Source: Mycobacterium sp. UM_CSW
GTDB lineage: Bacteria > Actinomycetota > Actinomycetes > Mycobacteriales > Mycobacteriaceae
Direction of reading: 5' to 3'
Length of the DNA stretch: 64,000 nt
Assembly (NCBI RefSeq): GCF_000455205.1
Contig: NZ_AUWQ01000019.1
Coordinates: 19,379-83,378, forward strand
Under the pieces are notes generated by a model. That model was not told the DNA's origin and did not search any database. It saw only the letters and a list, made by a program, of their open reading frames with translations. Below, one piece after another: positions 1 to 64,000 of the stretch. The translations under genes were made by a program, and so were the position numbers. The stretch's first letter is position 1, and each line of letters begins with the position of its first letter.

Positions 1-20
1 TCCTGGGGCTTGCCGGCTAG

Positions 21-65
21 TTACCCGCTAGCGCGGTAGCGGAATGGACGGTGGCGGTAACGACA
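21..65 (+). promoter_or_regulatory. Two-part regulatory element upstream of htrA-like gene
   Basis: Bases 21-38 read TTACCCGCTAGCGCGGTA, an imperfect palindrome, and bases 50-65 read GGTGGCGGTAACGACA. The second block is repeated exactly at 23497-23512, also after a similar palindrome and a 12-base gap. The element ends 112 bp before the protease start at 178. Related copies occur at 3207, 3919, 4029, 11598, 23468, 36141, 36657 and 37187. Binding of a shared regulator is inferred from the recurrence; the regulator is unknown. Confidence 0.5.
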
Positions 66-177
66 GCCGCGCTCTCAGCCGCGATCCTGGACATGAGCGG
101 TTCCAGCGCGCACAGCGCCGAACCGATGTCGTTGCGCCCCATGGCCTTCGACGTATTCGAGGTGAGGACAAGGACTC

Positions 178-1371
178 ATGTCTGTTGATGACGGCTGCTA
201 CTGCCTGTTGCCGCCGTCCGGCCGACACTCGTCGCACCGGGTGCCCCGGCGCCGGAAGCGGTTGGTGCGCGGCGGGTTGTTGCTGCTGCGTGGAGCGGAG
301 GTCGCGTTGTTTGTCGCGACGATCTTCGCCGCCGTCGCGTTGCTTGCCCACCCGCCCGCGGTCGGCAGGTCGTCAGTAGATTCCAGTTTCGCGTTGGCTT
401 TGCCTAATTCCGGGCCTAATTCCGGCGCGTTCTCTGTCCAGGAGGTGGCCGCGAAGGTGTTGCCCAGCGTGGTGACGCTGAAATTCAATGACGGCAACCG
501 CTCTCAGCTCGGTTCAGGCGTGATCCTCACCGCCGACGGGCTGATCATGACCAATAACCACGTCGTGGCACCGATGAGCGGTGGCCGTCGGCCGCCGGCG
601 GACACCGAGGTGACCCTCAGCGACGGCCGCACCGCGGCGTTCGACCTGATCGCCACCGACCCGAGGAGCGACATTGCGATCGGGCGGGCTCGGGACGTGT
701 CCGGCCTCACCCCGATCTCGGTCGGCTCGTCGGCGGAGCTGCGTGTCGGTCAGCCCGTCGCGGCGGTGGGGTCTCCACTGGGGCTGCGCGGCACCGTCAC
801 CGCGGGCATCGTCAGCGCGCTGAATCGGTTGGTAAGTCCCGCGATTGACCCGGGCGGGCCGCTGAGCGCGTATTACGCCATCCAAACCGACGCGGCGATC
901 AATCCGGGTAATTCCGGTGGTGCACTCGTCGACATGAATGGCGCGCTGGTCGGCATCAACGCCGCCGAGGCGGTGCTGCCCGCCGCGGAGGGTGCGGGCA
1001 GCACAGCACACGGATCGATCGGTCTCAACTATGCGATTCCCGTCGACCACGCCGCACGCATCGCCGCCGAACTGGCCACGACCGGCCAGGCATCGCATGG
1101 CTGGCTGGGCGTGCAAGCCACCGGCGACGCCGGTGTCCTCGGCGCCAAGATCACCGGGGTGGACGCCGGAAGCCCCGGTGCGGCGGCCGGATTGACGGTC
1201 GGCGCTGTCGTCACCAAGGTCGATGACCAGATCATCGACAGCGGAGCCACCTTGGTGGCGGCCGTGCAATCCAGGGAACCCGGGGCCTCGGTCGCGCTCG
1301 CGTTCGTGCACAGTTCGGGTCTGCCGATGACGGCGCGGGTCACCCTCGGCACCGACCAGGGTCGGCAGTAG
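178..1371 (+). CDS. Membrane-anchored HtrA-type serine protease with PDZ domain
   Basis: This is a 397-residue S1C (DegP/HtrA) family protease, likely acting in protein quality control outside the membrane. A basic N-terminus is followed by one hydrophobic segment at about residues 41-57, which should anchor it with the protease domain outside. The trypsin-like triad is visible: His128 in TNNHVV, Asp165 in DPRSDIAI and Ser246 in NPGNSGGAL. A single PDZ domain fills roughly residues 305-390, with the GWLGV start typical of the family. The length matches mycobacterial PepD/HtrA paralogues. The start is the first ATG and no strong Shine-Dalgarno is seen. It stands alone; the next gene is on the other strand. 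The family is certain, but the exact orthologue is not. Confidence 0.9.
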   Translation: MSVDDGCYCLLPPSGRHSSHRVPRRRKRLVRGGLLLLRGAEVALFVATIFAAVALLAHPPAVGRSSVDSSFALALPNSGPNSGAFSVQEVAAKVLPSVVTLKFNDGNRSQLGSGVILTADGLIMTNNHVVAPMSGGRRPPADTEVTLSDGRTAAFDLIATDPRSDIAIGRARDVSGLTPISVGSSAELRVGQPVAAVGSPLGLRGTVTAGIVSALNRLVSPAIDPGGPLSAYYAIQTDAAINPGNSGGALVDMNGALVGINAAEAVLPAAEGAGSTAHGSIGLNYAIPVDHAARIAAELATTGQASHGWLGVQATGDAGVLGAKITGVDAGSPGAAAGLTVGAVVTKVDDQIIDSGATLVAAVQSREPGASVALAFVHSSGLPMTARVTLGTDQGRQ

Positions 1372-1409
1372 CGAGCTGCATCGAGACTGTGAACTGACGC
1401 GCTGGCCGT

Positions 1410-3020
1410 TCAGACCGGCACGCAAGGGATTTCGGCCGCGAGCGTAGTGCCCTCGCTGTGGCCGCTGGCGACATCCAACCGACCGCCCAGCGCCTCCGCC
1501 CGGTCCCTGAGCCCGATCAGCCCGGATCCCCGCGGATCGGCGCCACCGATGCCGTCGTCAGATATCCACAGGCGCACCCGCCCGTCATCGGCCTCCACGG
1601 CGACAATGACACGGGACGCGTGCGCGTGTTTGGCGGCGTTTGTGAGCGCCTCCGCGACAACGTAATACACCGCCACCTCGACGGTTTTGGGCAATCGCCG
1701 CGGGACGTCGACGCGCAGCTCGACGGGCATGGCGAAACGGCGGCACAGGGCACGCAGCGCGGGGCCCAGGCCGGCATTGGACAGCACGGCCGGATGGATG
1801 CCGCGGGAGAGCTGACGTAGTTCCTCGCTCGCCGCCGCGACTTCGTCGGCGAGTTCGACGATCTCGTGGTGCAGCCGGCCGTCGGGGGGCAGGGAGGCCT
1901 GCAGGGCCTGAAGGCGCAGCCGCAACGTGACGAGGCGCTGCTGCGCACCGTCGTGCAGGTTGCGTTCGATGCGACGCCTGGCCTCGTCACCGGCGGCGAC
2001 GATGCGGGCCCGTGAAGCCATCAGCTCATCGCGCGCCTGTGCATTGGCGATCGCGGTCGCGACCAGCTCGGCGAAATCCGCCAGCTGCTCCTCGGTATGG
2101 GGCGGGTGCGGGTCGGGTCCCGAGGAGGCGATGACAGCCGCGCCCCAGAGCCGGCCGTCCACCTCGATGGGGGCGCCCACCGCCGAACGAATGCCCACGC
2201 CGCGGACCACGGCGGCGATCGGGCCGGCCGCATGCTCGTGGCTGTCCATCCGGGCGGTCGTGCCGCTCTGAAACACCATCGCCGCGACGTTGTCGCCGTC
2301 GAGCGGGAACACCCCGCCGACCGGGATCTTGTCCAAATGGGCCTTGTCGTGGGCGGCGACCAGCTCACACGAGCCGTTCCCCAAGTAGCGGACCAACACG
2401 CAGTTCTGCACCCGCAACGCGCGGGCGACCTCTTCGGCGACCGCGGTGAAGACCTCGGCCGGCGAAACACCGCGGGCGACGAGCGTCGCCACCCGGCGCA
2501 GGGACGTCTGGCGTTGCGCCAATTGGCTGACCTGATTCGCCGCCCGTCGGGTTTCCGCCGTGCGTAGCCGGGCCCGGCCCGCCAGCACATTCGTCAGGAT
2601 GCCGAGGGGCAGAAAAACCGCGAGCGGGAGAAGCTGCGCCGGGTGCGACGGCAGCGCGCCGAGGCCGGCGTCGAGGTGGATCTGCAGGTATACCACCGCG
2701 CTGACCAGCGTCGTCAACACCGCCAGACCGATGTTCCAGAACGACGAGATGACCAGGACGCCAAAGAGATACAGCGCGCCCAAGGTGCTGTGGGGTGCAA
2801 CCGCGGAAAGCAGCCGGACCATGATGGTTTCGGCGACGATCAAGGTGGCGGCAACGATTATCCCGAGCCATGGTGGACTACTCGGCGCCACCGACGACCG
2901 CCCGTGGCGGCGTTTGGCTCCGGGCCGGAAGGGAATCGTCGACCATTCGTTGGATGTCATCGCACGCACGGCTCGATCGGTAGTGCGTCCAGCCGACGGC
3001 GCCGGCGCACAGGCGATCAC
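1410..3020 (-). CDS. GAF-domain sensor histidine kinase, NarL/HisKA_3 class
   Basis: This 536-residue sensor kinase has hydrophobic segments at about residues 52-145 (DUF4118-like), a linker, one GAF domain at about 175-330, a HisKA_3 dimerisation domain with the phospho-acceptor His356 in RNLHDGAQQR, and an HATPase_c domain ending in DDGIGGAD and GLRDR motifs. The GAF-HisKA_3 part closely resembles the last GAF and kinase core of the five-GAF kinase at 17279-21244. Kinases of this class phosphorylate NarL/FixJ response regulators, but none lies nearby or anywhere in the window. The GAF ligand cannot be told from the sequence. The start is uncertain: Met21 (base 2960) is an alternative. A copy of the recurrent palindrome lies at 3207-3222. 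Confidence 0.85.
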   Translation of the reverse strand: MIACAPAPSAGRTTDRAVRAMTSNEWSTIPFRPGAKRRHGRSSVAPSSPPWLGIIVAATLIVAETIMVRLLSAVAPHSTLGALYLFGVLVISSFWNIGLAVLTTLVSAVVYLQIHLDAGLGALPSHPAQLLPLAVFLPLGILTNVLAGRARLRTAETRRAANQVSQLAQRQTSLRRVATLVARGVSPAEVFTAVAEEVARALRVQNCVLVRYLGNGSCELVAAHDKAHLDKIPVGGVFPLDGDNVAAMVFQSGTTARMDSHEHAAGPIAAVVRGVGIRSAVGAPIEVDGRLWGAAVIASSGPDPHPPHTEEQLADFAELVATAIANAQARDELMASRARIVAAGDEARRRIERNLHDGAQQRLVTLRLRLQALQASLPPDGRLHHEIVELADEVAAASEELRQLSRGIHPAVLSNAGLGPALRALCRRFAMPVELRVDVPRRLPKTVEVAVYYVVAEALTNAAKHAHASRVIVAVEADDGRVRLWISDDGIGGADPRGSGLIGLRDRAEALGGRLDVASGHSEGTTLAAEIPCVPV

Positions 3021-3206
3021 GGCTTCTCTGGCTTACGCGTGAACTGGGCGACGGTGCTGCCGTGTTGCGGTGACTGGCGCGATTCCACAACAAAACTCCA
3101 TCCCGCCGACTTCGGCAGTGGCGGCGCTTGATTGTTTCGGGGGGCGCCTCAATCCAGTGTCGCCAAGGGTCAGCCGCTTCACATCGCTGCTGGCTTCAAC
3201 CGCGCA

Positions 3207-3222
3207 TACCGGCTAGCGGGTA
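3207..3222. promoter_or_regulatory. Recurrent palindrome TACCGGCTAGCGGGTA
   Basis: A 16-base imperfect palindrome, one base from the perfect form TACCCGCTAGCGGGTA. The identical 16-mer occurs at 36657-36672. It lies between the sensor kinase start (3020) and the end of the carboxymuconolactone-decarboxylase-family gene, so it most plausibly serves the kinase, 187 bp away. Function is inferred from repetition only. Confidence 0.45.
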
Positions 3223-3254
3223 GGGCGTCCGAACCACCGCCGCACGCCGAGCGC

Positions 3255-3848
3255 TTAGCCGGGCGCGGGTATCTCGAAGGCGTTGAGGATCGCGCACACG
3301 GTGTGGTAGATGCCGGTCAGGACGGCGGCCTCCATCACCCCTGCCGGGCCAAGCGTCGCCTCCGCCGCACGATATAGCGTGTCGTCGAGGCGGTGCTCGA
3401 CCGACAGTGCGCGGGCGACAAGGTGGGCAACGGCCTCGTCCTTGGTCAGATCGTCCGGAAGTCCGCCGTCGGCCAGTGTGCGCACCGCCTTATCGGGGAG
3501 CCCGGCCTGCCCGGCGACCGCGCAATGCGCATACAGCTCATAGGGGGCCCGCCATACCGCGCCGACCGACAGGATGATGACCTCCCTGCAGCGTTTGCTC
3601 AGCGAGGTGTTCGTCTGCTCGGTCACCGCGAGTTGCACGAAGGCTGACGAGATGGCCGGGGTCAGCAGCGCTGGGTTGAAGGGACCGATCAGCCGGCCCG
3701 CATCGGTGCGCGCCCGGAACTTTGCGGCCTCCGCCCATGGCACCGCAACATTCGTGAGCCAGTCGAAGAGCTCCCGCTGGGCCGGATCGAGCGCCGCACG
3801 CTCGTACAGCCGAAGACGACCGCCCAGCCCGCCGCCATCAACCGCCAT
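3255..3848 (-). CDS. Carboxymuconolactone decarboxylase (CMD) family protein
   Basis: A 197-residue cytoplasmic protein with a CMD domain at about residues 85-185. The domain is recognised from REVIILSVGAVWRAPYELY and the following HCAVAGQAG segment. It has the helical His region of the family but lacks the CXXC pair of AhpD-type peroxidases, so a peroxidase role is unlikely; a decarboxylase or hydrolase role is possible. I chose the ATG at 3848 because AGGAGG lies directly upstream (minus strand). A longer reading frame to 3911 adds a tail without family features. A copy of the recurrent GGTAACGACA block sits 71 bp upstream. No operon partner is visible. Substrate unknown. Confidence 0.8.
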   Translation of the reverse strand: MAVDGGGLGGRLRLYERAALDPAQRELFDWLTNVAVPWAEAAKFRARTDAGRLIGPFNPALLTPAISSAFVQLAVTEQTNTSLSKRCREVIILSVGAVWRAPYELYAHCAVAGQAGLPDKAVRTLADGGLPDDLTKDEAVAHLVARALSVEHRLDDTLYRAAEATLGPAGVMEAAVLTGIYHTVCAILNAFEIPAPG

Positions 3849-3918
3849 GAGTCCTCCTACGTTTGGGCCTGGCCTGTCACGAACCACCTGCCTTAAGCAT
3901 GCCGCCATCAAACCCTGA

Positions 3919-3937
3919 TGTCGTTACCGCTAACCGG
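3919..3937 (-). promoter_or_regulatory. Recurrent GCGGTAACGACA block upstream of the CMD gene
   Basis: On the minus strand these bases read CCGGTTAGCGGTAACGACA. The last 12 bases match the second block of the elements at 50-65 and 23497-23512. It lies 71 bp before the CMD-family start at 3848. The accompanying palindrome is only weakly recognisable further upstream. Confidence 0.35.
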
Positions 3938-4028
3938 AATCGACCCGCCAGGACAGCCCATCTCGCAATGAACCACGCTGCGCCGCAGCGACGGTCGCAA
4001 AGGAGCGGCTGGCGAGCCGGTCAAAGTA

Positions 4029-4074
4029 ATTACAGCTAGCCAGAAGTCAAAGGGGACGCTAGCGCGGACGACAG
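4029..4074 (+). promoter_or_regulatory. Two-part regulatory element upstream of PE/PPE pair
   Basis: ATTACAGCTAGC at 4029-4040 followed by ACGCTAGCGCGGACGACAG at 4056-4074 aligns, with substitutions, along the whole length of the element at 23468-23512, including the terminal ACGACA. The end lies about 105 bp before the PE start at 4179, the same distance seen at the htrA-like gene. It is the most diverged plus-strand copy. Confidence 0.35.
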
Positions 4075-4178
4075 CTGCGCCGGCCTCGGCAATGCTACGA
4101 GTTGAGCTTGGCTGCCGAGATGCTCGCATGTCCCGTGCCAGTGAACCAAGTCACCAAATCCGGATCGGGAGAACAAAA

Positions 4179-4478
4179 ATGTCGTTCGTCACCACACGGC
4201 CCGAAGCGCTGACCGCCACCGCGGGACAGCTGGCGGCAATCGGGTCGGCGATGACTGCTTCGAATTCTGCTGTGGCACAATCCGTAACCGGTCTGGTTCC
4301 GGCTGCCGCCGACGAGGTGTCGGCACTGACCGCGGCCGCGTTCACCGCGCACGGCGTTTTGTATAAGGAGATCGGCGCGCAGGCCGTGGCCATGCATCAA
4401 CTGTTCGTGGCCACCTTGCAGAACTCCGCCGGCTCCTATGCAGCCACCGACGCCGCCAATGCGGCCAGCGCCCGCTGA
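4179..4478 (+). CDS. PE family protein (PE domain only)
   Basis: A 99-residue PE protein with the family N-terminus MSFVTTRPEAL and the YAATDAANAA end of the PE helical hairpin. It has no C-terminal extension. PE proteins of this size form heterodimers with a PPE protein and are exported by type VII secretion. The PPE gene starts 15 bases downstream, so the two are almost certainly one operon and one secreted complex. The start at 4179 follows a GGGAGA Shine-Dalgarno; the frame is open further upstream but without PE homology. Confidence 0.92.
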   Translation: MSFVTTRPEALTATAGQLAAIGSAMTASNSAVAQSVTGLVPAAADEVSALTAAAFTAHGVLYKEIGAQAVAMHQLFVATLQNSAGSYAATDAANAASAR

Positions 4479-4493
4479 GAGCCGGTCGGACAC

Positions 4494-5624
4494 ATGGACT
4501 TCGGAGCACTACCGCCGGAAATCAACAGCGGCAGAATTTATTCCGGCCCCGGACCGGAGTCGATGTTGGCCGCCGCGACCGCTTGGGAAAAGCTGGCCGC
4601 GGACCTGTACTCGACGGCCTCCTCGTACGCCGCGGTGGTGTCCGGACTGACCTCCGACGGCTGGCAGGGCCCGGCATCGGCCTCGATGGCGGCCGCGGCG
4701 GAGACCTACGTGACCTGGTTGGGTACCACGGCATCGCAGGCTGGGCAGGCGGCAAATCAGGCGCACGCCGCCGCGGCGGCGTTCGAGGCGGCGTTCGCGG
4801 CCATGGTGCCACCGCCGCTCATCGCCGCCAACCGCGCGCAGTTGGCAACGCTGGTTGAGACGAACTTCTTGGGCATCAATACCGCGACCATCATGGCGAC
4901 CGAGGCCCAGTATGCCGAGATGTGGGCTCAGGACGCCGCCGCCATGTACTCGTATGCCGGGTCTTCGGCCGCCGCGGCGACGCTCACGCCGTTCACCGCG
5001 CCGCCCCAAAACACCAACCCGGCCGGTGTGGGCACGCAAAGCGCCGCGGTCAGCAATTCCACCGGGTCGACCCTGCCGTCGATCGACACGATCGTCCAGC
5101 TGATCGCCGACGACATCAACAACGCGCTGGCGCCCGACCACATCAACTCCGGAATCAGCGCGTTCGCGACGATCCCCTCGATCATCTTGGCGGCGGCCTC
5201 CTTGTTTTCGAGTTCCGGCACTAGCGCCGCCGACTCAACGGCGGCGGCATTGACCGACGTGAGCACCGGGCTCGGCCAGGTGGCGAGCACCCTCGGATCG
5301 GTGGGCTCCGCCTTCGGCCCGGTCCAGCTGGGCGGATCGGTGTCCGCCGAGATGGGTCGGGCGGCCGGTTTGGGCGCGCTGTCGGTCCCACAGAGCTGGG
5401 GCACGCTCACTTCCGCGGCGTCCGGCTCGCCGAAAGCGTTGCCAGTCAATCTCGTCAGCGAAACCGACCTCGGGGAGATGGCCCCGCCGGTCAGCCTGGC
5501 GGGCGCCCCGGCGACCCTGGCGGCCGGAGGGGCCGCCCGGGGCAGGTCGATCGCGCCCGACGGAACGACCGTGCGGTCGTTGATGCGGCCCACCGTGCTT
5601 CCGCGTCAAAGGTATATCGGATAG
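4494..5624 (+). CDS. PPE family protein, SVP subfamily
   Basis: A 376-residue PPE protein. The N-terminal PPE domain (about 1-175) begins [12 protein letters not shown], which gives the Pro-Pro-Glu motif, and carries the WXG-type turn DGWQGPAS near residue 60. The C-terminal part has the LSVPQSW motif near 300 that defines the PPE-SVP subfamily. The tail lacks the PRYGxKPIVMPK end seen in the PPE gene at 62484. It should be co-secreted with the PE protein encoded 15 bp upstream, most likely through ESX-5, the usual route for PPE-SVP proteins. The downstream region is empty of clear genes. Confidence 0.93.
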
Positions 5625-5746
5625 CGCGACAGCACGCCCGCGCCAAGCGCCTCCGACGACGTTGGGCCACCGGCTATTTCGGCGCGTCCGCGCTGCGACC
5701 AGTACCCATGGCGGCGGCCGTCACACGTGCGGACTGGGCGCGCCGG

Positions 5747-5851
5747 TCATCGCCGCGGGAATCCCGTGTGCCGCTCGACGACAGTGCGACTGTCATGCAG
5801 GGCCCACGCGAGGGTGCTCAATAACAGCATTGCCAGCAATACGGTCAACAT
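5747..5851 (-). CDS. Possible 34-residue membrane peptide
   Basis: An open frame from ATG at 5851 gives a hydrophobic segment (residues 2-17, LTVLLAMLLLSTLAWA) followed by a charged tail. A GAAGGGCAGG stretch on the minus strand lies about 8-17 bases before the ATG and could be a ribosome site. There is no recognisable family and the frame is open further upstream, so this may be chance. Confidence 0.25.
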   Translation of the reverse strand: MLTVLLAMLLLSTLAWALHDSRTVVERHTGFPRR

Positions 5852-6020
5852 CGGCGATACCTGCCCTTCTCGGTCGTTCCCGTCCAGACCGGCCGCCGCG
5901 TCCGACGAGACTGTCCCACAAACGCTTTGGCCACCATCGCGGCGGGTTGCCGGGCGAAGGTAAACGCGCCGCCCGGCAGTTACCACTTCAGCATCGCCCG
6001 CGACGGCCGACATGTCGTCC

Positions 6021-6096
6021 CTGCTGGCCGCCGCAGCCACCCCCGGGTAGCTGTACATCGCCACGTCCGCACCCCGACACCTCGGCTTCGGCAATG
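6021..6096 (-). pseudogene. Possible PPE gene relic
   Basis: Read on the minus strand, this stretch aligns to the PPE core segment [16 protein letters not shown]: a GCCGAGGTGT start, then GGCGATGTACAGCTAC and GCGGCGGCCAGCAG. The reading frame shifts in the middle. It is only about 75 bases and the flanks no longer resemble PPE, so chance similarity cannot be excluded. Confidence 0.22.
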
Positions 6097-6270
6097 GCGC
6101 GCACGCGTGTACCGGCCGGGCCCGGGGCCGGAGCGAGACGGTGGCCACGCTGCGGGCGCTGATCGACCGTGTCGACCGGTCCGCCTCAGTGGCCGTCCGA
6201 CCCGGGTAGTCAACAACATCATCCGCCTGCAGCGATCGCTATCCGTCAGCCTCGAAGCGGCGTGACTAGG

Positions 6271-6870
6271 TCAGTTCAGCGGGAACTGCGCACTATTGAG
6301 GCTTTCGCGCAGCATGCGCCGGTAGCGTGACCACACCGGCACGTAGAGGCCGAGCTCCTTGCGGGCTGCCTGCACCACGTCCTGACGCCTGACCTTAACG
6401 TCCTCGTACGTCCTAAGGGCCGCTCGTTGCCCTTCGGGCATATTGTCCAGCCACATGTCGAGTCGCCCGGTCAAACCCTCGTCGGTTTCCACCTGCCTTA
6501 CCCACTCCGCCAGCTGAACGGACTGCTGGTACGCGTAAGCGATGGCGAGATCTGCGGTCTTGAAGTTCCCGGTGAGCGCGAGCTCGCTGATCACCCGATC
6601 GATCGCTTCGGCCTTTTCAGCGAGGGCTTCCCTTCGGACGTCGGGCGGCAGCGCCTTGAGAATCTCCAGATCCCTGCCGATCCTGAGGGCTTCGGCGTAG
6701 AGCTGCTTCATCTCCTCGTAGTGGAAGCGCTTATGCTCTGACCTCCGGTCGAGCGAACCCGTACCGAACGCGATGATGCCCGCCAGGACGACGAAGGCGC
6801 CGCCCAGCAGGGTTCCCTGTCCCGGAGTTACGTTGTGCCAGAGGTCCATCCACCCGCTCACATTTGCCAC
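6271..6870 (-). CDS. Single-pass membrane protein of unknown function
   Basis: A 199-residue protein with one N-terminal transmembrane segment at about residues 20-37 (LLGGAFVVLAGIIAFGTG), followed by a long, mostly helical cytoplasmic domain rich in Glu, Lys and Arg that could form coiled coil at about 45-105. No catalytic or metal-binding motif is seen and I do not recognise the family. It is transcribed in the same direction as the aromatic-degradation operon ending at 6891, 20 bp upstream, so it may be read through from it, but its composition does not suggest an enzymatic role. Confidence 0.7.
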   Translation of the reverse strand: MANVSGWMDLWHNVTPGQGTLLGGAFVVLAGIIAFGTGSLDRRSEHKRFHYEEMKQLYAEALRIGRDLEILKALPPDVRREALAEKAEAIDRVISELALTGNFKTADLAIAYAYQQSVQLAEWVRQVETDEGLTGRLDMWLDNMPEGQRAALRTYEDVKVRRQDVVQAARKELGLYVPVWSRYRRMLRESLNSAQFPLN

Positions 6871-6890
6871 CTTTCACCACGGCGAGCAGA

Positions 6891-7787
6891 TCAAGTCTGG
6901 GCAAGCGCGAGGCCCGTGAGCCCGAAGCCCAGGTGCACGAGTTCAGTGTCAACGCCGGTGTCGAGGTTGACGTAGCGGATGCCGCCACCCAGATCACCCA
7001 CATAGAACTCCGACTCGGACACCGCGGCGACGCCGATCGCCTCGTGGTACCCGCGAGACACGATCTCCGGTGCACCGATCGTCGGCTGCACCGCCGCGCG
7101 GTTGAGCGTGTTGCCGTCGGGTTCGGCGCCGCGATCGGTCCACAGCATCGTCGTGCCCCCGAGCAGGTGCAGATCGATGGGTTCCGGGAGACCCCGCCAC
7201 AGCAGTTCGATGTCCTCGCGATGCCGCGGACTGACATCTGCCGGCAGATCCAGCGGCGCCCGAAAGATCCTGCCCTCACCGGCCTTTGGTGCACCCTTCT
7301 GCGTCCAGTACAGCAGGCGGCGCTCCAGGTCGACGGCGATGCCGACGCAATGGTTCGCGATCGTTTGCGCGTCCTCGTCGCCTACCCCGGTCACCACCAG
7401 GGGCCGCAGGCCGCTGCCGTCGAGGTTGCAGGTCAGCACTTGCATGCCCTCACGGTCGCACCAATACAGCACGCCCGCTTGCCAATCGGCCGCGAGCTGC
7501 TTGCCCGTGGTGAAGGCGCCGCGCGGCACGATCGTGACGCGGTTGGTTCCGTCCAGATCCGCGCGCTCCAGCGATCCGTTGCGGGCGTAGGCAACTTCCG
7601 AACGTGGGTCGCCTCCGGGATCGGGGGCGCCCATGTTCGTCCAGTAGATGTGGCCGCGTTCCTGGTCGACGACGAGACCGTCGGGCCTCTCGTCCAGCCC
7701 GGCGATCAGGGTCCGCACCCGGGCACCGTCCAACGACACCGCCTGCATCTCCTGCTTGCCGTCGTTGAGCACCAGCAGCTCGGTCAT
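6891..7787 (-). CDS. SMP-30/YWTD-type beta-propeller, probable lactonase-like hydrolase
   Basis: A 298-residue protein with repeated IYWTN, LYWCD and LYWTQ strands, each closing a propeller blade, the signature of the YWTD and SMP-30/gluconolactonase-like fold. The blades cover nearly the whole length and no signal peptide is present, so it should be cytoplasmic. Its ATG overlaps the stop of the flavin hydroxylase by four bases, so it is translationally coupled as the last gene of the ring-cleavage operon. In that setting a lactonase or intermediate-hydrolysing role is reasonable, but the metal ligands of true SMP-30 enzymes cannot be assigned here. The start at 7787 excludes a long upstream extension that lies within the previous gene. 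Confidence 0.8.
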   Translation of the reverse strand: MTELLVLNDGKQEMQAVSLDGARVRTLIAGLDERPDGLVVDQERGHIYWTNMGAPDPGGDPRSEVAYARNGSLERADLDGTNRVTIVPRGAFTTGKQLAADWQAGVLYWCDREGMQVLTCNLDGSGLRPLVVTGVGDEDAQTIANHCVGIAVDLERRLLYWTQKGAPKAGEGRIFRAPLDLPADVSPRHREDIELLWRGLPEPIDLHLLGGTTMLWTDRGAEPDGNTLNRAAVQPTIGAPEIVSRGYHEAIGVAAVSESEFYVGDLGGGIRYVNLDTGVDTELVHLGFGLTGLALAQT

Positions 7788-9367
7788 CAGCGCTCGCTTT
7801 CGGTTTCCGCGGCAGCGCCGACGGAGAACGACGGCACCGCATCGCACAGCGTACGAATGTTCTTGCCGGCCTGCATGACCGCGCCGTCCGGTCGGACGAT
7901 TGCCGCGGTCGCCCGGCCTCCCCGGAGCCACTTGCCGAGCTGGCTCTCGCGAGTGACGGAGACCACCACGGCCCCGCGGTCGTCGAGCTCCTTCTGCTGC
8001 GTCGGGCTCAACCACGCCGACGTGACCAGCGCGAAGCGGTTGCCGACGACCTGGTCGAGGTGCAGCCCGTCGCGCAGGACCGGGTTGGGGCACAGCGTTC
8101 CCGCCAGGCCGCCCGGAACACGCGACTTGATCACCATCTCCGACCGGTGCAACCCGGGCGCGACGCCGTCGGCGGCGCTGGTGCGGGTGCCCGGCAGGCG
8201 TAGGTTCTGCAGCCGCGGGAAGACCACCTTGCGGACGAGGTCGCCGACCGTGCCGCCGCCCGTCATCGCTGCTCCGACCGACACGGCCATCATGATCATG
8301 GCCGCGGCGTGGGCCTTGCGCTCCTGCTCGTAGGTGTCCAGCACGCTTTCGGGCAGGGAATTGCCTAGCACGCCAGCCACTTTCCAGGTCAGGTTCAGCG
8401 CGTCACGCAGGCCGGCCGCCATCCCCTGGCCGACGAACGGCGGCGTCAGGTGGGCCGCGTCGCCGAGCACGAACACGTTGCCTTCGCGCCAGCTGCTGGC
8501 CACCTGCGCGCGGAAGGTGTAGGCGGTGACGCGGACCAGGCGCAACTGCTCCGCCGGCACCTCGCCCAGCCATGGCTTGATCAACGGCTCGATCTGCTCG
8601 ATGGTCTGGTAATCCGCGGCGCTCTCCCCATCGAGAAGCCGGAATTCCCAACGGTAGCGGGTCTGCCCGACGCGCATGTACGTGCCGGCACGCTCCAGGC
8701 TGCACAGCTGGTGGCAGCCCTCCCACTGGTCGAGGTCGGCGTCGGTGTCGACGTCGATGACGATCCACTCCTGCTGGAACGGCAGCCCGTACATGTGCGA
8801 GCCGATCGAAGCCCGAACGATGCTGTTTGCGCCGTCGCAGCCCAGCACGTAGCTGGCATCGACGGACTGCTGTCCGCCGCGCACCCGATCAAGGAAGCTG
8901 ACCCGCACCTTCCCGTGCTTGTTCTGGGTGAGGCTGGTGACCTCGACGTCACCGTGCAGCGTGACGTGCGGGTAGCGCTTGAGGTTGGTGCGCATCATCG
9001 CTTCCAGCTCCGGCTGGTCGAACATGTTCATCTGCGGGTAGCCGTTGGCGCTGGGGTCGGTGCTGCGCTTGAGCTCCGCCAGCACCCGAAACTCCTTGTC
9101 CAGCAGACGAAGTCCGTGCGCGGGCCGCCGGTGGGCGGCGAACTCGTCGCCCACGCCCAGGCGTGCCAGGATCCGGTAGATCTCGTCGTCGGCGTGCACC
9201 GCCCGCGGCAGCGGGTAGACGGTTTCGTGCCTGTCGAGCACCAGCGTCGGGATGCCGTACTGCCCCAGCAGCGTGGCTGCGGTGATGCCGGTCGGGCCGG
9301 CGCCGACGATGATCACCGGCACGAAGTCCGGCAGGGACGCCGCGGCGCCGTTGGAGTGTGCGTTCAT
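7787..9367 (-). CDS. FAD-dependent aromatic hydroxylase (MhpA/PheA-type monooxygenase)
   Basis: A 526-residue class A flavoprotein monooxygenase. The FAD dinucleotide fold GAGPTG is at about residues 22-27, the CDGANS motif that contacts FAD and NAD(P)H is near 180, and GDAAHLTPPFVGQGM, the ribityl-binding signature, is near 300. A thioredoxin-like C-terminal domain follows, as in 3-(3-hydroxyphenyl)propionate and phenol hydroxylases. The enzyme should ortho-hydroxylate a phenolic substrate to a catechol, which the dioxygenase encoded two genes upstream can cleave. The start ATG at 9367 overlaps the stop of the FAH-family gene by four bases and the stop overlaps the next start. Substrate is inferred only in class. 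Confidence 0.9.
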   Translation of the reverse strand: MNAHSNGAAASLPDFVPVIIVGAGPTGITAATLLGQYGIPTLVLDRHETVYPLPRAVHADDEIYRILARLGVGDEFAAHRRPAHGLRLLDKEFRVLAELKRSTDPSANGYPQMNMFDQPELEAMMRTNLKRYPHVTLHGDVEVTSLTQNKHGKVRVSFLDRVRGGQQSVDASYVLGCDGANSIVRASIGSHMYGLPFQQEWIVIDVDTDADLDQWEGCHQLCSLERAGTYMRVGQTRYRWEFRLLDGESAADYQTIEQIEPLIKPWLGEVPAEQLRLVRVTAYTFRAQVASSWREGNVFVLGDAAHLTPPFVGQGMAAGLRDALNLTWKVAGVLGNSLPESVLDTYEQERKAHAAAMIMMAVSVGAAMTGGGTVGDLVRKVVFPRLQNLRLPGTRTSAADGVAPGLHRSEMVIKSRVPGGLAGTLCPNPVLRDGLHLDQVVGNRFALVTSAWLSPTQQKELDDRGAVVVSVTRESQLGKWLRGGRATAAIVRPDGAVMQAGKNIRTLCDAVPSFSVGAAAETESER

Positions 9368-10281
9368 CGGTAAACCACCTTGTTGCGTTGCGTGCCGAGG
9401 TCGAGGGCGCCGTCGTCGGTGGCCACCGTGGCCTCCACGACGTCCCCGTGGTGCAGGTAGTTGGGGTTCTTCGCCTGGTCGGCGAGGAACGTCATCAGGT
9501 CCATCTGGTGCGGGTTCTCGACTCCCCGCGCGGTGAGCGCGGTGCCGACCGGGGTCCCCGTGAGGATCAGGTCGCCGGCTTCCACCTTCTGGAACCTGGC
9601 CAGCGTCTGCAGAGCCTCGACGGGCGAGTACAGCATGTCGCCCTCCACCACCATGTTCTGCCGCAGCTCGCCGTTGACCCGCAGCTGCAGCCGAAGGTCG
9701 CCGAAGCGCTTGAGCTCGTCGGCGTCGACCAGCACCACGGCCGGCCCGAGCGGGGTGAACGTCGGGTACGACTTCGACTCGAAGAACTGCTGTTTGGTCA
9801 GCTGCACGTCGCGCGCCGACACGTCGTTGGTCACGACCAGCCCGTGAACGAACTCGGCCAGGTTGGCCTCCGTCACCTCGGTGCCCACCGGGATCTCGCG
9901 GCCGATCAGCAGACCGATCTCGAGTTCGTAGTCCAGCAGCTTCACGTGGGGTGGCTTGACGATGTCGTCGAACGGACCGGTGACCGAACCGGAGGCCTTG
10001 CGGAAGAAGGTCAGCGGCGTCTTGGCCGGGTCGCGCCCGACGTCGCGCACGTGCGAGGCGTAGTTGGTGGCCTGGGCCACCAGCCGGCACGGCGTGGTGA
10101 CCGGCGAGACCAGCGCGAGGTTCGCCACCGGCACCGTGTCGGCGGAGTGGGCGGCGTCGTCGATGGCGTGGCGGTCGGCCAGCACGCCGGCGGTGGTGGT
10201 CGCGTCGGTGCGGATGCGGGCGGCGCCGTTGGGCGTCTGCACCCACCACGCGTCGGCGGTGCGCAGGATCGAGATGGTCAT
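9364..10281 (-). CDS. Fumarylacetoacetate hydrolase (FAH) family protein
   Basis: A 305-residue FAH-family enzyme. The conserved metal-binding elements are visible: YELEIGLLIGREI near residue 125 (metal-binding Glu residues), then VTNDVSARDVQ near 155 and the GDLILTGTPVG loop near 250. The family cleaves carbon-carbon bonds or decarboxylates 2-oxo acids with Mg or Mn. Between an extradiol dioxygenase and a flavin hydroxylase, it most likely acts on the meta-cleavage product as hydrolase, hydratase or decarboxylase. It begins 38 bases after the dioxygenase stop and its stop overlaps the hydroxylase start (ATGA). The start at 10281 begins the conserved domain. Confidence 0.88.
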   Translation of the reverse strand: MTISILRTADAWWVQTPNGAARIRTDATTTAGVLADRHAIDDAAHSADTVPVANLALVSPVTTPCRLVAQATNYASHVRDVGRDPAKTPLTFFRKASGSVTGPFDDIVKPPHVKLLDYELEIGLLIGREIPVGTEVTEANLAEFVHGLVVTNDVSARDVQLTKQQFFESKSYPTFTPLGPAVVLVDADELKRFGDLRLQLRVNGELRQNMVVEGDMLYSPVEALQTLARFQKVEAGDLILTGTPVGTALTARGVENPHQMDLMTFLADQAKNPNYLHHGDVVEATVATDDGALDLGTQRNKVVYR

Positions 10282-10319
10282 TGCGGGGATCCTTACTTTC
10301 TCTTGGTGGATGGTGGGTG

Positions 10320-11465
10320 TCAGGAGTTGCCGACCGCGAACAGCCCGCGCAGGGCGGACAGGTCGAACTCGTTGTCGTGGCGCAGCGCGTCGACCATCAG
10401 GGCGACTTCGCGCGCGGTCTCGCTCGGCGAGCCGACGCCCAGGAAGTCCCGGCTCGGCGGCGGGCCCCATTGGTACAGGCCGGAGGCAGTCAGCGGCGCC
10501 CAGCCGGGCTCGAGCGTGTTGTCGAACATGTCGCCGTCGGCGTAGTGCTCGACGAGGAAGTCGCCCTCCGGGTCCCGCCAGTAATCGAAGAGCTGGCTGC
10601 CCTGGATGTGGCGGCCGATGCCCCACGAGCGGAAATACCCTTGCTCGCGCAGGTATTCGCCGCCGGCGGCCAGCGCGTCGAGGTCGGCGACCTGATAGGC
10701 CGAGTGCACGTAGCGGTGGGTCGGCCCCAACGCCATCGCCAGCGTGTGGTGGTCGGCGGGCACCGAGCCGCGGTCGCAGCGGATGAAGCTCATGACGGGG
10801 CCCCGCTCGCGCTGGCCCGGGTAGTAGCAGAAGTCGCTGACGATCAGGCCGAGGTGCTCCAGGTACCAGTTCAGCGCCTCGATGTACTTCGGGGTCTGCA
10901 GCACGATGTGCCCGAGCCGCTGGACCGTGGCGGGCACGCGCGGGGGCCGCTGGGTGGAGTTGGCCCGGACGGTCCGGCGGCTGGGGCCGAAGTTGAACAC
11001 GTGCGGCTGCTGGGAGGGCAGCTCCTCGAACTCGTAGACGCCCGAAACCACCTTCAGCGGAATGCCGCTCGGGTCGACGAGGTGGATCGCCACCCCACCG
11101 AGGGTCTCGGGCAGCGGCCGCACCGTCGTCCCGGTCGCGCCGGCCAACCGCAGCAGGTCGGAGTACTCGGCGGCCACAAAGGCGGGGCCGATGAACCGCG
11201 ACCGCGCGCCGCGGCGGATCAGGACGCACGGCGCACCGGCGTCACTGCCGCGCAGGTGTAGCTCGTCTTCGGTGCGCAGCGCGACGCTGAACCCGAACGC
11301 CACCGCGAATTCCTCGGCCTTATTCAGGTCGGGCTTCTCGAACTCCAGCCAGATGACGTCGTGGACTTTGATGACCGGGTTGGCGCAGCGTCCGGGATGC
11401 TCACCCGGCAGGCCGCCCTGCTCGCTGTGCAGCCCGTTATGGGCACCGATGAGTTGGTCGGTCAT
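10320..11465 (-). CDS. Two-domain extradiol ring-cleavage dioxygenase (VOC superfamily)
   Basis: A 381-residue type I extradiol dioxygenase with two glyoxalase-like modules, at about 35-150 and 180-335. The likely iron ligands lie in the second module: His in RLGHIVLQ, His in GIGRHIQGS and Glu in FLVEHYADG. The enzyme should open a catechol ring next to a hydroxyl with O2. It is the first gene of a four-gene minus-strand operon with FAH hydrolase, flavin hydroxylase and propeller protein. The ATG at 11465 is preceded by GAGGAG; the open frame continues upstream but without homology. The recurrent palindrome sits at 11598-11616, about 130 bp upstream. Natural substrate unknown. Confidence 0.88.
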   Translation of the reverse strand: MTDQLIGAHNGLHSEQGGLPGEHPGRCANPVIKVHDVIWLEFEKPDLNKAEEFAVAFGFSVALRTEDELHLRGSDAGAPCVLIRRGARSRFIGPAFVAAEYSDLLRLAGATGTTVRPLPETLGGVAIHLVDPSGIPLKVVSGVYEFEELPSQQPHVFNFGPSRRTVRANSTQRPPRVPATVQRLGHIVLQTPKYIEALNWYLEHLGLIVSDFCYYPGQRERGPVMSFIRCDRGSVPADHHTLAMALGPTHRYVHSAYQVADLDALAAGGEYLREQGYFRSWGIGRHIQGSQLFDYWRDPEGDFLVEHYADGDMFDNTLEPGWAPLTASGLYQWGPPPSRDFLGVGSPSETAREVALMVDALRHDNEFDLSALRGLFAVGNS

Positions 11466-11597
11466 TGGTCGCTCCTCAGACAAGATGAAAGACATGAATT
11501 GGCAAGGCTTTCGGCGGCGCACGCGTCCGCTTACCGCACTCGCCATCAAGCATGGCGCCGTGGTGACCGCCTGTCCTTGCGGCTGACGCCACTCGGC

Positions 11598-11616
11598 ATA
11601 CCCTGCTAGCGGGTAT
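11598..11616 (-). promoter_or_regulatory. Recurrent palindrome upstream of the dioxygenase operon
   Basis: ATACCCTGCTAGCGGGTAT has perfect six-base arms (ATACCC/GGGTAT) around a GCTAGC core. It belongs to the recurrent family and lies 133 bp before the dioxygenase start at 11465. The 393-bp intergenic region to mmpS also holds an A+T-richer stretch at about 11710-11760, a GGTCGAAAGACC mini-hairpin at 11788-11799 and a separate palindrome at 11803-11820. No gene is seen in it. Confidence 0.5.
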
Positions 11617-11802
11617 CCGCGGTTCTGACTATTCGTCACTGTTGTGTTGGATGACAACGCAACTCGGTCAACGACGAGCCGATGCCCCCCAAGAATCGCC
11701 GTTAGATTGCGCAACTAATTCATATAGCGCTCTTCGCTTTTTAGCGTTTACTATGCACACACAACCGAATCTGACGGTCCAGGAAAGGTCGAAAGACCCG
11801 CC

Positions 11803-11820
11803 TTGGAGGCTTGCCTCCAA
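11803..11820. promoter_or_regulatory. Perfect palindrome upstream of mmpS, candidate operator
   Basis: TTGGAGGC-TT-GCCTCCAA: two perfect eight-base arms around a two-base centre, 38 bp before the mmpS start. The size and placement suit a TetR- or MarR-type dimer, which commonly controls MmpS/MmpL pairs. No regulator gene is adjacent, so the cognate protein would have to be encoded elsewhere. A hairpin in the leader RNA is the alternative reading. Confidence 0.45.
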
Positions 11821-11858
11821 TAGTGCGCGCGTGGTGAACGATCCGGAGGAGGATCGGC

Positions 11859-12317
11859 ATGAGCACTAGACGCAAAGGGCGAGGAAACATAAGCGCCCTC
11901 GGTAAACTTTGGCGGCCCCTCGTCATTGTGGCCGTCCTCGCGGTCGTCGCTTACGGCGTCAACATCGTCCGGAATAACAGCGAGGCCATCAGCCATCCGG
12001 CCACGACGAGCTCCCTCCCGGCCACCGTCGTCCAGATCAACCCCAAGAACGTCACCTACGAGGCATTCGGCACGCTCGGCGAGGGCGGCAAGGTCGTCTA
12101 CGCGAACCTTGACAGCCAGCCGGTCGAAGTCCGGCTGACAGCCCTGCCCTGGTCGGTGTCTGAGACGACGATGTCGCCCTCGGCGACCTTGAGCCTCGTG
12201 ATGCAGGTCGACGGGGACTCGGCCGGGTGCCGCATCCTCGTCGACGGCAAGGTCCGGGACGAGCACCTCGTGTCCCACCAGAGCGCCGCCGTCGCGTGCA
12301 CGGTGACCGCGGCATGA
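11859..12317 (+). CDS. MmpS family membrane protein
   Basis: A 152-residue MmpS protein. A basic N-terminus leads to one transmembrane segment at about residues 19-36 (RPLVIVAVLAVVAYGVNI), then an extracytoplasmic beta-rich domain with the family segment YEAFGTLGEGGKVVYANLD and two Cys residues that may pair. MmpS proteins are accessory partners of MmpL lipid or siderophore exporters. The start follows a strong GGAGGAGG site. The stop overlaps the mmpL ATG by four bases, so the two are translationally coupled. Cargo not determinable. Confidence 0.9.
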   Translation: MSTRRKGRGNISALGKLWRPLVIVAVLAVVAYGVNIVRNNSEAISHPATTSSLPATVVQINPKNVTYEAFGTLGEGGKVVYANLDSQPVEVRLTALPWSVSETTMSPSATLSLVMQVDGDSAGCRILVDGKVRDEHLVSHQSAAVACTVTAA

Positions 12318-15247
12318 ACGACGAGGCGCCCACCGGGCCCATCGAGACCGAAGAACCGGTCCCGGCCGACGAACCGGTCAAGCGACCCCTCCTCGCGAGA
12401 TTGTGCCGCCAGTTCGCACTGCCGATCGTCTTGTTCTGGGTGGTGCTGGGCGTCGTGGTGAACGTCTTCGTCCCCTCCATCGAGGAGAACACCAAGGCCA
12501 ACGCCAAGGCGCTCGTCCCCCGGGATTCGCCGTCGTCGCAGGCCGCACTGGTGCAGGGGAACGCTTTCCGCGAGTCCGACTACACGAGCGCCGTCGTCGT
12601 CCTTCTCGAAACGGACGGCCGCAAGCTCGACGACCAGGACCACAAGTTCTATAACGAGCTGGTCCGCCGGTTGCGCGAAGACAAGCAGCACGTGCAGTCA
12701 CTGCTGGACCTCTGGGGCAAGCCGGTGACGAAGTCGGGGCAGCAGAGCGCCGACGCCGAGGCGGCCACGTTGACCGTCCGCCCGACCGGGGACACCGGTG
12801 ACGCCACGTCGAGCCGCTCGATCGACGCCATCCGGGACATCGTGGCCAAGGTCCCGAAACCGCACGGCCTCAGGACCTATGTCACCGGACCGGCCGCGCT
12901 GAACACCGACACGCTCGACGCCGCCGACGCCAGCATGTTCACGCTCACGATCGTGTCGGTGATCGTGATCATCATCATGCTGCTGCTCGCCTACCGCTCG
13001 GTGGCCCGAGCCCTTATCCCGCTGGTGGGTGTGCTCCTCATCTTGGCGACGGCCCGAGGCGTCGTCTCGTTCCTCGTCGGCCTGCACGTTCTGGGGATCT
13101 CGTCATTCGCGATGAACATGCTCGTCGCGTTGGTTCTGGGCGTCGCCACCGACTACGGCATCTTCTTCATCGGCCGATACAACGAGGCGCGCCGGGCGGG
13201 ACACGACAAGGAATCCGCCTACTACGAGTCGGTCGCGAACACGCAGCACGTCATCCTCGGGTCGGGCATGGCGATCTCCGGGTCGACGCTGTGCCTGAGC
13301 CTGACCAAACTGAACTACTTCCGCACCCTGGGCCCGCCTTGCTTCGTGGGGATGGTCGTGGCGGTCGTCGCCGCGCTCACGTTGGGGCCCGCGATGCTCG
13401 CGCTGGGGGGCCGCATCAAGTGGCTGCAGCAAATCAGCCCGACGAGCCCGATGTGGCGCCGACTGGGGACCGCGATCACCCGGTGGCCGGCCGCATTCAT
13501 CTTCGTCGCCCTCCTCGTCGTCCCGCTCTGCGTCATGAATCTCGCCACCTACAAGGTGAGTTACAACGACCGGGACTTCGCGCCTGCGACGGTCGAGTCG
13601 GTCGAAGGCTACGCTGCCTCGGACCGGCACTTCCCGAAGAGCCAGTTGTCCGTCGACAACCTCTACGTCAGTGCGGATCACGACATGCGCAACACGACCG
13701 ACCTGATCTCCCTGGACCGGATCGCCAAGACCATCCTGCGGGTTGCCGGCATCTCCATGGTGCAGGGCATCACCCGGCCGAACGGCCGGCCCCTGGAACA
13801 CGCTTCACTTCCCTACTCCATGGGGTCGATGGGAACGAAGATCGGCGAGAACCTCGCCTTCTTTAAGGATCGGGTCGCCGACATCGACACGACGGCAGAC
13901 CACATGGGCAAGCTCATCGAGGAAACCACCCAGCTTGAACAGCTCACCGGCCGGCTTGAGGATCTCACCAGCCAGCTGACCGGGGGCACTCACCTCTCGC
14001 GCGAAGCGACCGACCGGATGCGAGCGATCACCGACGAAGTCCGGGACAACCTCGCGAACGTCGACGACTTCTTCCGGCCGCTGCGCAGCTACCTGTACTG
14101 GGAGAGGCACTGTTACGACATCCCGATCTGCTGGGCCATCCGGTCGCTTAACGAGACGGTCGACAACGTCGACCAGGTGAGCGAACAGCTCGGCAACTTG
14201 GTGAAGGGCCTGGCCATCATCGACACGGTCACTCCGCAGATGGTTCCCCAGATGCACGCCATGGCCGAACACATGGGGACGATGGTCAAGGAAATGCGGG
14301 CGATGCAGTCGCTGACGCTGAGTACGCAAAGCACTCTGCACGCCATGATTCCGCAGATGGAAGTCATGATTCATCCGATGATCGACATGGCGCAGGCATT
14401 CGACAACGCGAAGAACGACGACTTCTTCTTTCTGCCGCCAGAGTCGCTCCAAACCGAGAATTTCAAGGTCGGTCTCGAGTTCTTCATGACTCCTGACGGA
14501 AAAGGCGCGCGCTTCTCGATTTTCCATGAGGGCGAGGCGATGAGCCCGGCGGGCATTCAGCAGACGAGAAATGCAACGGCCGCCGCACACGAGGCCATCA
14601 AACAAACGGCGCTATCGAACGCGAAATTGGACATGGCAGGCGCCTCGCCGACCTACCGCGACGTGGAGGACTTCTCCCACAACGACCTCATCCTCATGAT
14701 GCTGGCGACTTTCGGGTTGGTATTCGTCATCGTCTTGGTCATCACCAGGGCACTCGTTGGCTCAATCCTGGTCCTGGTCGTCGTCGTGCTTTCGTTCGCT
14801 GGTTCATTGGGTTTGGCGTCCTTGATCTGGGAGACGTTGCTCGGCACCCAACTGCATTGGCTGAACGTCCCCATCGCGTTCATCGTGCTCGTGGGAGTGG
14901 GTTGTGACTACAACCTGCTGCTGCTCTCCCGGTACCGGGAAGAGCTCGACGCCGGCATCGCGACCGGCATGATCCGCGCAATCGCGGGTTCCCTGAGCGT
15001 GGCGGTCACTGCGGCCCTCGTCCTCGCCGGCACGATGCTGGCGCTGCTTTCCAGCGACGTGAAGAACATCGGGCAGGCCGGGTCGACGATCGCGATCGGA
15101 CTGATCTTCGACATGTTCATCATGCGGCTGTGCCTCGTCATGCCGATCGCCCGAATACTCGGCCCGTGGTTCTGGTGGCCGCAGCGGGTGCTGAGCCGGC
15201 CCAGGGCTGCGGCCGGTGTTCGGTCCGCGGCCGTTCCGCCGCTGTAG
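12314..15247 (+). CDS. MmpL family RND transporter (MmpL4/MmpL5 group)
   Basis: A 977-residue inner-membrane RND transporter with about 12 transmembrane segments in two MMPL halves and two large periplasmic loops. The proton-relay Asp-Tyr pairs are present in both halves: GVATDYGIFFIGRYNEA and GVGCDYNLLLLSRY. The second loop carries a long helical, coiled-coil-like section rich in Met and Gln, and the CYDIPICW motif typical of the MmpL4/MmpL5 group. These pumps export lipids, siderophores or drugs with their MmpS partner, encoded directly upstream with a four-base overlap. The start is fixed by that ATGA. Which substrate it carries cannot be told. Confidence 0.93.
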   Translation: MNDEAPTGPIETEEPVPADEPVKRPLLARLCRQFALPIVLFWVVLGVVVNVFVPSIEENTKANAKALVPRDSPSSQAALVQGNAFRESDYTSAVVVLLETDGRKLDDQDHKFYNELVRRLREDKQHVQSLLDLWGKPVTKSGQQSADAEAATLTVRPTGDTGDATSSRSIDAIRDIVAKVPKPHGLRTYVTGPAALNTDTLDAADASMFTLTIVSVIVIIIMLLLAYRSVARALIPLVGVLLILATARGVVSFLVGLHVLGISSFAMNMLVALVLGVATDYGIFFIGRYNEARRAGHDKESAYYESVANTQHVILGSGMAISGSTLCLSLTKLNYFRTLGPPCFVGMVVAVVAALTLGPAMLALGGRIKWLQQISPTSPMWRRLGTAITRWPAAFIFVALLVVPLCVMNLATYKVSYNDRDFAPATVESVEGYAASDRHFPKSQLSVDNLYVSADHDMRNTTDLISLDRIAKTILRVAGISMVQGITRPNGRPLEHASLPYSMGSMGTKIGENLAFFKDRVADIDTTADHMGKLIEETTQLEQLTGRLEDLTSQLTGGTHLSREATDRMRAITDEVRDNLANVDDFFRPLRSYLYWERHCYDIPICWAIRSLNETVDNVDQVSEQLGNLVKGLAIIDTVTPQMVPQMHAMAEHMGTMVKEMRAMQSLTLSTQSTLHAMIPQMEVMIHPMIDMAQAFDNAKNDDFFFLPPESLQTENFKVGLEFFMTPDGKGARFSIFHEGEAMSPAGIQQTRNATAAAHEAIKQTALSNAKLDMAGASPTYRDVEDFSHNDLILMMLATFGLVFVIVLVITRALVGSILVLVVVVLSFAGSLGLASLIWETLLGTQLHWLNVPIAFIVLVGVGCDYNLLLLSRYREELDAGIATGMIRAIAGSLSVAVTAALVLAGTMLALLSSDVKNIGQAGSTIAIGLIFDMFIMRLCLVMPIARILGPWFWWPQRVLSRPRAAAGVRSAAVPPL

Positions 15248-15293
15248 AGTCAGCCGCCGTGATGCGGCCGCCGGAGCTCACGCCGCCCGAGGC

Positions 15294-15599
15294 TCACAGG
15301 GGCCGGAAACACATGCACTGTTCGACGGTCTTGAAATTCTGCCCGCAGTAGATGCACCGCATTCGGCCCGAGCGGCCGATCCTGGCCAGAGAAGCCCGCA
15401 CCCACTTGCGGTAGTGGAACGTGCACACCGGCTGATGACCACCGCAGGGCTGGTGGCGCAGCGCGAGCCAACTCGCCGGCCGCTCACACCCGTACGCGCT
15501 TTCACAACGCACCGGCTCGGCCCATGCGGACACCACGGCGTCGAATGAGTCGGCCGTTTCGGGCGGGACGGCATCCGACGTCTCGGGACGCGGGGTCAT
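15294..15599 (-). CDS. Small Cys/His-rich zinc-ribbon-like protein
   Basis: A protein of about 101 residues with an acidic N-terminus and a C-terminal half rich in Cys and His: C-x5-C-x-RPASW, then CGG, VCTFHYRKW, RCIYCGQNF and QCMCF. The spacing suggests one or two zinc sites. The pattern C-x-RPA-x-W followed by Cys-Gly and Cys-x2-His recurs in the small gene at 29941-30198, so the two appear to be paralogues. A TTG at 15632 would give 112 residues; ATG 15599 is preferred without a clear ribosome site. No function is known to me. It converges with mmpL, whose stop is 47 bp away. Confidence 0.65.
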   Translation of the reverse strand: MTPRPETSDAVPPETADSFDAVVSAWAEPVRCESAYGCERPASWLALRHQPCGGHQPVCTFHYRKWVRASLARIGRSGRMRCIYCGQNFKTVEQCMCFRPL

Positions 15600-15695
15600 G
15601 CCGGTGCCTATACCCTCCGCCGCTCTCGTCAATCGCCGCGGCGGGATACTTTCGCGGGGCGGATATCGGAGTCAGACGCGCTCAGACGGGTTCAC

Positions 15696-15742
15696 GCCAG
15701 CCGGTAGGTGCCGCTGGTGGCTTTCCGCAACCGGCTATGGGT
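15696..15742 (+). promoter_or_regulatory. Possible copy of the recurrent element upstream of ndh
   Basis: GCCAGCCGGTA at 15696-15706 followed after nine bases by GGTGGC, then AACCGGCTATGGGT at 15729-15742, resembles the two parts of the recurrent element in degenerate form. It lies 145-190 bp before the ndh start at 15887. It is weaker than the copies at 21 and 23468 and may be chance. Confidence 0.25.
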
Positions 15743-15886
15743 GCCAGCGGTGATGTGTTTTCCAGCGTCAATCTCGATCATTGACACGCACGGACCCACT
15801 CCGCGCGCCGGTTTGTTCCGCGGCGCGGAACCGTGCGGAGCAAGTGCAACGCGAGATGGCGACTAGAAACGACTGAAGGAAGTGAA

Positions 15887-17221
15887 GTGGGAGTGGAACA
15901 ACGGCATCGCGTTGTAGTGATCGGTTCCGGGTTCGGCGGGCTGACCGCCGTCAAGGCACTCAAGCACGCTGCCCTCGACGTCACGATGATCGCCCGCACC
16001 CAGCACCACCTGTTCCAGCCACTCCTGTATCAAGTGGCGACCGGCATCATCTCGGAGGGCGAAATCGCCCCCGCCACCCGAGTGATCCTGCGGAAGCAGA
16101 AGAACGCCAAGGTGTTGCTGGGCGACGTGGTGCACATCGACCTCGAAGGCCGCCACGTGGTCTCCGAAGTGCTCGGGCGTCGCTATACGTGCGAGTACGA
16201 CACATTGATCGTTGCGGCGGGGGCGGGCCAATCCTATTTCGGCAACGACCATTTCGCCGAGTTCGCCCCCGGCATGAAGACCATCGACGACGCGCTGGAG
16301 TTGCGCGGGCGCATCCTCGGGGCGTTTGAGCAGGCGGAGCTCTCCAGCGATCCGGCGCACCGGCAGAGGCTGTTGACCTTCACCGTCGTGGGTGGTGGTC
16401 CGACGGGTGTGGAGATGGCGGGTCAAATCGCTGAACTGGCCCGCGAGACGCTGAAAGGCTCGTTCCGGAACATCGACTCCGCCACGGCGCGGGTGATCTT
16501 ACTGGACGCCGGCGATGCGGTGCTCCGACCGATGGGACCAAAACTCGGCAGGAAGGCCCAGGACCGGCTGCAGAAGATGGGGGTCGAGATTCAGCTGGGC
16601 ACGATCGTCACCGACGTCGACCACAGTGGCCTGATGGTCAAGGACGCTGACGGGACCGTCCGCCGCATCGAATCGCAATGCAAGGTGTGGTCGGCGGGCG
16701 TATCGGCTAGCCCGTTGGGCCAGGACATCGCCGACCAGTCCGCGGCCGAGATCGACCGTGCCGGACGCGTCAAGGTGCTGCGGGACTTGTCGATTCCGGG
16801 CTACCCGAACGTGTTCGTGATCGGCGATATGGCGTATGTGGAAGGCGTGCCCGGCATGGCCCAGGGCGCGATCCAGGGCGCCAAGTACGTGGCTGCAGTG
16901 ATCAAGACGGAACTCAAGGGCGCCGGCGACGCCGAACGGAAGCCGTTCAGCTACTTCGACAAAGGATCGATGGCCACGGTGTCGCGGTGCTCGGCGGTGG
17001 CCAAGGTCGGCCCGATCGAGTTCGGCGGGTTCATCGCCTGGTTGGCTTGGTTGTTCCTGCACCTGGTGTACCTGGTGGACTTCAAAAGCAGGACCACAAC
17101 ACTGGTTTCGTGGATCCTGACGTTCTTGAGCACGCGTCGCGGCCAGCTGACGATCACCGAGCAGCAGGCCACCGCCAGCGTCACGCCTCAACAGCTGGCG
17201 GACATCGCTGCGGCGAGTTGA
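15887..17221 (+). CDS. ndh: Type II NADH dehydrogenase
   Basis: A 444-residue non-proton-pumping NADH:menaquinone oxidoreductase, a peripheral membrane flavoenzyme that feeds electrons from NADH into the respiratory chain. It is recognised by close similarity to mycobacterial Ndh: the FAD fold GSGFGG near residue 12, HHLFQPLLYQVATGIISEGE, the NADH fold VVGGGPTGVEMAGQIAE, the quinone-side GDMAYVEGVPGMAQGAIQG, and two hydrophobic C-terminal helices with LSTRRGQLTI. I chose the GTG at 15887 because GAAGGA lies six bases upstream; the frame stays open to 15833 without homology. It stands alone, upstream of a convergent sensor kinase. With GAF kinases nearby, redox-linked control is possible but unproven. 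Confidence 0.93.
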   Translation: MGVEQRHRVVVIGSGFGGLTAVKALKHAALDVTMIARTQHHLFQPLLYQVATGIISEGEIAPATRVILRKQKNAKVLLGDVVHIDLEGRHVVSEVLGRRYTCEYDTLIVAAGAGQSYFGNDHFAEFAPGMKTIDDALELRGRILGAFEQAELSSDPAHRQRLLTFTVVGGGPTGVEMAGQIAELARETLKGSFRNIDSATARVILLDAGDAVLRPMGPKLGRKAQDRLQKMGVEIQLGTIVTDVDHSGLMVKDADGTVRRIESQCKVWSAGVSASPLGQDIADQSAAEIDRAGRVKVLRDLSIPGYPNVFVIGDMAYVEGVPGMAQGAIQGAKYVAAVIKTELKGAGDAERKPFSYFDKGSMATVSRCSAVAKVGPIEFGGFIAWLAWLFLHLVYLVDFKSRTTTLVSWILTFLSTRRGQLTITEQQATASVTPQQLADIAAAS

Positions 17222-17278
17222 GACGAACAGGTTTTTCGCCCCGCCCGTTCAGAAGCCTTGCCTTGCAGCGCTTTACCC

Positions 17279-20200
17279 TCATTCGGCTCGGCTGGTGTGG
17301 TGCGGGATGGTGATGTCGAGGGCGGTGCCCCCTCCCAGGGGGCTGGCCACCCGCATCCAGCCGCCGAGCACCTCGATGCGGTCCTTGAGGCCGATCAGAC
17401 CGGAGCCCTTACCCGAGTCCGCCCCGCCGACGCCGTCGTCCGAGATGAGCAGGGTGAGGTTCATGTCGTCGGCGTGCGCCCGCACCCTCACCTCGGATGC
17501 CTGAGCGTGTTTGGCCGCGTTGGTCAACGCCTCCGCGACCACGTAGTACGCGGCGACCTCAACGGAGTCGGGCAATCGGTGGTCAATCGCGACATCGAGG
17601 TCGACGGGCACCGACGAGCGACGGGCCAGCGTCTTGAGCGCCGCAGACAGACCGCCGGTCGACAGCACCGCCGGATGGATGCCCCGGGAAATCTCCTGCA
17701 GCTCGGTGAATACGTCGGTCAGGCCCGAAACCGCCTCGGAAAGCTCGTGTTTCAGGGCATCGGACTCGGGTGGCACCGACTCCTGCGCGAGACGGAGTTT
17801 CAGGCCCAGGGAGACGATCCGTTGCTGGGCTCCGTCGTGGATGTCTCGTTCCAGGCGGCGACGGGCATCGTCGGCGGCCGCCACGATCCGGGCCCGCGAC
17901 GCGATCAGCTCCTCGCGGGTGGTCGCGGCCGCGATCGCCGTCGCCACCAGTTCGGCGAATTCGACGATGCGCGCTTCGGTGTCGGGCGGCAACGGATCTT
18001 GGTCGGTGGTGGCAACCACGGCCAACCCCCACAGCCGCTCGTCCACCACGATCGGCGCCCCGACCCGCGACCGAACACCCAACTCCCGAACACGCTCGGC
18101 GATGGGGCCGTCAGCGCCCTCCCAGCTGTCCATCCGCGCCGCGCGCCGCGTATGCAACACCCTCGCGGCGACGTTGTCGCCCTCGGTGCCCAGGCGCTCC
18201 CCCACCTCCAAATGCGCCACTCCGGGCGCCGCATGGGAGGCCACGACGAAGATCGCCGCGCCGTCGTCCTCGAAACGGAGCACCTCGGCGCTCCCCACAT
18301 CCAGGCAGTCGGCCATCTCCTCGGCCACCGCCGAGAACACCTCCGCCGGACTGACCCCTTGTGCGACCAGCGTCGCCACGCGCCGCAGCGCCGTCTGCTG
18401 CCTGGCCAGCACGCTCAGGTTGTCGGCGAGTTCGCGCAGGCTATCGCGGCTGGCCTGCAACTCAGATCTGGTGGCGGCGTTGGCAATTGAGGTGCCCACC
18501 AGATCCGCGAAGTCCGCCATGCGCGACTCGGTGTCGGGCGGCAAGGGTCCCGTTCGCGACGCCACGCCGACCGCACCCCAGACATGGCCACCGACGACGA
18601 CGGGGACCGCGACCATGGATTGGATGCCGAGATCACGGATGAAGGCAGCCGTCGAGCCAGCCGCGCCGTCGTGGGTGTCCATGCGGGCGGGCCTCCCGGT
18701 GCGCAGCACCATCGGCGCGACGTGGTCGCCGCCCAGCGAGAAACGCTGGCCGGCCGTCGGCGCGCTCATGTCCAACTCCTCCACGCGCCCGACTGCCTCC
18801 ACGACGATGTCGTCACCGTCGAAACGAATCACGGTCGTGTTGTAGACGTCCAGGCATTCCCCTAGCTGCTCGGCGACCGCGTTGAAGACCTCGGCGGGCG
18901 CCGCCTCGCGGGCAACGAGTTCGGCCACCAGGCGCAGCGCCGTCTGCTGGCCAGCGAGGTCGCGCAGGCTGTCACGGCTGGCTTGAAGTTCAACCCTGGT
19001 GGCGGCGTTAGCGATTGACGTGGCCACCAGATCCGCGAAATCGGAGATGCGCGCCTCGGTGTCGGGCGGCAGTGGGTCGTTGCGCGACGCCGCGGCGAGC
19101 ACGCCCCACACGTGCGCCCCGACGGTGATGGGCACGCCTACCATGCACCGCACCCCGGCATCGCGAATGCGTGCGGCCGTCACGCCCGCCGCATGGTCGT
19201 GGCTGTCAATTCGGGCGGGGCGACCGGTGCGCCGGATGATTGGCCCGATGTGGTCGCCGGTCAGGGGGAGCCGCTCGCCGATCGCCGGCGGGTTCGGCAG
19301 TTCCGGCTCGGCGCGGCCAAGGGCCTCGATGACGATGGCATCGTCATCGAACCGGCCGACGGTCGTGTTGTGGACGTCCAGGCAGCCTGCGGTTTCCTCG
19401 GCCACCGCCCGGAATACCTGGCGAGGCGGCGCCTCGCGCGCCACCAGTTCGGCCACCCGCCGCAGCGCCGTCTGGTGTCGGGCGAGGTCGCGCAAACTGT
19501 CGCGGCTCGCCCGAAGCTGTTCCCTGGTGGCCGCGTTGGCGATCGCGGTGGCGACCAGGTCGGCGAAATCGGCCATGCGGGCTTCGGTCTCAGGAGGCAT
19601 GGGCGTGATCCGCGACGCGACCGCAAGCACTCCCCACAGATCTGAGCCGACAACGATGGGGACACCGACGACTGATTGCAGCCCGCCCGCACGGATGCGT
19701 GCGGCCCACGCGCCCGAAGCGTTCTCGTAGTCATCAATTCGCGCCGGTCGACCGTCTCGCCGAACCATTAGGGCGATGTTGTCCCCCTCCATCACGAACC
19801 GTTCCCCGACCACCGGAAGGTTCGGCATCGCGGAATCGGCCCGCGCGACGGCCTCCACGATCGTCGCGTCGTCGTCGTAGCGGACCACGGTCGCATTCTG
19901 GACGTCGAGGATGCTGGCGATTTCCTCCGCGACCGCGTGGAACACTGCTGCCGGCTGCGCCTCACGCGCGACCAGTTCCGCCACCCGGCGCAGCGCCGAT
20001 TGGCGTCGCGCGAGCTCGCGCAGGCTGCTGCGGCTGGAATTCAGCTGTTCACGAGCCGCCGCATTGGCGATCGCGGTCGCAACCAGATCGGCGAAGTCGG
20101 CGATGCCCACCTCGGTGTCGGCCGGCAGGGGATCGCCCCGCGAGGCCACGGCGGCCACCCCCCACAGTTGTTCGCCGACCATGATCGGGACGCCGACCAT

Positions 20201-21244
20201 CGATCGGATGCCCATCTCCCTCAGGCGTGCCGCCGAAACGCCCACCGCGTGCTCGTGGTTGTCGACCCGCGCGGGCCGTCCCGTGCGCCGAACGATCGCA
20301 GCGACGTCGTCGCCGCCGAGTGGAAACCGCTCGCCCACCGCCGGCGGATTCGGCAGGTCGATCTCCGGACGCCCAAGCGCCGCGGTGACGATTTCATCGC
20401 CTTCGTAACGACCCACCGTCGCGTTGTAGACGTCCAGAATATTGGCCATCTCCTCGGCCACGGCGTTGAACACGTCGGCAGGCTCGGCATCGCGGGCGAC
20501 CAGTTCGGCCACCCGACGCAGCGCCGTCTGATGCCGGGCGAGCTGACGCAGGCGGTCCCGGCTCGCCCGCAGCCGCTCCTGGCTGGTCTCGAGCATGGTC
20601 CGGATTTCGCGGAGTTGCTCTTCTTCCGCGCGTTGCCCGGTGACATCGCGGCCGACGGCATAAAACAACCCGTCGTGCGGCGTGACGCTCCATTCGATCC
20701 ACCGCGAAGAACCATCACGTCTAATCGCCCGGTTTTCGAAGCGAACCGGCCCACGGCCCTCGGTCAGATCTTTTATCGGCTCACGGAGCCGATCCATGTC
20801 TTCGGGCGGTACCAATTCGAATGGGGCGGCCATCAAATCGTCCATCGTGTAACCCAGCGTCTTTTCGAAGGCCGGATTGACCTTCAGCAATTGGCCCTGA
20901 TCGGAAATGACCATGAGGTCGGAAGTAAGTTCGAAGAACTGTTCCAATCCGTGCGGGCTGTCGTCCGATCCGTTGCTGACCTTCCCGCGGTGGCTGGCGG
21001 CGGCGAAGACGGCGGCCACAAAGTTGCCGACGAGGGCCACGCCCAACAGAACCGCGTAGATCGTCCCCGTCGGGTCGTCCGGTGCCACTTGCTCGAGGAG
21101 AACGACCAGCACTGCCGCGACGACCGAGAACCCCGCCGCGGCGGTGACCGCAAACCCGGGCGCCGGAACTGCCCGCAGCCGAACCGACGCTTTTGGGGGC
21201 GCAACCGTTGACGTGCGGGCGGCGCGCCGACGTCTGGGCGACAT
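17279..21244 (-). CDS. Giant sensor kinase: TM-PAS-GAF x5-HisKA_3-HATPase
   Basis: About 1,321 residues. In order: two hydrophobic segments (about 30-85), a PAS domain (about 105-210), a coiled-coil linker, five tandem GAF domains of 176 residues each, a HisKA_3 domain with the phospho-acceptor His in RDIHDGAQQR, and an HATPase_c domain with DDGVGGAD and GLIGLKDR. Each GAF unit opens with a QTALRRVAELVARE-like helix and ends with FADLVATAIANAA. The repeats remain obviously homologous in DNA, showing internal duplication. The kinase core matches that of the 1410-3020 kinase. No response regulator is adjacent. The start is uncertain; a GTG at 21355 would add 37 residues. It is divergent from the hydrolase-cyclase gene at 21462, so both may share regulation. 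Confidence 0.88.
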   Translation of the reverse strand: MSPRRRRAARTSTVAPPKASVRLRAVPAPGFAVTAAAGFSVVAAVLVVLLEQVAPDDPTGTIYAVLLGVALVGNFVAAVFAAASHRGKVSNGSDDSPHGLEQFFELTSDLMVISDQGQLLKVNPAFEKTLGYTMDDLMAAPFELVPPEDMDRLREPIKDLTEGRGPVRFENRAIRRDGSSRWIEWSVTPHDGLFYAVGRDVTGQRAEEEQLREIRTMLETSQERLRASRDRLRQLARHQTALRRVAELVARDAEPADVFNAVAEEMANILDVYNATVGRYEGDEIVTAALGRPEIDLPNPPAVGERFPLGGDDVAAIVRRTGRPARVDNHEHAVGVSAARLREMGIRSMVGVPIMVGEQLWGVAAVASRGDPLPADTEVGIADFADLVATAIANAAAREQLNSSRSSLRELARRQSALRRVAELVAREAQPAAVFHAVAEEIASILDVQNATVVRYDDDATIVEAVARADSAMPNLPVVGERFVMEGDNIALMVRRDGRPARIDDYENASGAWAARIRAGGLQSVVGVPIVVGSDLWGVLAVASRITPMPPETEARMADFADLVATAIANAATREQLRASRDSLRDLARHQTALRRVAELVAREAPPRQVFRAVAEETAGCLDVHNTTVGRFDDDAIVIEALGRAEPELPNPPAIGERLPLTGDHIGPIIRRTGRPARIDSHDHAAGVTAARIRDAGVRCMVGVPITVGAHVWGVLAAASRNDPLPPDTEARISDFADLVATSIANAATRVELQASRDSLRDLAGQQTALRLVAELVAREAAPAEVFNAVAEQLGECLDVYNTTVIRFDGDDIVVEAVGRVEELDMSAPTAGQRFSLGGDHVAPMVLRTGRPARMDTHDGAAGSTAAFIRDLGIQSMVAVPVVVGGHVWGAVGVASRTGPLPPDTESRMADFADLVGTSIANAATRSELQASRDSLRELADNLSVLARQQTALRRVATLVAQGVSPAEVFSAVAEEMADCLDVGSAEVLRFEDDGAAIFVVASHAAPGVAHLEVGERLGTEGDNVAARVLHTRRAARMDSWEGADGPIAERVRELGVRSRVGAPIVVDERLWGLAVVATTDQDPLPPDTEARIVEFAELVATAIAAATTREELIASRARIVAAADDARRRLERDIHDGAQQRIVSLGLKLRLAQESVPPESDALKHELSEAVSGLTDVFTELQEISRGIHPAVLSTGGLSAALKTLARRSSVPVDLDVAIDHRLPDSVEVAAYYVVAEALTNAAKHAQASEVRVRAHADDMNLTLLISDDGVGGADSGKGSGLIGLKDRIEVLGGWMRVASPLGGGTALDITIPHHTSRAE
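17890..20545 (-). repeat. Five tandem ~528-bp GAF-coding repeats
   Basis: The anchor gCCACnnGnCGCAGCGCCG recurs near 20508, 19980, 19452, 18924 and 18375. The first three intervals are 528 bases; the last is about 549, from a seven-residue insertion (LADNLSV) before the fifth unit. The repeats code for homologous GAF domains and arose by intragenic duplication. Confidence 0.8.
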
Positions 21245-21461
21245 CTGTTCAGTATGTATCGTTCGGACGTTCAGCAAAGCCCCACCGTTGCTTTTTTGCA
21301 CTCCGCTTATCTCGCGTCGACCTTGCCACCACGCAGCGGCGAAGCCGACCAGCACACCTGGCAGAGTTCTCTCAAAAGGCGAGATGAACGGCTTTGTCGC
21401 ATGCCCTGCGCGTTGCCGGAGATGTGATGACGGCCAACGCTTACAGCATTACGCTCATCCG

Positions 21462-22973
21462 ATGGCGGAAACGTCGTACGCATTCTGCGGCGATTTGAGC
21501 CTTGCCTATCAAGTATTCGGCGACGGGCCCATCGAGCTGGTCCTCATCCCGCCTTACGTCAGCCACGTCGAGCTGTTCTGGACGCAGCCGGAGTACAAAG
21601 CGTTTTTCGAGCGTCTCGGGACCTTTTGCCGCGTCGTGGTGTTCGATAAGGCCGGCGTCGGATTGTCGGACCCGGTCCCCAAGGTTCGCTCGGTGGACGA
21701 TCGAGCCGCCGAGATCGAGGCCGTCATGGACACCGTTGGCTTCGATAAGGCCGTCCTTCTTGCGTTGAGCGAGGGTGGCCCCGCGGCCATTGTCTGGGCG
21801 GCACGCCGACCGGAGCGAACGCGGGCGCTGATCCTCCACGGCACGTACGCCACCCTGGGCGGTCTGGAGTGGGACGACTTGGATCGCAGCACGGAGGAGG
21901 TCCGAGCGCGTATCGTTCGCGAACTCGGTGACGAGTACGCGCCGACGATTCAGCAGCTCGAACGCTGGCAGGACTTTGGCGACGCTGTCCGCTCGGATTG
22001 GGGCGACGGTAGGGCGGTCAAGTGTCTGGTGCCGTCAGTTCGTTCGATCCGCCAGCTCGGAATGATGGAGCGGATGTGCGCGAGCCCCGGAATGGCGCGG
22101 GCAACCGTCGAAGCGTCGTTCGGCATCGACGTTCGGCCGATCCTGCCGACCCTCAACGTCCCGACGCTCATCGTCCACGCCCGCGGAGACCCCGGGGTGC
22201 CGGTGCAGTATGGGCGATACCTCGCCGACCACATTTCCGGTTCTCAGATCATCGAGGTCGAGGGCGTGGACCATGCGCCCTGGTTCACCGAGCCCGAAAG
22301 AACCACGACGGCGATCGAGGAGTTCCTGACCGGCAGCCATGCAGCGCCGCCGCGATCGCGTCGCGCCCTGCGCACCGTGCTGTTTACGGACATGGTCGCC
22401 TCGACACAGCACGTCGCGGAGACGGGCGATGATCATTTTCGTGCGATCCTGCAGCGCTTCGACGGCAGCGTGCTCAAGAGCACCGGTGACGGCCACCTCG
22501 CCACGTTCGACGGCCCGACGCAAGCGATCCGCTGTGCCGAGGCGTTGCGCGATGACGCTGAAACACTTGGCATCCGGATCCGCAGCGCCATCCATACGGG
22601 CGAGTGCGAACTGCTCGACGGAGACATCACCGGAATTGCGGTACACGTCGCGGCGCGGATCCTTGAGCAGGCCGGTGCCGGCGAAATCCTCGTCTCCCGC
22701 ACCGTGCGTGACCTTGTCATCGGCTCGGGCACAGGCTTCGACGACCGGGGCACCGTCGAACTGCGCGGGGTGCCTGGCACGTGGCAACTGCTGGCGGTCG
22801 ACCGGCGCGGCGCGCGGGCCGGAACGGCTGAGGCCACACTGGCGTCAATGCCCACGCCCGGCCCGCGCACCGGGATGCGCCGATCGGACCGCGCCGTAGA
22901 GGCCATCGCCAGGAGAGCACCGTGGATCCTGCGGGGGTTGGCCTATTTGGCCCCAGGCGTCGACCGCAAATGA
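21462..22973 (+). CDS. Alpha/beta-hydrolase fused to class III adenylyl cyclase
   Basis: A 503-residue cytoplasmic fusion. The N-terminal alpha/beta-hydrolase domain (about 1-290) has nucleophile Ser103 in ALSEGG and a late HAPWF histidine. The C-terminal class III cyclase domain (about 305-465) has the metal-binding FTDMVAST and KSTGDGHLATF motifs and GEILVSRTV. The usual Asn of the N-x3-R transition-state pair is His here (AVHVAAR), while the Arg is kept. Activity is therefore possible but may be altered. Fusions of this kind, such as M. tuberculosis Rv1900c, bind a ligand with the hydrolase part. The start at 21462 begins the domain; the longer open frame upstream overlaps the divergent kinase promoter. 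Confidence 0.88.
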   Translation: MAETSYAFCGDLSLAYQVFGDGPIELVLIPPYVSHVELFWTQPEYKAFFERLGTFCRVVVFDKAGVGLSDPVPKVRSVDDRAAEIEAVMDTVGFDKAVLLALSEGGPAAIVWAARRPERTRALILHGTYATLGGLEWDDLDRSTEEVRARIVRELGDEYAPTIQQLERWQDFGDAVRSDWGDGRAVKCLVPSVRSIRQLGMMERMCASPGMARATVEASFGIDVRPILPTLNVPTLIVHARGDPGVPVQYGRYLADHISGSQIIEVEGVDHAPWFTEPERTTTAIEEFLTGSHAAPPRSRRALRTVLFTDMVASTQHVAETGDDHFRAILQRFDGSVLKSTGDGHLATFDGPTQAIRCAEALRDDAETLGIRIRSAIHTGECELLDGDITGIAVHVAARILEQAGAGEILVSRTVRDLVIGSGTGFDDRGTVELRGVPGTWQLLAVDRRGARAGTAEATLASMPTPGPRTGMRRSDRAVEAIARRAPWILRGLAYLAPGVDRK

Positions 22974-23034
22974 TCGCACCAATAGTTGCTCGGCTGAAAG
23001 CCCTACGCGCACAAACCCTTCGGTCACGAGGGGA

Positions 23035-23265
23035 TCAGTTGACGCAGATGGTCCCACTGAGATGGGTGCCGTCGCCGGTGAGGCATCCGTTCGGGGGGTC
23101 CTTCGGCAGGCCGGGCGGCAGGCAGTTCTGCCGATAGTTGTCCCAGTACCAACCCTGGGGGCAGTCGGCGAGACTCGGACCCGCCGAGGGTACCAGCAGC
23201 GGGGCCAAGCCAAGACCGGCCACCGCCAACCAGGCCGCGGATAGCGCGATTCTGAGGTTCTTCAT
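23035..23265 (-). CDS. Small secreted Cys-containing protein
   Basis: A 76-residue preprotein with a signal peptide (MKNLRIALSAAWLAVAGLG, cleavage probably after PSLA near residue 33). The mature part is about 40 residues: DCPQGWYWDNYRQNCL, a Pro-rich turn, GCLTGDGTHLSGTICVN. It has four Cys residues, which should form two disulfides outside the cell. I do not know its function; similar small secreted proteins are common in mycobacteria. The ATG at 23265 is chosen because an AAGGGAAC site lies just upstream and it begins the signal peptide. Confidence 0.75.
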   Translation of the reverse strand: MKNLRIALSAAWLAVAGLGLAPLLVPSAGPSLADCPQGWYWDNYRQNCLPPGLPKDPPNGCLTGDGTHLSGTICVN

Positions 23266-23431
23266 GTTCCCTTGCGTCCTTTCATGTTTCGACACGCTTG
23301 CCACAAGTGTGACGATGATCGACGCCGAAGCGCTGCACGCCAGCTACCAATCCGCGTACCGGCCAGCACCAACACACTCCCGAAATGACTCTTCGGGCAC
23401 GCGTCCAAACGCGTTGTAAACCGGCGCAATA

Positions 23432-23446
23432 CTGACGGTCCGTCAG
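23432..23446. promoter_or_regulatory. Perfect inverted repeat CTGACGG-T-CCGTCAG, TetR-type operator candidate
   Basis: Seven-base arms around a single T, 197 bp upstream of the aldehyde dehydrogenase start. The CTGACGG/CCGTCAG form resembles operators of many mycobacterial TetR-family repressors. No TetR gene is in the window. The 377-bp intergenic region 23266-23642 also holds the recurrent two-part element at 23468-23512 and nothing that looks like a gene. Confidence 0.45.
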
Positions 23447-23467
23447 AAAGTCACCGCATCGGCCGAC

Positions 23468-23512
23468 ATTACCGCTGGCTGGTATATCCATTTGCCGGTG
23501 GCGGTAACGACA
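23468..23512 (+). promoter_or_regulatory. Two-part regulatory element upstream of aldehyde dehydrogenase
   Basis: ATTACCGCTGGCTGGTAT at 23468-23485, then GGTGGCGGTAACGACA at 23497-23512. The second block is identical over 16 bases to the one at 50-65, and the gap between the GGTA of the palindrome and this block is 12 bases against 11 there. The element ends 130 bp before the ATG at 23643. It is the best-preserved pair in the window and the basis for proposing a shared regulon. Confidence 0.5.
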
Positions 23513-23642
23513 TGTCCTCGCGACGGCCGCATCCTGAGATCAACCCCGCGACAGCAAAGGCTGCGCGTAATCGCTTGCAGAAAAAGAAGTTACAAGCCAA
23601 GCAGCGGTGCGGAGCCGCTCGGAGACAATTGGAGGAACAACC

Positions 23643-25031
23643 ATGGCATACCGGACAGTCAACCCGTTCAACAACGAGGTTGTCGCCACCTTCGACGACC
23701 TGACCGACGCGGAGGCGATGAACCTTCTTGACCAGGCGCAGAAGACATTTGAGTCCTGGAGCCAGACGTCCTACGCCGAGCGCGCCGCGTTGTGCCGGCG
23801 TGCCGCCGCCATCCTCACCGAGCGGCCCGACGAGTTCGCCCGCCTGCTGACGCTGGAGATGGGCAAGCTGTACAAGGAGGCGCTGGGCGAGGTGGCGCTG
23901 AGCGCGCACATCTTCGCGTACTACGCGGAGAACGCCGAGAAGTTCCTGGCGCCCGAGCGCATCGACACGATCAGCGTCAACGACAACGCGATGCTCGTCA
24001 GCCAACCGCTCGGCGTGATCCTGGGCGTGCAGCCGTGGAACTTCCCGTTCTACCAGCTGGCGCGCGTGGCGGCCCCGAACCTGATGGCGGGCAACGTCGT
24101 GATGGTCAAGCACGCCTCCAACGTCCCGCAGGCCGCGGCGGCCTTCGAGCGGTTGCTGCTCGAGGCGGGCTTCCCCGAGGGCGCCTACACCAACCTGTTC
24201 GCGACCAAGGACCAGATCAACCTGCTGATCGACGACCCGCGGGTGCGCGGTGTGTCGCTGACCGGCAGCGAGGGCGCCGGCAGCGTCGTCGCGGCCCGGG
24301 CCGGCAAGAACCTGAAGAAGTCGACCATGGAGCTGGGCGGTTCGGACGCGCTGATCGTGCTGGACGACGCAGACCTCGACAAGACCGTCCCGTGGGCGGT
24401 GTGGGGCCGGATGAACAACGGCGGGCAGTGCTGCGTGGCGTCCAAGCGGATCATCGTCGCCGAGGAGATCGCCGACGAGTTCTTGGAGAGGTTCTCCGCC
24501 GCACTGGCCGAGCTCAAGGCCGGCGACCCGTTCGACGAGACGACGACCCTGCCGCCGATGTCGAGCCAGGGTGCGGCCGACGAACTGAACGACAAGATCA
24601 AGGCCGCGGTCGAGGCCGGCGCGACGGCCATCACGCTCGGAGAGCCGGTGCCCACGACGGGTGCGTTCGTGCAGCCGACGATCCTGACCGACCTGACCCC
24701 GGACAACCCCGCGTACTACCAGGAGTTCTTCGGGCCGGTGGCGCTCTTCTTCCGCGCCACGAGCGAGGACGACGCCGTCCGGCTGGCCAACGACTCGCAC
24801 TTCGGGCTCGGCGGTTCGGTGTTCACCCAGGACCCCGAGCGCGGGGTCGAGGTGGCCAAGCGGATCGAGACCGGCATGGTGTTCGTCAACCACCCCACCT
24901 GGACCAAGCCGGACCTGCCCTTCGGCGGGGTCAAGCTGTCGGGCTACGGGCACGAACTCTCCGGTATCGGCATTGCAGAGTTCGTCAATAAGAAGCTGAT
25001 CAACGTCGTGCCGATCGACGCGCCCGAGTAA
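23643..25031 (+). CDS. NAD(P)-dependent aldehyde dehydrogenase (succinate-semialdehyde type)
   Basis: A 462-residue ALDH superfamily enzyme that oxidises an aldehyde to its acid. Catalytic residues are visible: Glu230 in MELGGSDALIV and the nucleophile Cys264 in NNGGQCCVASKR; PWNFPFYQ near 131 contacts the cofactor. The length and the short N-terminus fit the GabD1/YneI-type succinate-semialdehyde dehydrogenase branch. It starts after a clear TTGGAGGAAC site. The 2-keto acid decarboxylase follows 39 bp downstream, so the pair probably converts a 2-keto acid to aldehyde and then acid. The true aldehyde is therefore more likely a decarboxylase product than succinate semialdehyde. Confidence 0.9.
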   Translation: MAYRTVNPFNNEVVATFDDLTDAEAMNLLDQAQKTFESWSQTSYAERAALCRRAAAILTERPDEFARLLTLEMGKLYKEALGEVALSAHIFAYYAENAEKFLAPERIDTISVNDNAMLVSQPLGVILGVQPWNFPFYQLARVAAPNLMAGNVVMVKHASNVPQAAAAFERLLLEAGFPEGAYTNLFATKDQINLLIDDPRVRGVSLTGSEGAGSVVAARAGKNLKKSTMELGGSDALIVLDDADLDKTVPWAVWGRMNNGGQCCVASKRIIVAEEIADEFLERFSAALAELKAGDPFDETTTLPPMSSQGAADELNDKIKAAVEAGATAITLGEPVPTTGAFVQPTILTDLTPDNPAYYQEFFGPVALFFRATSEDDAVRLANDSHFGLGGSVFTQDPERGVEVAKRIETGMVFVNHPTWTKPDLPFGGVKLSGYGHELSGIGIAEFVNKKLINVVPIDAPE

Positions 25032-25070
25032 TCCAATTCCCCAGTGGCTCAACGTAAAAGGAAGGCAATC

Positions 25071-26771
25071 ATGGCTGACTTCACCGTGGGGAAGTACCTC
25101 GCGAAGCGGTTCGAGCAGATCGGGCTGAAGCACTACTTCATGGTCCCCGGGGACTACAACCTCGTCCTGCTCGACGAGCTGCTGGAGAACGAGAACCTCG
25201 AGCAGATCGGCTGCTGCAACGAGCTGAACGCCGCCTATGCGGCCGAGGGCTACGCCCGGGTGAACGGCGTCGGCGCCGTGCTCACCACGTTCAACGTCGG
25301 GGCGTACTCGGCGCTGAACGGGGTGGCCGGCGCCCACGCCGAACGCCTGCCGGTGATCATGGTGTCCTCGAGCCCCAATACCAACGATGCGGGCGAGAAC
25401 CACATTTTGCACCACACCGTGGGCACGCACGATTTCACCGCGCAATACGAGGTGTTCCGGCAGGTGACTTGCGCGGCAGTGCGCATCCAGCACCCCGACA
25501 ACGCACCGGCCATGATCGATCACGCGATCAGCACCGCGTTGCGCGAGCGCAAGCCCGCCTACATCGAGATCCCGTGCAACCTGTCGGCCGCGCCGTGTGC
25601 GGCACCCGCGCCGTTCTCGGAGTTGCCGGCCTGGCAGCCGAGCAACGCGCGGACGCTGGCCGACGCCGTCGCGCGGGCCACCGACCTCATCGCCGGGGCG
25701 AAGAAGCCAATCCTGTTGGCCGGCGTGCATCTGCGCGCCTACGGCGCGATCGACGCCTTCCGCGAACTGGCCGAGGCGCTGGGCTGCGCGGTGGCGGTGA
25801 TGCCGAACGCCAAGGGCTTCTTCCCCGAAGACCACCCGCAATACGCCGGGATCTACTGGGGCGAGGTGAGCAGCCCGCAGTGCCAAGCCATCGTGGACTG
25901 GGCCGACCTGATCGTGGCCGCCGGTCCGGTGTTCAACGACTACACCACGGTCGGCTACAGCGCCATGCCGCCGCGCAAGCGGATGATCAACGCCGAGCCC
26001 CGGGTGGTGCGGTTCCCCGACTCCGAGTTCACCGGCGTGTCGCTGGCGGACTTCCTGTCCGACCTGGCGAAGAAGGTGCAGGCCAACGACGCCACCCTGA
26101 CCCAGTACAAGCGGCTGCGGGGGACGGCGTCGGTGGCGCCGCGGCCGGCCGCCGAGGACCCGTCGGCGCCGCTGAGCCGGGTCGAGATGTGGCGGCAGAT
26201 CGAGGAGGAACTCGACTCCGACACCACCCTGCTGGTGGAGACCGGTGACTCCTGGCTCAACGGCATGTACACGCGGCTGCCCGGTGGTGCCCGGTTCGAG
26301 ATCGAGATGCAGTGGGGCTCGATCGGCTGGTCCGTGCCCGCCAGCTTCGGGTACGCGATGGGGCTGGAAGAGGGCCGCCGGCTGGTCTCGGTGATCGGCG
26401 ACGGGTCGTTTCAGCTCACGGCCCAGGAGGTCTCGAACATGATCCGCCACCGCCAGGAGATCCTGATCTTCCTGGTCAACAACCGCGGCTACGTGATCGA
26501 GTCGGCGATCCACGACGGTCCCTACAACTACTACAAGAACTGGGACTACGCCGGGCTGGTCGACGCGTTCAACGCCGAGGACGGCGCCGGGCTGGGGCTG
26601 AAGGCAACCACCGCAACGGAATTGGCCGCGGCGATCGAGAAGGCCCGCGCCCACACGGGTGGTCCGGTCCTGATCGAGTGTGAGATACCGAATGACGACG
26701 CCAGCCCCGAGTTGATCTCTTGGGGATCGAAGGTGGCACGCGTCAATTCCCGCCCGGATCCGCGGTTCTGA
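25071..26771 (+). CDS. Thiamine-diphosphate 2-keto acid decarboxylase (PDC/IPDC family)
   Basis: A 566-residue cytoplasmic ThDP enzyme that decarboxylates a 2-keto acid to an aldehyde. The cofactor-activating Glu51 is in CCNELNAAYAAEGYAR. The paired His of pyruvate-decarboxylase-type enzymes are in ILHHTVGTHDF. The Mg/ThDP motif is GDGSFQLTAQE through FLVNNRGY. These His residues separate it from acetolactate synthases. Relatives are M. tuberculosis Kdc, bacterial pyruvate decarboxylase and indolepyruvate decarboxylase; the natural keto acid (branched, aromatic or pyruvate) cannot be told. The start at 25071 follows AAAAGGAAGG. It is the second gene of the operon with aldehyde dehydrogenase and ends at a strong hairpin (26786-26833). 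Confidence 0.9.
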   Translation: MADFTVGKYLAKRFEQIGLKHYFMVPGDYNLVLLDELLENENLEQIGCCNELNAAYAAEGYARVNGVGAVLTTFNVGAYSALNGVAGAHAERLPVIMVSSSPNTNDAGENHILHHTVGTHDFTAQYEVFRQVTCAAVRIQHPDNAPAMIDHAISTALRERKPAYIEIPCNLSAAPCAAPAPFSELPAWQPSNARTLADAVARATDLIAGAKKPILLAGVHLRAYGAIDAFRELAEALGCAVAVMPNAKGFFPEDHPQYAGIYWGEVSSPQCQAIVDWADLIVAAGPVFNDYTTVGYSAMPPRKRMINAEPRVVRFPDSEFTGVSLADFLSDLAKKVQANDATLTQYKRLRGTASVAPRPAAEDPSAPLSRVEMWRQIEEELDSDTTLLVETGDSWLNGMYTRLPGGARFEIEMQWGSIGWSVPASFGYAMGLEEGRRLVSVIGDGSFQLTAQEVSNMIRHRQEILIFLVNNRGYVIESAIHDGPYNYYKNWDYAGLVDAFNAEDGAGLGLKATTATELAAAIEKARAHTGGPVLIECEIPNDDASPELISWGSKVARVNSRPDPRF

Positions 26772-26785
26772 GGTTCCCTCCGATA

Positions 26786-26833
26786 GAGCCGGCCGGTCGT
26801 GCGAGGTTGCTCAGGCGCACGACTGGCCGGCTC
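26786..26833 (+). terminator. Strong hairpin terminator after the decarboxylase gene
   Basis: GAGCCGGCCGGTCGTGCG pairs with CGCACGACTGGCCGGCTC: an 18-base stem with one G-U pair and a 12-base loop, 15 bp after the stop. There is no T-run, as is usual for mycobacterial terminators. It also lies 52 bp past the stop of the convergent vapC and may serve both. Confidence 0.75.
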
Positions 26834-26884
26834 TCCATTGCGACGGACTGGCGCTCGAACCATTCTGCGCGAGAGCTGATTCCC

Positions 26885-27280
26885 TCAGCCGCCCGGTGAG
26901 ACGGTCGGCAACCCTTGCGATTCTGCCGCATCGAGAAGCCTCCGATCGTAGGCGCAGAACGCTGTCAGACCGCGTCGGTGGGCGTGCGCGGTAGCCAGGT
27001 GTATCGCATCGAGAGTGCGCAGCTCGGCGGGCTGGATGGTTGCCGCGGCGGCCGCGATCGCGTCCGTCAACACGAGGGTGTCAATCGAGGCGGCGACATT
27101 TCGCGCCCTGGCCATAGCATCGGGCCCGATCCGCGCGACCGCGCGAATAAGTTCGATGTGACCGATAGCGCTCGTCGCCAGGTCATCTTCCAGACGGGCA
27201 TTGAGCCATTCGACCAATGCTGCTGACTCCTCCTCAGCGGCAATAAGTTTCACGGTGGCCGACGTATCAAGGTAGATCAT
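26885..27280 (-). CDS. vapC: VapC-type PIN-domain toxin
   Basis: A 131-residue PIN-domain ribonuclease, the toxin of a type II toxin-antitoxin pair. The acidic active-site residues are in MIYLDTSATVKL (Asp5), the IELIRAV helix (Glu near 43), TLDAIHLA (Asp near 95) and CAYDRRLLDAA (Asp near 113). Such toxins cut tRNA or rRNA in a Mg-dependent way. The ATG at 27280 overlaps the antitoxin stop by four bases. The open frame extends to 27502 inside the antitoxin gene, which I reject as start. Confidence 0.9.
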   Translation of the reverse strand: MIYLDTSATVKLIAAEEESAALVEWLNARLEDDLATSAIGHIELIRAVARIGPDAMARARNVAASIDTLVLTDAIAAAAATIQPAELRTLDAIHLATAHAHRRGLTAFCAYDRRLLDAAESQGLPTVSPGG

Positions 27281-27546
27281 CGGTCGGCGCGCTGGTCCTC
27301 CAGTATCGAACTGAGTGAACGGCCTTCGACGAGATCGGCCATGCTGAGTGGAAGGCGTGGCGCTGTCGCGGGGACCAACTGCCCTTCGGCGATCAGCTTC
27401 TCGCGCACTTGCTCCCCGGGAGTGAGCGGCACCAAGCGGGCCACAGGCCGGCCGCGTTCGGTGATTTGGATAATCACGCCAGCCTTCGCCTTCGCTACCC
27501 AAACACTGGCGTTCTGGCGTAGTTCACGAATCCCGATTACTTCCAT
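27277..27546 (-). CDS. vapB: VapB-type antitoxin (Phd/YefM fold)
   Basis: An 89-residue antitoxin with the Phd/YefM-like N-terminal DNA-binding domain: MEVIGIRELRQNASVWVAK followed by ITERGRPVARLVPL. The C-terminal tail (about 60-89) is acidic and probably wraps the toxin. It should neutralise VapC and repress its own promoter; a perfect inverted repeat lies nine bases upstream of the start at 27555-27575. The gene order (antitoxin first, four-base overlap) is canonical. Confidence 0.9.
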   Translation of the reverse strand: MEVIGIRELRQNASVWVAKAKAGVIIQITERGRPVARLVPLTPGEQVREKLIAEGQLVPATAPRLPLSMADLVEGRSLSSILEDQRADR

Positions 27547-27554
27547 CGAGACAG

Positions 27555-27575
27555 TGTAGCACCTAATGTGCTACA
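27555..27575. promoter_or_regulatory. VapB operator: TGTAGCAC-CTAAT-GTGCTACA
   Basis: Perfect eight-base arms separated by five bases, immediately upstream of vapB. Placement at the promoter and perfect dyad symmetry fit autoregulation by the VapBC complex. The stretch is A+T-richer than its surroundings. Confidence 0.7.
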
Positions 27576-27623
27576 TGCTGCTCCGGCGACGCCCAGGTTG
27601 ACGTCGCGTGGTGTTCGCACTGC

Positions 27624-28871
27624 TTAGGAGTTGATGCTCACCGCGCCGCTGAGCACCCGCTGCTCGATCAGGTCGGCACCGCGGGCCACACCGCCGGTTG
27701 CCCGGAAACCGCCCGCCACCAGGCGGGCGCCGGCCGACATGGTCATCGCCTGCTGCACCTTGGCCGAAAGCCGTTTCGCGGTGAGCTTTTTCGCCGGCAG
27801 GCGGGTACCGCACCGCGCCACCTCGACCCGCCGTGCGACCTCGAACTGGTCGCGTCCGAACGGCACCACACACACCGGGACTCCGCGAGCAAGGGCCTTC
27901 TGGGTGCCCCCCATGCCGCCGTGCGTGATCGCGCACACCGCGCGGTCGAGCACCGGGCCGTGCGGCACGAACTGAACCACCGTCGCGTTGCGGGTGGGGG
28001 GAATGTCCCCGGGCAGGCCCGCGGGCAGCGTCGCCACCACATGCACCGGCAAGTCGGCCAGGGCGGTTATCGCGGTCCTGACGAGTCGCTCGTCGGCCTG
28101 TTGTTGCGACGAGGTCGTCACCAGGACGATCGGCCGGTCGATGGCCTCGAGCCACTCGGGCACCTCGTGCATGGCCGGTTCGAACATGCACGGGCCGATC
28201 ATTTGCACGGCGTCGCCCCACTCGGTTTGCGGGTACTCGAACGGCTTGCCGCTGGCCACCAGCATCAGCGGAGCCCGCCGGAAGAACCCGTCCGCCGACG
28301 TGACCGGCGGTGCGCCGGCGCTCGCGCGAATCTTGTTGCCCGCCGGCAGAACCGCCCGCTCCATCATGCCCATCACGATCGGCCGCAGCGCGGCGTCGCG
28401 GGCCCGGCCCAGCGGGCCGGCCAACGGAGCCAGACCCAACCCGAAGGGCGGGACCCCGCGCGACTGCAGCGGCGGCGTGTACGGCGAGAAGCATGCCCAC
28501 GGGGTGTCGCCCGCGTCAGCGACCGATAGGGCGCCCCAGCAGTTGACGTCGACGATCAGGGCATCGGGACGCGTGCGGGCCACCGCGTCAGCGAAGTCGG
28601 CGACTTCGTAAGCGGCCCGGCGGCAGAACACGTCGACGGCCCGCTTGAGGGCACCTCGCGGGCTGGACGCCTTCCAGTCGTCGTTGACCGTCGCCTCGAT
28701 CCGGGGATCGATGATGTCGGTGATAAAACCCAGCTCCCGCGCCATCTCCACGCCGGTGGAGAGGGTGCGCAGGTGCACCTCGTGGCCGCGGGCCGAAAGT
28801 TCGAGCAGCAGCGCGCTGAACGGGAACAGATGGCCGAGCGCCGGCGACGTGTAAGCCAAGATTCTTGCCAT
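27624..28871 (-). CDS. Family-1 glycosyltransferase (MGT/UGT type)
   Basis: A 415-residue GT-B enzyme that moves a sugar from a nucleotide donor to a small or lipid acceptor. The N-terminal acceptor domain starts MARILAYTSPALGHLFP, the family's usual opening, including the conserved GH. The C-terminal donor site is FVPHGPVLDRAVCAITHGG followed by PVCVVPFGRDQFEVARRV, where His, Gly-Gly and the D-Q pair contact the donor. The closest families are macrolide/sterol-type and glycopeptidolipid-type glycosyltransferases. The start at 28871 begins the fold. A GAP-family membrane protein gene lies divergently at 29169, which fits a glycolipid role. Acceptor unknown. Confidence 0.88.
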   Translation of the reverse strand: MARILAYTSPALGHLFPFSALLLELSARGHEVHLRTLSTGVEMARELGFITDIIDPRIEATVNDDWKASSPRGALKRAVDVFCRRAAYEVADFADAVARTRPDALIVDVNCWGALSVADAGDTPWACFSPYTPPLQSRGVPPFGLGLAPLAGPLGRARDAALRPIVMGMMERAVLPAGNKIRASAGAPPVTSADGFFRRAPLMLVASGKPFEYPQTEWGDAVQMIGPCMFEPAMHEVPEWLEAIDRPIVLVTTSSQQQADERLVRTAITALADLPVHVVATLPAGLPGDIPPTRNATVVQFVPHGPVLDRAVCAITHGGMGGTQKALARGVPVCVVPFGRDQFEVARRVEVARCGTRLPAKKLTAKRLSAKVQQAMTMSAGARLVAGGFRATGGVARGADLIEQRVLSGAVSINS

Positions 28872-29168
28872 TTGTGTTTTCCCATCCTCTGGGCGCGTGA
28901 TGAATATCGGGTGTCTCACATTGTTTCCGATCAAACGTCGCGCGTCAGTAGGGCAGGCCACCATATGCCTTGGGTGCCAACAGCTATTCGCGGTGTGGTC
29001 TCCGGCTTTGGTGAATAGTGCTGACAGGAAGTGCAAATGGCGGCCAGCTGTACCGACGGCGATCGCTTCGTCAGCGACACTGTAGCCATGTGGGCAGCAA
29101 CCCTACTGATGCTTCGTTGCGGTGTGTTCCCGTTTCGCACGGCTCGTTTCGAACTGGCGTAGGCGCCG

Positions 29169-29897
29169 ATGTCTAGCGCGGTCATTCTCTTGTCGCTCGT
29201 CGCGGCTATCGACCCCGTGCGGATCGGCATCACCGCGCTGTTGATCTCCCGACCGAAGCCCATGCTGAATCTCTTCGTCTTCTGGCTCGGAGGCATGGTG
29301 ATGGGCATCGGCGCGGCGCTCGCCGTGGTGCTCTTCCTGCGCGACGTCACGCTCTCCGCCATGCAAACGGTGATTTCGACCACGAACTCCCCCATGGCGG
29401 CCTACGTTCAGGTCGCAATCGGCTTGCTCGCAGTATCTTTCGCCGCCCGGCGCCTGGCGCGTTCGGGAGCACAACAGCGCCCACCCGTGCCGGCGACCGC
29501 TGGCGAATCCTCGGTGCTGCTGTTGGAACCGGACGCACCACCGCCCGCCTCTCGGCTGTCGATTCGGGGCCGGCTGGAATCCGGATCGTCATTGGTGGCG
29601 TTCGTCGCGGGGGTTGCCCTGGCAACCCCGCCGGTCGAGTACATGGCGGCGATCCTGGCCATCCTGGCGTCCGAGCCCGCGGCGGCTGGGCAGCTGGGCG
29701 CGGCGCTCTTCTTCACCGTGGTCGCGTTTGCGGTCGTCGAGGTTCCGCTCGTCACCTATCTCACCGCGCCGACGCAGACGCTTGCCGTCGTGCAGCGGCT
29801 GAACGGCTGGATGAGCGCGCGTCGTCCTGCCATCCCCGCCGTGGTCGTCGCCGTCTTGGGTCTCTCACTGTTGGCTTCCGGCATGGGCCGGCTCTAG
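29169..29897 (+). CDS. GAP/Sap family integral membrane protein
   Basis: A 242-residue membrane protein with about six transmembrane segments and the IDPVRIGITALLISRP start and ATPPVEYMAAILAI motif of the GAP family (glycolipid-addressing protein). GAP proteins help move surface glycolipids such as glycopeptidolipids across the mycobacterial envelope. A hydrophilic cytoplasmic loop spans about 95-135. The neighbouring divergent glycosyltransferase (27624-28871) supports a link to a glycolipid. The 297 bp between them hold no clear gene. Confidence 0.85.
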   Translation: MSSAVILLSLVAAIDPVRIGITALLISRPKPMLNLFVFWLGGMVMGIGAALAVVLFLRDVTLSAMQTVISTTNSPMAAYVQVAIGLLAVSFAARRLARSGAQQRPPVPATAGESSVLLLEPDAPPPASRLSIRGRLESGSSLVAFVAGVALATPPVEYMAAILAILASEPAAAGQLGAALFFTVVAFAVVEVPLVTYLTAPTQTLAVVQRLNGWMSARRPAIPAVVVAVLGLSLLASGMGRL

Positions 29898-29940
29898 CGG
29901 ACTCGACGCGCCGCGGCGACCCGATCAGTAAGTGGCGCGG

Positions 29941-30198
29941 TCAGATTCGCGACCAGCGCAGCACCGAGACAGCAAGTTTGCAGCGCTCGCACGTCCCGAC
30001 GACGTCGCGATGCTTGCGGCACGAGAGCATGACGGCGCCGCAGCAGTCGTTCCGGGTGGCCCAGCGGGCGGGTCTCTTGCAGCGCCACAGCATGATCGGT
30101 CGGGCCAGCTTCAGCGCGGCGAACAGGTCGCACGGAAGGTCGAACCTCAACTGGTCGAGAATCGCTGCCTCGGGGCCATTCTGGCGGCCGGTTCTCAT
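29941..30198 (-). CDS. Small Cys-rich zinc-ribbon-like protein
   Basis: An 85-residue protein whose C-terminal half holds a Cys/His cluster: RCKRPARWATRNDCCG, LSCRKHRD and TCERC. The run C-x-RPA-x-W...C-C-G...C-x2-H matches the protein encoded at 15294-15599, suggesting a small paralogous family with a zinc site. GAGG lies seven bases before the ATG at 30198, and the start overlaps the stop of an upstream minus-strand frame (30195-30404) by four bases. No function is known to me. Confidence 0.6.
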   Translation of the reverse strand: MRTGRQNGPEAAILDQLRFDLPCDLFAALKLARPIMLWRCKRPARWATRNDCCGAVMLSCRKHRDVVGTCERCKLAVSVLRWSRI

Positions 30199-30404
30199 CG
30201 CGCCACCTCGGGCCGGGCGGCGGTCGCATAGTCCACGGCGCTTCGGTCAGAGCATGTCGTCGAATCCCCTGGGACATGCGAATGACGGTCACAAATGATC
30301 TCGGCCGACGTGCTTCGCCGGTCGAATTGCCCTGTCAGGTCGAGCATTTCCCACCACTTCGCCGTACGCGCTTCACTACCCACACCCTCAAGGGTGAATG
30401 TCAC
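30195..30404 (-). CDS. Possible 69-residue protein coupled to the zinc-ribbon gene
   Basis: The frame starts at a GTG and ends in an ATGA overlap with the gene at 29941-30198. That overlap is the only support: no ribosome site, family or membrane segment is visible. The remaining 190 bp up to the MMPL gene at 30595 show nothing recognisable. Confidence 0.3.
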   Translation of the reverse strand: MTFTLEGVGSEARTAKWWEMLDLTGQFDRRSTSAEIICDRHSHVPGDSTTCSDRSAVDYATAARPEVAR

Positions 30405-30594
30405 TCACCGGGAAGTCATCGGCGCTGGCGCCTATCAATGACTGTCGGGCAACCTCAGTGCCGCATACTCGCCAGCTGCAATCGTCTGCCGCTTACTTGC
30501 GTGCGTCGACCTGAACAACGGGCGTGTTTTGACGCCGAAAGGACAGATCTGCGCTCAGAATCGATGCCGCTTCAGGCTCGACGCGAACAGCCCC

Positions 30595-32835
30595 TTACTG
30601 GGCTTCCAATGCGTACGCCGGTTGACGGCCCACCGCTGGACGCTCGGGATGCGAGACGGCAACGCCGGTCTTGTGCCGATGGCGCAACCGCGTAACCCAT
30701 TGTGGCGCCCACCAGTTGGCCCGCCCCATCACGCGCATGAACGCCGGGACGAGCAACATGCGGACCAGGGTCGCGTCGGACAGCACCGCCAGCGTCAGCC
30801 CGACACCGAACATCCGCATGAACGACACCTGCGCTGCGATCAGCGCGGCGAACGAGATCGACATGATCAACGCGGCGGCGGTGATCACACGCCCGGTTCT
30901 GGCCAGGCCGAGCGCCACGCTGTGGTCGTTGCCGGCGGCAGTCCGGTCCGATGCCAGCCAGTACTCGTAGATCCTCGACACCAGGAAGACCTCGTAGTCC
31001 ATCGACAGGCCGAAAGCGATGCAGAACAACACGACCGGCATGGTGAGCACGAGCGTGCCGGTAGCGGTGGTGCCCAGCCCGCCGAGGTGGCCGTCCTGGA
31101 AGATCCAGACGAGCGCCCCGAAGGAGGCGGTCAACGACAGGCCGCTGAGCAGCAACGTCTTCAGGGGCAACACCACACTGCCGGTGAGCCGGAACATCAC
31201 CACCAACGTGATCAACGCGATGGCCGCCAGGACGAGCGAGAGCCGCGAGGTGATCGCGTTGGCGGTGTCGCGGTTGACTTGGGCGGTCCCGGTGATCAGC
31301 ACCTGCGCGCCGCCGGGACCCGCGACCGCGTGCAGCCGGTCCAGCTGGGTGTTGGAAGCATCCGAGAAAAGCGGGGCGCTGCTGGCCACGGTCAGGAACG
31401 CGCTGCCGTCGGCGACCCCCGCTTCGGCGACGGGGGGTCCGACGCGGGTCCCGGCGACGAACGTCCCACTCGGTGCCGACACCGACGGCACGTCGGGCAC
31501 CATCGACAGCTGAGAGGCGTAGTCCGCCAAGGCATTCGGAGTCAGCCCGCGGGCATCGGGGACCACCACGGTCAGGCTCGACGCCACGTCCGCGCTGAAC
31601 TGCGTGCGCAGCTGGTCGCCAACCTGGCGCGCCGTGCTAGAGGTTGGCAGCACACGATCGTCCGGAATGCCAACCTTCATCCCGAACAACGGCATCCCCA
31701 GCGCGACCAGCACGACGGTTAGGCCAAGCCCGATCGGAACCGCCCGGCGCATCACGAAGTGGGCCAGCCGGTAGAAGAACGTCTGCTCGACGGGGCGGGC
31801 GGAGCCCGCGCGCGAATCCACTCGCTTTCCCAGCAGCACAATGGCGGCGGGTGTCACGATGATCGCCGCGCCGACCGCCAGAGCCACCACCGCGACCGCG
31901 GCGTAGGCGAACGACTTCAGGAACGGCATCGGGAAGAACATCAGGGCCGACATGGACAACGACACGGTCATCGCGGAGAAGAGCACGCTGCGGCCGGCGC
32001 TGGTCATCGTGCGAACGATTGCCGCGTTCCGCTCTGTGCCGCTGGCGATCTCGTCCCGGAATCGGCTCAGGAGCAGCAATGTGTAGTCGATCGCCAACGC
32101 CAGGCCCATCGCGAGCAGCAGGTTGAGCGCGAAGATCGAGACATCGGTGACGCAAGTGAGCGCGCGCAGCACGGCCATCGACCCGAAGATCGCAATACCG
32201 CCGACGGCCAAAGGAATCGCTGCCGCCAGGAATCCGCCGAACACCCAGACCAACACCAGGAAGCTCACCGGAACCGCGATGGTTTCCATGACTTTTAGGT
32301 CGTCCCGGGTCTGGCTGGTGATCTGCGCATCGACCATGGCCTGCCCGCCGGCGCGCACCGTCACGCCGTCGCGGCTGCGCACGACCTGGTCGCTAAGCGT
32401 CTCGGCGTGCTGTCCGGCCGCGTTGGTCCCGCCGGTGATGCTGGCGACGATCAGACCGACCTTGCCGTCTTTGCTGACCAGTCCGGTCGACGCCGCCGGC
32501 GGCGCCGCCCAGGGCGAGGCCACCCGTGCCACGTATGGCGAATCGTGCAGCTGGCGCACGATGTCCGTGCCGACCCGCTCGGCGGCGCCGCTCTGAATGC
32601 CGTCGTCCGAGGAGACGGTGATCAACAGCTCGGTGTCACCCCGGTGGAATCGGTTGGCCAACATGTCCGTCGCCCGGGACGATTCCGCGCTCGGATCCCG
32701 AAAGCCGCCGGCGGACAGGCTGTGAATCACCGGTAAGCCGACCACCGCCGTCGCCACCATGGCGAACAGCGACAGCGCAATGATCCGCCGCGGCGCGCGG
32801 ATTGCCAGTCGGGCGAGCCGCTCCAAGGCGTTCAA
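30595..32835 (-). CDS. MMPL-family RND transporter of the type III PKS operon
   Basis: A 746-residue RND-superfamily exporter with two MMPL halves of about six transmembrane segments each. Relay motifs are present: GLALAIDYTLLLLSRFRDE in the first half and GLSMDYEVFLVSRIYEY in the second. It is shorter than MmpL4/5 and resembles the MmpL11/MmpL13-YdfJ group. Its start overlaps the stop of the type III polyketide synthase by four bases, making it the last gene of the acp-faal-pks operon. The simplest reading is that it exports the lipid those enzymes make. No MmpS partner is present. Confidence 0.9.
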   Translation of the reverse strand: MNALERLARLAIRAPRRIIALSLFAMVATAVVGLPVIHSLSAGGFRDPSAESSRATDMLANRFHRGDTELLITVSSDDGIQSGAAERVGTDIVRQLHDSPYVARVASPWAAPPAASTGLVSKDGKVGLIVASITGGTNAAGQHAETLSDQVVRSRDGVTVRAGGQAMVDAQITSQTRDDLKVMETIAVPVSFLVLVWVFGGFLAAAIPLAVGGIAIFGSMAVLRALTCVTDVSIFALNLLLAMGLALAIDYTLLLLSRFRDEIASGTERNAAIVRTMTSAGRSVLFSAMTVSLSMSALMFFPMPFLKSFAYAAVAVVALAVGAAIIVTPAAIVLLGKRVDSRAGSARPVEQTFFYRLAHFVMRRAVPIGLGLTVVLVALGMPLFGMKVGIPDDRVLPTSSTARQVGDQLRTQFSADVASSLTVVVPDARGLTPNALADYASQLSMVPDVPSVSAPSGTFVAGTRVGPPVAEAGVADGSAFLTVASSAPLFSDASNTQLDRLHAVAGPGGAQVLITGTAQVNRDTANAITSRLSLVLAAIALITLVVMFRLTGSVVLPLKTLLLSGLSLTASFGALVWIFQDGHLGGLGTTATGTLVLTMPVVLFCIAFGLSMDYEVFLVSRIYEYWLASDRTAAGNDHSVALGLARTGRVITAAALIMSISFAALIAAQVSFMRMFGVGLTLAVLSDATLVRMLLVPAFMRVMGRANWWAPQWVTRLRHRHKTGVAVSHPERPAVGRQPAYALEAQ

Positions 32836-33944
32836 AATCGAAGCACCGCACCTTCAATGGTCAGGCCGGGGCCGAACGCCAGGAGCACTCCGTGCTCGCC
32901 GCGGCGAGGCTTGTCGACGCGCAGGATGTTCTCCAGCACGAGCAGCACGGTGGCCGAGGCACAGTTGCCGGCGTTGGCCAGGACATCCCAGCTGGCGCGC
33001 AGCTGCTCCGGCTGCAAGCCGAGTTGCTTACCCAGCTTGCGGACGATCTTCGGGCCGCCCGGGTGAATACCCCAATGGGTGACGTCGTCCTTCGAAAGGC
33101 CAAGCGGGGTCAGCAGTTTGGCGAGGAAGCCCTCGATGTTCTCCTCGAGGACCGCCGGCACGCCGGCGGCCAGGGTCATCCAGAACGACCGGTTGCCGAT
33201 GTTCAGGCTCATCATGGTGTGCTGGTCGTATAACTGCTCGGTGTGGGTGCGCAGGAACTGCACCCCGGCGCCGTCAGGGGCCGAGCCCATCAGCATCGAC
33301 ACGCTGGCATCGCCGAACAGCGCCTGCGTGATGAGCGCTTCCACCGGGTCCTCCCCGGGCATCAAACTTTCCCGGATGTGCGCCGAGCTCAATTCGGTGT
33401 TGTTGCAGATCACCAGTTCGCCGGGCCGGGCGGCGACGCTGTCCATCGCGACCTTGATGACGTTGAGCGCCGCGTAGCAACCCATGTGACCGATGAAGGT
33501 GCGACGCAGATCCGACCGCAAACCAAGCTCTTTCGCGAGCATGAGGTCGGGTCCGGGGTTGACGTACCCGGTCGAGCAGGCCATCACGAAACTGCCGATT
33601 CGCTGCGTGTCGAAGTCGCCGATGGCTTCCTTGAGGGAACGGCCGGCGACATCGATGACGGCCTCGCTGTGGGCCGCCATCCGGTCGCCCGTGAGCAGGC
33701 CGGCGGCCTCCACGAGATTGTCGGGGTGCCACATGATGTGGCGCTTCCGGACCTTGGTCGATTCGACGATTCGCTTCACGAAACGCACCGAGGACACCCG
33801 CTCGAAGAACTGTGTGGTCTCTTCCTGAGTCACCTCGAACGGCGGGTGGGCCGATGCGATGCCCAGCAGGGTGGGACGTTGGCGCACGGCGCCGTTCGTC
33901 ACGTGCGACGGCGCCAGCACGTCGAAGGGATCTGCAAGATACAT
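32832..33944 (-). CDS. Type III polyketide synthase (chalcone/stilbene synthase family)
   Basis: A 370-residue homodimeric ketosynthase that extends an acyl starter with malonyl-CoA and cyclises it to a pyrone or resorcinol. The catalytic triad is clear: Cys156 in GHMGCYAALNVI, His294 in GIHPGGPKI and Asn327 in NAGNCASAT. Length is normal for the family; relatives in mycobacteria include Pks10, Pks11 and Pks18, which accept long acyl starters. It starts 21 bases after the fatty acyl-AMP ligase stop and overlaps the exporter. Neighbouring FAAL and ACP genes suggest that the starter arrives as acyl-ACP rather than acyl-CoA. Product unknown; an alkylpyrone or alkylresorcinol is likely. Confidence 0.92.
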   Translation of the reverse strand: MYLADPFDVLAPSHVTNGAVRQRPTLLGIASAHPPFEVTQEETTQFFERVSSVRFVKRIVESTKVRKRHIMWHPDNLVEAAGLLTGDRMAAHSEAVIDVAGRSLKEAIGDFDTQRIGSFVMACSTGYVNPGPDLMLAKELGLRSDLRRTFIGHMGCYAALNVIKVAMDSVAARPGELVICNNTELSSAHIRESLMPGEDPVEALITQALFGDASVSMLMGSAPDGAGVQFLRTHTEQLYDQHTMMSLNIGNRSFWMTLAAGVPAVLEENIEGFLAKLLTPLGLSKDDVTHWGIHPGGPKIVRKLGKQLGLQPEQLRASWDVLANAGNCASATVLLVLENILRVDKPRRGEHGVLLAFGPGLTIEGAVLRF

Positions 33945-33965
33945 TGGCTGACTTCCTTACTCGCT

Positions 33966-35735
33966 CTACCCGACGAATCGGTTCTTCTTGCGTCGTGCCA
34001 GCGCTGCACGAGCGTGGAGGACTTCCCCATTGGCCGCCTGCACCAACAACCGTGCCGCGGTGACCTTTTTGGGTGCGGACAACCGACCCGTCTGCCATTG
34101 CGTGAGCGCCTCGCGTCGGCGAAGCTTGCCGCTGCTCGTGCGCGGCAACGTGCCGGGCTCGAGTAGCTCCACGTGCGCCGGCAGGATGCCCGTGTGTTGC
34201 TGCACGCGCACCGCGACGTCGTGGGCCAGGCCGGGCCCGGCGTCGGGAGCCGTCTCGACGAGCAGCGCGAGCGCCTCGTCTTCCTCGCCCGGCGGCACGA
34301 ATCCCACCGCGACGGCGCATCCGGTGCGCACGCCCGGCAGCCCGTCCAAAGCGGCCTCGAACTCCTCGGGGGCGTGATTGGCGCCGCGCACGATGACGAT
34401 GTCCTTTTGGCGTCCGCACACGTAGAGCTCGCCCTCGTGGACGAAGCCTCGGTCGCCCGTGTGCAGCCAGCCGTCGTGCAGAGCCTGGTCGGTGAGGTCG
34501 GGGCGACCGAAGTAGCCGGCCATGATGCTGGGGCCCGCGACGAAGATGTGCCCGGCCCGGCCCGGCGGCAGCGCCTTCCCGTGGTCGTCGCGGATCTCGA
34601 CCGCCATGCCGGCCAGCGGACGCCCCACGCTGACAATCTCTTTGCCGCCCGGTTCGACGACGCCTTCCGCCGCCAGCCTGTCACCATCCACGCCGAGGGC
34701 CTTGAAGGAGGTATCCGCCGGCTTGAAGGTGACGGCCAGGGATGCCTCCGCCATGCCGTAGCACGGCGTGAACGAGGACGCCCGGAATCCCCAGCGCCCG
34801 AAGCGCTCGCTGAACCGCCGCTGCGCTTCGGCGCTGACCGCCTCGGCGCCGTTGAGGCAGATGTTCCACGAGGACAGGTCCACGCCGTCGAGCTCGTCAT
34901 CGCGGATGCGCTTGAGGCACAGCCCGAAAGCGAAACTCGGCGCCGCCGTGATGGTGCCCCGGTGTCGCGAGACGGCTCGCAGCCAGGCCCCGGGCACCGC
35001 GACGAACAGCTCGGGTGGCAACAGGACCAGCTTCCCCGGAACGTAGAACGCGCTCAGCAGGTTTCCGATGAGGCCCATGTCGTGATAGAGGGGCAGCCAG
35101 GTGACGCCAACGGGATACGGGGCGCCGTCCGTGGTGATGTACTGCTCGAGGCTCGCCAGGTTGGACAGCAGGTTCGCGTGGGTCAGCGCCACCGGTTTGG
35201 GGTCGTTGGTGGTGCCCGACGAGAACTGGATGACCGCGATGTCGTCGGAACGGACTTCGACGGCCTCCGCTGCCGGGCCCGTCAGGCTCGACGCCGTGAC
35301 GCATCCCAGCGGCGGGGCCGTGCTGGCGACCGACACCCCAAGGAAGCGCCGGATGCGCTCGTCCGTCACGACCATGGCGGCGTCCACCGCGCTGAGCATG
35401 GCAGTCGTCCTACGGTGGTACTCGTCGAGCTTGCCCAACCGCAGCGGCGGATAGAGCGGGACGGGGATCGCGCCGGCGCACAGCACGCCGAAGAAGCATT
35501 GCACGAATTCCGGCGAGGTCGGCAGCACCAGCGCGACGCGGTCGCCCTTGCGAATTCCGCGGCGGATCAGGTCACCCGCCACCGCCAGCGCCTCCTCGCG
35601 GATCCGGGCGAAAGGCACGTCGTGGTCTTGCTCCTTCTTGTCCACGAAAACCAGTCCGAGCTCCGATTGCGCGGCCCCATCGAGCATTTCGATCAGTGAC
35701 GCATGCTTGGGCACGATCGCCGGCGCCCCTTTCAC
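33966..35735 (-). CDS. Fatty acyl-AMP ligase (FAAL, FadD family)
   Basis: A 589-residue adenylate-forming enzyme. The phosphate loop is IQFSSGTTNDPKPVALTH; GYFGRPDLT, WLHTGDRGF and PRTSSGKLRR are the later core motifs. The SSGTT form and length fit the FAAL branch, which makes acyl-AMP and hands the acyl group to an acyl carrier protein instead of CoA. The ACP gene lies directly upstream with a four-base overlap and the type III polyketide synthase directly downstream, giving a complete starter-loading route. The FAAL-specific insertion could not be checked by alignment, so an acyl-CoA ligase role is the alternative. Confidence 0.9.
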   Translation of the reverse strand: MKGAPAIVPKHASLIEMLDGAAQSELGLVFVDKKEQDHDVPFARIREEALAVAGDLIRRGIRKGDRVALVLPTSPEFVQCFFGVLCAGAIPVPLYPPLRLGKLDEYHRRTTAMLSAVDAAMVVTDERIRRFLGVSVASTAPPLGCVTASSLTGPAAEAVEVRSDDIAVIQFSSGTTNDPKPVALTHANLLSNLASLEQYITTDGAPYPVGVTWLPLYHDMGLIGNLLSAFYVPGKLVLLPPELFVAVPGAWLRAVSRHRGTITAAPSFAFGLCLKRIRDDELDGVDLSSWNICLNGAEAVSAEAQRRFSERFGRWGFRASSFTPCYGMAEASLAVTFKPADTSFKALGVDGDRLAAEGVVEPGGKEIVSVGRPLAGMAVEIRDDHGKALPPGRAGHIFVAGPSIMAGYFGRPDLTDQALHDGWLHTGDRGFVHEGELYVCGRQKDIVIVRGANHAPEEFEAALDGLPGVRTGCAVAVGFVPPGEEDEALALLVETAPDAGPGLAHDVAVRVQQHTGILPAHVELLEPGTLPRTSSGKLRRREALTQWQTGRLSAPKKVTAARLLVQAANGEVLHARAALARRKKNRFVG

Positions 35736-35998
35736 GGCAGCTCTCCCATGCGACCGACGACCAAGTTGGCCAGGTCGCCGACTGTGCGGAGATCGTCGGC
35801 GTCTTCCTCTTGCAATTCGATGTCGTAGTGCGCCTCGATCTTGAAGACGATCGACATGAACTTGAGGGAATCGAGGCCGATGTCGGCGAGGTTCGACTCC
35901 GCCGTCGGAGCGGCTTCATCGGCTTCCTTCTTGACGAAGTCGATGATCTCCTGCGTGATGATCTCGAGTATTTCGGAATCTTGTGCTGAGACGGTCAT
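35732..35998 (-). CDS. Acyl carrier protein
   Basis: An 88-residue acidic carrier protein with the 4'-phosphopantetheine attachment Ser in DIGLDSLKFMS near residue 44. Helical segments on both sides match the ACP fold. It is the first gene of a four-gene operon (ACP, FAAL, type III PKS, MMPL) and its stop overlaps the FAAL start. It should accept the activated fatty acid. The ATG at 35998 is chosen because it starts the fold; the frame is open to 36115 without homology. No strong ribosome site is seen. A copy of the recurrent element lies at 36141-36168. Confidence 0.88.
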   Translation of the reverse strand: MTVSAQDSEILEIITQEIIDFVKKEADEAAPTAESNLADIGLDSLKFMSIVFKIEAHYDIELQEEDADDLRTVGDLANLVVGRMGELP

Positions 35999-36140
35999 GC
36001 CCAGAAGTCTTGTCGGAGCGACCTCAAAAAGCGTCCCCGCCAACACGACTCGTCTTTTCTGGTTAGCACCAATCCTCAAGTTAGCCGTCGCGGGGCCAAA
36101 GAAGTTGTGGTGCAACGTGCTAGGCCGCGTGTGGCAAGCG

Positions 36141-36168
36141 TGCCACCACCAATCCTTGATTACCGGCT
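36141..36168 (-). promoter_or_regulatory. Half palindrome plus GGTGG block upstream of the ACP operon
   Basis: On the minus strand AGCCGGTA is followed after 10 bases by GGTGGTGGCACG, matching the right half of the palindrome and the start of the GGTGGCGGTAACGACA block with nearly the same gap as at 38-50. It lies about 145 bp before the ACP start. The left half of the palindrome is missing, so support is modest. Confidence 0.3.
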
Positions 36169-36219
36169 GTGCGACTGACCGGATTCCGGCCAGCTGGAAG
36201 ACAGCTGACCGGCGCGCTT

Positions 36220-36369
36220 TCAGGAAGCTTTGAGGCCGTACTTCGGGCCGAGCGTGGTGACGGCATTTTTGAGCTGTTCGCCGAGTTCGTCGAGGCGGTC
36301 CGCTTGTGAGGCGTCGACGGCCGCGCTGACCGCCGCGATCAGACTGCGGTCCGGGGCGAGCAGCCGCAC
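36220..36369 (-). CDS. Possible 49-residue helical protein or gene remnant
   Basis: A frame from GTG 36369 gives a compact amphipathic helical sequence (RSLIAAVSAAVDASQADRL, then LGEQLKNAVTTLGPKYGLKAS) that reads like real protein, but no ribosome site precedes it. It begins 23 bases after the stop of the small membrane protein gene. It may be coupled to that gene or be the 3' end of a decayed gene. Confidence 0.3.
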   Translation of the reverse strand: MRLLAPDRSLIAAVSAAVDASQADRLDELGEQLKNAVTTLGPKYGLKAS

Positions 36370-36391
36370 CGGGCGCTGGTGCGCCCAGGAA

Positions 36392-36532
36392 TCACTTCCC
36401 GGCCCGCGACATCAAGTTCCGCAGCCCGCTGGGCGCATCGGTCTCCGCCGTGCCGGGATGAGACACCATCACGTAGCCGGCGTAACCCCACATCATCGGT
36501 ATTGCGGCCAGTACGCCATACATCGCTGTCAT
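36392..36532 (-). CDS. 46-residue small membrane protein
   Basis: The ATG at 36532 is preceded by AGGAGGTGAC, one of the best ribosome sites in the window. The product has a hydrophobic segment at about residues 4-23 (MYGVLAAIPMMWGYAGYVMV) and a short polar tail. The recurrent palindrome at 36657-36672 lies 125 bp upstream, the same distance as for the larger genes of this set, so it is probably an expressed gene under that control. I do not recognise a family. Confidence 0.6.
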   Translation of the reverse strand: MTAMYGVLAAIPMMWGYAGYVMVSHPGTAETDAPSGLRNLMSRAGK

Positions 36533-36655
36533 GACGTCACCTCCTGAAGTACCAGGGCCTCAACGCGTTGTTGATGTGTTAAGCCTTGCCCCGCGGGGCG
36601 CTGACGTCGCCGTGGCTGGCACCCATCAGGGGGTCCCACCAGTCGGGATCTTCGC

Positions 36656-37120
36656 CTACCGGCTAGCGGGTATGCGGGGTGCGGCCGGTTCCTCAGCGGG
36701 CACGCTGACGTCCGGGAAGGCATTGATGAGGGCGCGGGCCCGTGCGTGATTCCAACGCCGGATGGTACCGGCGGCATGAGCCGCGACCAGGCCGCAGACG
36801 AGGCCCAGGTTGGCGAGCAGGGCCACGCTCAGCAGAAAAGCGATCAGGCGGGCACCGGCGTTACGGGCATCCACGTCCTCGAAGAGGATGACCGAAATGG
36901 CCTCGGCGGCCAGCAGGGTTTGGACGACGACGAATACCGCCGCCGGCAGGATCGCGCGCTTGACTGCATCGGCCGCTTCGGTGGCCGGAATGGAAGCCGC
37001 CTTCCGGGCGATGATCGGCACGTCCGTGTACCCCTTAACTGCGTGCTGGGTCCGTCGTTGACCAGTCTGACGAAACACCGGCAGACCCGCATTGCCGCTA
37101 GCGGCCGGATCGTGATTCAT
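36656..37120 (-). CDS. Two-TM membrane protein of unknown function
   Basis: A protein of about 154 residues with a polar N-terminus (about 1-55), two transmembrane segments at about 58-75 and 92-115, and a basic then Pro-rich tail. No family motif is recognised. The ATG at 37120 is one candidate start; a GTG at 37168 would add 16 residues, and neither has a strong ribosome site. Its stop codon overlaps the palindrome at 36657-36672, so that site sits between this gene and the small gene downstream. Confidence 0.6.
   Translation of the reverse strand: MNHDPAASGNAGLPVFRQTGQRRTQHAVKGYTDVPIIARKAASIPATEAADAVKRAILPAAVFVVVQTLLAAEAISVILFEDVDARNAGARLIAFLLSVALLANLGLVCGLVAAHAAGTIRRWNHARARALINAFPDVSVPAEEPAAPRIPASR
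36657..36672 (-). promoter_or_regulatory. Recurrent palindrome TACCGGCTAGCGGGTA
   Basis: Identical over 16 bases to the site at 3207-3222. It is 125 bp upstream of the 46-residue membrane protein gene on the minus strand and overlaps the 3' end of the previous gene, which argues that its conservation reflects DNA function rather than coding. Confidence 0.5.
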
Positions 37121-37186
37121 GCTGGCGGGGGCCGATGATCCCGAGACCAGCCAAATCAGCTGCGGCACAACTTGATCGGATGAGCC

Positions 37187-37202
37187 TTCCGGCTAACCAG
37201 TA
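37187..37202 (+). promoter_or_regulatory. Diverged copy of the recurrent palindrome upstream of the lipase
   Basis: TTCCGGCTAACCAGTA matches TACCGGCTAGCGGGTA at 12 of 16 positions and lies 111 bp before the hydrolase start at 37313. The second block of the element is not recognisable here. Confidence 0.3.
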
Positions 37203-37312
37203 GTGCGCCGCCCCTGCGAACCCGACCATCAGACTGCGGCTGGCAATGAAGACCCGCGACGCCCAGGACCGCCATTGTCGACGTGATACGCGTTATCCGA
37301 AGGCGGTGGGAC

Positions 37313-38152
37313 ATGGTGCAGGCGCAGCCGACAGTGCGGCAACTGACACGCGGGCTCGGGGGCGCCCGGACGGCATTTCAGACGGCGGTACGCGTCGCGA
37401 AGGTCCAGGCGCGCGAGGTTGCGCTGATGTTGTCGGTGCCCGCGACGGCGCCAGTGCGCCTCATCCGCGGCGACTACGAAACCGCGAACGCCGTGGAGTC
37501 GCAGCCGCCAGCGCGCGCCTCGGCGCAGCCGCCGGTGCTGCTCGTGCACGGCTTCGGCGGTGGCAAGTCCAGCTGGTCCTCGGTGGCGCAGGCCCTGCGC
37601 GCGCGGGGCCTGAGCGTGGACGCGATGGCATACGCACCGGCCGGAAACTCGGTGGAGCAGCTCGCCGGCCGGCTCGTCGACCACGTGCAAACGATGCTGT
37701 TCTCCACCGGCGCGGCCAAGGTGCATCTGGTCGGGCACAGCCTGGGCGGCGTCATCATCGCGCAGGCGATTTCGGACCCGCGCTTGCGCGGACGAGTCGA
37801 TACCGTGATTACGCTGGGCTCGCCGTTCGGTGGGTCGCCGTGGGCGGACGCGCTGCCGGTTGTCGACATGGTCCGGGCGCTGCGGGCGGGATCACCGCTG
37901 TTGAGCCGCTTGGCGTCCACACCCTTACCCGAGGGGGTGCGCTGGCTGTCGGTGACGGCCGCGCTAGACATCGTCGTGCCGGGCCTGCGGTCGGTGCCTC
38001 CCCACCCGCAGGCGAAGACCGTCACGATCAGCGGCGTGGGGCATCTCGGGATGCTCCTGAGCCCCCACGTAATTCGATACATCACGGCCGCATTGTGCGC
38101 GGAACCTTCGGCGACCGACGCCGAGCCGGCCGTGTTGCAGAACGCCTCTTGA
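37313..38152 (+). CDS. Alpha/beta-hydrolase, lipase/PGAP1-like
   Basis: A 279-residue serine hydrolase. The oxyanion HGFGGGKSSW follows strand 3 near residue 80; the nucleophile elbow is GHSLGG near 142-147; the Asp is probably in ALDIVVPG and the His in GVGHLGML near the end. This layout fits triacylglycerol-lipase/PGAP1-like hydrolases and suggests action on lipid esters. No signal peptide is seen, though the N-terminus is basic and may associate with membrane. The start at 37313 follows an AAGGCGGTGGGA stretch. The propeller gene follows 38 bp downstream and is probably co-transcribed. Confidence 0.85.
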   Translation: MVQAQPTVRQLTRGLGGARTAFQTAVRVAKVQAREVALMLSVPATAPVRLIRGDYETANAVESQPPARASAQPPVLLVHGFGGGKSSWSSVAQALRARGLSVDAMAYAPAGNSVEQLAGRLVDHVQTMLFSTGAAKVHLVGHSLGGVIIAQAISDPRLRGRVDTVITLGSPFGGSPWADALPVVDMVRALRAGSPLLSRLASTPLPEGVRWLSVTAALDIVVPGLRSVPPHPQAKTVTISGVGHLGMLLSPHVIRYITAALCAEPSATDAEPAVLQNAS

Positions 38153-38190
38153 CCATCACCTTATCCATCCACCCCCAACTGGGAGGACCG

Positions 38191-39519
38191 TTGAGCAACT
38201 CGCACATCGACCCCAACGCCGACCCCAGCAGGCGTGCGTGGTTGGCATGCCCGAATTGTTTTCACGGCGCCGGCTGCGCCGAATGCCACAATCGACGGAA
38301 CTGCGATACGCACTGGCAATATCTGCTGAAAAGCACTGCGACGCGGGTCTTTTTGCAATGCCCGACATGCCACTGCGTGTGGACGGTCGACACATCGGAG
38401 CGGGCCCGGCGGGCGGCCACGATGATACTCGGGAAGACTGGCCGTGGCGCCGCCCCGGAACCCATGGCGACGAGCGACCGCGAGTGCGACGGCGCGGTCA
38501 TCGCCACGGTGGCGCTCGGCAACGGCGCGCGCGACATCGTGACAAGCCCGAGCGGCGAGCTGGTCTACGTGCTGACCACCGATGCGGTCAAGGCCATCAA
38601 TGATCGGCACCAAGTCGTCGCGTCGGTTCCGATCCCAGCGGAGGAACCGAAGCAGATGATGATGAGCTCGGACGGCAGCCGCATTTACGTCACCGGATAC
38701 GACGCCGCGCTGTCGATCATCGATACCGCCCGCATGACCGCGAAAAGCGTTGCCAAGCAGCGCACCACGGCGGCCGCGGTCAGCCCGGACGGCAATCACA
38801 TTTACCTAGCCCACGGTGACGGTGGCAGCGCCTGGGTGTCGGCCGTCCGCGCGGACGGGTCCGCCGTCGCTTTCGCCGCGGTCGACGGGTTCAGCACCGG
38901 GATGGCCGTCAGCCCGAACGGACGTCGCCTGTATGTCGCGTCCGCTTGTCTCAACCCTCAGGGCGGGGCTGGCAGCATCACCGTCATCGACACGGCCAGT
39001 TTCAAATCCGTTGACTCGATCGCGGTTGGCGGGGCCCCGGACGCAGTCTCGATAGACGCCGAAGGCCTGCTCTACGTCACCCACTTCCACACCAACACCG
39101 TCACCGTGGTCGATCCCGGCACCCATTGCGGCATAGCGATAGAACTGAACGACGCCCCGATGGAAGTAGCGGCCCGCCCACAAACCGAATTCATCTACAC
39201 GGCCAACTCGCACTCCGTGACCTCGATCGATACGACGACCTCAGCAACCACCAGCATCATGCTCGGTGAGCTACCGCGGCGCCTCGCGATCAGCAACGAC
39301 GGGCGACGTTTGTATGCAACCGATTTCGCGCACGGGACGCTATGGTGTGTCGACACCTCGAACAACGCCGTCCTCGCCACCCTCGAGGTCTGCGCCCACC
39401 CGGCAGCGGTGCACCTCAGCGCAGATGGCGAGTTCCTGTATGTGACAGACTCGCGTGACGGGACCCTGACCGTCGTCGCAACGGCGATGCTGCAAATCAA
39501 TTCGCCCGAGGCGAGATGA
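38191..39519 (+). CDS. Zinc-finger-fused YVTN beta-propeller protein
   Basis: A 442-residue protein. Residues about 18-65 form a Cys/His-rich module (CPNCFHGAGCAECH, then NCDTH and LQCPTCHCVWTVD), a likely double zinc ribbon. Residues about 100-440 are seven or so YVTN/YncE repeats such as LYVTDSRDGTLTVV and VSPNGRRLYVAS, folding as a beta-propeller, usually a protein- or ligand-binding platform. No signal peptide is visible. A TTG start at 38191 is chosen because GGGAGG lies four bases upstream and the zinc module begins there; the long open frame before it overlaps the lipase. The fusion of these two modules is unusual. Function unknown. Confidence 0.75.
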   Translation: MSNSHIDPNADPSRRAWLACPNCFHGAGCAECHNRRNCDTHWQYLLKSTATRVFLQCPTCHCVWTVDTSERARRAATMILGKTGRGAAPEPMATSDRECDGAVIATVALGNGARDIVTSPSGELVYVLTTDAVKAINDRHQVVASVPIPAEEPKQMMMSSDGSRIYVTGYDAALSIIDTARMTAKSVAKQRTTAAAVSPDGNHIYLAHGDGGSAWVSAVRADGSAVAFAAVDGFSTGMAVSPNGRRLYVASACLNPQGGAGSITVIDTASFKSVDSIAVGGAPDAVSIDAEGLLYVTHFHTNTVTVVDPGTHCGIAIELNDAPMEVAARPQTEFIYTANSHSVTSIDTTTSATTSIMLGELPRRLAISNDGRRLYATDFAHGTLWCVDTSNNAVLATLEVCAHPAAVHLSADGEFLYVTDSRDGTLTVVATAMLQINSPEAR

Positions 39520-39676
39520 GGTTCATGCCGGCATGCACCGAACGGGTTTGGGGGCTAACTCTGACACTCGCCCAGGAACGGGCGGGCGGAACCGCGCCCG
39601 ACGGACGGAGCGGACGCAGGTCGGTGACGGTTTTGCGGCGGCGCCGATCGCGTATCGAGCGAGCCTTCGAGCTGCC

Positions 39677-40432
39677 TTAGGAGATGAGCTGGGCGACGAA
39701 CATGGGGTGCACCAGTAACGCGATACCGAGGACGACCAGCGTCGCCGCCGTGAGACGGCGTAGCTGATCGCCGAACGGGGCGATCTTTTCCAGCCAGATG
39801 ACCACCGACAGCGCCAGCATCCATCCCAATTGCATTGTGCCAAAGGTGATCAGCAGCAGCATCAGCATCCAACAGGAACCGAGACAGTAGATGCCGTAGC
39901 GCCCTCCGGCAAGCATCGCCCCCGAGCGGCGGTGGGCATGTTCGCCCGGCGCGCCGGGCGCGAATATGGGGCGACGGCAGTGGTGCAGGCATATTGACTT
40001 GAACCGGGTGAGCTGATGCAGACCGGCGAGCACCGCGACCGTGCCTGCGACCCGACCCGCCCACGGGCAGCTGTGCACCACCGGGTTCAGGCGGTTCGAT
40101 ACCACGAACGCCGGCACGCCCACCACGCTCCACACGGCCAGGTAGCCCGCGACGAAGAGGACCGCTGCAACGACGTTGCCGGCGGCGGCGCGAACGTAGC
40201 GACCGACAACGGGCAGTACCGCGGGAAGCATCATCGCCGCCATCATCGCCACCCACGCCACGAGGAATGCGGCCAACGGCATCGTGGATTCGGTGTCCAC
40301 CGGCATTGGGTCGCCGCGCATGCCCGCGGCACTGACCATCGACCACCACCAGCCCAGTCCGGCCAAAACCAGCAGCAATGCCGGCAACCAGATTTGAGTC
40401 CGCGACCGCCCACGTCCCTGGCCGTTGTCCAC
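39677..40432 (-). CDS. DUF2182 integral membrane protein
   Basis: A 251-residue protein with about six transmembrane segments, matching the DUF2182 family (predicted metal-binding membrane proteins). Conserved elements are WVAMMAAMMLPAVLP in the second helix, RFKSICLHHCRRP in a loop and GIYCLGSCWMLMLLL in the fifth helix; the Met, Cys and His residues are plausible metal ligands. It is divergent from csoR, with the CsoR-type palindrome at 40479-40504 between them, so copper control is likely. Transport or copper delivery is inferred, not known. Confidence 0.85.
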   Translation of the reverse strand: MDNGQGRGRSRTQIWLPALLLVLAGLGWWWSMVSAAGMRGDPMPVDTESTMPLAAFLVAWVAMMAAMMLPAVLPVVGRYVRAAAGNVVAAVLFVAGYLAVWSVVGVPAFVVSNRLNPVVHSCPWAGRVAGTVAVLAGLHQLTRFKSICLHHCRRPIFAPGAPGEHAHRRSGAMLAGGRYGIYCLGSCWMLMLLLITFGTMQLGWMLALSVVIWLEKIAPFGDQLRRLTAATLVVLGIALLVHPMFVAQLIS

Positions 40433-40478
40433 TAAAGCCGCTCCCTTCGATTGCTCCCAAACCGCGATTGAGTCCCAC

Positions 40479-40504
40479 TACCCCACCCCGGGTGGGGTGG
40501 GGTA
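40479..40504. promoter_or_regulatory. CsoR operator (G/C-rich palindrome)
   Basis: TACCCCACCCC and GGGGTGGGGTA form perfect 11-base arms around GGGT. This matches the known form of CsoR operators, a TA-flanked pair of C-runs and G-runs. It lies 47 bp before the DUF2182 start and 39 bp before csoR, so apo-CsoR should repress both directions until Cu(I) binds. Confidence 0.85.
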
Positions 40505-40542
40505 TGATGGGTCGTGACCGGCATTGACAGGAGTTGTGGGTT

Positions 40543-40902
40543 ATGGACGAAGATTTGACGGCCAAAAAGCACGCGGCGCTCAACCGACTCAAGACGGTTC
40601 GGGGCCACCTCGACGGCATCATTCGGATGCTGGAGTCCGACGCGTATTGCGTGGACGTGATGAAGCAGATTTCGGCCGTGCAGTCCTCGTTGGAGCGGGC
40701 GAACCGCGTGATGTTGCACAACCACCTGGAGACGTGTTTTTCGTCGGCGGTGCTCGATGGGCGTGGCCAAGCGGCCATCGAGGAATTGATCGATGCCGTC
40801 AAGTTCACTCCGGCATTGACCGGCCCGCAGGCCGTGCTGGGCGGTGCGGCGGTGGGCGAACCTGCCGACAAAGAACCGGCCGCGGCAGGCCGCCGGGGGT
40901 AA
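40543..40902 (+). CDS. csoR: Copper-sensing repressor CsoR
   Basis: A 119-residue all-helical repressor of the CsoR/RcnR family. The Cu(I) ligands are exactly at the positions known from M. tuberculosis CsoR: Cys36 (DAYCVDVM), His61 (LHNHLE) and Cys65 (LETCF). Cu(I) binding releases DNA and turns on copper export. It starts after AGGAG and heads a plus-strand operon with DUF1490, CtpV-like ATPase and two Met/His-rich membrane proteins. The operator lies just upstream. Confidence 0.95.
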   Translation: MDEDLTAKKHAALNRLKTVRGHLDGIIRMLESDAYCVDVMKQISAVQSSLERANRVMLHNHLETCFSSAVLDGRGQAAIEELIDAVKFTPALTGPQAVLGGAAVGEPADKEPAAAGRRG

Positions 40903-40984
40903 CGGCCGCCGGTTTTTCTTAGGGCGCGATTGGCTATGCACGCCGCCGCACGGCGCGGCGACGAAATGAAAGGAAGCGTTGAAG

Positions 40985-41260
40985 ATGGTTGCGTTGCATG
41001 GATTTATGGCCAAGGCGGTGCCCACCGTGGTGACCGGAGCGGTGGGTGTCGCGGCCTACGAGGCAGTGCGCAAGGGGGTGGCCAAAGTTCCGTTGCGCGC
41101 GGCGACCGTCAGCCTCACCGCCTGGGGCATGCGCGTAGCCCGCGAGGCCGAGCGCAAGGCCGGCGAAAGCGCCGAGCGGGCGCGGTTAACGGCCGCCGAC
41201 CTGATCGCCGAGGCCAAAGAACGCGTCGGTGACGAGGCCCCAGCGGCGGGGACGAGCTGA
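40985..41260 (+). CDS. DUF1490 family protein of the copper operon
   Basis: A 91-residue protein with an N-terminal segment [22 protein letters not shown] that could insert in or lie on the membrane, and a charged helical tail. It matches DUF1490, the family of M. tuberculosis Rv0968, which sits at the same place between csoR and ctpV. The N-terminal His and Met could contact copper, but no role is established. Start: ATG 40985, after GGAAGC; a TTG at 40979 is also in frame. The P-type ATPase gene begins 10 bp downstream. Confidence 0.85.
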
Positions 41261-41270
41261 GGAAACACCC

Positions 41271-43700
41271 ATGACCACTGAAACCGTAACTGACGGCGAC
41301 GTCGCGCTCAGAGTTGTCTCCGCCGCTTCCGGGCGAATGCGCGTGCGTGCCACAGGGTTTCACTTCGACGAGGTTCGGGCCGTCGCGATCGAGGACACGG
41401 TCGCGAAGGTGACCGGCGTGCGCGCGGTGTATGCCTATCCGCGGACGGCGTCGGTGGTGATCTCGTATTCGCCCGAAAGCTGCGACACCGCTGCAGTTTT
41501 GACGGCAATCGCCGACGCGCAGCACATTCCCGCGGAATCAGTGCCCGCACGTGCCCCCCACTCGGCCGACGTCGGCAACACCGACGTGATGCGAAAGATC
41601 ACGGACGGCATTCGTCGCATGTTCGGCCGCTCACCGGATGGTGATAAGCCGACCATGACCGGTGGCGGCTGTTCATCAGGTCAGTCTAGCTGCGGTCAGC
41701 TGTCGCCGCGCGAGGACAACCAACGTCAGCGGCGCACGTGGCTGCGGCGGCTGTGGCTGGCCATGCCGCTGGGGCTACTGGCGTCAGGCGTTTCGATGTT
41801 TTTCGGCGCTCACCCCTGGGCGGGGTGGTTGGCCTTCGCCGCGACGCTACCGGTGCAGTTCGTCGCGGGATGGCCGTTCCTCAAGGGGGCCGTCCAGCAG
41901 GCACGGGCATTGACTGCCAACATGGACACGCTGATCACGCTAGGCACTCTGACCGCGTTCTTTTACTCCACCTATGAGCTAATCGCCGGTGGGCCACTGT
42001 TTTTCGACACCGCGGCGTTGATCATCGCCTTCGTGGTGCTGGGCCGCTATTTCGAGGCCAGGGCCACGGGCAAGGCATCTGAGGCAATCAGCAGGCTGTT
42101 GGAGATGGGCGCCAAGGAAGCCTGCCTGCTCGTGGACGGCCAGGAACTCCTCGTCCCTGTCGATCGGGTGCAAGTCGGAGACCTGGTGCGGGTGAGGCCG
42201 GGAGAGAAAATCCCGGTTGACGGTCAGGTGGTCGACGGACGCGCCGCCGTGGATGAGTCGATGCTGACCGGCGAGTCGGTCCCCGTCGAGAAGACCCTGG
42301 GCGACCAAGTCGCCGGGGCAACGGTCAACCTCGATGGAGTCCTCACGGTGCGCGCCACCGCCGTCGGGGCCGACACCGCGCTGGCCCAGATCGTTCGTCT
42401 GGTCGAGCAAGCCCAGGGCGGCAAGGCTCCCGTGCAGCGCTTGGCCGACCGGGTCTCGGCGGTGTTCGTCCCGGCCGTCGTCGGGGTTGCGGTTGCGACG
42501 TTCGCCGGGTGGACGCTGCTCGCTGCCAACCCGGTCGCCGGCATGACCGCAGCGGTGGCGGTGCTGATCATCGCGTGCCCGTGTGCGCTGGGCCTCGCCA
42601 CCCCCACCGCGATCACGGTCGGCACCGGGCGGGGTGCCGACGTGGGGATCCTGGTCAAGGGCGGTGAAGTGCTGGAAACCTCCAAGAAGATCGACACCGT
42701 GGTGTTCGACAAGACCGGCACCCTCACCCGCGCCCAAATGCGGCTCACCGACGTGGTTCCCGGCAAGCGCCGACAGCCCGATCACGTCCTGCGGATCGCC
42801 GCCGCGGTCGAGTCAGGCTCCGAACATCCCATCGGCGCCGCCATTGTCGCCGGTGCCCGCGAACGGGAATTGCAGATACCGGCCGCGACCGCGTTCGCCA
42901 ACCTGGCCGGCCACGGGGTGCGAGCCGAAATCGATGGCCACCCGGTACTCGTCGGGCGGCGCAAGCTTATCGACGAGGAGGGTCTGGAATTGCCCGACCA
43001 CCTTGCAGACGCGGCCACCGAGCTCGAAGAGCAAGGTCGCACCGCGGTTTTCGTCGGCCGCGACAGCCAGGTGGTCGGTGTGCTTGCGGTCGCCGACACG
43101 GTCAAACACGACGCCACCGACGTCGTCGCTCAGCTACACGCAATGGGGCTGCAAGTCGCGATGATCACCGGCGACAACGCCCGCACGGCTGCGGCGATCG
43201 CCCAGCAGGTCGGCATCGACCGAGTGCTCGCTGAGGTCTTGCCCGAAGACAAGGTCACCGCGATTCGGGCACTCCAGGGCGAGGGCCGGGTGGTCGCGAT
43301 GGTCGGCGATGGCGTCAACGACGCGCCGGCGCTGGTGCAGGCCGATTTGGGAATCGCGATCGGCACCGGTACCGACGTGGCCATCGAGGCCTCCGACATC
43401 ACGCTGATGTCGGGCCGGCTCGACGGGGTCGTGCAGGCGATCGAGCTGTCCAGGCAGACCCTGCGCACGATCTATCAGAACCTCGGCTGGGCGTTCGGAT
43501 ACAACACCGCCGCTATCCCCCTTGCCGCGCTCGGCTTGCTCAATCCCGTAATCGCCGGCGCCGCGATGGGATTCTCCTCGGTCAGCGTGGTGACCAACTC
43601 GCTACGGTTACGCCGCTTCGGGCGCAACACGCGACCGCTCACACGGGCCACGGATCTGGTTGGGGCAGAACATAACAACGCAATTGCTGCTGGATTTTAG
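41271..43700 (+). CDS. ctpV: P1B-type copper-exporting ATPase (CtpV-like)
   Basis: An 809-residue heavy-metal ATPase. In order: an N-terminal degenerate metal-associated domain (about 1-90) lacking the usual CXXC, a Cys-rich linker ([13 protein letters not shown] near 130), paired membrane helices, the actuator TGESVPVEK, the transport motif IACPCALG, the phosphorylated Asp in DKTGTLT, the ATP-binding SEHPIG and the hinge GDGVNDAP. The CPC motif and the csoR-DUF1490 context identify Cu(I) export, as for M. tuberculosis CtpV. It is slightly longer than CtpV because of the Cys-rich linker. The start at 41271 is 10 bp after the DUF1490 stop. Confidence 0.93.
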
Positions 43701-43711
43701 GAGGAAATGCG

Positions 43712-43954
43712 ATGACGACGTGGTTCAGCGGACACGGCTGGGGCTGGTGCAACATGATGGTCAATGCTCCGGCCATGGTGCTGATATGGGGCGCCCTGAT
43801 CACCATCTTAGTCCTTGCGTTGCGCACCGCCTTCACCCGGCCTGGCGATCCGGCGGCCCCGACGGGCGCCGTCGCCGCTCGGCATGAAGGCGTGGCGGTC
43901 GCTCCCAGCACTCGAAGCGAATTCGATGACAACTATCACCGCCGGTTGATGTGA
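43712..43954 (+). CDS. Small membrane protein of the copper operon
   Basis: An 80-residue protein with a Trp/His/Met-rich N-terminus (MTTWFSGHGWGWCNMMVN), one transmembrane segment (about 20-38) and a short C-terminal motif RSEFDDNYHRRLM that resembles a SHOCT-like end. It starts 11 bp after the ATPase gene behind a TAGGAGG site, so it is part of the same operon. The N-terminal His, Cys and Met residues are plausible copper ligands. Confidence 0.75.
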   Translation: MTTWFSGHGWGWCNMMVNAPAMVLIWGALITILVLALRTAFTRPGDPAAPTGAVAARHEGVAVAPSTRSEFDDNYHRRLM

Positions 43955-44024
43955 TTGCCAGCAAGGCTTGGGCGCCAACCTTATTCGTGCAGGGAAGTTA
44001 TCGCGCTGACCAGGAGGTCATCAC

Positions 44025-44603
44025 ATGGCTAAATACACTCGACGGGCAGCGCTCGCCTTCCTCGGTGCCGGCACGGTGATGGGTATCGGGTACGCGCTTC
44101 GCGGAACCCTCGGGTTACCGGTCCTACGCATCCGGCTGACCGATGGCGGCATGATGGGTGCCAGTCCGGCGGACATGAGCCTCTACATGGACATGTTCAA
44201 CCGCCACACGGAGATCACCCGCACGGTCGAGGAGATTCCCGGCGGCGTCCGCACCACCACGCAGTCGAACGCGGCTGATCTCGCCGCCCAACTGCACGCA
44301 CACGTGTCGAGCATGTATTCCCACCTTGACGGCGGCTCCGAAGTGATGTGCATGAGCCAAAGCCTGCCGACGCTATTCCGGAACGCCGGCGGATACCGAC
44401 GCCAATTGACCTTCACGCCAACGGGCGTCGTCGCCGAGGAAACGTCGGACGATCCCGCCCTGACCGAAGCCATCCGTGCACACGCCCGCGAAGTCACCGG
44501 GTTCGTGCGCGACGGAATGCCCGCAATGATGCAGGGCATGATGGGCGGTTCCGGGGGAATGATGGGGCCCGGCGGCATGATGGGACCAGGCACACGACCA
44601 TAG
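44025..44603 (+). CDS. Met-rich, Tat-type exported copper-binding protein
   Basis: A 192-residue protein. An N-terminal TRRAALAFLGAG segment with paired Arg and a hydrophobic stretch resembles a Tat signal or anchor. The mature part has scattered Met and His (GGMMGASPADMSLYMDMFN; SEVMCMSQS) and a C-terminal Met-Gly run (MMQGMMGGSGGMMGPGGMM) typical of periplasmic copper-binding proteins. It follows the copper ATPase cluster, 70 bp after the small membrane gene, behind an AGGAGG site. A copper-buffering role outside the membrane is inferred. Confidence 0.75.
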   Translation: MAKYTRRAALAFLGAGTVMGIGYALRGTLGLPVLRIRLTDGGMMGASPADMSLYMDMFNRHTEITRTVEEIPGGVRTTTQSNAADLAAQLHAHVSSMYSHLDGGSEVMCMSQSLPTLFRNAGGYRRQLTFTPTGVVAEETSDDPALTEAIRAHAREVTGFVRDGMPAMMQGMMGGSGGMMGPGGMMGPGTRP

Positions 44604-44612
44604 GCGTGCCGC

Positions 44613-46226
44613 TCAGCCGACCTTGATGGGCACCGTGACGGACTCCGTTGTGGCGGGCAGCCTAGTGGTGTCAACTACCAGGATCTCGCCGCTGTCCTGG
44701 GTGCCGTTGGGCAGCATCTTGGGTTTGAGTTGAAACGGCGGGGTGGCGGCCGACCCGCCGGCCAGCCCGTCTATCCCGAAGTCGCTGTCGTTGGCGATGA
44801 TCAGCGTGTTGCCGTTGTCGCGGCCGATGAGTCCTTCGACATGGTCGTGCCCGAAGAAATCACCGTTCGGGGACAACGTACGCAGCAGGCCCGACAGGTC
44901 GAGCTTGAGCGTCTTCGTGGCGACCGCAATTCCGGCGGTCTTGAGTTTGTCGATGGCCGCCGCGTCGGTGCCGACGCCGACGAAGGTCTCGATCGGAACC
45001 CCGCCGATCAGCAGGCCGCCCCCGTCGGCACGATAGGTCGCTCCCGGCACGCCCGAGCGGGGTCCGACATCGGTGGCCCCGGCGATGTCGGTCGCGTAGA
45101 TCTTCTTGTTGCCGTTGGGCTGCGGCCGGTCGTCACGTTCGTCGATCAGGAACGTGGTCGCGCTGACGGCGGCGATTTCCGACACCGCGACCTTCGTGTG
45201 CTGCGGATCGGCCAGCGGATACAGGTATTCGTGCACATCGCCGCGGTGGGCGAGGTTGATGGTCACGATGCGGGTGATCGGAACGGATCTCGACGAGCCG
45301 GCCAAACCGGGCGTGACGAGGGCCGACTGCATGATGCCGACCAGGGTGCCGCCGTCGGGGGTGATGGTCAGCCCCTCCATCCCCTGATTCGGGCCGCGCA
45401 GCGACAGCTCCTCCGGCAGAGTGCCATCGTAGGGCGAAAAGCGTTCCAGCTCTTTGCCGTTCGCGTCGAAATGGACGACGAACGGGCCGTACTCGTCGGA
45501 GACCCAGAACGTGCCGTCGGGCATGGCGACCAGGCCCTCGGTGTCCAGGCCGTGATCCGAGCGCGGCAGCTGGTTGCCGTTGAGGTCGACGAGCGACTCG
45601 CCGGTGGACGCCCGCGGGTCGATGAGCCCCACCAGCGGCGCGCCGTCCTTTCCGGTCAGCGTGATGATCTGCTCGAGCGACGCCACGCCGTCGCGGAGTT
45701 TCAGCTTGGCGATCTGCGGATGGAAAGTCGGTAGGGGAACCACCTTTTCGCCGGGCGTGCGCCCGTCGACGTTGGGGCCACGATCGGACAGGCCGTAGAT
45801 CTCGTCGGCGCTGCCCGGCACCGCGGCGATCGCCGACCCGTGCGCATTGGCCTGCACGGCGACCTCGCCGACGATGAGCAACGGCGTCTCGTCCTCGGCG
45901 TAGAGCCGGACGGCGTGGCTGACGGTCACCGGAAGCTGATCGGTGCCGGTGAAGCCGGCGTCCGGGGTGTAGATCATCGCCCCGTATGCGCCGTAGGCGA
46001 TGGTGCCGTGGGAGGGCTTGCCGAACGCCACCGGCGTCACCCCGTTGGTGGCGGTCAACAGCTGTCCCGGCGAAATGGTCAGGACCGTGCCCGCGCGGGT
46101 GGTCAGCTCCTTGAGTGGCGGCACCGACAGCGGGGGCGGGGGATCCGACGCGCAGGCCGCCACCGTGAGCAGCACCGTCCCCGCCGCCAGCCACGCACGC
46201 GAGGTCGTCCGGCGAGTGGATGCCAT
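44613..46226 (-). CDS. Esterase-like phytase-fold lipoprotein
   Basis: A 537-residue exported lipoprotein. The signal peptide ends in the lipobox LTVAAC, giving lipid attachment at Cys25. An Ig-like N-terminal segment (about 40-110) is followed by the esterase-like activity of phytase family domain (about 120-520) with motifs GLSDRGPNVDG, DTEGLVAMPDGTFWVSDEYG and GMEGLTITPDGG, which line the top of the propeller. The family has been linked to phosphate-ester hydrolysis, but the activity here is not proven. It converges with the copper cluster. Full length appears present. Confidence 0.82.
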   Translation of the reverse strand: MASTRRTTSRAWLAAGTVLLTVAACASDPPPPLSVPPLKELTTRAGTVLTISPGQLLTATNGVTPVAFGKPSHGTIAYGAYGAMIYTPDAGFTGTDQLPVTVSHAVRLYAEDETPLLIVGEVAVQANAHGSAIAAVPGSADEIYGLSDRGPNVDGRTPGEKVVPLPTFHPQIAKLKLRDGVASLEQIITLTGKDGAPLVGLIDPRASTGESLVDLNGNQLPRSDHGLDTEGLVAMPDGTFWVSDEYGPFVVHFDANGKELERFSPYDGTLPEELSLRGPNQGMEGLTITPDGGTLVGIMQSALVTPGLAGSSRSVPITRIVTINLAHRGDVHEYLYPLADPQHTKVAVSEIAAVSATTFLIDERDDRPQPNGNKKIYATDIAGATDVGPRSGVPGATYRADGGGLLIGGVPIETFVGVGTDAAAIDKLKTAGIAVATKTLKLDLSGLLRTLSPNGDFFGHDHVEGLIGRDNGNTLIIANDSDFGIDGLAGGSAATPPFQLKPKMLPNGTQDSGEILVVDTTRLPATTESVTVPIKVG

Positions 46227-46245
46227 GTAGCCGATTTTTGCGCGT

Positions 46246-47013
46246 CTAGCGCCGCTTATCGCGCACTTTGTAGGTAGAGGGCCACGACTTTCTCGATTCG
46301 TCGCCGGTCAGTGGGGTCCCCATTCCCCCGACCTTGACGTTGTAGGCCTCCTTGCCGGGGCCGACCTCACGGTTGGCGTGCTCCTGCGCCAGGTAGTACA
46401 GCTCGTCGATGGTGGCTTCGTCGTAGGCGACGAACGACGTCTCCCGGGCGACGTCGTCGATGCCCGCCAGCATCCGGTCGGGCAGGGCCCACGACGCCAG
46501 CGCCGCCAGGCCCAGCAGCGAGAACGGGATGACCCAGTAGGCCAGGTAGGACAGCGGGGTTTTCGTGTCGAGGATCGTCGCGTTGCGGTCGACGATCGGC
46601 GGGATCACCGACGACAGCGTCATGCCGGCGAACGCGGCGATCCAGACCCAGGTCAGCATCCGGACCAGCCGAGTGAACAGCTCCGTCTTGACGACGTCGT
46701 CTGGCTGCTCGGCGGCGGCGAGCTCCCGCATGAACGGACGGCCGGCCAGCGCGCCGACGAGCGCGACCACGAGGAGCCCGGCATTGCTCAGCGGCAGTAT
46801 CCACCGCTGGTCCAGCGAGTCACCGAGCGCGAAGGTCAGGATTGTCAGTACCAACAACGTTGCGACAGTGCCGATTTGGAAGGGCTTGCCGCCGGGGGCG
46901 CCGACCACGAACGCGGCAACCGCGATCGCCAGCGCGACCAGGGCCGCGGCGGCGAACGGGACGTTACCGACCAGCACCCAGTAGACGATCCACGGCGCAA
47001 AACCAAAGAGCAT
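46246..47013 (-). CDS. Integral membrane protein of unknown function
   Basis: About 255 residues with roughly six transmembrane segments (about 5-40, 48-62, 72-88, 115-135, 155-185) and a hydrophilic C-terminal tail ending in a basic run. No transporter motif is recognised. An ATG at 47019 is also in frame. The methyltransferase gene lies upstream on the same strand, 55 bp away, so joint transcription is possible. Confidence 0.7.
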   Translation of the reverse strand: MLFGFAPWIVYWVLVGNVPFAAAALVALAIAVAAFVVGAPGGKPFQIGTVATLLVLTILTFALGDSLDQRWILPLSNAGLLVVALVGALAGRPFMRELAAAEQPDDVVKTELFTRLVRMLTWVWIAAFAGMTLSSVIPPIVDRNATILDTKTPLSYLAYWVIPFSLLGLAALASWALPDRMLAGIDDVARETSFVAYDEATIDELYYLAQEHANREVGPGKEAYNVKVGGMGTPLTGDESRKSWPSTYKVRDKRR

Positions 47014-47067
47014 GCCCACGAGGGGTCAGTTTATGAGTGGGCGTTTCGGGGGCGGTCGGCGGCAAGG

Positions 47068-48345
<1,278 letters not shown>

Positions 48346-48412
48346 TTACTGCGCATTTCGCTATTGTTCTCTTCGGATTTGTGCTGCTTGCCCAGGAAAG
48401 AAAGGCAACCGA

Positions 48413-48775
48413 ATGCCCTCACCCCGCTGGCTGGCCGCATTGGCCATCCCCATGACGGCCGGCGCCGCCCTGCTTGGTAGCGCCGCGACGGCGGGTGCCA
48501 CCACTCCCCAAGATGAGGCCTATCTCGCGCAGCTGCGCGCCGTCGGCCTCTCGTGGCCGCCGCAGACGGAAGAGGCGCTCATCGGCGAGGCGCACCTGAT
48601 CTGCTACGACCTCACCTGGGGTTGGACGCCCCAACAGATCGCCGACGACGTCCACGCGCACTTGAACGCTAGGGGCGTCACGTTGTTGGACGTCGGGACG
48701 ATGGTCAACGCGGCGCACTCGACGTATTGCCCGGGGAATGTGTGCGACGCCCCGACCCTGTGCACCGGGATTTGA
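48413..48775 (+). CDS. DUF732 secreted protein
   Basis: A 120-residue secreted mycobacterial protein. The signal peptide (about 1-29) ends at GATA/TPQDEAYL-like. The mature DUF732 domain has the usual AYLAQLRAVGL opening, GEAHLICYDL with a Cys, WGWTPQQIADDV and a C-terminal TYCPG. Two Cys probably pair. A final CDAPTLC adds two more. The family is common in mycobacteria and its role is unknown. It starts after AGGAAAGAAAGG, divergent from the methyltransferase. Confidence 0.88.
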   Translation: MPSPRWLAALAIPMTAGAALLGSAATAGATTPQDEAYLAQLRAVGLSWPPQTEEALIGEAHLICYDLTWGWTPQQIADDVHAHLNARGVTLLDVGTMVNAAHSTYCPGNVCDAPTLCTGI

Positions 48776-48901
48776 CCGGGCTAGGCATCTCACCCGAATA
48801 CCCGCCACTAGAAACAGAATCGCGTCGGTTGCGAGATCTGAGCATCCTTCGACGTCTCCCAGCCGACAATTTTCATTACCTCAAGCTCAGCCATCGTCGT
48901 C

Positions 48902-49450
48902 TCAATTGGGCTGATCTGGTGGATTGGTGAGCGTCGCCAGAACTAGTTGGCGGCGGTGGTGGTCGTAGTGCTTTCCGGGGTAGCCGTACACCTCGCTCAA
49001 CGTCATGTAGTCCCGGAAGTACGGATCCCAGCGGCTCGGAAAACGCATGCCGCAGCTCAAACTCTTGGGGTCGCATCGGGCCAACGAACGCTGTAAGGCA
49101 TCGATGACATGGTCGAACTTGGCGGCCATTCGCTGGCGGTTGTAAATCAGTGTGGCCAGGTTGGTTCCGTAATAGTTGATCCGGTCAAATAGCGGCGTGC
49201 CCGCGTTGAGTGTCCGCGCGAAACCTCGGCTGATCCACTCGGGTAGCTGGCTGAACAACCGCACGAGGAAGATCAGCCGCTGTACGACCATGTAGCCGAA
49301 GACCATATGAAACAAGAGCTGCTCGTTGCTCCAGCGAGTCCCTGAAGTCGGCTTGTCCCACTCATCCTTGCCCACGCCGGTCAGGAGGCGGTGGAAGTCG
49401 GTCCGGGCTCGTTCAAAATCGGCTGATAAGGCGGTCTTTGGTTCGGGCAT
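48902..49450 (-). CDS. DinB-like putative metal-dependent protein
   Basis: A 182-residue helical protein of the DinB/YfiT-like class: WSNEQLLFHMVFGY gives the first conserved His and GKHYDHHRRQL the C-terminal His pair, which in this family bind a metal. Members include thiol transferases using mycothiol, but many have no known activity. The cadI gene lies upstream on the same strand, 50 bp away, so it may be the last gene of the arsenic operon. Confidence 0.75.
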   Translation of the reverse strand: MPEPKTALSADFERARTDFHRLLTGVGKDEWDKPTSGTRWSNEQLLFHMVFGYMVVQRLIFLVRLFSQLPEWISRGFARTLNAGTPLFDRINYYGTNLATLIYNRQRMAAKFDHVIDALQRSLARCDPKSLSCGMRFPSRWDPYFRDYMTLSEVYGYPGKHYDHHRRQLVLATLTNPPDQPN

Positions 49451-49499
49451 GATGGTTCTCTAACTCCACGAGAGATGGCTTCGTCCTGGTGTCTCCTGC

Positions 49500-49985
49500 T
49501 CAGCAGCAGGACACGTTGGTCGCGGCCTCGTAGGAGGGTGCGTCGCTGGAGCTGTCGCCACTGCAAGCGCCACCCGACGTTGCCTCGGCGCCGAGGGGCT
49601 CGGGGCTGGTGCCGAAGGTCTCCGAGTCGGACAGGACGGTGTAGACCTCCCACCGCTCGCCGGCGGGTCCGGTGACCCAGGCCTTGTCCTGGGTGGCGTA
49701 GCAACACGTGGTGCCGATTTGCTCGTCCGGGAGCAACCCGCCGGTCGCGAGCCGGCCGATTTCGTCGTGCACTTTCTCGGCCGTTTCCACTTCGACGCCG
49801 AGGTGGTTGAGAGTGCCGCCGTGGCCGGGGTTTTCGAGCAGCACCAGTTTCAGTGGCGGTTCGGCGATCGCGAAGTTGGCGTAGCCGGGTTTGACCTTGG
49901 CCGGTTCGGTGTTGAACAGCTTGGAATAGAACATGATTGCCTCGTCGAGGTCGTCGACATTGAGGGCCAGCTGCACGCGAGACAT
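49500..49985 (-). CDS. cadI: CadI/ArsI family glyoxalase-fold protein
   Basis: A 161-residue VOC-fold protein matching mycobacterial CadI (Rv2641) and ArsI. The conserved Cys pair TTCCYATQDKAWV near 95 and the Cys-rich tail (GGACSGDSSS and VSCC) fit As(III)/Cd(II) or organoarsenical binding; ArsI enzymes split the C-As bond of methylarsenite. The first strand MSRVQLALNVDDLDEAI is typical. It follows arsC by 25 bp in the ars operon. Whether it is a lyase or a metal-induced binding protein cannot be decided. Confidence 0.9.
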   Translation of the reverse strand: MSRVQLALNVDDLDEAIMFYSKLFNTEPAKVKPGYANFAIAEPPLKLVLLENPGHGGTLNHLGVEVETAEKVHDEIGRLATGGLLPDEQIGTTCCYATQDKAWVTGPAGERWEVYTVLSDSETFGTSPEPLGAEATSGGACSGDSSSDAPSYEAATNVSCC

Positions 49986-50009
49986 GAGGGTTCCTTCCTT
50001 CGGTGCGAA

Positions 50010-50426
50010 TTAGGTAGTCGTGGGATCGGGCAGGAGTTCGGCGGCCAGTGACGCGACGCGCTCGGCGATGTCGTCACGGATCGCCCGCACGGTGGCCAGG
50101 GGCTGGCCTGCCGGGTCGGGAAGTTTCCAGTCGCGGTAGGACACCCCCGGAAAGTAGGGGCAGGCGTCGCCGCAGCCCATAGTGATGACGACGTCGCTGG
50201 TCTGCACCGACTGGGCGGTCAGGACTTTGGGGGTGGCGGCGGTGATGTCGATGCCGAGTTCGGCCATCGCCGCGACGACGACAGGATTGATCCGGTCGGC
50301 GGGTTCGGTTCCGGCGGAGCGAATTTCGATGGCCTCACCGGCCATACGGCCGAGCAGCGCCGCGGCCATCTGCGAGCGTCCGGCGTTATGGACGCAGACG
50401 AACAACACGCTGGGCCTATCGGCCAT
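50010..50426 (-). CDS. arsC: Arsenate reductase, low-molecular-weight phosphatase type
   Basis: A 138-residue reductase that turns arsenate into arsenite for export. The phosphate-binding loop is FVCVHNAGRSQ with catalytic Cys11 and Arg17. Further Cys residues in TMGCGDACPYFPG near 83-87 can take part in the thiol cascade, with mycothiol or thioredoxin as likely electron source. The start ATG lies 11 bp inside the end of the acr3 gene, so translation is coupled. In M. tuberculosis the equivalent is fused to the pump; here it is separate. Confidence 0.92.
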   Translation of the reverse strand: MADRPSVLFVCVHNAGRSQMAAALLGRMAGEAIEIRSAGTEPADRINPVVVAAMAELGIDITAATPKVLTAQSVQTSDVVITMGCGDACPYFPGVSYRDWKLPDPAGQPLATVRAIRDDIAERVASLAAELLPDPTTT

Positions 50427-51522
50427 CGGCCCGGGCCCCTCGGTCGGGCTCCGACCGGAACAACCGGGAGCGCATCGCCAGGGAAACGTAGACGAGCCCA
50501 ACCAGCACGGGCACTTCGATCAGCGGTCCGACCACGCCCGCCAGCGCTTGCCCCGATGCCGCGCCGTAGGTCGCGATCGCCACGGCGATGGCCAGTTCGA
50601 AGTTGTTACCGGCGGCGGTGAACGCCAGGGTGGCGGTGCGCGGGTAGCCCAACCGCAGCAGGAAGCCGAGGGCGTACCCACCGGCCCACATGATCGCGAA
50701 ATAGGCGAGCAACGGCACGGCGATGCGGGCGACATCCCATGGACGGGAGGCGATTTGGTGGCCCTGCAAGGCGAACAGGATGACGATGGTGAACAGCAAG
50801 CCGTACAAAGCCCATGGACCGATGCGGGGCAGGAACGTCGTCTCGTACCAGTGGCGGCCCTTGGCCCGTTCACCCAGCCGGCGCGACAGGTATCCGGCCA
50901 GCAACGGGATGCCGAGGAAGATGAGCACGGATTTCGCGATCTGCCACGGGGACACGGCGATGCCGGTTTGCGCCAGGCCCAGCCAGCCCGGCAGCACCGA
51001 CAAATAGAACCAGCCCAGCGCGGCGAACATGACCACTTGGAACAACGAGTTCAGGGCCACCAGCACCGCGGCGGCCTCGCGGTCGCCGCACGCCAGGTCG
51101 TTCCAGATGATGACCATGGCGATGCAGCGGGCCAACCCGACGATGATCAACCCCGTGCGGTAGGCGGGCAGATCCGCGAGCGACAGCCACGCCAACGTGA
51201 ACATCACCGCCGGACCGATCAGCCAGTTGAGCACGAGTGAGGACACCATGAGCTTGCGGTCCGTGGTGACCTCGTCGAGCCGGTCGTAGCGGACTTTGGC
51301 CAGCACCGGATACATCATGACCAGCAGACCCACCGCGATCGGCAGCGAAATGCCTTGGACCTCAACGGCACCCAGCGCCGACCCGAGGCCGGGAATGAGT
51401 CGGCCCAGCAGCAGACCCGCGGCCATCGCAACGCCGATCCACACCGGAAGGAACCGGTCCAGCGTCGAAAGCCGGGTCGCTACCGCCTCAGTGGCGGACA
51501 CCGGCACCGGGGTTGCGGTCAC
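50416..51522 (-). CDS. Arsenite exporter Acr3
   Basis: A 368-residue membrane carrier with 10 predicted transmembrane segments, of the Acr3 family (BASS superfamily). The conserved Cys sits in GLARCIAMVIIW in helix 4, essential for arsenite transport in characterised members; NLAC-type WNDLACGD and AAGNNFELAIAV are further family motifs. It exports the arsenite made by ArsC. Its start overlaps the arsR stop by four bases and its end overlaps arsC by 11 bases. Confidence 0.93.
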   Translation of the reverse strand: MTATPVPVSATEAVATRLSTLDRFLPVWIGVAMAAGLLLGRLIPGLGSALGAVEVQGISLPIAVGLLVMMYPVLAKVRYDRLDEVTTDRKLMVSSLVLNWLIGPAVMFTLAWLSLADLPAYRTGLIIVGLARCIAMVIIWNDLACGDREAAAVLVALNSLFQVVMFAALGWFYLSVLPGWLGLAQTGIAVSPWQIAKSVLIFLGIPLLAGYLSRRLGERAKGRHWYETTFLPRIGPWALYGLLFTIVILFALQGHQIASRPWDVARIAVPLLAYFAIMWAGGYALGFLLRLGYPRTATLAFTAAGNNFELAIAVAIATYGAASGQALAGVVGPLIEVPVLVGLVYVSLAMRSRLFRSEPDRGARADGR

Positions 51523-51887
51523 GGCGCACAGCCCGGCTTGGCCATCAACGAGTGGTCATCTACCTGCAGGGCCGAGGAAAGCTGCCGCAGCGCCGAGGGG
51601 ACCACCCAGTAGTACACCCAGGTGCCCCGCCGCTCGCAGTCCAACAGCCCGGCCGAGCGGAGCAGCTTGAGGTGATGGGAAATGGTCGGCTGGGAAACGT
51701 CGAAGGTCGCCGAGATCTCACACACGCACGCCTCGCCGCCCGGGTGGCTGGCGATCAGGCTCAGCAGGCGCAGGCGCACCGGGTCGCCCAGCGCCTTGAA
51801 CATCGCCGCCAACTCCGCCGCCTGCGGCTCTTCCAGGGCGGCCACGCTCAGCGCCGGGCAGCATTCCGATGCGGCTTGATTCGACAC
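51519..51887 (-). CDS. arsR: ArsR family arsenite-responsive repressor
   Basis: A 122-residue winged-helix repressor. The DNA-recognition helix is VSQPTISHHLKLLRSAGL. Metal-binding Cys candidates are CC at the N-terminus (ASECCP), the EACVCEI pair at helix alpha3 and a C-terminal Cys. Arsenite binding should release DNA and switch on the operon. The start is GTG 51887; a TTATAT -10-like hexamer lies only seven bases upstream, so the mRNA may be leaderless. It heads the arsR-acr3-arsC-cadI operon. Confidence 0.92.
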   Translation of the reverse strand: MSNQAASECCPALSVAALEEPQAAELAAMFKALGDPVRLRLLSLIASHPGGEACVCEISATFDVSQPTISHHLKLLRSAGLLDCERRGTWVYYWVVPSALRQLSSALQVDDHSLMAKPGCAP

Positions 51888-51913
51888 TCTTCTATATAAG
51901 CATTCATCGAATC
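51878..51913 (-). promoter_or_regulatory. arsR promoter with GATTCGA/TCGAATC inverted repeat
   Basis: GATTCGA at 51878-51884 and TCGAATC at 51907-51913 form seven-base arms flanking an A+T-rich core with TTATAT on the minus strand at 51894-51899. The core fits a -10 hexamer and the arms an ArsR-type operator that overlaps the start codon. Confidence 0.5.
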
Positions 51914-51976
51914 AGGGCGCAATGGCCGAAGCGCCAAATCGGAGGTTTGCGCGGGCTCGCTAGTTACGCCAACTTC

Positions 51977-52027
51977 GGTGCCCCCAGTCGGACTCGAACC
52001 GACACTGGGCGGATTTTAAGTCCGCTG
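51977..52027. repeat. Left attachment repeat (attL)
   Basis: 51 bases matching 61140-61190 with a single difference (G at 52009, A at 61172). It carries the T-arm, variable loop and anticodon loop part of the tRNA-Leu but not its 5' half, so it is a truncated copy left by integration. The base before it differs from the tRNA CCA end. Confidence 0.9.
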
Positions 52028-52231
52028 ACAAGCATCCGCCACCGTTCGCCGCTGTTCGGTTTCAGCGGCCCTACCAGCGTTTTCCGGCCTCGGACGTTCG
52101 CCGGTATTCGCTGACATCTAGCACGAGATGTGACAGCCTCGTGACACCGAGAAAGCTTCCCGCAAAATGCGGAAGACCCCGGCGAAGGCTGTGACCGTCC
52201 CCGGGTGCTGGCAGCCCAAGGGAGACATGTC

Positions 52232-52534
52232 ATGAGCGGTGCGGTAACCCGCGAGGAGAGCCACGACATTACTGCGAGGATCACCGCAGCACTTGAGCAC
52301 TTGGGCTTGTCGGACGAATCCGACTGCCGAGCGCACTACCTGTACATGAACGAAACGATGATCGGCGTCATGGGGCTGAGGGAGTTGACGACGGCTGAAC
52401 TGATAGCTCTGTACGGGCTACTCTCCCGCGCGCATAGCCGCTTCCTGATCAGCGCCCGGGCAGAAGGACGCAGACGACGCGGGGAGCCACGGCGAGGACG
52501 TGGAACCAGGAAGCCCCCGCCTGCGTCTGACTAG
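52232..52534 (+). CDS. Element protein of unknown function
   Basis: A 100-residue protein with an acidic, helical first half (VTREESHDITARITAALEH; MGLRELTTAELIALYGLLSR) and a strongly basic tail (RRRRGEPRRGRGTRKPP) that could bind nucleic acid. AGGGAG lies seven bases before the ATG. It is the first of three plus-strand genes at the left end of the element, where phiRv1 also has small plus-strand genes. No known family. Confidence 0.6.
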   Translation: MSGAVTREESHDITARITAALEHLGLSDESDCRAHYLYMNETMIGVMGLRELTTAELIALYGLLSRAHSRFLISARAEGRRRRGEPRRGRGTRKPPPASD

Positions 52535-52637
52535 GGTTGTCGGTGTGCCCCAGCTCTCCTCGGGGGCGGCCCCGATCCCTAGTTCTGGTGGAGGGGAGTC
52601 TCCTGGGGGCCCCGGAGACGGGGTTTAATAGACAATC

Positions 52638-53105
52638 ATGGCTGAAGAGATGGACTGGCAAGAGATGCCCGACGGCGGCGTTGAGGCGTGCACCGAGACG
52701 TTTCGCTACACCATCAACCGTTCGGGGAATAGTTGGATCGCGGCCGCGTGGTCTCGCCAAGATGGGACCACCGAGGTCAAGGTGGCCCAGTACGCCGCGC
52801 CCACACTTGAGCACGCCAAGCGCGTGCCGCAGATGTGGGCATTTGAACAGCAGTTGCATAGGGCCAATGCCAAGACAGTCAGGGTTTACTTCAGCGGGTG
52901 GGTCGAGTACGACGTCACCAACCCGCAAGGGGTGGTAGACGCAGTCGGCTTCGGGGCTGCGATCCCGGGCTCTGCCGAGCAGAAGGTACCCGGGGCGCTG
53001 ACGAGGCACACGATCGACGCTTTGGAGCCAGAAACGTTCGCCATCGAAGGCGCTAACCCGTTGCCCACGCTGACCGTGGAGGCAACCCTGCGGCCACCGC
53101 AGTGA
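52638..53105 (+). CDS. Element protein of unknown function
   Basis: A 155-residue soluble protein, acidic at the N-terminus, with a mixed strand/helix pattern and no signal or membrane segment. I do not recognise it. It sits 103 bp after the first left-end gene and is followed after 31 bp by another small gene on the same strand, so the three may form a unit separate from the capsid operon that converges on it. Confidence 0.6.
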   Translation: MAEEMDWQEMPDGGVEACTETFRYTINRSGNSWIAAAWSRQDGTTEVKVAQYAAPTLEHAKRVPQMWAFEQQLHRANAKTVRVYFSGWVEYDVTNPQGVVDAVGFGAAIPGSAEQKVPGALTRHTIDALEPETFAIEGANPLPTLTVEATLRPPQ

Positions 53106-53136
53106 GTCTTAATGCACCGGCGTAGCGTTGGACGCT

Positions 53137-53403
53137 ATGGCATTGACGTGGCACGTCGTCCCCGAATATCGCGGAAAGATTTTGGTTCCCCCTCCGGGTA
53201 GCGGCAAGGCTCCCATCATGGTGGAGCCATATCAGCACGCCATAAGTGGTAATCGCGAGTTTTTGATGGCGCCTGGCAAAGACGACGGGCGGTACCTCGG
53301 CGTCGAGGTCGATGGAAATCCCGTCGAGGAGTGGGTGTACTTCCCTTCCGAGGACGCCGCCAAAGACGCAGCCGAACAATGGTTGCGGGGCAAATCGTCC
53401 TAG
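53137..53403 (+). CDS. Element protein of unknown function
   Basis: An 88-residue protein starting MALTWHVVPEYRGKILVPP with a compact alpha/beta pattern and WVYFPSEDAAKDAAEQW near its end. An in-frame ATG at 53128 adds three residues. No family is recognised. It ends 242 bp before the stop of the convergent capsid gene; that gap holds no clear gene. Confidence 0.6.
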   Translation: MALTWHVVPEYRGKILVPPPGSGKAPIMVEPYQHAISGNREFLMAPGKDDGRYLGVEVDGNPVEEWVYFPSEDAAKDAAEQWLRGKSS

Positions 53404-53644
53404 TCGAAGGTCGCGTTTTCGAATCGTCGTTTTACTGCGTGGAGCCGGCCCCGTCCGATGCCGGGGCCGGCCCACTTCCTTGCCGCCACCGGGAGGTCAT
53501 CCACATTGGGATGGCACTTCCTCGACCAGCGCGCCAAGCCTCTATTCGGTTGTGTCGCTAACGAATTCGTCAGCGCCCAGGCCCAGATCCTCCCACCAGC
53601 CGGGCGGGTGGTAAGGATCTACGGCAGTTGCCCAGGGCGATCGC

Positions 53645-54964
53645 CTAGGAGCCATAGGGGAAGCCGGTCAGCTCGATGATCGCGTTCGGGTACCGGGCGA
53701 TCAGCCCGTCGTAGCTCCACAAGCTCAACAGCACGCCCAGCGACGAAGCCAAAGAGTCGTAGTGCACCTGGGCGCGCATTCCGCTGGTGAAGAACATCAG
53801 GTCATCGGAGCGGAAAACGAATACCGACTCCACGCCACCCGACGAGGAGATGTTCGGGTCCAGAACCAAATTCAAGCCGAGGATCTTGCCGATCGGCCCT
53901 TGGGCATTCAGGCTGTCGATAATTCCTGCCGCGTTGAACGGACCCTGAGCATTCGGCACAAACAATGGACGGTTAGTTGTATCAAGCTTGTTCAGCCATT
54001 CCGCCGCGGTGTTGGGATGCACCAATACGGTGTCAGGCGCCAGGAAACGGTTCTGCCAATGCAGCTTGATCGCAGTCGTCAAACCGGAGTAGATATTAGC
54101 AATGGTGTTGCCGGCCCAGCCGACCTGAGTAATGCCGGGCAGGTTCGCGATGCCCGTGTACTGGCCGTTGCTGCCGGTGCCGTACAGCGCGATCTGATCC
54201 TGGTTCGCGGCCCACGACTGACTCAACCCCTTGAAGATGATCGAGTCGATATCAACCGGGCTCATGTCCAGGAGCTGCCTCGATACCGTCTGCTGGCCGG
54301 CAACCGTCGTCAAAACAGTCGACAGGAATTCATCTGTCTGGTCAGTATTGGTCACCGTGGACAACTGCGGATTCTGCACACCGGTAGTGCCGGGCGCCAC
54401 GATTTTCGGAACGTTGATCGTCGGAGCCTTCGGCGCCGGGTACTCCGGGATCGTCGAGATGAACGGCTTCGCCGCCACCGCCGCCTGAATCCAAAGTTCC
54501 TCCAGGTACACCGGAGGCGCGAAGCTGGCCCCGTCTCCCCCCGTGGTCAAACCGGTGCGGAACTCCGCCGCATGCTCATTCAGCCGCGCCCGGGCCTCAC
54601 CGGTCGAATCATCGCCGGACTTATGCAACACCAGGTCACGCCAAAAAGAGCGGCCCTCATGTGCGGTCTGTTGGTTGTAGACACGAGACTCCGGCTCGTA
54701 TTGCTTCGATTGCTTCATAGTGGTGTTTCCGTTCTTCGCCTGATAGGCGTTAAAGATTCGATCGGAGGCCGAGCGCGCCTGTGCGCGCCGCTCCAATCCG
54801 CTGATTTCGAAATCCATGTCCTTGATCAGCTCCGCGTTATTGCGGAACTCCGCATTATCGGCATCACTGAGAAATTCGCGGCCGGCGGCCTTGGTGCGGG
54901 CAATGATCGCGGCTTGCGTCGCGTGCAACTCAGCGCGACGCCGCTTATAAAAAGATTCATCCAT
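53645..54964 (-). CDS. HK97-fold major capsid protein
   Basis: A 439-residue phage major capsid protein. Residues 1-100 are a charged helical scaffold-like delta domain, the rest an HK97 core with the usual APPVYLEELW, GTGSNGQYTGIANL, VLVHPNTAAEWL and FFTSGMRAQVHYDS segments. In M. tuberculosis phiRv1/phiRv2 the capsid gene (Rv1576c, Rv2650c) is next to a prohead protease gene; here none is present, and only a 53-residue frame lies directly upstream. The delta domain would therefore be cut by a helper's protease, or stay uncut. It is the last gene of the minus-strand cassette. No portal gene accompanies it. Confidence 0.9.
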   Translation of the reverse strand: MDESFYKRRRAELHATQAAIIARTKAAGREFLSDADNAEFRNNAELIKDMDFEISGLERRAQARSASDRIFNAYQAKNGNTTMKQSKQYEPESRVYNQQTAHEGRSFWRDLVLHKSGDDSTGEARARLNEHAAEFRTGLTTGGDGASFAPPVYLEELWIQAAVAAKPFISTIPEYPAPKAPTINVPKIVAPGTTGVQNPQLSTVTNTDQTDEFLSTVLTTVAGQQTVSRQLLDMSPVDIDSIIFKGLSQSWAANQDQIALYGTGSNGQYTGIANLPGITQVGWAGNTIANIYSGLTTAIKLHWQNRFLAPDTVLVHPNTAAEWLNKLDTTNRPLFVPNAQGPFNAAGIIDSLNAQGPIGKILGLNLVLDPNISSSGGVESVFVFRSDDLMFFTSGMRAQVHYDSLASSLGVLLSLWSYDGLIARYPNAIIELTGFPYGS

Positions 54965-54973
54965 GATGTGCTT

Positions 54974-55135
54974 TCAGAATTTGGGTTGCGCGCGGAAAGC
55001 GCGACCCGGACATACCGGATCGCGCCCACGCGGGCAGTTGAATTTGGTAGCAACCGGATACCAGCCGGCCCAGCGATGCCAAGTGACCCCGTACGGGCGG
55101 TTTCTCCGTACCTCTTTAGCGTCGGCCGTCGCCAT
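54974..55135 (-). CDS. Possible 53-residue element protein
   Basis: The frame from ATG 55135 gives MATADAKEVRRNRPYGVTWH and an aromatic, Cys- and Pro-containing end (GWYPV, CPRGRDPVCPGR), which reads more like protein than chance. It lies between the capsid gene and the next gene, where phiRv1/phiRv2 carry the prohead protease, but it is far too short to be one. No ribosome site is obvious. Confidence 0.4.
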   Translation of the reverse strand: MATADAKEVRRNRPYGVTWHRWAGWYPVATKFNCPRGRDPVCPGRAFRAQPKF

Positions 55136-55211
55136 CGCTAATCGCGCTAGTGCCAAGGGGAGTATGTAACTCTCGCCGATTATCAGGATACCCCAACGGG
55201 GCAGGGGTTTA

Positions 55212-55544
55212 CTAGCCGTTGGGGGTGGGTGTGTCATCATCCAACGCGGCCGCGATGGCCTGCGTCTCATCCAGCAAGCCCAGGGCCACCGCGTGCAACC
55301 ACTCGTCCGCGGTGTTGCCCGCCCTGGCGGCCAGCTCATACGCCAACCGTGACGCCATCGAGCCCATCGCCGCCAGCACCAGCAGCCCGCGCCCGCTGGC
55401 CACCAGCTCGTCAATCACGACATTCGCCGCCGGGGTATCGGCGGTGGCCATTGCCGCGGCCAGGCGAAGCGCTGAAGCGGTGTCGGGGGGGATTTGCGCC
55501 AGCTGACGGCGCTTTTCCTCGGGGGTCGGGTCGTCGTCAGTCAT
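55212..55544 (-). CDS. Element protein of unknown function, helical
   Basis: A 110-residue acidic protein that looks mostly helical, with an Ala-rich core (VVIDELVASGRGLLVLAAMG; NTADEWLHAVALGLLDETQ). It overlaps the upstream gene by four bases, so it is coupled to the terminase cassette. Position between terminase and capsid genes suggests a role in packaging or assembly; this is inferred from context only. Confidence 0.7.
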   Translation of the reverse strand: MTDDDPTPEEKRRQLAQIPPDTASALRLAAAMATADTPAANVVIDELVASGRGLLVLAAMGSMASRLAYELAARAGNTADEWLHAVALGLLDETQAIAAALDDDTPTPNG

Positions 55545-55777
55545 TTGGTTTCCTCCTTGGTGTTCGTGGTGTTCTGGATCGACAGCCGGGCCATCTCCTG
55601 CAGCAGAGGCAGGATCTTGCCCTTGCCCGATGCGGTGCGGCCGTACACGCCGTGCTCGCGGGCGAAATCAACGCGGGCATCCCACCACTCGTCACGGTCC
55701 GCCCAGCCGTCCTCTGCGCGGTACCGGGCCAGGCGCGGCGGAAAATCCGGTCCGCTGTCATTACGAAAATCCGCCAT
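55541..55777 (-). CDS. Small element protein in the packaging cassette
   Basis: A 78-residue charged protein (DFPPRLARYRAEDGWADRDE; WWDARVDFAREHGVYGRT). Both its start and its stop overlap neighbouring genes by ATGA, so the start at 55777 is well supported although the frame is open further upstream. No known family. Its tight coupling with the small terminase suggests a packaging-related role. Confidence 0.7.
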   Translation of the reverse strand: MADFRNDSGPDFPPRLARYRAEDGWADRDEWWDARVDFAREHGVYGRTASGKGKILPLLQEMARLSIQNTTNTKEETK

Positions 55778-56151
55778 CACGAACCGGCCTTCCGCATGTT
55801 TTCCACCGACGACAACCGGCCTTTCCGCCGTGCCCCTTGCGGCTTGCGGGTGTCGGGCAAATCCAAAGCGCGCTGGATCTTGGTGGCCACCACGCGGTGA
55901 GCGCGGATCTCGGCCAGCAGCGGATGCGCAACCGGCTGGCCACGTGACCCACGCACCACCGTCGCCGGCTGCTCCGCCAACTCCCGCTCGAGGCGATCCA
56001 ACTCGTCCAAACAACAGCAAAGTTCGAGCAAAAGAGCGGCTTCGGATGGGTTAAACACGAATGTTTGCTGCATTTCGCGCCATAATCGGCGCCCTTTCGT
56101 ACCAAGCCCAGTGGGGGCGTTTTTCCTGGTCAAAGCGGGTTGTCCCTTCAT
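55777..56151 (-). CDS. Phage small terminase subunit (P27-like)
   Basis: A 124-residue protein resembling actinophage small terminase: PTGLGTKGRRLWREM opening, a central helix pair LLLELCCCLDELDRLEREL and the conserved VRGSRGQPVAHPLLAEIRAH followed by RALDLPDT. The small subunit recognises the packaging site on DNA. No large subunit is encoded, so it would have to recruit one from a helper phage, a typical satellite strategy. The start at 56151 overlaps a possible promoter, so an internal start cannot be excluded. Confidence 0.82.
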   Translation of the reverse strand: MKGQPALTRKNAPTGLGTKGRRLWREMQQTFVFNPSEAALLLELCCCLDELDRLERELAEQPATVVRGSRGQPVAHPLLAEIRAHRVVATKIQRALDLPDTRKPQGARRKGRLSSVENMRKAGS

Positions 56152-56183
56152 ATCGAATGCGTTTTACCTGGTCAAACGGGGTG
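56123..56183 (-). promoter_or_regulatory. Direct repeats TTGACCAGG and possible promoter
   Basis: On the minus strand two copies of a TTTGACCAGGWAAAA motif lie about 38 bp apart. From the upstream copy, TTGACC is followed after 17 bases by TATGAA, acceptable as -35 and -10. It would drive the terminase-capsid half of the cassette separately from the upstream half. The second copy lies inside the terminase gene and may be a regulator site or chance. Confidence 0.35.
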
Positions 56184-56341
56184 TTTTTGCTGCAAGTGCG
56201 AAGGTTTGGGGCCTGTGCCGGGTGGCCCACCATGGTCTCGACTTTCGACCCCCTCCGGGGTGTTTGCTGGAGTTTGCTGGGATTGGCTCACCGGTCTAGC
56301 GTCGGTGCATTCTCGACTGCCAGCAAACGTGTTATCCCTTC

Positions 56342-56632
56342 TCACCATGAGGGTGTCACCCACGTGTCATCTATGGGCCTCGCCTTGTCCGACTCGTTGC
56401 AGTGCTTGTGCGCCGGCGCGAGATTGTCGAGCCGGAAGAAGAGCTCGGGGTGGGTGTGTCTGGGCTTGATGTGGTCGATCTGCAGGGCGCCTGGGTGCGG
56501 ATGTTTCAGGGTGTAGTCGATGGCGCCACGGCAGCGGATGCAGGGCAGGTTGCGGGTGCGGAAGTCGTTGCGGGCGATCTCGCGGAGGCGGCGCCAGCGT
56601 GGTGAGTGGTGGAGGTCGTCGTGCTTATTCAC
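56342..56632 (-). CDS. HNH endonuclease
   Basis: A 96-residue HNH nuclease. The structural Cys pair is CIRCRGAIDY, the catalytic region is LQIDHIKPRHTHPEL (D-H) and the end is NLAPAHKHCNESDKA, which supplies Asn, His and the second Cys zinc site. Small HNH proteins next to the terminase are needed for cutting at cos ends in many HK97-type phages. It overlaps the WhiB-like gene by four bases. Confidence 0.9.
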   Translation of the reverse strand: MNKHDDLHHSPRWRRLREIARNDFRTRNLPCIRCRGAIDYTLKHPHPGALQIDHIKPRHTHPELFFRLDNLAPAHKHCNESDKARPIDDTWVTPSW

Positions 56633-56895
56633 GCGGCACCCGCCTTGCGCCGGCGATCAGTCCAGACATGGATGCGCGCCGCAACCACGCCGCTGATTGA
56701 GTTTTTCGGCAGTGTCGCTGCCCACGCTGCGCAGTCCTGTAGGGCTGGGCAGCTGCGACAGAGCGCGATGGCTGGTTCGGCGTCGATCTCGTCCGTGGCG
56801 TCAAACAGTTCGGGGAGGTTGCGGCAGGCAGCGTCCGGCAGATTGGGGATTCCGCGGAGGGCGCCCAGCAGGTCTGCCAATTGCTCACCGTTCAT
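56629..56895 (-). CDS. WhiB-like iron-sulfur transcription factor of the element
   Basis: An 88-residue WhiB-type protein. The four Fe-S ligands are Cys24, Cys46, Cys49 and Cys55 in the family spacing C-x-C-x2-C-x5-C (DAACRN; LCRSCPALQDC). The usual G-(V/I)-W-G-G turn is replaced by SGVVAAR, and a basic RRRKAG tail follows. Such phage WhiB proteins can act as transcriptional regulators that compete with host WhiB proteins. It overlaps the HNH and NUMOD4 genes by four bases each. Confidence 0.85.
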   Translation of the reverse strand: MNGEQLADLLGALRGIPNLPDAACRNLPELFDATDEIDAEPAIALCRSCPALQDCAAWAATLPKNSISGVVAARIHVWTDRRRKAGAA

Positions 56896-57182
56896 GACGC
56901 AGCGCCGAACAGTTCAGCCAGCAGGTCATCGATGTACTTCAGCCGTCGGCGGTGGTGCCGGTCGTGTAAAACAACACGGCGGCGACCACTCCTCGTGGTG
57001 TAGGGCTGCAGAATTCGTCCGTAGTGGGTCTTCGGCACTGTCGTGCCCCAGCGGCTTTTCTGAGGTATCTGGCGGTCCAGGGAGCGGACGTCGCCGTCGA
57101 GGCGGCCGGCGGAGTAGCCGTTGAAGCGGACCTGGTATAGGCCCACGAAGTCGGGGTGGTCGAGCCATTCGGTGTCGGTCAC
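56892..57182 (-). CDS. NUMOD4-motif protein
   Basis: A 96-residue protein built around a NUMOD4 motif: EWLDHPDFVGLYQVRFNGY, VRSLDRQ, and later YGRILQPYTTRSGRRRVVL. NUMOD4 motifs normally sit next to HNH or GIY-YIG nuclease domains and bind DNA, but no nuclease domain is on this protein; the separate HNH gene two genes downstream may work with it. The GTG start at 57182 overlaps the ATPase stop; the frame stays open to 57272 inside that gene. Confidence 0.78.
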   Translation of the reverse strand: MTDTEWLDHPDFVGLYQVRFNGYSAGRLDGDVRSLDRQIPQKSRWGTTVPKTHYGRILQPYTTRSGRRRVVLHDRHHRRRLKYIDDLLAELFGAAS

Positions 57183-58591
57183 GCCGCACCTCCCGTACGC
57201 AGCCGGCACTCGTGACACAGACCCGCGATGATTGACTCCGGTTGGGAGAGTTCGGTTTCGCAGTTCTCGCACTGGGCATCGAGCTGGCTTTGCCTGGCCC
57301 TGGCAAGCGCCAGCCGGACACGGTCGGTCATCCCCGAAACGGAAGGCGGTCCTGCAGGTTCGCCCCCCTCTTTAAACCCGACTAAGTCGGCGAACCCGGC
57401 GAACCCGGCGGTACCGGCCTGTTTGTCGTCAGGTTCGTCAGGTTCGTCAGGTTCGTCAGGTTCTTTAGGAGGTGCGATCCCAAGCCGACGCCAAACCGGT
57501 TGAAGGTGTGACTGAAGGTAGCCGCGGGGCGGTACGCCACCGGGTCGGACTGATGTCACCTTGGCCGCTTGGGTGACGAGTCTGCCTAACCGGGTCTCGG
57601 TGAGCGGCTTGCCGTATCGACTCCCGGCGCCCCAATAGTCGGGATTGTGGATGATCAGCTTCTGGACTAGTTCGCGTGTCGGCATGAACGTTTCATCGCC
57701 GGGCCAGACCGCATACAAGTCGGTCAGCATCACCATTCCGGGCGGTTGTGTCTTCAGCCCGGCTTCACGTTCGGCGTCATCCTCGGCGAGACTCTTATGG
57801 ATCAGCCGGTCCGCGGTAGCGGGCCAGTGGGCGCCGGCCGCTACCGCGACCCGCTTGAGCGGACGCCACTTTTCCTTGGACCGGCCGATGCACTTATCCG
57901 GCAGATCGACAGCCATGCCCCTAACTTGGTCGCGCACAGTGTCGGTCCACGCGTCGATCCTCGAGCGGAGCCGTTCGGCGTCATCGGCGATCATCTCCCA
58001 GTCGGAGTCCTCCACCGTCCCGTTGAGGTCGGGCATCAACAGGATGCGGATCGACCGGGATACGGTGTCTGGCGGCAGGTTCGGGGAGTTACCGGCCATC
58101 GCGATCGGCGCGTAGGTGGACATGTCCTTCATCTCCCAGCCGCCACCCTTAACGGGCACTAGAACGGGACGGGTCGCTCCGAACCGGTAGCCGGAGTTCA
58201 GGATCGCGATGATGTCCTCGACCCCGGGCTTATCCGCACGCAATGACCGATCAACCTCATCGAGCAAGATGGTGCGGACGTCGATTTCCAACATCCGCGG
58301 GATCAGCGCCGGAGACGACACCGAAGCGGCCTGAATGGGCTTGTAGCCCAACCGTTGCAGGTGATCGAGCACCGTCGTTTTGCCGCTGCCGAAGATCACC
58401 GAGTCGATCTGCAGCCGCGGGGTCGTGTACAGCTCGACGACCAGGTATGTGTGGACGGTCCACAGAACCAGAATGTTCAGGTCGTCGGGATCGGTGACCG
58501 CGACGAATCGTCCGAACCATTCTTTGATGTCGTCGAGCAGCTCGGCGCCATGGGTGTCCGCGGTGGTGGACGCCCTTTCGACGGCGCTCAC
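57179..58591 (-). CDS. DUF3631 ATPase (phage replication/helicase-like)
   Basis: A 470-residue protein of the DUF3631 type found in phiRv1-like elements. Walker A is FGSGKTTVLDH (68-73), Walker B ILLDEVD (108-114), and an arginine-finger-like RSIRILLMP follows near 180. It probably works as the element's replication ATPase or helicase. A repetitive Glu-Pro-Asp linker (four units) lies near 375, and a C-terminal zinc motif is CENCETEL...CHEC. It begins four bases inside the next gene upstream and ends in a GTGA overlap, in one operon from excisionase to HNH. Confidence 0.82.
   Translation of the reverse strand: MSAVERASTTADTHGAELLDDIKEWFGRFVAVTDPDDLNILVLWTVHTYLVVELYTTPRLQIDSVIFGSGKTTVLDHLQRLGYKPIQAASVSSPALIPRMLEIDVRTILLDEVDRSLRADKPGVEDIIAILNSGYRFGATRPVLVPVKGGGWEMKDMSTYAPIAMAGNSPNLPPDTVSRSIRILLMPDLNGTVEDSDWEMIADDAERLRSRIDAWTDTVRDQVRGMAVDLPDKCIGRSKEKWRPLKRVAVAAGAHWPATADRLIHKSLAEDDAEREAGLKTQPPGMVMLTDLYAVWPGDETFMPTRELVQKLIIHNPDYWGAGSRYGKPLTETRLGRLVTQAAKVTSVRPGGVPPRGYLQSHLQPVWRRLGIAPPKEPDEPDEPDEPDDKQAGTAGFAGFADLVGFKEGGEPAGPPSVSGMTDRVRLALARARQSQLDAQCENCETELSQPESIIAGLCHECRLRTGGAA
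57426..57461. repeat. Four copies of TCGTCAGGT
   Basis: A nine-base microsatellite-like repeat coding for repeated Pro-Asp-Glu in the linker of the DUF3631 protein. Copy number could vary by slippage without a frameshift. Confidence 0.85.
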
Positions 58592-58956
58592 GAAGGCTCA
58601 CCGGCCTGGTACTGGGCCGCGAGGGTCGCTGCGCGGGCCCGTGCGGTGTCGTCAAGGTCAGGCCAGATTTTCCGCAGCACGTCAATCGCTCCGCAGGCAT
58701 ATCCTTCACGGAATCCGCTGGCGCGCAAGCCGGTTGGCGGGCGGTGGAAGCGTGTATCGCGGGGATACTCTGGATCGGCGCAGCCGGATTCCGGCCGCAG
58801 CAGGCGTAGCGATGCAGCCCGGCGCAGCCGCAGTTGTCCCAGGGTTGCAGTACTCTGGGAGTTGGTGCAGGTGGCGTGGCGGCCGCTGAGACTGTGGATG
58901 GGCCCTTCCGGGGGCCCATCTTCTTTCGGCGGCCCATTGTCGCCGTAATCGGGCAT
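58588..58956 (-). CDS. Element protein of unknown function
   Basis: A 122-residue protein with a polar, probably disordered first half and a folded end, RFHRPPTGLRASGFREGYA followed by a helical segment, that resembles small proteins found next to the replication ATPase in phiRv1-like elements. It overlaps the ATPase start by four bases and follows the excisionase directly with no gap. Role unknown; a replication accessory role would fit. Confidence 0.65.
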   Translation of the reverse strand: MPDYGDNGPPKEDGPPEGPIHSLSGRHATCTNSQSTATLGQLRLRRAASLRLLRPESGCADPEYPRDTRFHRPPTGLRASGFREGYACGAIDVLRKIWPDLDDTARARAATLAAQYQAGEPS

Positions 58957-59220
58957 TTATGCGACCCCTGCGGCTGCAGCATCACTTAGCCGATCCACAT
59001 ATCCCGCAAGCGATTTCGCCGTTACAAATGATCGCCTGCCGATGTTGACCTTGAGGATCTCGCGGGCGTCCATCAGCTCGTACAGCTTCGTGCGGCCGAC
59101 ACCTAGGGCAGTCATCGCTTGAGGTATCGGGACAAGCAACCTCTCGTCCAAGTTCGTACTCCCGTGTTCGTCACTTCCCGCCGAGTTCACGGCGGCTATT
59201 GACATGGTGCAGAGTTTCAT
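58957..59220 (-). CDS. xis: Excisionase-type helix-turn-helix protein
   Basis: An 87-residue MerR-like/excisionase-family DNA-binding protein. The HTH is PIPQAMTALGVGRTKLYEL with the ILKVNIGRRSFVTAKSL wing. It should bend attachment-site DNA and direct the integrase to excision. It is the first gene of the long minus-strand operon. The start at 59220 has no ribosome site but a TTGATAAC sequence lies just upstream, so the mRNA could be leaderless; ATG 59205 is an alternative. It is divergent from the gene at 59265. Confidence 0.85.
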   Translation of the reverse strand: MKLCTMSIAAVNSAGSDEHGSTNLDERLLVPIPQAMTALGVGRTKLYELMDAREILKVNIGRRSFVTAKSLAGYVDRLSDAAAAGVA

Positions 59221-59264
59221 GCAGAGTTATCAACATTGCAGCCATGTACCGCTCGGGAGGTTCT

Positions 59265-59879
59265 GTGAGAATCCGCATCGGCGACGATGACGAGATTCAT
59301 CCGGCCGAGGGCATCACCCTCCGTTGCTCAGGCGAATACGAGCAGACGGGCGACCGGTTCTTTCCGGTATGGCTTGAGGTCACTATTGAGGGCCACGACG
59401 GACCAAATCTGTTCCGCCGCATTGAGGTTCGAGACGGTCGCCCGGAGATAGTCGCGATGGGGTGGTGGTCGCGGCCAGGCCAGCGGGAGGTCATGCAAAA
59501 GGACCTGCGGAACGCCCGCGTTGCTTCTTTCCTCGATGAGTTGTATCCGGCGTTCGTCCTACGCATCGACCCAAAGGCGAAGAAGGTCATTCCGGCGGTT
59601 GGGTCACAGGAAATGGCGGCACGCGGCGAGGACCCACCAGCTTTTTACGCAGCGCGCAAGTTCGTCGACCAGTTGCGAAGCGGGCCCGAACATCGCGCGA
59701 TCACGCCTGAACTTCTGAAAAGCGTTGCCGATGTGTACCGGCGCAATATCCACCACGCACCCACCCAAGCGGTTGCACGAACCTTCGGCGTCAAGTCCCG
59801 GATGGCATCGACCTATGTTGACCGCGCGCGCCAGGCCGGATACCTGCCAAAAACCAAACAGGGAAAGAAGATGGCATGA
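59265..59879 (+). CDS. HTH-like protein upstream of the integrase
   Basis: A 204-residue protein with a mixed first part and a C-terminal helix-turn-helix-like segment (VARTFGVKSRMASTYVDRA, then RQAGYLPKTKQGKKMA) of a kind often seen just before integrases in actinobacterial elements. It may control the lysogenic side of the element. The GTG at 59265 is chosen for its GGGAGG site; the frame extends to 59199. Its stop overlaps the integrase start by four bases, so both are made together. Confidence 0.7.
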   Translation: MRIRIGDDDEIHPAEGITLRCSGEYEQTGDRFFPVWLEVTIEGHDGPNLFRRIEVRDGRPEIVAMGWWSRPGQREVMQKDLRNARVASFLDELYPAFVLRIDPKAKKVIPAVGSQEMAARGEDPPAFYAARKFVDQLRSGPEHRAITPELLKSVADVYRRNIHHAPTQAVARTFGVKSRMASTYVDRARQAGYLPKTKQGKKMA

Positions 59880-61102
59880 GTAAACGGCAGCAGCTCCCGC
59901 CGCAGATCAAAAAGATATCGGTCAAGGACCGCAGTACCCGCAAGACGGTGGTGCGCTACCAGTTGACGGTGGACGCCGGCCATGACCCCGAATCGGGCAG
60001 GCGGCGCCAGGTGCGTCGCCGCTTCGCCACCGAGGCGGCGGCCCGCGCCGAGTTGGCCGAATTGCAGGGCACCGTCACCGCAGGGACCTACGTACATGCC
60101 AGCAAGTTGACCGTTGATGCGGTATGCGAGGCGTGGTTGGCGTCAAAGCACTCGCTAAAGCCCTCAACACTGCAGGGACATCGGGTGAAGCTGCAGGCGC
60201 TACGCGACGAGCTCGGTTCGCTTGAAGTCCAGAAGCTATCGAAAGCGGATCTGGACGGCCTGATCGGCCGCCTGCGGCGCGGCGAAGTCGAGGACCGCAA
60301 GGCGTGGACGCCACGCTCATGTAACTACCTTCTGTATCTGACGGTGGCGGTCCTGGACGATCAGGTGAAGCAGGGGCATGTGGTCCGCAACGTGGCGCGA
60401 CTGGTGGACCGGGTGGCCGGTGATCCGCAGAAGTTCCGCACCCTGACTGCCGACGAGATGTTCAAAATCCTCGATCACGACTGCCGCGATCGGCACCTGT
60501 GGACCCTGGCCCTTTATGGATTACGCCGCGGAGAAATTGCCGGGTTGCGGTGGACCAACGTCAACCTCACCGACAAGGCGATGGGCGAAGGTGACGACCA
60601 GCTACCCGCGAAGTCGGTGCGCATCGTCGAGAACCGGGTGGCCATCGGGCGGCAGATTGAGAAGGGCACGCCGAAGTCCAAAGCGTCTAACCGGACGCTG
60701 CCGATGCCCGATGAGGTCGTGGCAGTGCTGAAGGCGGCGCGCAAGCGCCAAGCCGAGGAACGCTTGGCGTTCGGTGAGGGCTACGGATCGGGTGAGTATG
60801 TCGCCTGTGACGAGACGGGGCAGCCGTATCACCCCAACCTGTTGACGTTCCGCTGGGGCCGGATGCTCGACGGACTGAAGATCAAACGGGTGCGCCTACA
60901 TGACGGCCGGCATTCGTGCGCGACGCTCATGCATCTGCGCCAAGTTCCGATCGCGGTCATCGCCGCGTGGCTGGGGCACGCCAGCGCAGCTTTCACCATG
61001 TCGGTGTACGCGCACAGCCAGGACGACGCACTGAAGGACGCGGGGGCGAGTTTCGGCCGGGTTGTGACAACTCGTGACACTGAGACCGGCTCCGGGGTGT
61101 GA
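59876..61102 (+). CDS. int: Tyrosine-recombinase integrase
   Basis: A 408-residue phage integrase. The N-terminal arm-binding and SAM-like core-binding parts (about 60-180) precede the catalytic domain with Arg217 (YGLRRGEIAGL), His342-x2-Arg345 (HDGRHSC), His368 (WLGHAS) and the nucleophile Tyr378 (SVYAHS). All catalytic residues are present. It lies next to the right attachment site and should insert the element into the 3' end of the tRNA-Leu gene. The start overlaps the previous stop (ATGA). Confidence 0.95.
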   Translation: MSKRQQLPPQIKKISVKDRSTRKTVVRYQLTVDAGHDPESGRRRQVRRRFATEAAARAELAELQGTVTAGTYVHASKLTVDAVCEAWLASKHSLKPSTLQGHRVKLQALRDELGSLEVQKLSKADLDGLIGRLRRGEVEDRKAWTPRSCNYLLYLTVAVLDDQVKQGHVVRNVARLVDRVAGDPQKFRTLTADEMFKILDHDCRDRHLWTLALYGLRRGEIAGLRWTNVNLTDKAMGEGDDQLPAKSVRIVENRVAIGRQIEKGTPKSKASNRTLPMPDEVVAVLKAARKRQAEERLAFGEGYGSGEYVACDETGQPYHPNLLTFRWGRMLDGLKIKRVRLHDGRHSCATLMHLRQVPIAVIAAWLGHASAAFTMSVYAHSQDDALKDAGASFGRVVTTRDTETGSGV

Positions 61103-61138
61103 CGCCGAATGCCTGAACTGTTTCTAGCTGCACGGACT

Positions 61139-61215
61139 TGGTGCCCCCAGTCGGACTCGAACCGACACTGGACGGATTTTAAGTCCGCTGCCTCTGCCAT
61201 TTGGGCTATGGGGGC
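61139..61215 (-). tRNA. tRNA-Leu (UAA anticodon), class I-like
   Basis: A 77-base cloverleaf with encoded CCA: acceptor GCCCCCA/TGGGGGC, anticodon stem GCGGA/TCCGT with loop CTTAAAA (anticodon UAA), T-arm GTCGG TTCGAGT CCGAC. The variable loop is only five bases, although tRNA-Leu normally has a long variable arm. The anticodon assigns Leu, but the class I shape is notable. The 3' half lies in the right attachment repeat, so the intact gene spans the junction. Confidence 0.9.
61140..61190. repeat. Right attachment repeat (attR)
   Basis: A 51-base repeat matching 51977-52027 with one difference, from near the CCA end to the anticodon stem. Here it is joined to the tRNA 5' half, so the tRNA stays functional after integration. 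It is 38 bp past the integrase stop. Confidence 0.9.
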
Positions 61216-61362
61216 CCGGCGGCGAATCTAGCGCGCCAGGCGCCGCTCCGGGGCGTCGCATCCGCCCAAAATCCGGCAAAAATGCAAGGGTGCGCGCCGG
61301 CCGCCGTTGGCCTAGGATGCGACCGCCGCGCGCCGTTTGGGGCGTTGCGTGGGGATCTCAGA

Positions 61363-61378
61363 TGACATAGCTATGTCA
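61363..61378. promoter_or_regulatory. Perfect 16-bp palindrome TGACATAGCTATGTCA
   Basis: A fully symmetric site about 200 bp before the PE gene at 61575, in a 359-bp intergenic region (61216-61574) that holds no gene. Such a perfect palindrome is likely a dimeric regulator site for the PE-PPE-esx operon. It shares no sequence with the recurrent GCTAGC element apart from an AGCT centre. A TGACATAG arm could also suit a GntR-type regulator; the cognate protein is unknown. Confidence 0.5.
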
Positions 61379-61574
61379 CCCGGCAGGACCTTGTTAAAAC
61401 TGCCCGCGCCATCGTTAAGAAGCCGTAAACGCCCGTCACCCTAGCCTTTTCCGTCGGGACTGTGGAGACGTGCCTGGTTAACCTTACGCCGACGCACAGG
61501 AGCCGTTACGCCCACGCACAGGTCGATCCCCCCTCAAGGGAGATCGGCAATTTTCCGAACACGAGGAGCAGCAG

Positions 61575-62423
61575 ATGTCATTTCTGACAGCAATCCCTGA
61601 AGAGTTGTTAGCCGCGGCAGCGCAGCTGGAAGGAATAGGCAATTCACTGACGGCGCAGAATGCGGGCGCCGCGGCACCGACCACCGCGATTGCTCCGGCC
61701 GCCGCCGACCAGGTATCTGCCCTGCAGGCCGGAATTTTCTCGGCGTACGGCACCCTGTATCAGCAACTTGCCACCGAGGCTCAGGCCATTCAGCAACAGT
61801 TCGTGAGCACGCTGGGTTTGAGCTCCGGCACCTACAGCTCGACCGAGGCCGCCAACGTGGCCGCGGCAACCCCCGTCGACGCCCTCTCCAACCAGATCGC
61901 CACGCTGTTCGGCGGCCCGCTCACAAGTCTGACATCGACGGCGGGGCCGTTCAGCCTGTCGGGCAACGGGGCCAACTTCGCCAACATCGGTTTTGGCAAC
62001 TACGCCTCCGCCTGCTCCGACCTGCTCGGCATGGCCGGTGGCGGTCTGCTGCCGGCGGCCGCCAGCGACACCGGTGACGCCGCCGCGGCGGCCGGCGCCG
62101 CGGACGCCGCCACTGCCAGTGCGACGGGCCCCGCTGGGGGTGTGGGCGCGGTGGGCGCGATGCCGGTCGCGGGAATGGGCAGCGCGACCATGGTCGGCAA
62201 GTTGTCGACGCCGCCGAGCTGGGCCGGCAGCTTCGTGTCTGCCACCTCTCCCGCGACCGCGGTGCAGACCGTGGGCTGGACCGCCGCCGCGCCGCAGGCC
62301 GGCACCGGAACGATCGTGCCGGGCATGCCCGGGCTGGGTGCGGCCGCGCGCAACAGCGCCGGCTTCGGTGCGCCGCGCTACGGCGTCAAACCGATCGTCA
62401 TGCCGAAGATCAAGGCCGTCTAA
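61575..62423 (+). CDS. PE family protein with PPE-like C-terminal tail
   Basis: A 282-residue PE protein. The PE domain (about 1-97) starts MSFLTAIPEELLAAAAQL and ends STEAANVAA. The extension is Ala/Gly-rich and carries KLSTPPSWAG, similar to the SVPxxW motif of PPE-SVP proteins, and ends PRYGVKPIVMPK. The neighbouring PPE ends [12 protein letters not shown]. So the PE appears to have a PPE-type tail. The start follows GAGGAG. It is first in a PE-PPE-esx operon, probably secreted by ESX-5. Confidence 0.93.
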   Translation: MSFLTAIPEELLAAAAQLEGIGNSLTAQNAGAAAPTTAIAPAAADQVSALQAGIFSAYGTLYQQLATEAQAIQQQFVSTLGLSSGTYSSTEAANVAAATPVDALSNQIATLFGGPLTSLTSTAGPFSLSGNGANFANIGFGNYASACSDLLGMAGGGLLPAAASDTGDAAAAAGAADAATASATGPAGGVGAVGAMPVAGMGSATMVGKLSTPPSWAGSFVSATSPATAVQTVGWTAAAPQAGTGTIVPGMPGLGAAARNSAGFGAPRYGVKPIVMPKIKAV

Positions 62424-62483
62424 GCAGCCACCGGTCGCAATAGTCCAAAACAGCGGAAATTCTTAACAGGAACGGATACGAAA

Positions 62484-63668
62484 ATGGTCTTAGATTTTGC
62501 AGCGCTCCCCCCGGAGATCAACTCCGGACTTATGTACACCGGTGCCGGCGCGGGCCCGCTCATGGCGGCTTCGGCGGCCTGGAGCAACCTGGCCGCCGAA
62601 TTGAGCACCACGGCGACCTCCTGGGAGTCGATCATCGGCACCCTGACCGGCGAGCAGTGGACCGGCGCAGGCTCGGCCGCGGCCGCAGCCGCAGCCGAGC
62701 CCTACATCAGCTGGCTGACCACGACCGCCGCGGCGGCCGAGCAGGCGGGAGCCCAATCCGCGGCGTCGGCGGCCGCCTACGAGGCGGCGTTCACCGCGAC
62801 GGTGCCACCGCCGGTGATCGCCGCGAACAGGGCACAGCTCGCGGCGCTCGTCGCGACGAACTTCCTGGGCATCAACACACCGGCGATCATGGCCACCGAG
62901 GCGCTGTACGCCGAGATGTGGGTCCAGGACGCGATCGCGATGTACACCTATGCGGCCGCGTCGACGGCCGCCGCGGCCCTTCAGCCGCTGGCGCCGGCGG
63001 CACCGACGGCCTCCCCGGCCGCAGCGGGCATCCAAAGCACCGCGGTTTCTGCGGCTTTCGCGAACGCTGCCGCGGCGCCCGCCGCGAACGGACTGGGTTC
63101 GATCCTGGGCCAAATCTTCACGCCCGGCGAGGCCATCGGCACCGGCTTCTGGAACGCGGCGCAAGCGGCCGGCCTCGGACCCCTGCTGACGAACCTCGAC
63201 GGCCTCTTGGGCACCCCGGCGCTCTTCAACGCGGTCAACGGTGCGGTCAACACCTCGGCATGGTTCGTCATGAACACCATCCCGACCGCGGTGTCGCTGG
63301 GCCACACCCTCGCCGCCGCGGCGCCCGCGGCCACGGCGAGCGACGTCGTGCCGCTGGCCGGGGGTGCGGCGATCGGCGAAGGGACGCTGGTCAACAGCGT
63401 CGGCGGTGGAATGTCGGCGGGCATGGCCGAAGCCTCCACGGTCGGGGGTCTGTCGGTCCCGGCCAGCTGGTCGTCGGCCGCCCCGGCGACGCTTGCATCG
63501 TCGACCGCTCCGCTCGAGGGTTCGGGCTGGACCGCCGCCGCCGACGAGCCGGTCGCGGCGATGCCCGGCATGCCCGGAATGGCGGGGGCCGCCAAGGCCG
63601 GTGCCTACGGCAGCGGTCCGCGGTACGGCTTCAAGCCGATCGTCATGCCCAAGCAGGTTGTCGTCTGA
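62484..63668 (+). CDS. PPE family protein, SVP subfamily
   Basis: A 394-residue PPE-SVP protein. The PPE domain (about 1-175) begins [15 protein letters not shown] and has the WXG-type turn EQWTGAGS. The LSVPASW motif is near 316 and the tail is [12 protein letters not shown]. It lies 60 bp after the PE gene and 125 bp before the Esx gene, the order of ESX-5-linked PE-PPE-esx loci. It should be co-secreted as a dimer with a PE protein. Confidence 0.94.
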
Positions 63669-63793
63669 CGCGGCAAATAGCCACCGAAAACAGGGAGTAT
63701 CGCCCCATCGGCTTCAACGCCGCGTAACAGCCAGTTACGACGGCCGACCAGTATCACAAGGCAAGAAATTCATCCAGAAGGAGAAAAGGCAAC

Positions 63794-64000
63794 ATGGCAA
63801 CACGCTTTATGACTGACCCGCATGAGATGCGGGCGATGGCGGGCCGGTTTGAGGTCCACGCGCAGACCGTTGAGGACGAGGCTCGCAAGATGTGGGCGTC
63901 GTCGATGAACATCGCCGGTGCCGGCTGGAGTGGCCAGGCGCAGGCGACGTCCTACGACACCATGGGTCAGATGAATCAGGCGTTCCGCAACATCGTGAAC
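63794..64000 (+). CDS. EsxM-like WXG100 protein (partial, runs off the window)
   Basis: The first 69 residues of a WXG100 protein, closely matching the EsxM/EsxK/EsxJ group of M. tuberculosis: [20 protein letters not shown] then [23 protein letters not shown] with the WSG turn, and [10 protein letters not shown]. Full-length members have 98 residues, so about 29 residues are missing. An AGAAGGAGA ribosome site lies nine bases upstream. A partner EsxN-type gene should follow just outside. It belongs to the operon with the PE and PPE genes. Confidence 0.95.

Follow-up and report, generated by a model that had tools for sequence, protein, structure and literature searches.

Candidate serial operators of a NarL-type response regulator before about ten gene groups on one mycobacterial contig

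According to the excerpted text of PMC3029386, DevR uses several packed boxes, of which the proximal one lies over the -35 region, and high- and low-affinity sites are neighbours. The excerpt of PMC5069765 describes OsdKR of Streptomyces coelicolor, whose response regulator has a 16-nt palindrome (consensus AGGGCCGATCGGCCCT) with many sites around its own genes, and reports that OsdR binds DevR targets. The two-component system MnoSR of Mycobacterium smegmatis has, in the excerpt of PMC11303327, a palindrome upstream of an alcohol dehydrogenase gene; the genome holds a single perfect site, and a single operon is controlled.

We analysed a stretch of 64,000 nucleotides from Mycobacterium sp. 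UM_CSW (the window). A first-pass annotation had noted here a recurrent imperfect palindrome followed by a second block, and had ascribed the sites to one regulator of the NarL type. The recurrence was borne out when every coordinate was re-read in the sequence, and the 16-mers at 3207 and 36657 are indeed identical. The palindrome consensus is TTNCNGCTAGCNGNAA (matrix, 32 sequences). At up to three mismatches, TACCCGCTAGCGGGTA has 4 matches in the window vs 0.11 expected and GGTGGCGGTAACGACA has 5 vs 0.85 expected, with two exact copies of the latter at 50-65 and 23497-23512. Across 734 kb of mostly module-centred sequence, 11, 16 and 37 sites were found at 0, 1 and 2 mismatches, against means of 0.2, 0.37 and 5.4 for 30 permuted half-sites, one of which is a near-copy of the motif and alone gave 5, 8 and 37. 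Sites were counted from a matrix score of 11.5, and those of at least 18 were termed strong operators. The predicted preference for positions outside genes was found: of 128 matrix matches, 97 fall between genes, while intergenic bases make up 21% of the 32 sequences (31 from relatives and the window's contig), on which the matrix had also been trained. What look like operators, often paired at a fixed 23-letter step with O1 as the distal and O2 as the proximal member, stand before about ten gene groups:

22..37 (+), O1 of the HtrA-like protease promoter, a diverged palindrome TACCCGCTAGCGCGGT, with an orthologous promoter in genome G264
45..65 (+), O2 of this promoter (45-60, 23 bp after O1) and CGACA, including GGTGGCGGTAACGACA; kept in sister species G075
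83..88 (+), -10-like GATCCT of this promoter, 30.5 bp from the O2 centre
3207..3222 (-), O1 of the sensor kinase promoter, TACCCGCTAGCCGGTA, matrix score 21.3
3156..3199 (-), weak O2 of the kinase promoter (3184-3199), with -10-like GACACT at 3156-3161
3924..3939 (-), operator TTCCGGTTAGCGGTAA of the CMD-like gene, composite E 9.5e-13 (training set)
3919-3923 and 3896-3901 (-), CGACA and -10-like CATGCT of the CMD-like promoter
4030..4045 (+), O1 of the PE/PPE promoter, from matrix, composite model and G264 ortholog alignment
4053-4068, 4069-4073 and 4091-4096 (+), O2 (low score, -2.0), CGACA and -10-like AATGCT of the PE/PPE promoter
5984..6055 (-), composite promoter outside the training set, E 2.3e-5 over the whole genome
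11600..11615 (-), O1 of the dioxygenase/FAD hydroxylase operon, composite E 2.9e-15 (training set)
11577-11592 and 11549-11554 (-), O2 and -10-like CATGCT of this operon's promoter
15691..15706 (+), O1 before the ndh-like gene, unchanged in G075
about 15738-15753, and 15776-15781 (+), third operator and -10-like GATCAT of the ndh-like promoter, placed by hand
23469..23484 (+), O1 of the aldehyde dehydrogenase/TPP enzyme operon, from G264 ortholog alignment
23492..23512 (+), O2 TTGCCGGTGGCGGTAA and CGACA of this operon's promoter, with -10-like CATCCT at 23530-23535
36161..36199 (-), strong palindrome 36184-36199 (score 20.1) and half-site partner 36161-36176 (score -6.8), 23 bp apart
36657..36672 (-), O1 before a small membrane protein gene; composite match 36579-36680, E 3.3e-4, not trained
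36634-36649 and 36610-36625 (-), weak O2 and O3 of this promoter (scores -8.4 and -6.6; by hand)
37187..37202 (+), lone palindrome flanked by divergent genes; its G075 counterpart is perfect

The reading as a two-part element was kept in part: it recurs, but its second part is mostly a second, weaker operator and no different element. The repeated block at 50 and 23497 exists, but forms the right part of the second operator (45-60, 23492-23507) together with CGACA. Reading GGTGGCGGTAACGACA as a -10 box was rejected after a 23-bp spacing peak showed the second operator. Similarly, the site at 36161 does hold a half-site, but is the weak partner of the stronger, previously unlisted palindrome at 36184-36199, and the copy at 22 is present but poorly palindromic, with 3 mismatches and a matrix score of 7.9 (counting threshold 11.5). 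Sites absent from the first-pass annotation are 15691-15706 before the ndh-like gene, the composite promoter at 5984-6055, and one at contig 18893, shortly before window base 1, with a sigma-factor gene on one side and the single-domain regulator gene on the other.

The O2 centre lies 23 bp, sometimes 24, downstream of the O1 centre. Among 97 sites, counted on the training sequences of the matrix, a second operator was found at 23 bp for 19.6% and at 24 bp for 10.3%, over a baseline of 0.5%; several weak O2 and O3 copies have matrix scores below zero. CGACA follows O2, and then a -10-like hexamer (CATGCT, CATCCT, GATCCT) 30.5 bp from the O2 centre. ANNNT stands 53.5 bp from distal operators in 10/19 (p 4e-10, 101 offsets; this value, like those for the carrier and contig-clustering counts below, is optimistic because the G-handle genomes are related by descent), a count that omitted the rows of G075 (3/22 distal, 9/74 proximal) and kept other orthologous rows. 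The ndh-like and 36657 promoters would each fit three operators, as set by hand. The CMD-like promoter showed no upstream partner operator (score -14.3 at the expected place), and the ACP operon promoter no -10-like hexamer at the expected place. Kinase promoters of other species carry TACCAT-like boxes, read by hand, 10 to 38 bp past the palindrome, so the 30.5 bp spacing is not general. Rfam gave no RNA element at the sites; its sole match was a tRNA at 61142-61215.

The genes concerned are given below; one downstream of a composite match is the best-scoring frame within 320 bp and a candidate target.

C19:17447-18154 (the window's contig), NarL-type response regulator gene, about 1.2-1.9 kb left of window base 1
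1..20 (+), 3' end of the single-domain response regulator gene (whole gene: contig 18913-19398)
178..1371 (+), HtrA-like serine protease (Trypsin_2 and PDZ), proposed regulon member
1410..3020 (-), sensor kinase DUF4118-GAF-HisKA_3-HATPase, ATG at 2960, proposed partner of the regulator
3255..3848 (-), CMD-like protein (our own label), proposed regulon member
4179..5624 (+), PE (4179-4478) and PPE (4494-5624), both candidate regulon members
7787..11714 (-), candidate regulon genes for FAD aromatic hydroxylase-like and glyoxalase/dioxygenase-superfamily proteins
15833..17221 (+), ndh-like NADH dehydrogenase, candidate regulon member
17279..21355 (-), second large kinase, PAS-5xGAF-HisKA_3
23607..26771 (+), candidate regulon members: aldehyde dehydrogenase and a TPP enzyme resembling indolepyruvate decarboxylase
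36392..36532 (-), small membrane protein, 46 aa, whose G264 homolog follows a composite match of the same kind

The CMD-like protein had no match in Pfam or NCBIfam. A 375-residue stretch of the second kinase is 57% identical to the first. The promoter at 5984-6055 precedes a possible 34-aa membrane peptide (5747-5851), and the sites at 36161-36199 precede an ACP/AMP-ligase/type III PKS/MmpL operon.

NarL-type regulators bind two-fold symmetric sites of about 7-2-7 geometry. The regulator left of the window has Response_reg (8.5e-18) and GerE (1.6e-14) domains, both above cut-off, and D29, D73, S104 and K127, which we take to be the conserved phosphorylation pocket, are invariant in 15/15 aligned orthologs. 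Together with the single-domain response regulator, which consists of a receiver domain only, and the HisKA_3 kinase, it forms a recurring module; the order regulator, single-domain regulator, operator, kinase was found in 11/31 relatives' sequences. Six sequences centred on the kinase or the module (L067, L068, L073, L179-L181) showed no NarL-type gene, and in L067, L180 and L181 the sites were absent along with it.

Within this genome the regulon looks local rather than genome-wide, judging from where the matches lie. The bare 16-mer at up to 2 mismatches was not enriched over the whole genome, with 43 places vs 59 for a backward-pattern control, and at that level we abandoned the idea of a genome-wide regulon. 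The control holds CGATCG and is unmatched in composition, so genomes without the kinase were taken as the better one. Nine of the 43 places fall on the window's contig, which is 1.3% of the genome (p = 4e-9, optimistic as noted). The composite promoter model, with 150 candidates scored per genome (of 6674 in this one), placed all eight listed matches with E < 0.005 on this contig. In the window it gave nine matches at E <= 0.01, six of them training sequences, including the HtrA-like promoter (17-92, E 2.7e-13). Its best E in another carrier, G011, was merely 0.004.

That one NarL-type regulator accounts for the sites, as first proposed, is supported: such a gene is found beside the window, and throughout the phylum the operator accompanies its orthologs. 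Around relatives of 63-82% identity, 33 of 44 loci hold strong operators, against 0/36 around relatives below 63%, a split fixed before counting. The 44 loci, an independent test of the matrix although some named genomes may be species also present under G handles, gave 41 matches, while 38 control matrices gave a mean of 0.26 and a maximum of 1. Ortholog loci with an operator range from Mycobacterium to Streptomyces and Solirubrobacterales; 4/44 showed no site even at score 11.5. Within the genus, the exact 16-mer was found in 72/139 kinase carriers vs 15/257 other genomes, leaving 67/139 carriers without it. The regulator at 63% identity or above was present in 7/15 non-carriers with a site and in 0/30 site-free genomes (taken in handle order), three of which hold relatives of 59-62%. 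Among the 75 listed of 114 exact sites, 27 have a listed kinase match no more than 10 kb away, so many sites in other genomes are located elsewhere. Conservation at orthologous promoters, which the first-pass annotation had proposed comparing, was found as well: in a plain, model-free alignment of six window/G264 pairs (dioxygenase gene start approximate), the elements agree at 197/237 positions vs 334/567 around them (p = 1e-11). A model-placed version, which favours the elements by its placement and left out the small-membrane-protein pair, gave 206/282 vs 106/240 for the rest. Operator pattern, spacings, the operator-regulator link across the phylum and conservation at orthologous promoters are thereby established.

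The sites are, very probably, operators of the NarL-type regulator at C19:17447-18154, working as follows. We infer binding, phosphorylation, a signal, and activation, not repression. The regulator would be phosphorylated by its kinase, and its dimers would bind the strong distal palindrome and one or two weaker copies side by side at 23-24 bp steps. The last weak copy would overlap the -35 region, centred at about -42.5 from the presumed start sites, from where the regulator would recruit RNA polymerase to a -10 of type NATNCT. It would thereby control its own module, with the genes for the kinase, the single-domain response regulator and the sigma factor, as well as local cargo operons.

Repression is a rather unlikely reading, in which the operators near -42 and -65 would act by blocking or looping. 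Sequence alone is silent on the sign, and the operators precede the regulator's own module, as for many repressors; against this, the proximal operator is centred near -42.5 and so precedes the -10, and a series of weak operators is how DevR activates according to the excerpt cited. A repressor more often covers the -10 or the start. It is improbable that another DNA-binding protein, coded elsewhere or the module's sigma factor, recognises the sites while the NarL-type gene is a mere neighbour. A sigma-factor gene is indeed present in the window's module, and 8/15 non-carrier genomes with a site have no NarL-type gene found at 63%. However, the sigma gene was matched in merely 2/31 relatives' sequences and 1/44 ortholog loci, whereas the NarL-type gene and the operator remain together from Mycobacterium to Solirubrobacterales, and this gene alone carries a DNA-binding domain in the minimal module. 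A two-fold symmetric 16-mer is also unlike a sigma promoter.

The two identical 16-mers in the window could recall a spreading intergenic repeat without regulatory role, but we consider this very improbable: beyond the operator, CGACA and -10 blocks the flanks share no similarity, the aldehyde dehydrogenase O1 of G075 has its letters replaced and is still a palindrome, and neither the spacing nor the linkage to one regulator would follow. Chance, that is GC-rich palindromes chosen by eye, would suit the bare 16-mer counts over the whole genome, yet it deserves almost no credence given the excess over expectation in the window and over permuted half-sites in the 734 kb, and a distribution that follows kinase carriers and regulator orthologs.

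Beyond the regulator-operator assignment, it is possible, though doubtful, that this undescribed pair, recoverable from Mycobacterium to Solirubrobacterales, governs regulon islands in some mycobacteria, with the single-domain regulator as phosphate sink. If so, one stretch would bring together the regulator, its kinases, a sigma factor and cargo of unrelated kinds (PE/PPE, protease, aromatic-compound enzymes, type III PKS, small secreted proteins), under a shared promoter design with two or three operators. As the product of the most constant target gene, the single-domain regulator would set the gain. Such an island would form a self-contained stress programme, able to be transferred and running parallel to the DosR regulon.

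The literature matches listed included no paper on either the operator or the module, and NCBIfam gave no described system. The best-scoring named NCBIfam families for the NarL-type protein, MadR (NF047785, 119.9 bits) and MctR (NF052445, 107.2 bits), were rejected with scores far below the cut-offs of 300 bits. Nor does a regulon of one operator and one operon, as excerpted for MnoR, agree with the nine window matches, in a comparison that leaves motif letters aside. An unstudied two-component system gains a defined operator, a promoter grammar (23-24 bp steps, 30.5 bp to the -10) and a list of candidate targets, which would make its regulon readable from the sequence of many actinobacteria. 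In a mycobacterium, genes for PE/PPE, lipid transport and aromatic compounds become linked to one putative switch. As far as the OsdR excerpt goes, the 16-nt palindrome and the sites around own genes are alike, but the operator consensus here, TTNCNGCTAGCNGNAA, is not of the AGGGCCGATCGGCCCT type of the DevR/DosR-OsdR group. To DevS/DosT, phmmer links only the ATPase part of the DUF4118-GAF kinase; its GAF domain was found by Pfam. The module differs from DevR/DosR in its operator letters, its extra single-domain regulator and its cargo. It resembles that system in its NarL-type regulator (best PDB match 3c3w, E 1.1e-21) and, within the DevR text excerpted, in multiple operators packed at 23-24 bp steps with the proximal one presumably over the -35. 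This would be useful for learning how NarL-type regulators select sites: beside DevR/DosR, it seems to be a second mycobacterial regulator that uses serial strong and weak sites, written in other letters.

The recurrent palindromes on which the first-pass annotation had based a predicted regulon were indeed present in the window (C19:19379-83378), whose gene content (PPE, MmpL, Mycobact_memb) is that of a mycobacterium. Allowing at most three mismatches, TACCCGCTAGCGGGTA had four matches where 0.11 were expected, and the accompanying block GGTGGCGGTAACGACA occurred in two exact copies. Genome-wide enrichment, the other expectation, failed for the bare 16-mer. With up to two mismatches, TWMCSGCTAGCSGKWA was found at 43 places in the whole 6.39 Mb genome versus 59 for the backward control, and there is therefore no excess across the genome. 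Nine of the 43 places lie on the 83-kb contig carrying the window, a contig that makes up 1.3% of the total sequence (p = 4e-9).

A GerE-domain search of the genome returned 27 places, one of them (C19:17954-18094) about 1.3 kb to the left of the window. It belongs to a NarL-type response regulator with the following neighbours:

C19:17447-18154, the regulator, receiver domain plus GerE domain
between this gene and the window, a sigma-factor gene and a single-domain response regulator
window 1410..3020 (-), the DUF4118-GAF-HisKA_3 sensor kinase

The closest solved structure to the regulator was DevR (3c3w, E 1.1e-21), and among the 25 of 63 NCBIfam families listed no cut-off was reached (MadR 119.9 and MctR 107.2 bits versus 300). 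A very large kinase at window 17279-21355, with PAS and five GAF matches and one stretch 57% identical to the first kinase, may provide this regulator with a second input. In several genomes, sigma-factor genes were seen directly behind operators of this kind, which suggests a cascade:

L026:18157-18912 (-), sigma-factor gene
L304:9097-9621 (-), sigma-factor gene
L189:3825-4700 (-), sigma-factor gene

Of 97 intergenic sites, 19.6% had a further match at a distance of exactly 23 bp, 10.3% at 24 bp and 5.2% at 47 bp; the baseline at random intergenic places was 0.5%. Alignment of thirteen composite promoters gave a distal operator (O1), 7 bases, a weaker copy (O2), CGACA and then GCGGCATNCTGAG. 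The two-part element proposed earlier thus stands in that a second block recurs, but GGTGGCGGTAACGACA is not a separate element: the 23-bp partner matches and this alignment identify it as the right-hand portion of O2 together with CGACA. An ANNNT hexamer started 53.5 bp from the distal operator centre in 10 of 19 cases (p = 4e-10, with 101 offsets tried). For the proximal centre, the distance was 30.5 bp in 10 of 65 (p = 1.6e-4), a set that holds both directions of many sites. Placing this hexamer at -12 to -7, as a putative -10 element, would centre the proximal operator near -42.5. Upstream of ndh and of the small membrane protein, a by-hand reading fits three operators, with 47 bp from O1 to O3; O2 and O3 have matrix scores below zero there.

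The conservation anticipated at orthologous promoters was found. The sister species G075 is about 95% identical; three of its loci were compared and contained nine of the eleven sites, eight of them differing by 0 to 3 letters. Its aldehyde dehydrogenase (ALDH) promoter is 72% identical; the letters and register of O1 have changed with the palindrome kept, and O2 and the -10 are nearly unchanged. In the relative G264 (kinase 69% identical), the cluster is partly rearranged and sites occur at orthologous genes. Plain alignment of six upstream regions (htrA, kinase, CMD-like, PE, dioxygenase, ALDH) gave 197/237 identical positions within elements versus 334/567 around them (p = 1.3e-11); an earlier, model-placed comparison gave 206/282 versus 106/240.

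A sequence-only composite model built from the 13 promoters detected eight places with E < 0.005 in the UM_CSW genome, all on the window's contig (C19) and six of them training sequences, and 19 such places on two contigs of G264, five from training. The best value in another kinase carrier, G011, was 0.004, and three non-carriers without a close regulator (G001, G002, G010) had none below 0.02. Non-training composite promoters precede genes for an aldo-keto reductase, alcohol dehydrogenase, carboxylesterase, aconitase, aquaporin, CRP-like regulator, sigma factor, two HtrA-like proteases and several small secreted proteins. Small secreted-looking proteins following composite promoters in relatives, several with PGNVQ-like stretches, were:

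L185:12800-13048
L306:5420-5650
L174:6958-7167
L303:10430-10732
L308:8831-9142

No Pfam match was obtained for the two tested, from L185 and L306.

Of 396 genomes of the genus, 139 carry kinase relatives (E <= 1e-80). The exact TWMCSGCTAGCSGKWA occurred in 72 of these 139 carriers (94 sites) versus 15 of the 257 non-carriers (20 sites), with p = 2e-25, an optimistic value since the species are related by descent. A regulator at least 63% identical was present in 7 of these 15 non-carriers, though without a kinase at the threshold, and in none of 30 site-free non-carriers taken in handle order, three of which had 59-62% relatives. In G020, which has such a relative and no exact site, the composite model matched (E 4.4e-5) about 190 bp ahead of the regulator gene, in the opposite orientation. 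Among 75 exact sites listed, the distance to a listed kinase match was at most 500 bp for 16 and at most 10 kb for 27, and many sites therefore lie elsewhere in those genomes.

Of 31 relatives' sequences, 22 contained the NarL-type gene somewhere and 11 showed the order NarL-type regulator, inverted single-domain regulator, palindrome and kinase, or its mirror image. A second family of the order (G055, L072) also has operators and all three module genes, and a third family (G059, L073) has an 11-kb contig on which operators, the single-domain regulator and a kinase occur without a NarL-type gene. Kinase loci L180, L181 and L067 had neither a NarL-type gene nor a site.

Across GTDB genomes, the regulator alignment A1 yielded 474 confirmed loci, of which the best 80 were divided into 44 with regulator identity of 63-82% and 36 below 63%. 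The closer group includes Mycobacterium, Nocardia, Pseudonocardia, Saccharopolyspora, Streptomyces, Actinoplanes, Nonomuraea, Kribbella, Rhodococcus, Solirubrobacterales MAGs and others. At a matrix score of at least 18, 41 sites were found in 33 of its 44 loci (control matrices averaged 0.26 and never exceeded 1) and none around the 36 regulators below 63% among these best 80; a looser score of 11.5 gave 90 versus 10 matches, the latter equal to control level. Strong sites around the closer relatives and none below 63% tie the predicted operator to this particular regulator, not to the family's regulators in general. Among these distant genomes, many have the site before the single-domain regulator gene, even with the kinase on the other side.

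Other features of the window were as follows:

29169-36115, one operon of ACP, AMP ligase, DpgA-like type III polyketide synthase and MmpL, with an SfLAP gene nearby; it looks like a pathway to a small lipid or phenolic product
40534-43700, CsoR-type metal repressor, then a CtpV-like E1-E2 metal ATPase
53645-54964, phage capsid-like gene
57179-58591, DUF3631 protein
59876-61102, phage-type integrase
61142-61215 (-), tRNA gene beside the integrase

The stretch 53645-61215, which lies to the right of the regulon cluster, probably represents an integrated element.

The GAF and DUF4118 domains and the aromatic- and aldehyde-oxidation cargo give a hint, at low confidence, of redox or aromatic compounds as the signal. 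No description of the operator or module was found among the entries listed by searches of open-access full texts. At the positions of K179, K182 and N183, which we take to be the DNA-contact residues of DevR, alignment with 3c3w places G, E and K in our regulator, in line with a different operator. The operator letters differ from those of the DevR/OsdR group; the published OsdR consensus is AGGGCCGATCGGCCCT, stated to conform to that of DevR (PMC5069765). The way of working would nevertheless be alike. The phosphorylated regulator would occupy the strong distal palindrome and then help one or two further dimers to bind the weaker copies that lie two DNA turns downstream; the last dimer would contact RNA polymerase at -35. 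By analogy, operator filling most likely resembles that of DevR, for which multiple boxes, cooperative occupation of a weak neighbouring box and overlap of the proximal box with -35 are reported (PMC3029386).
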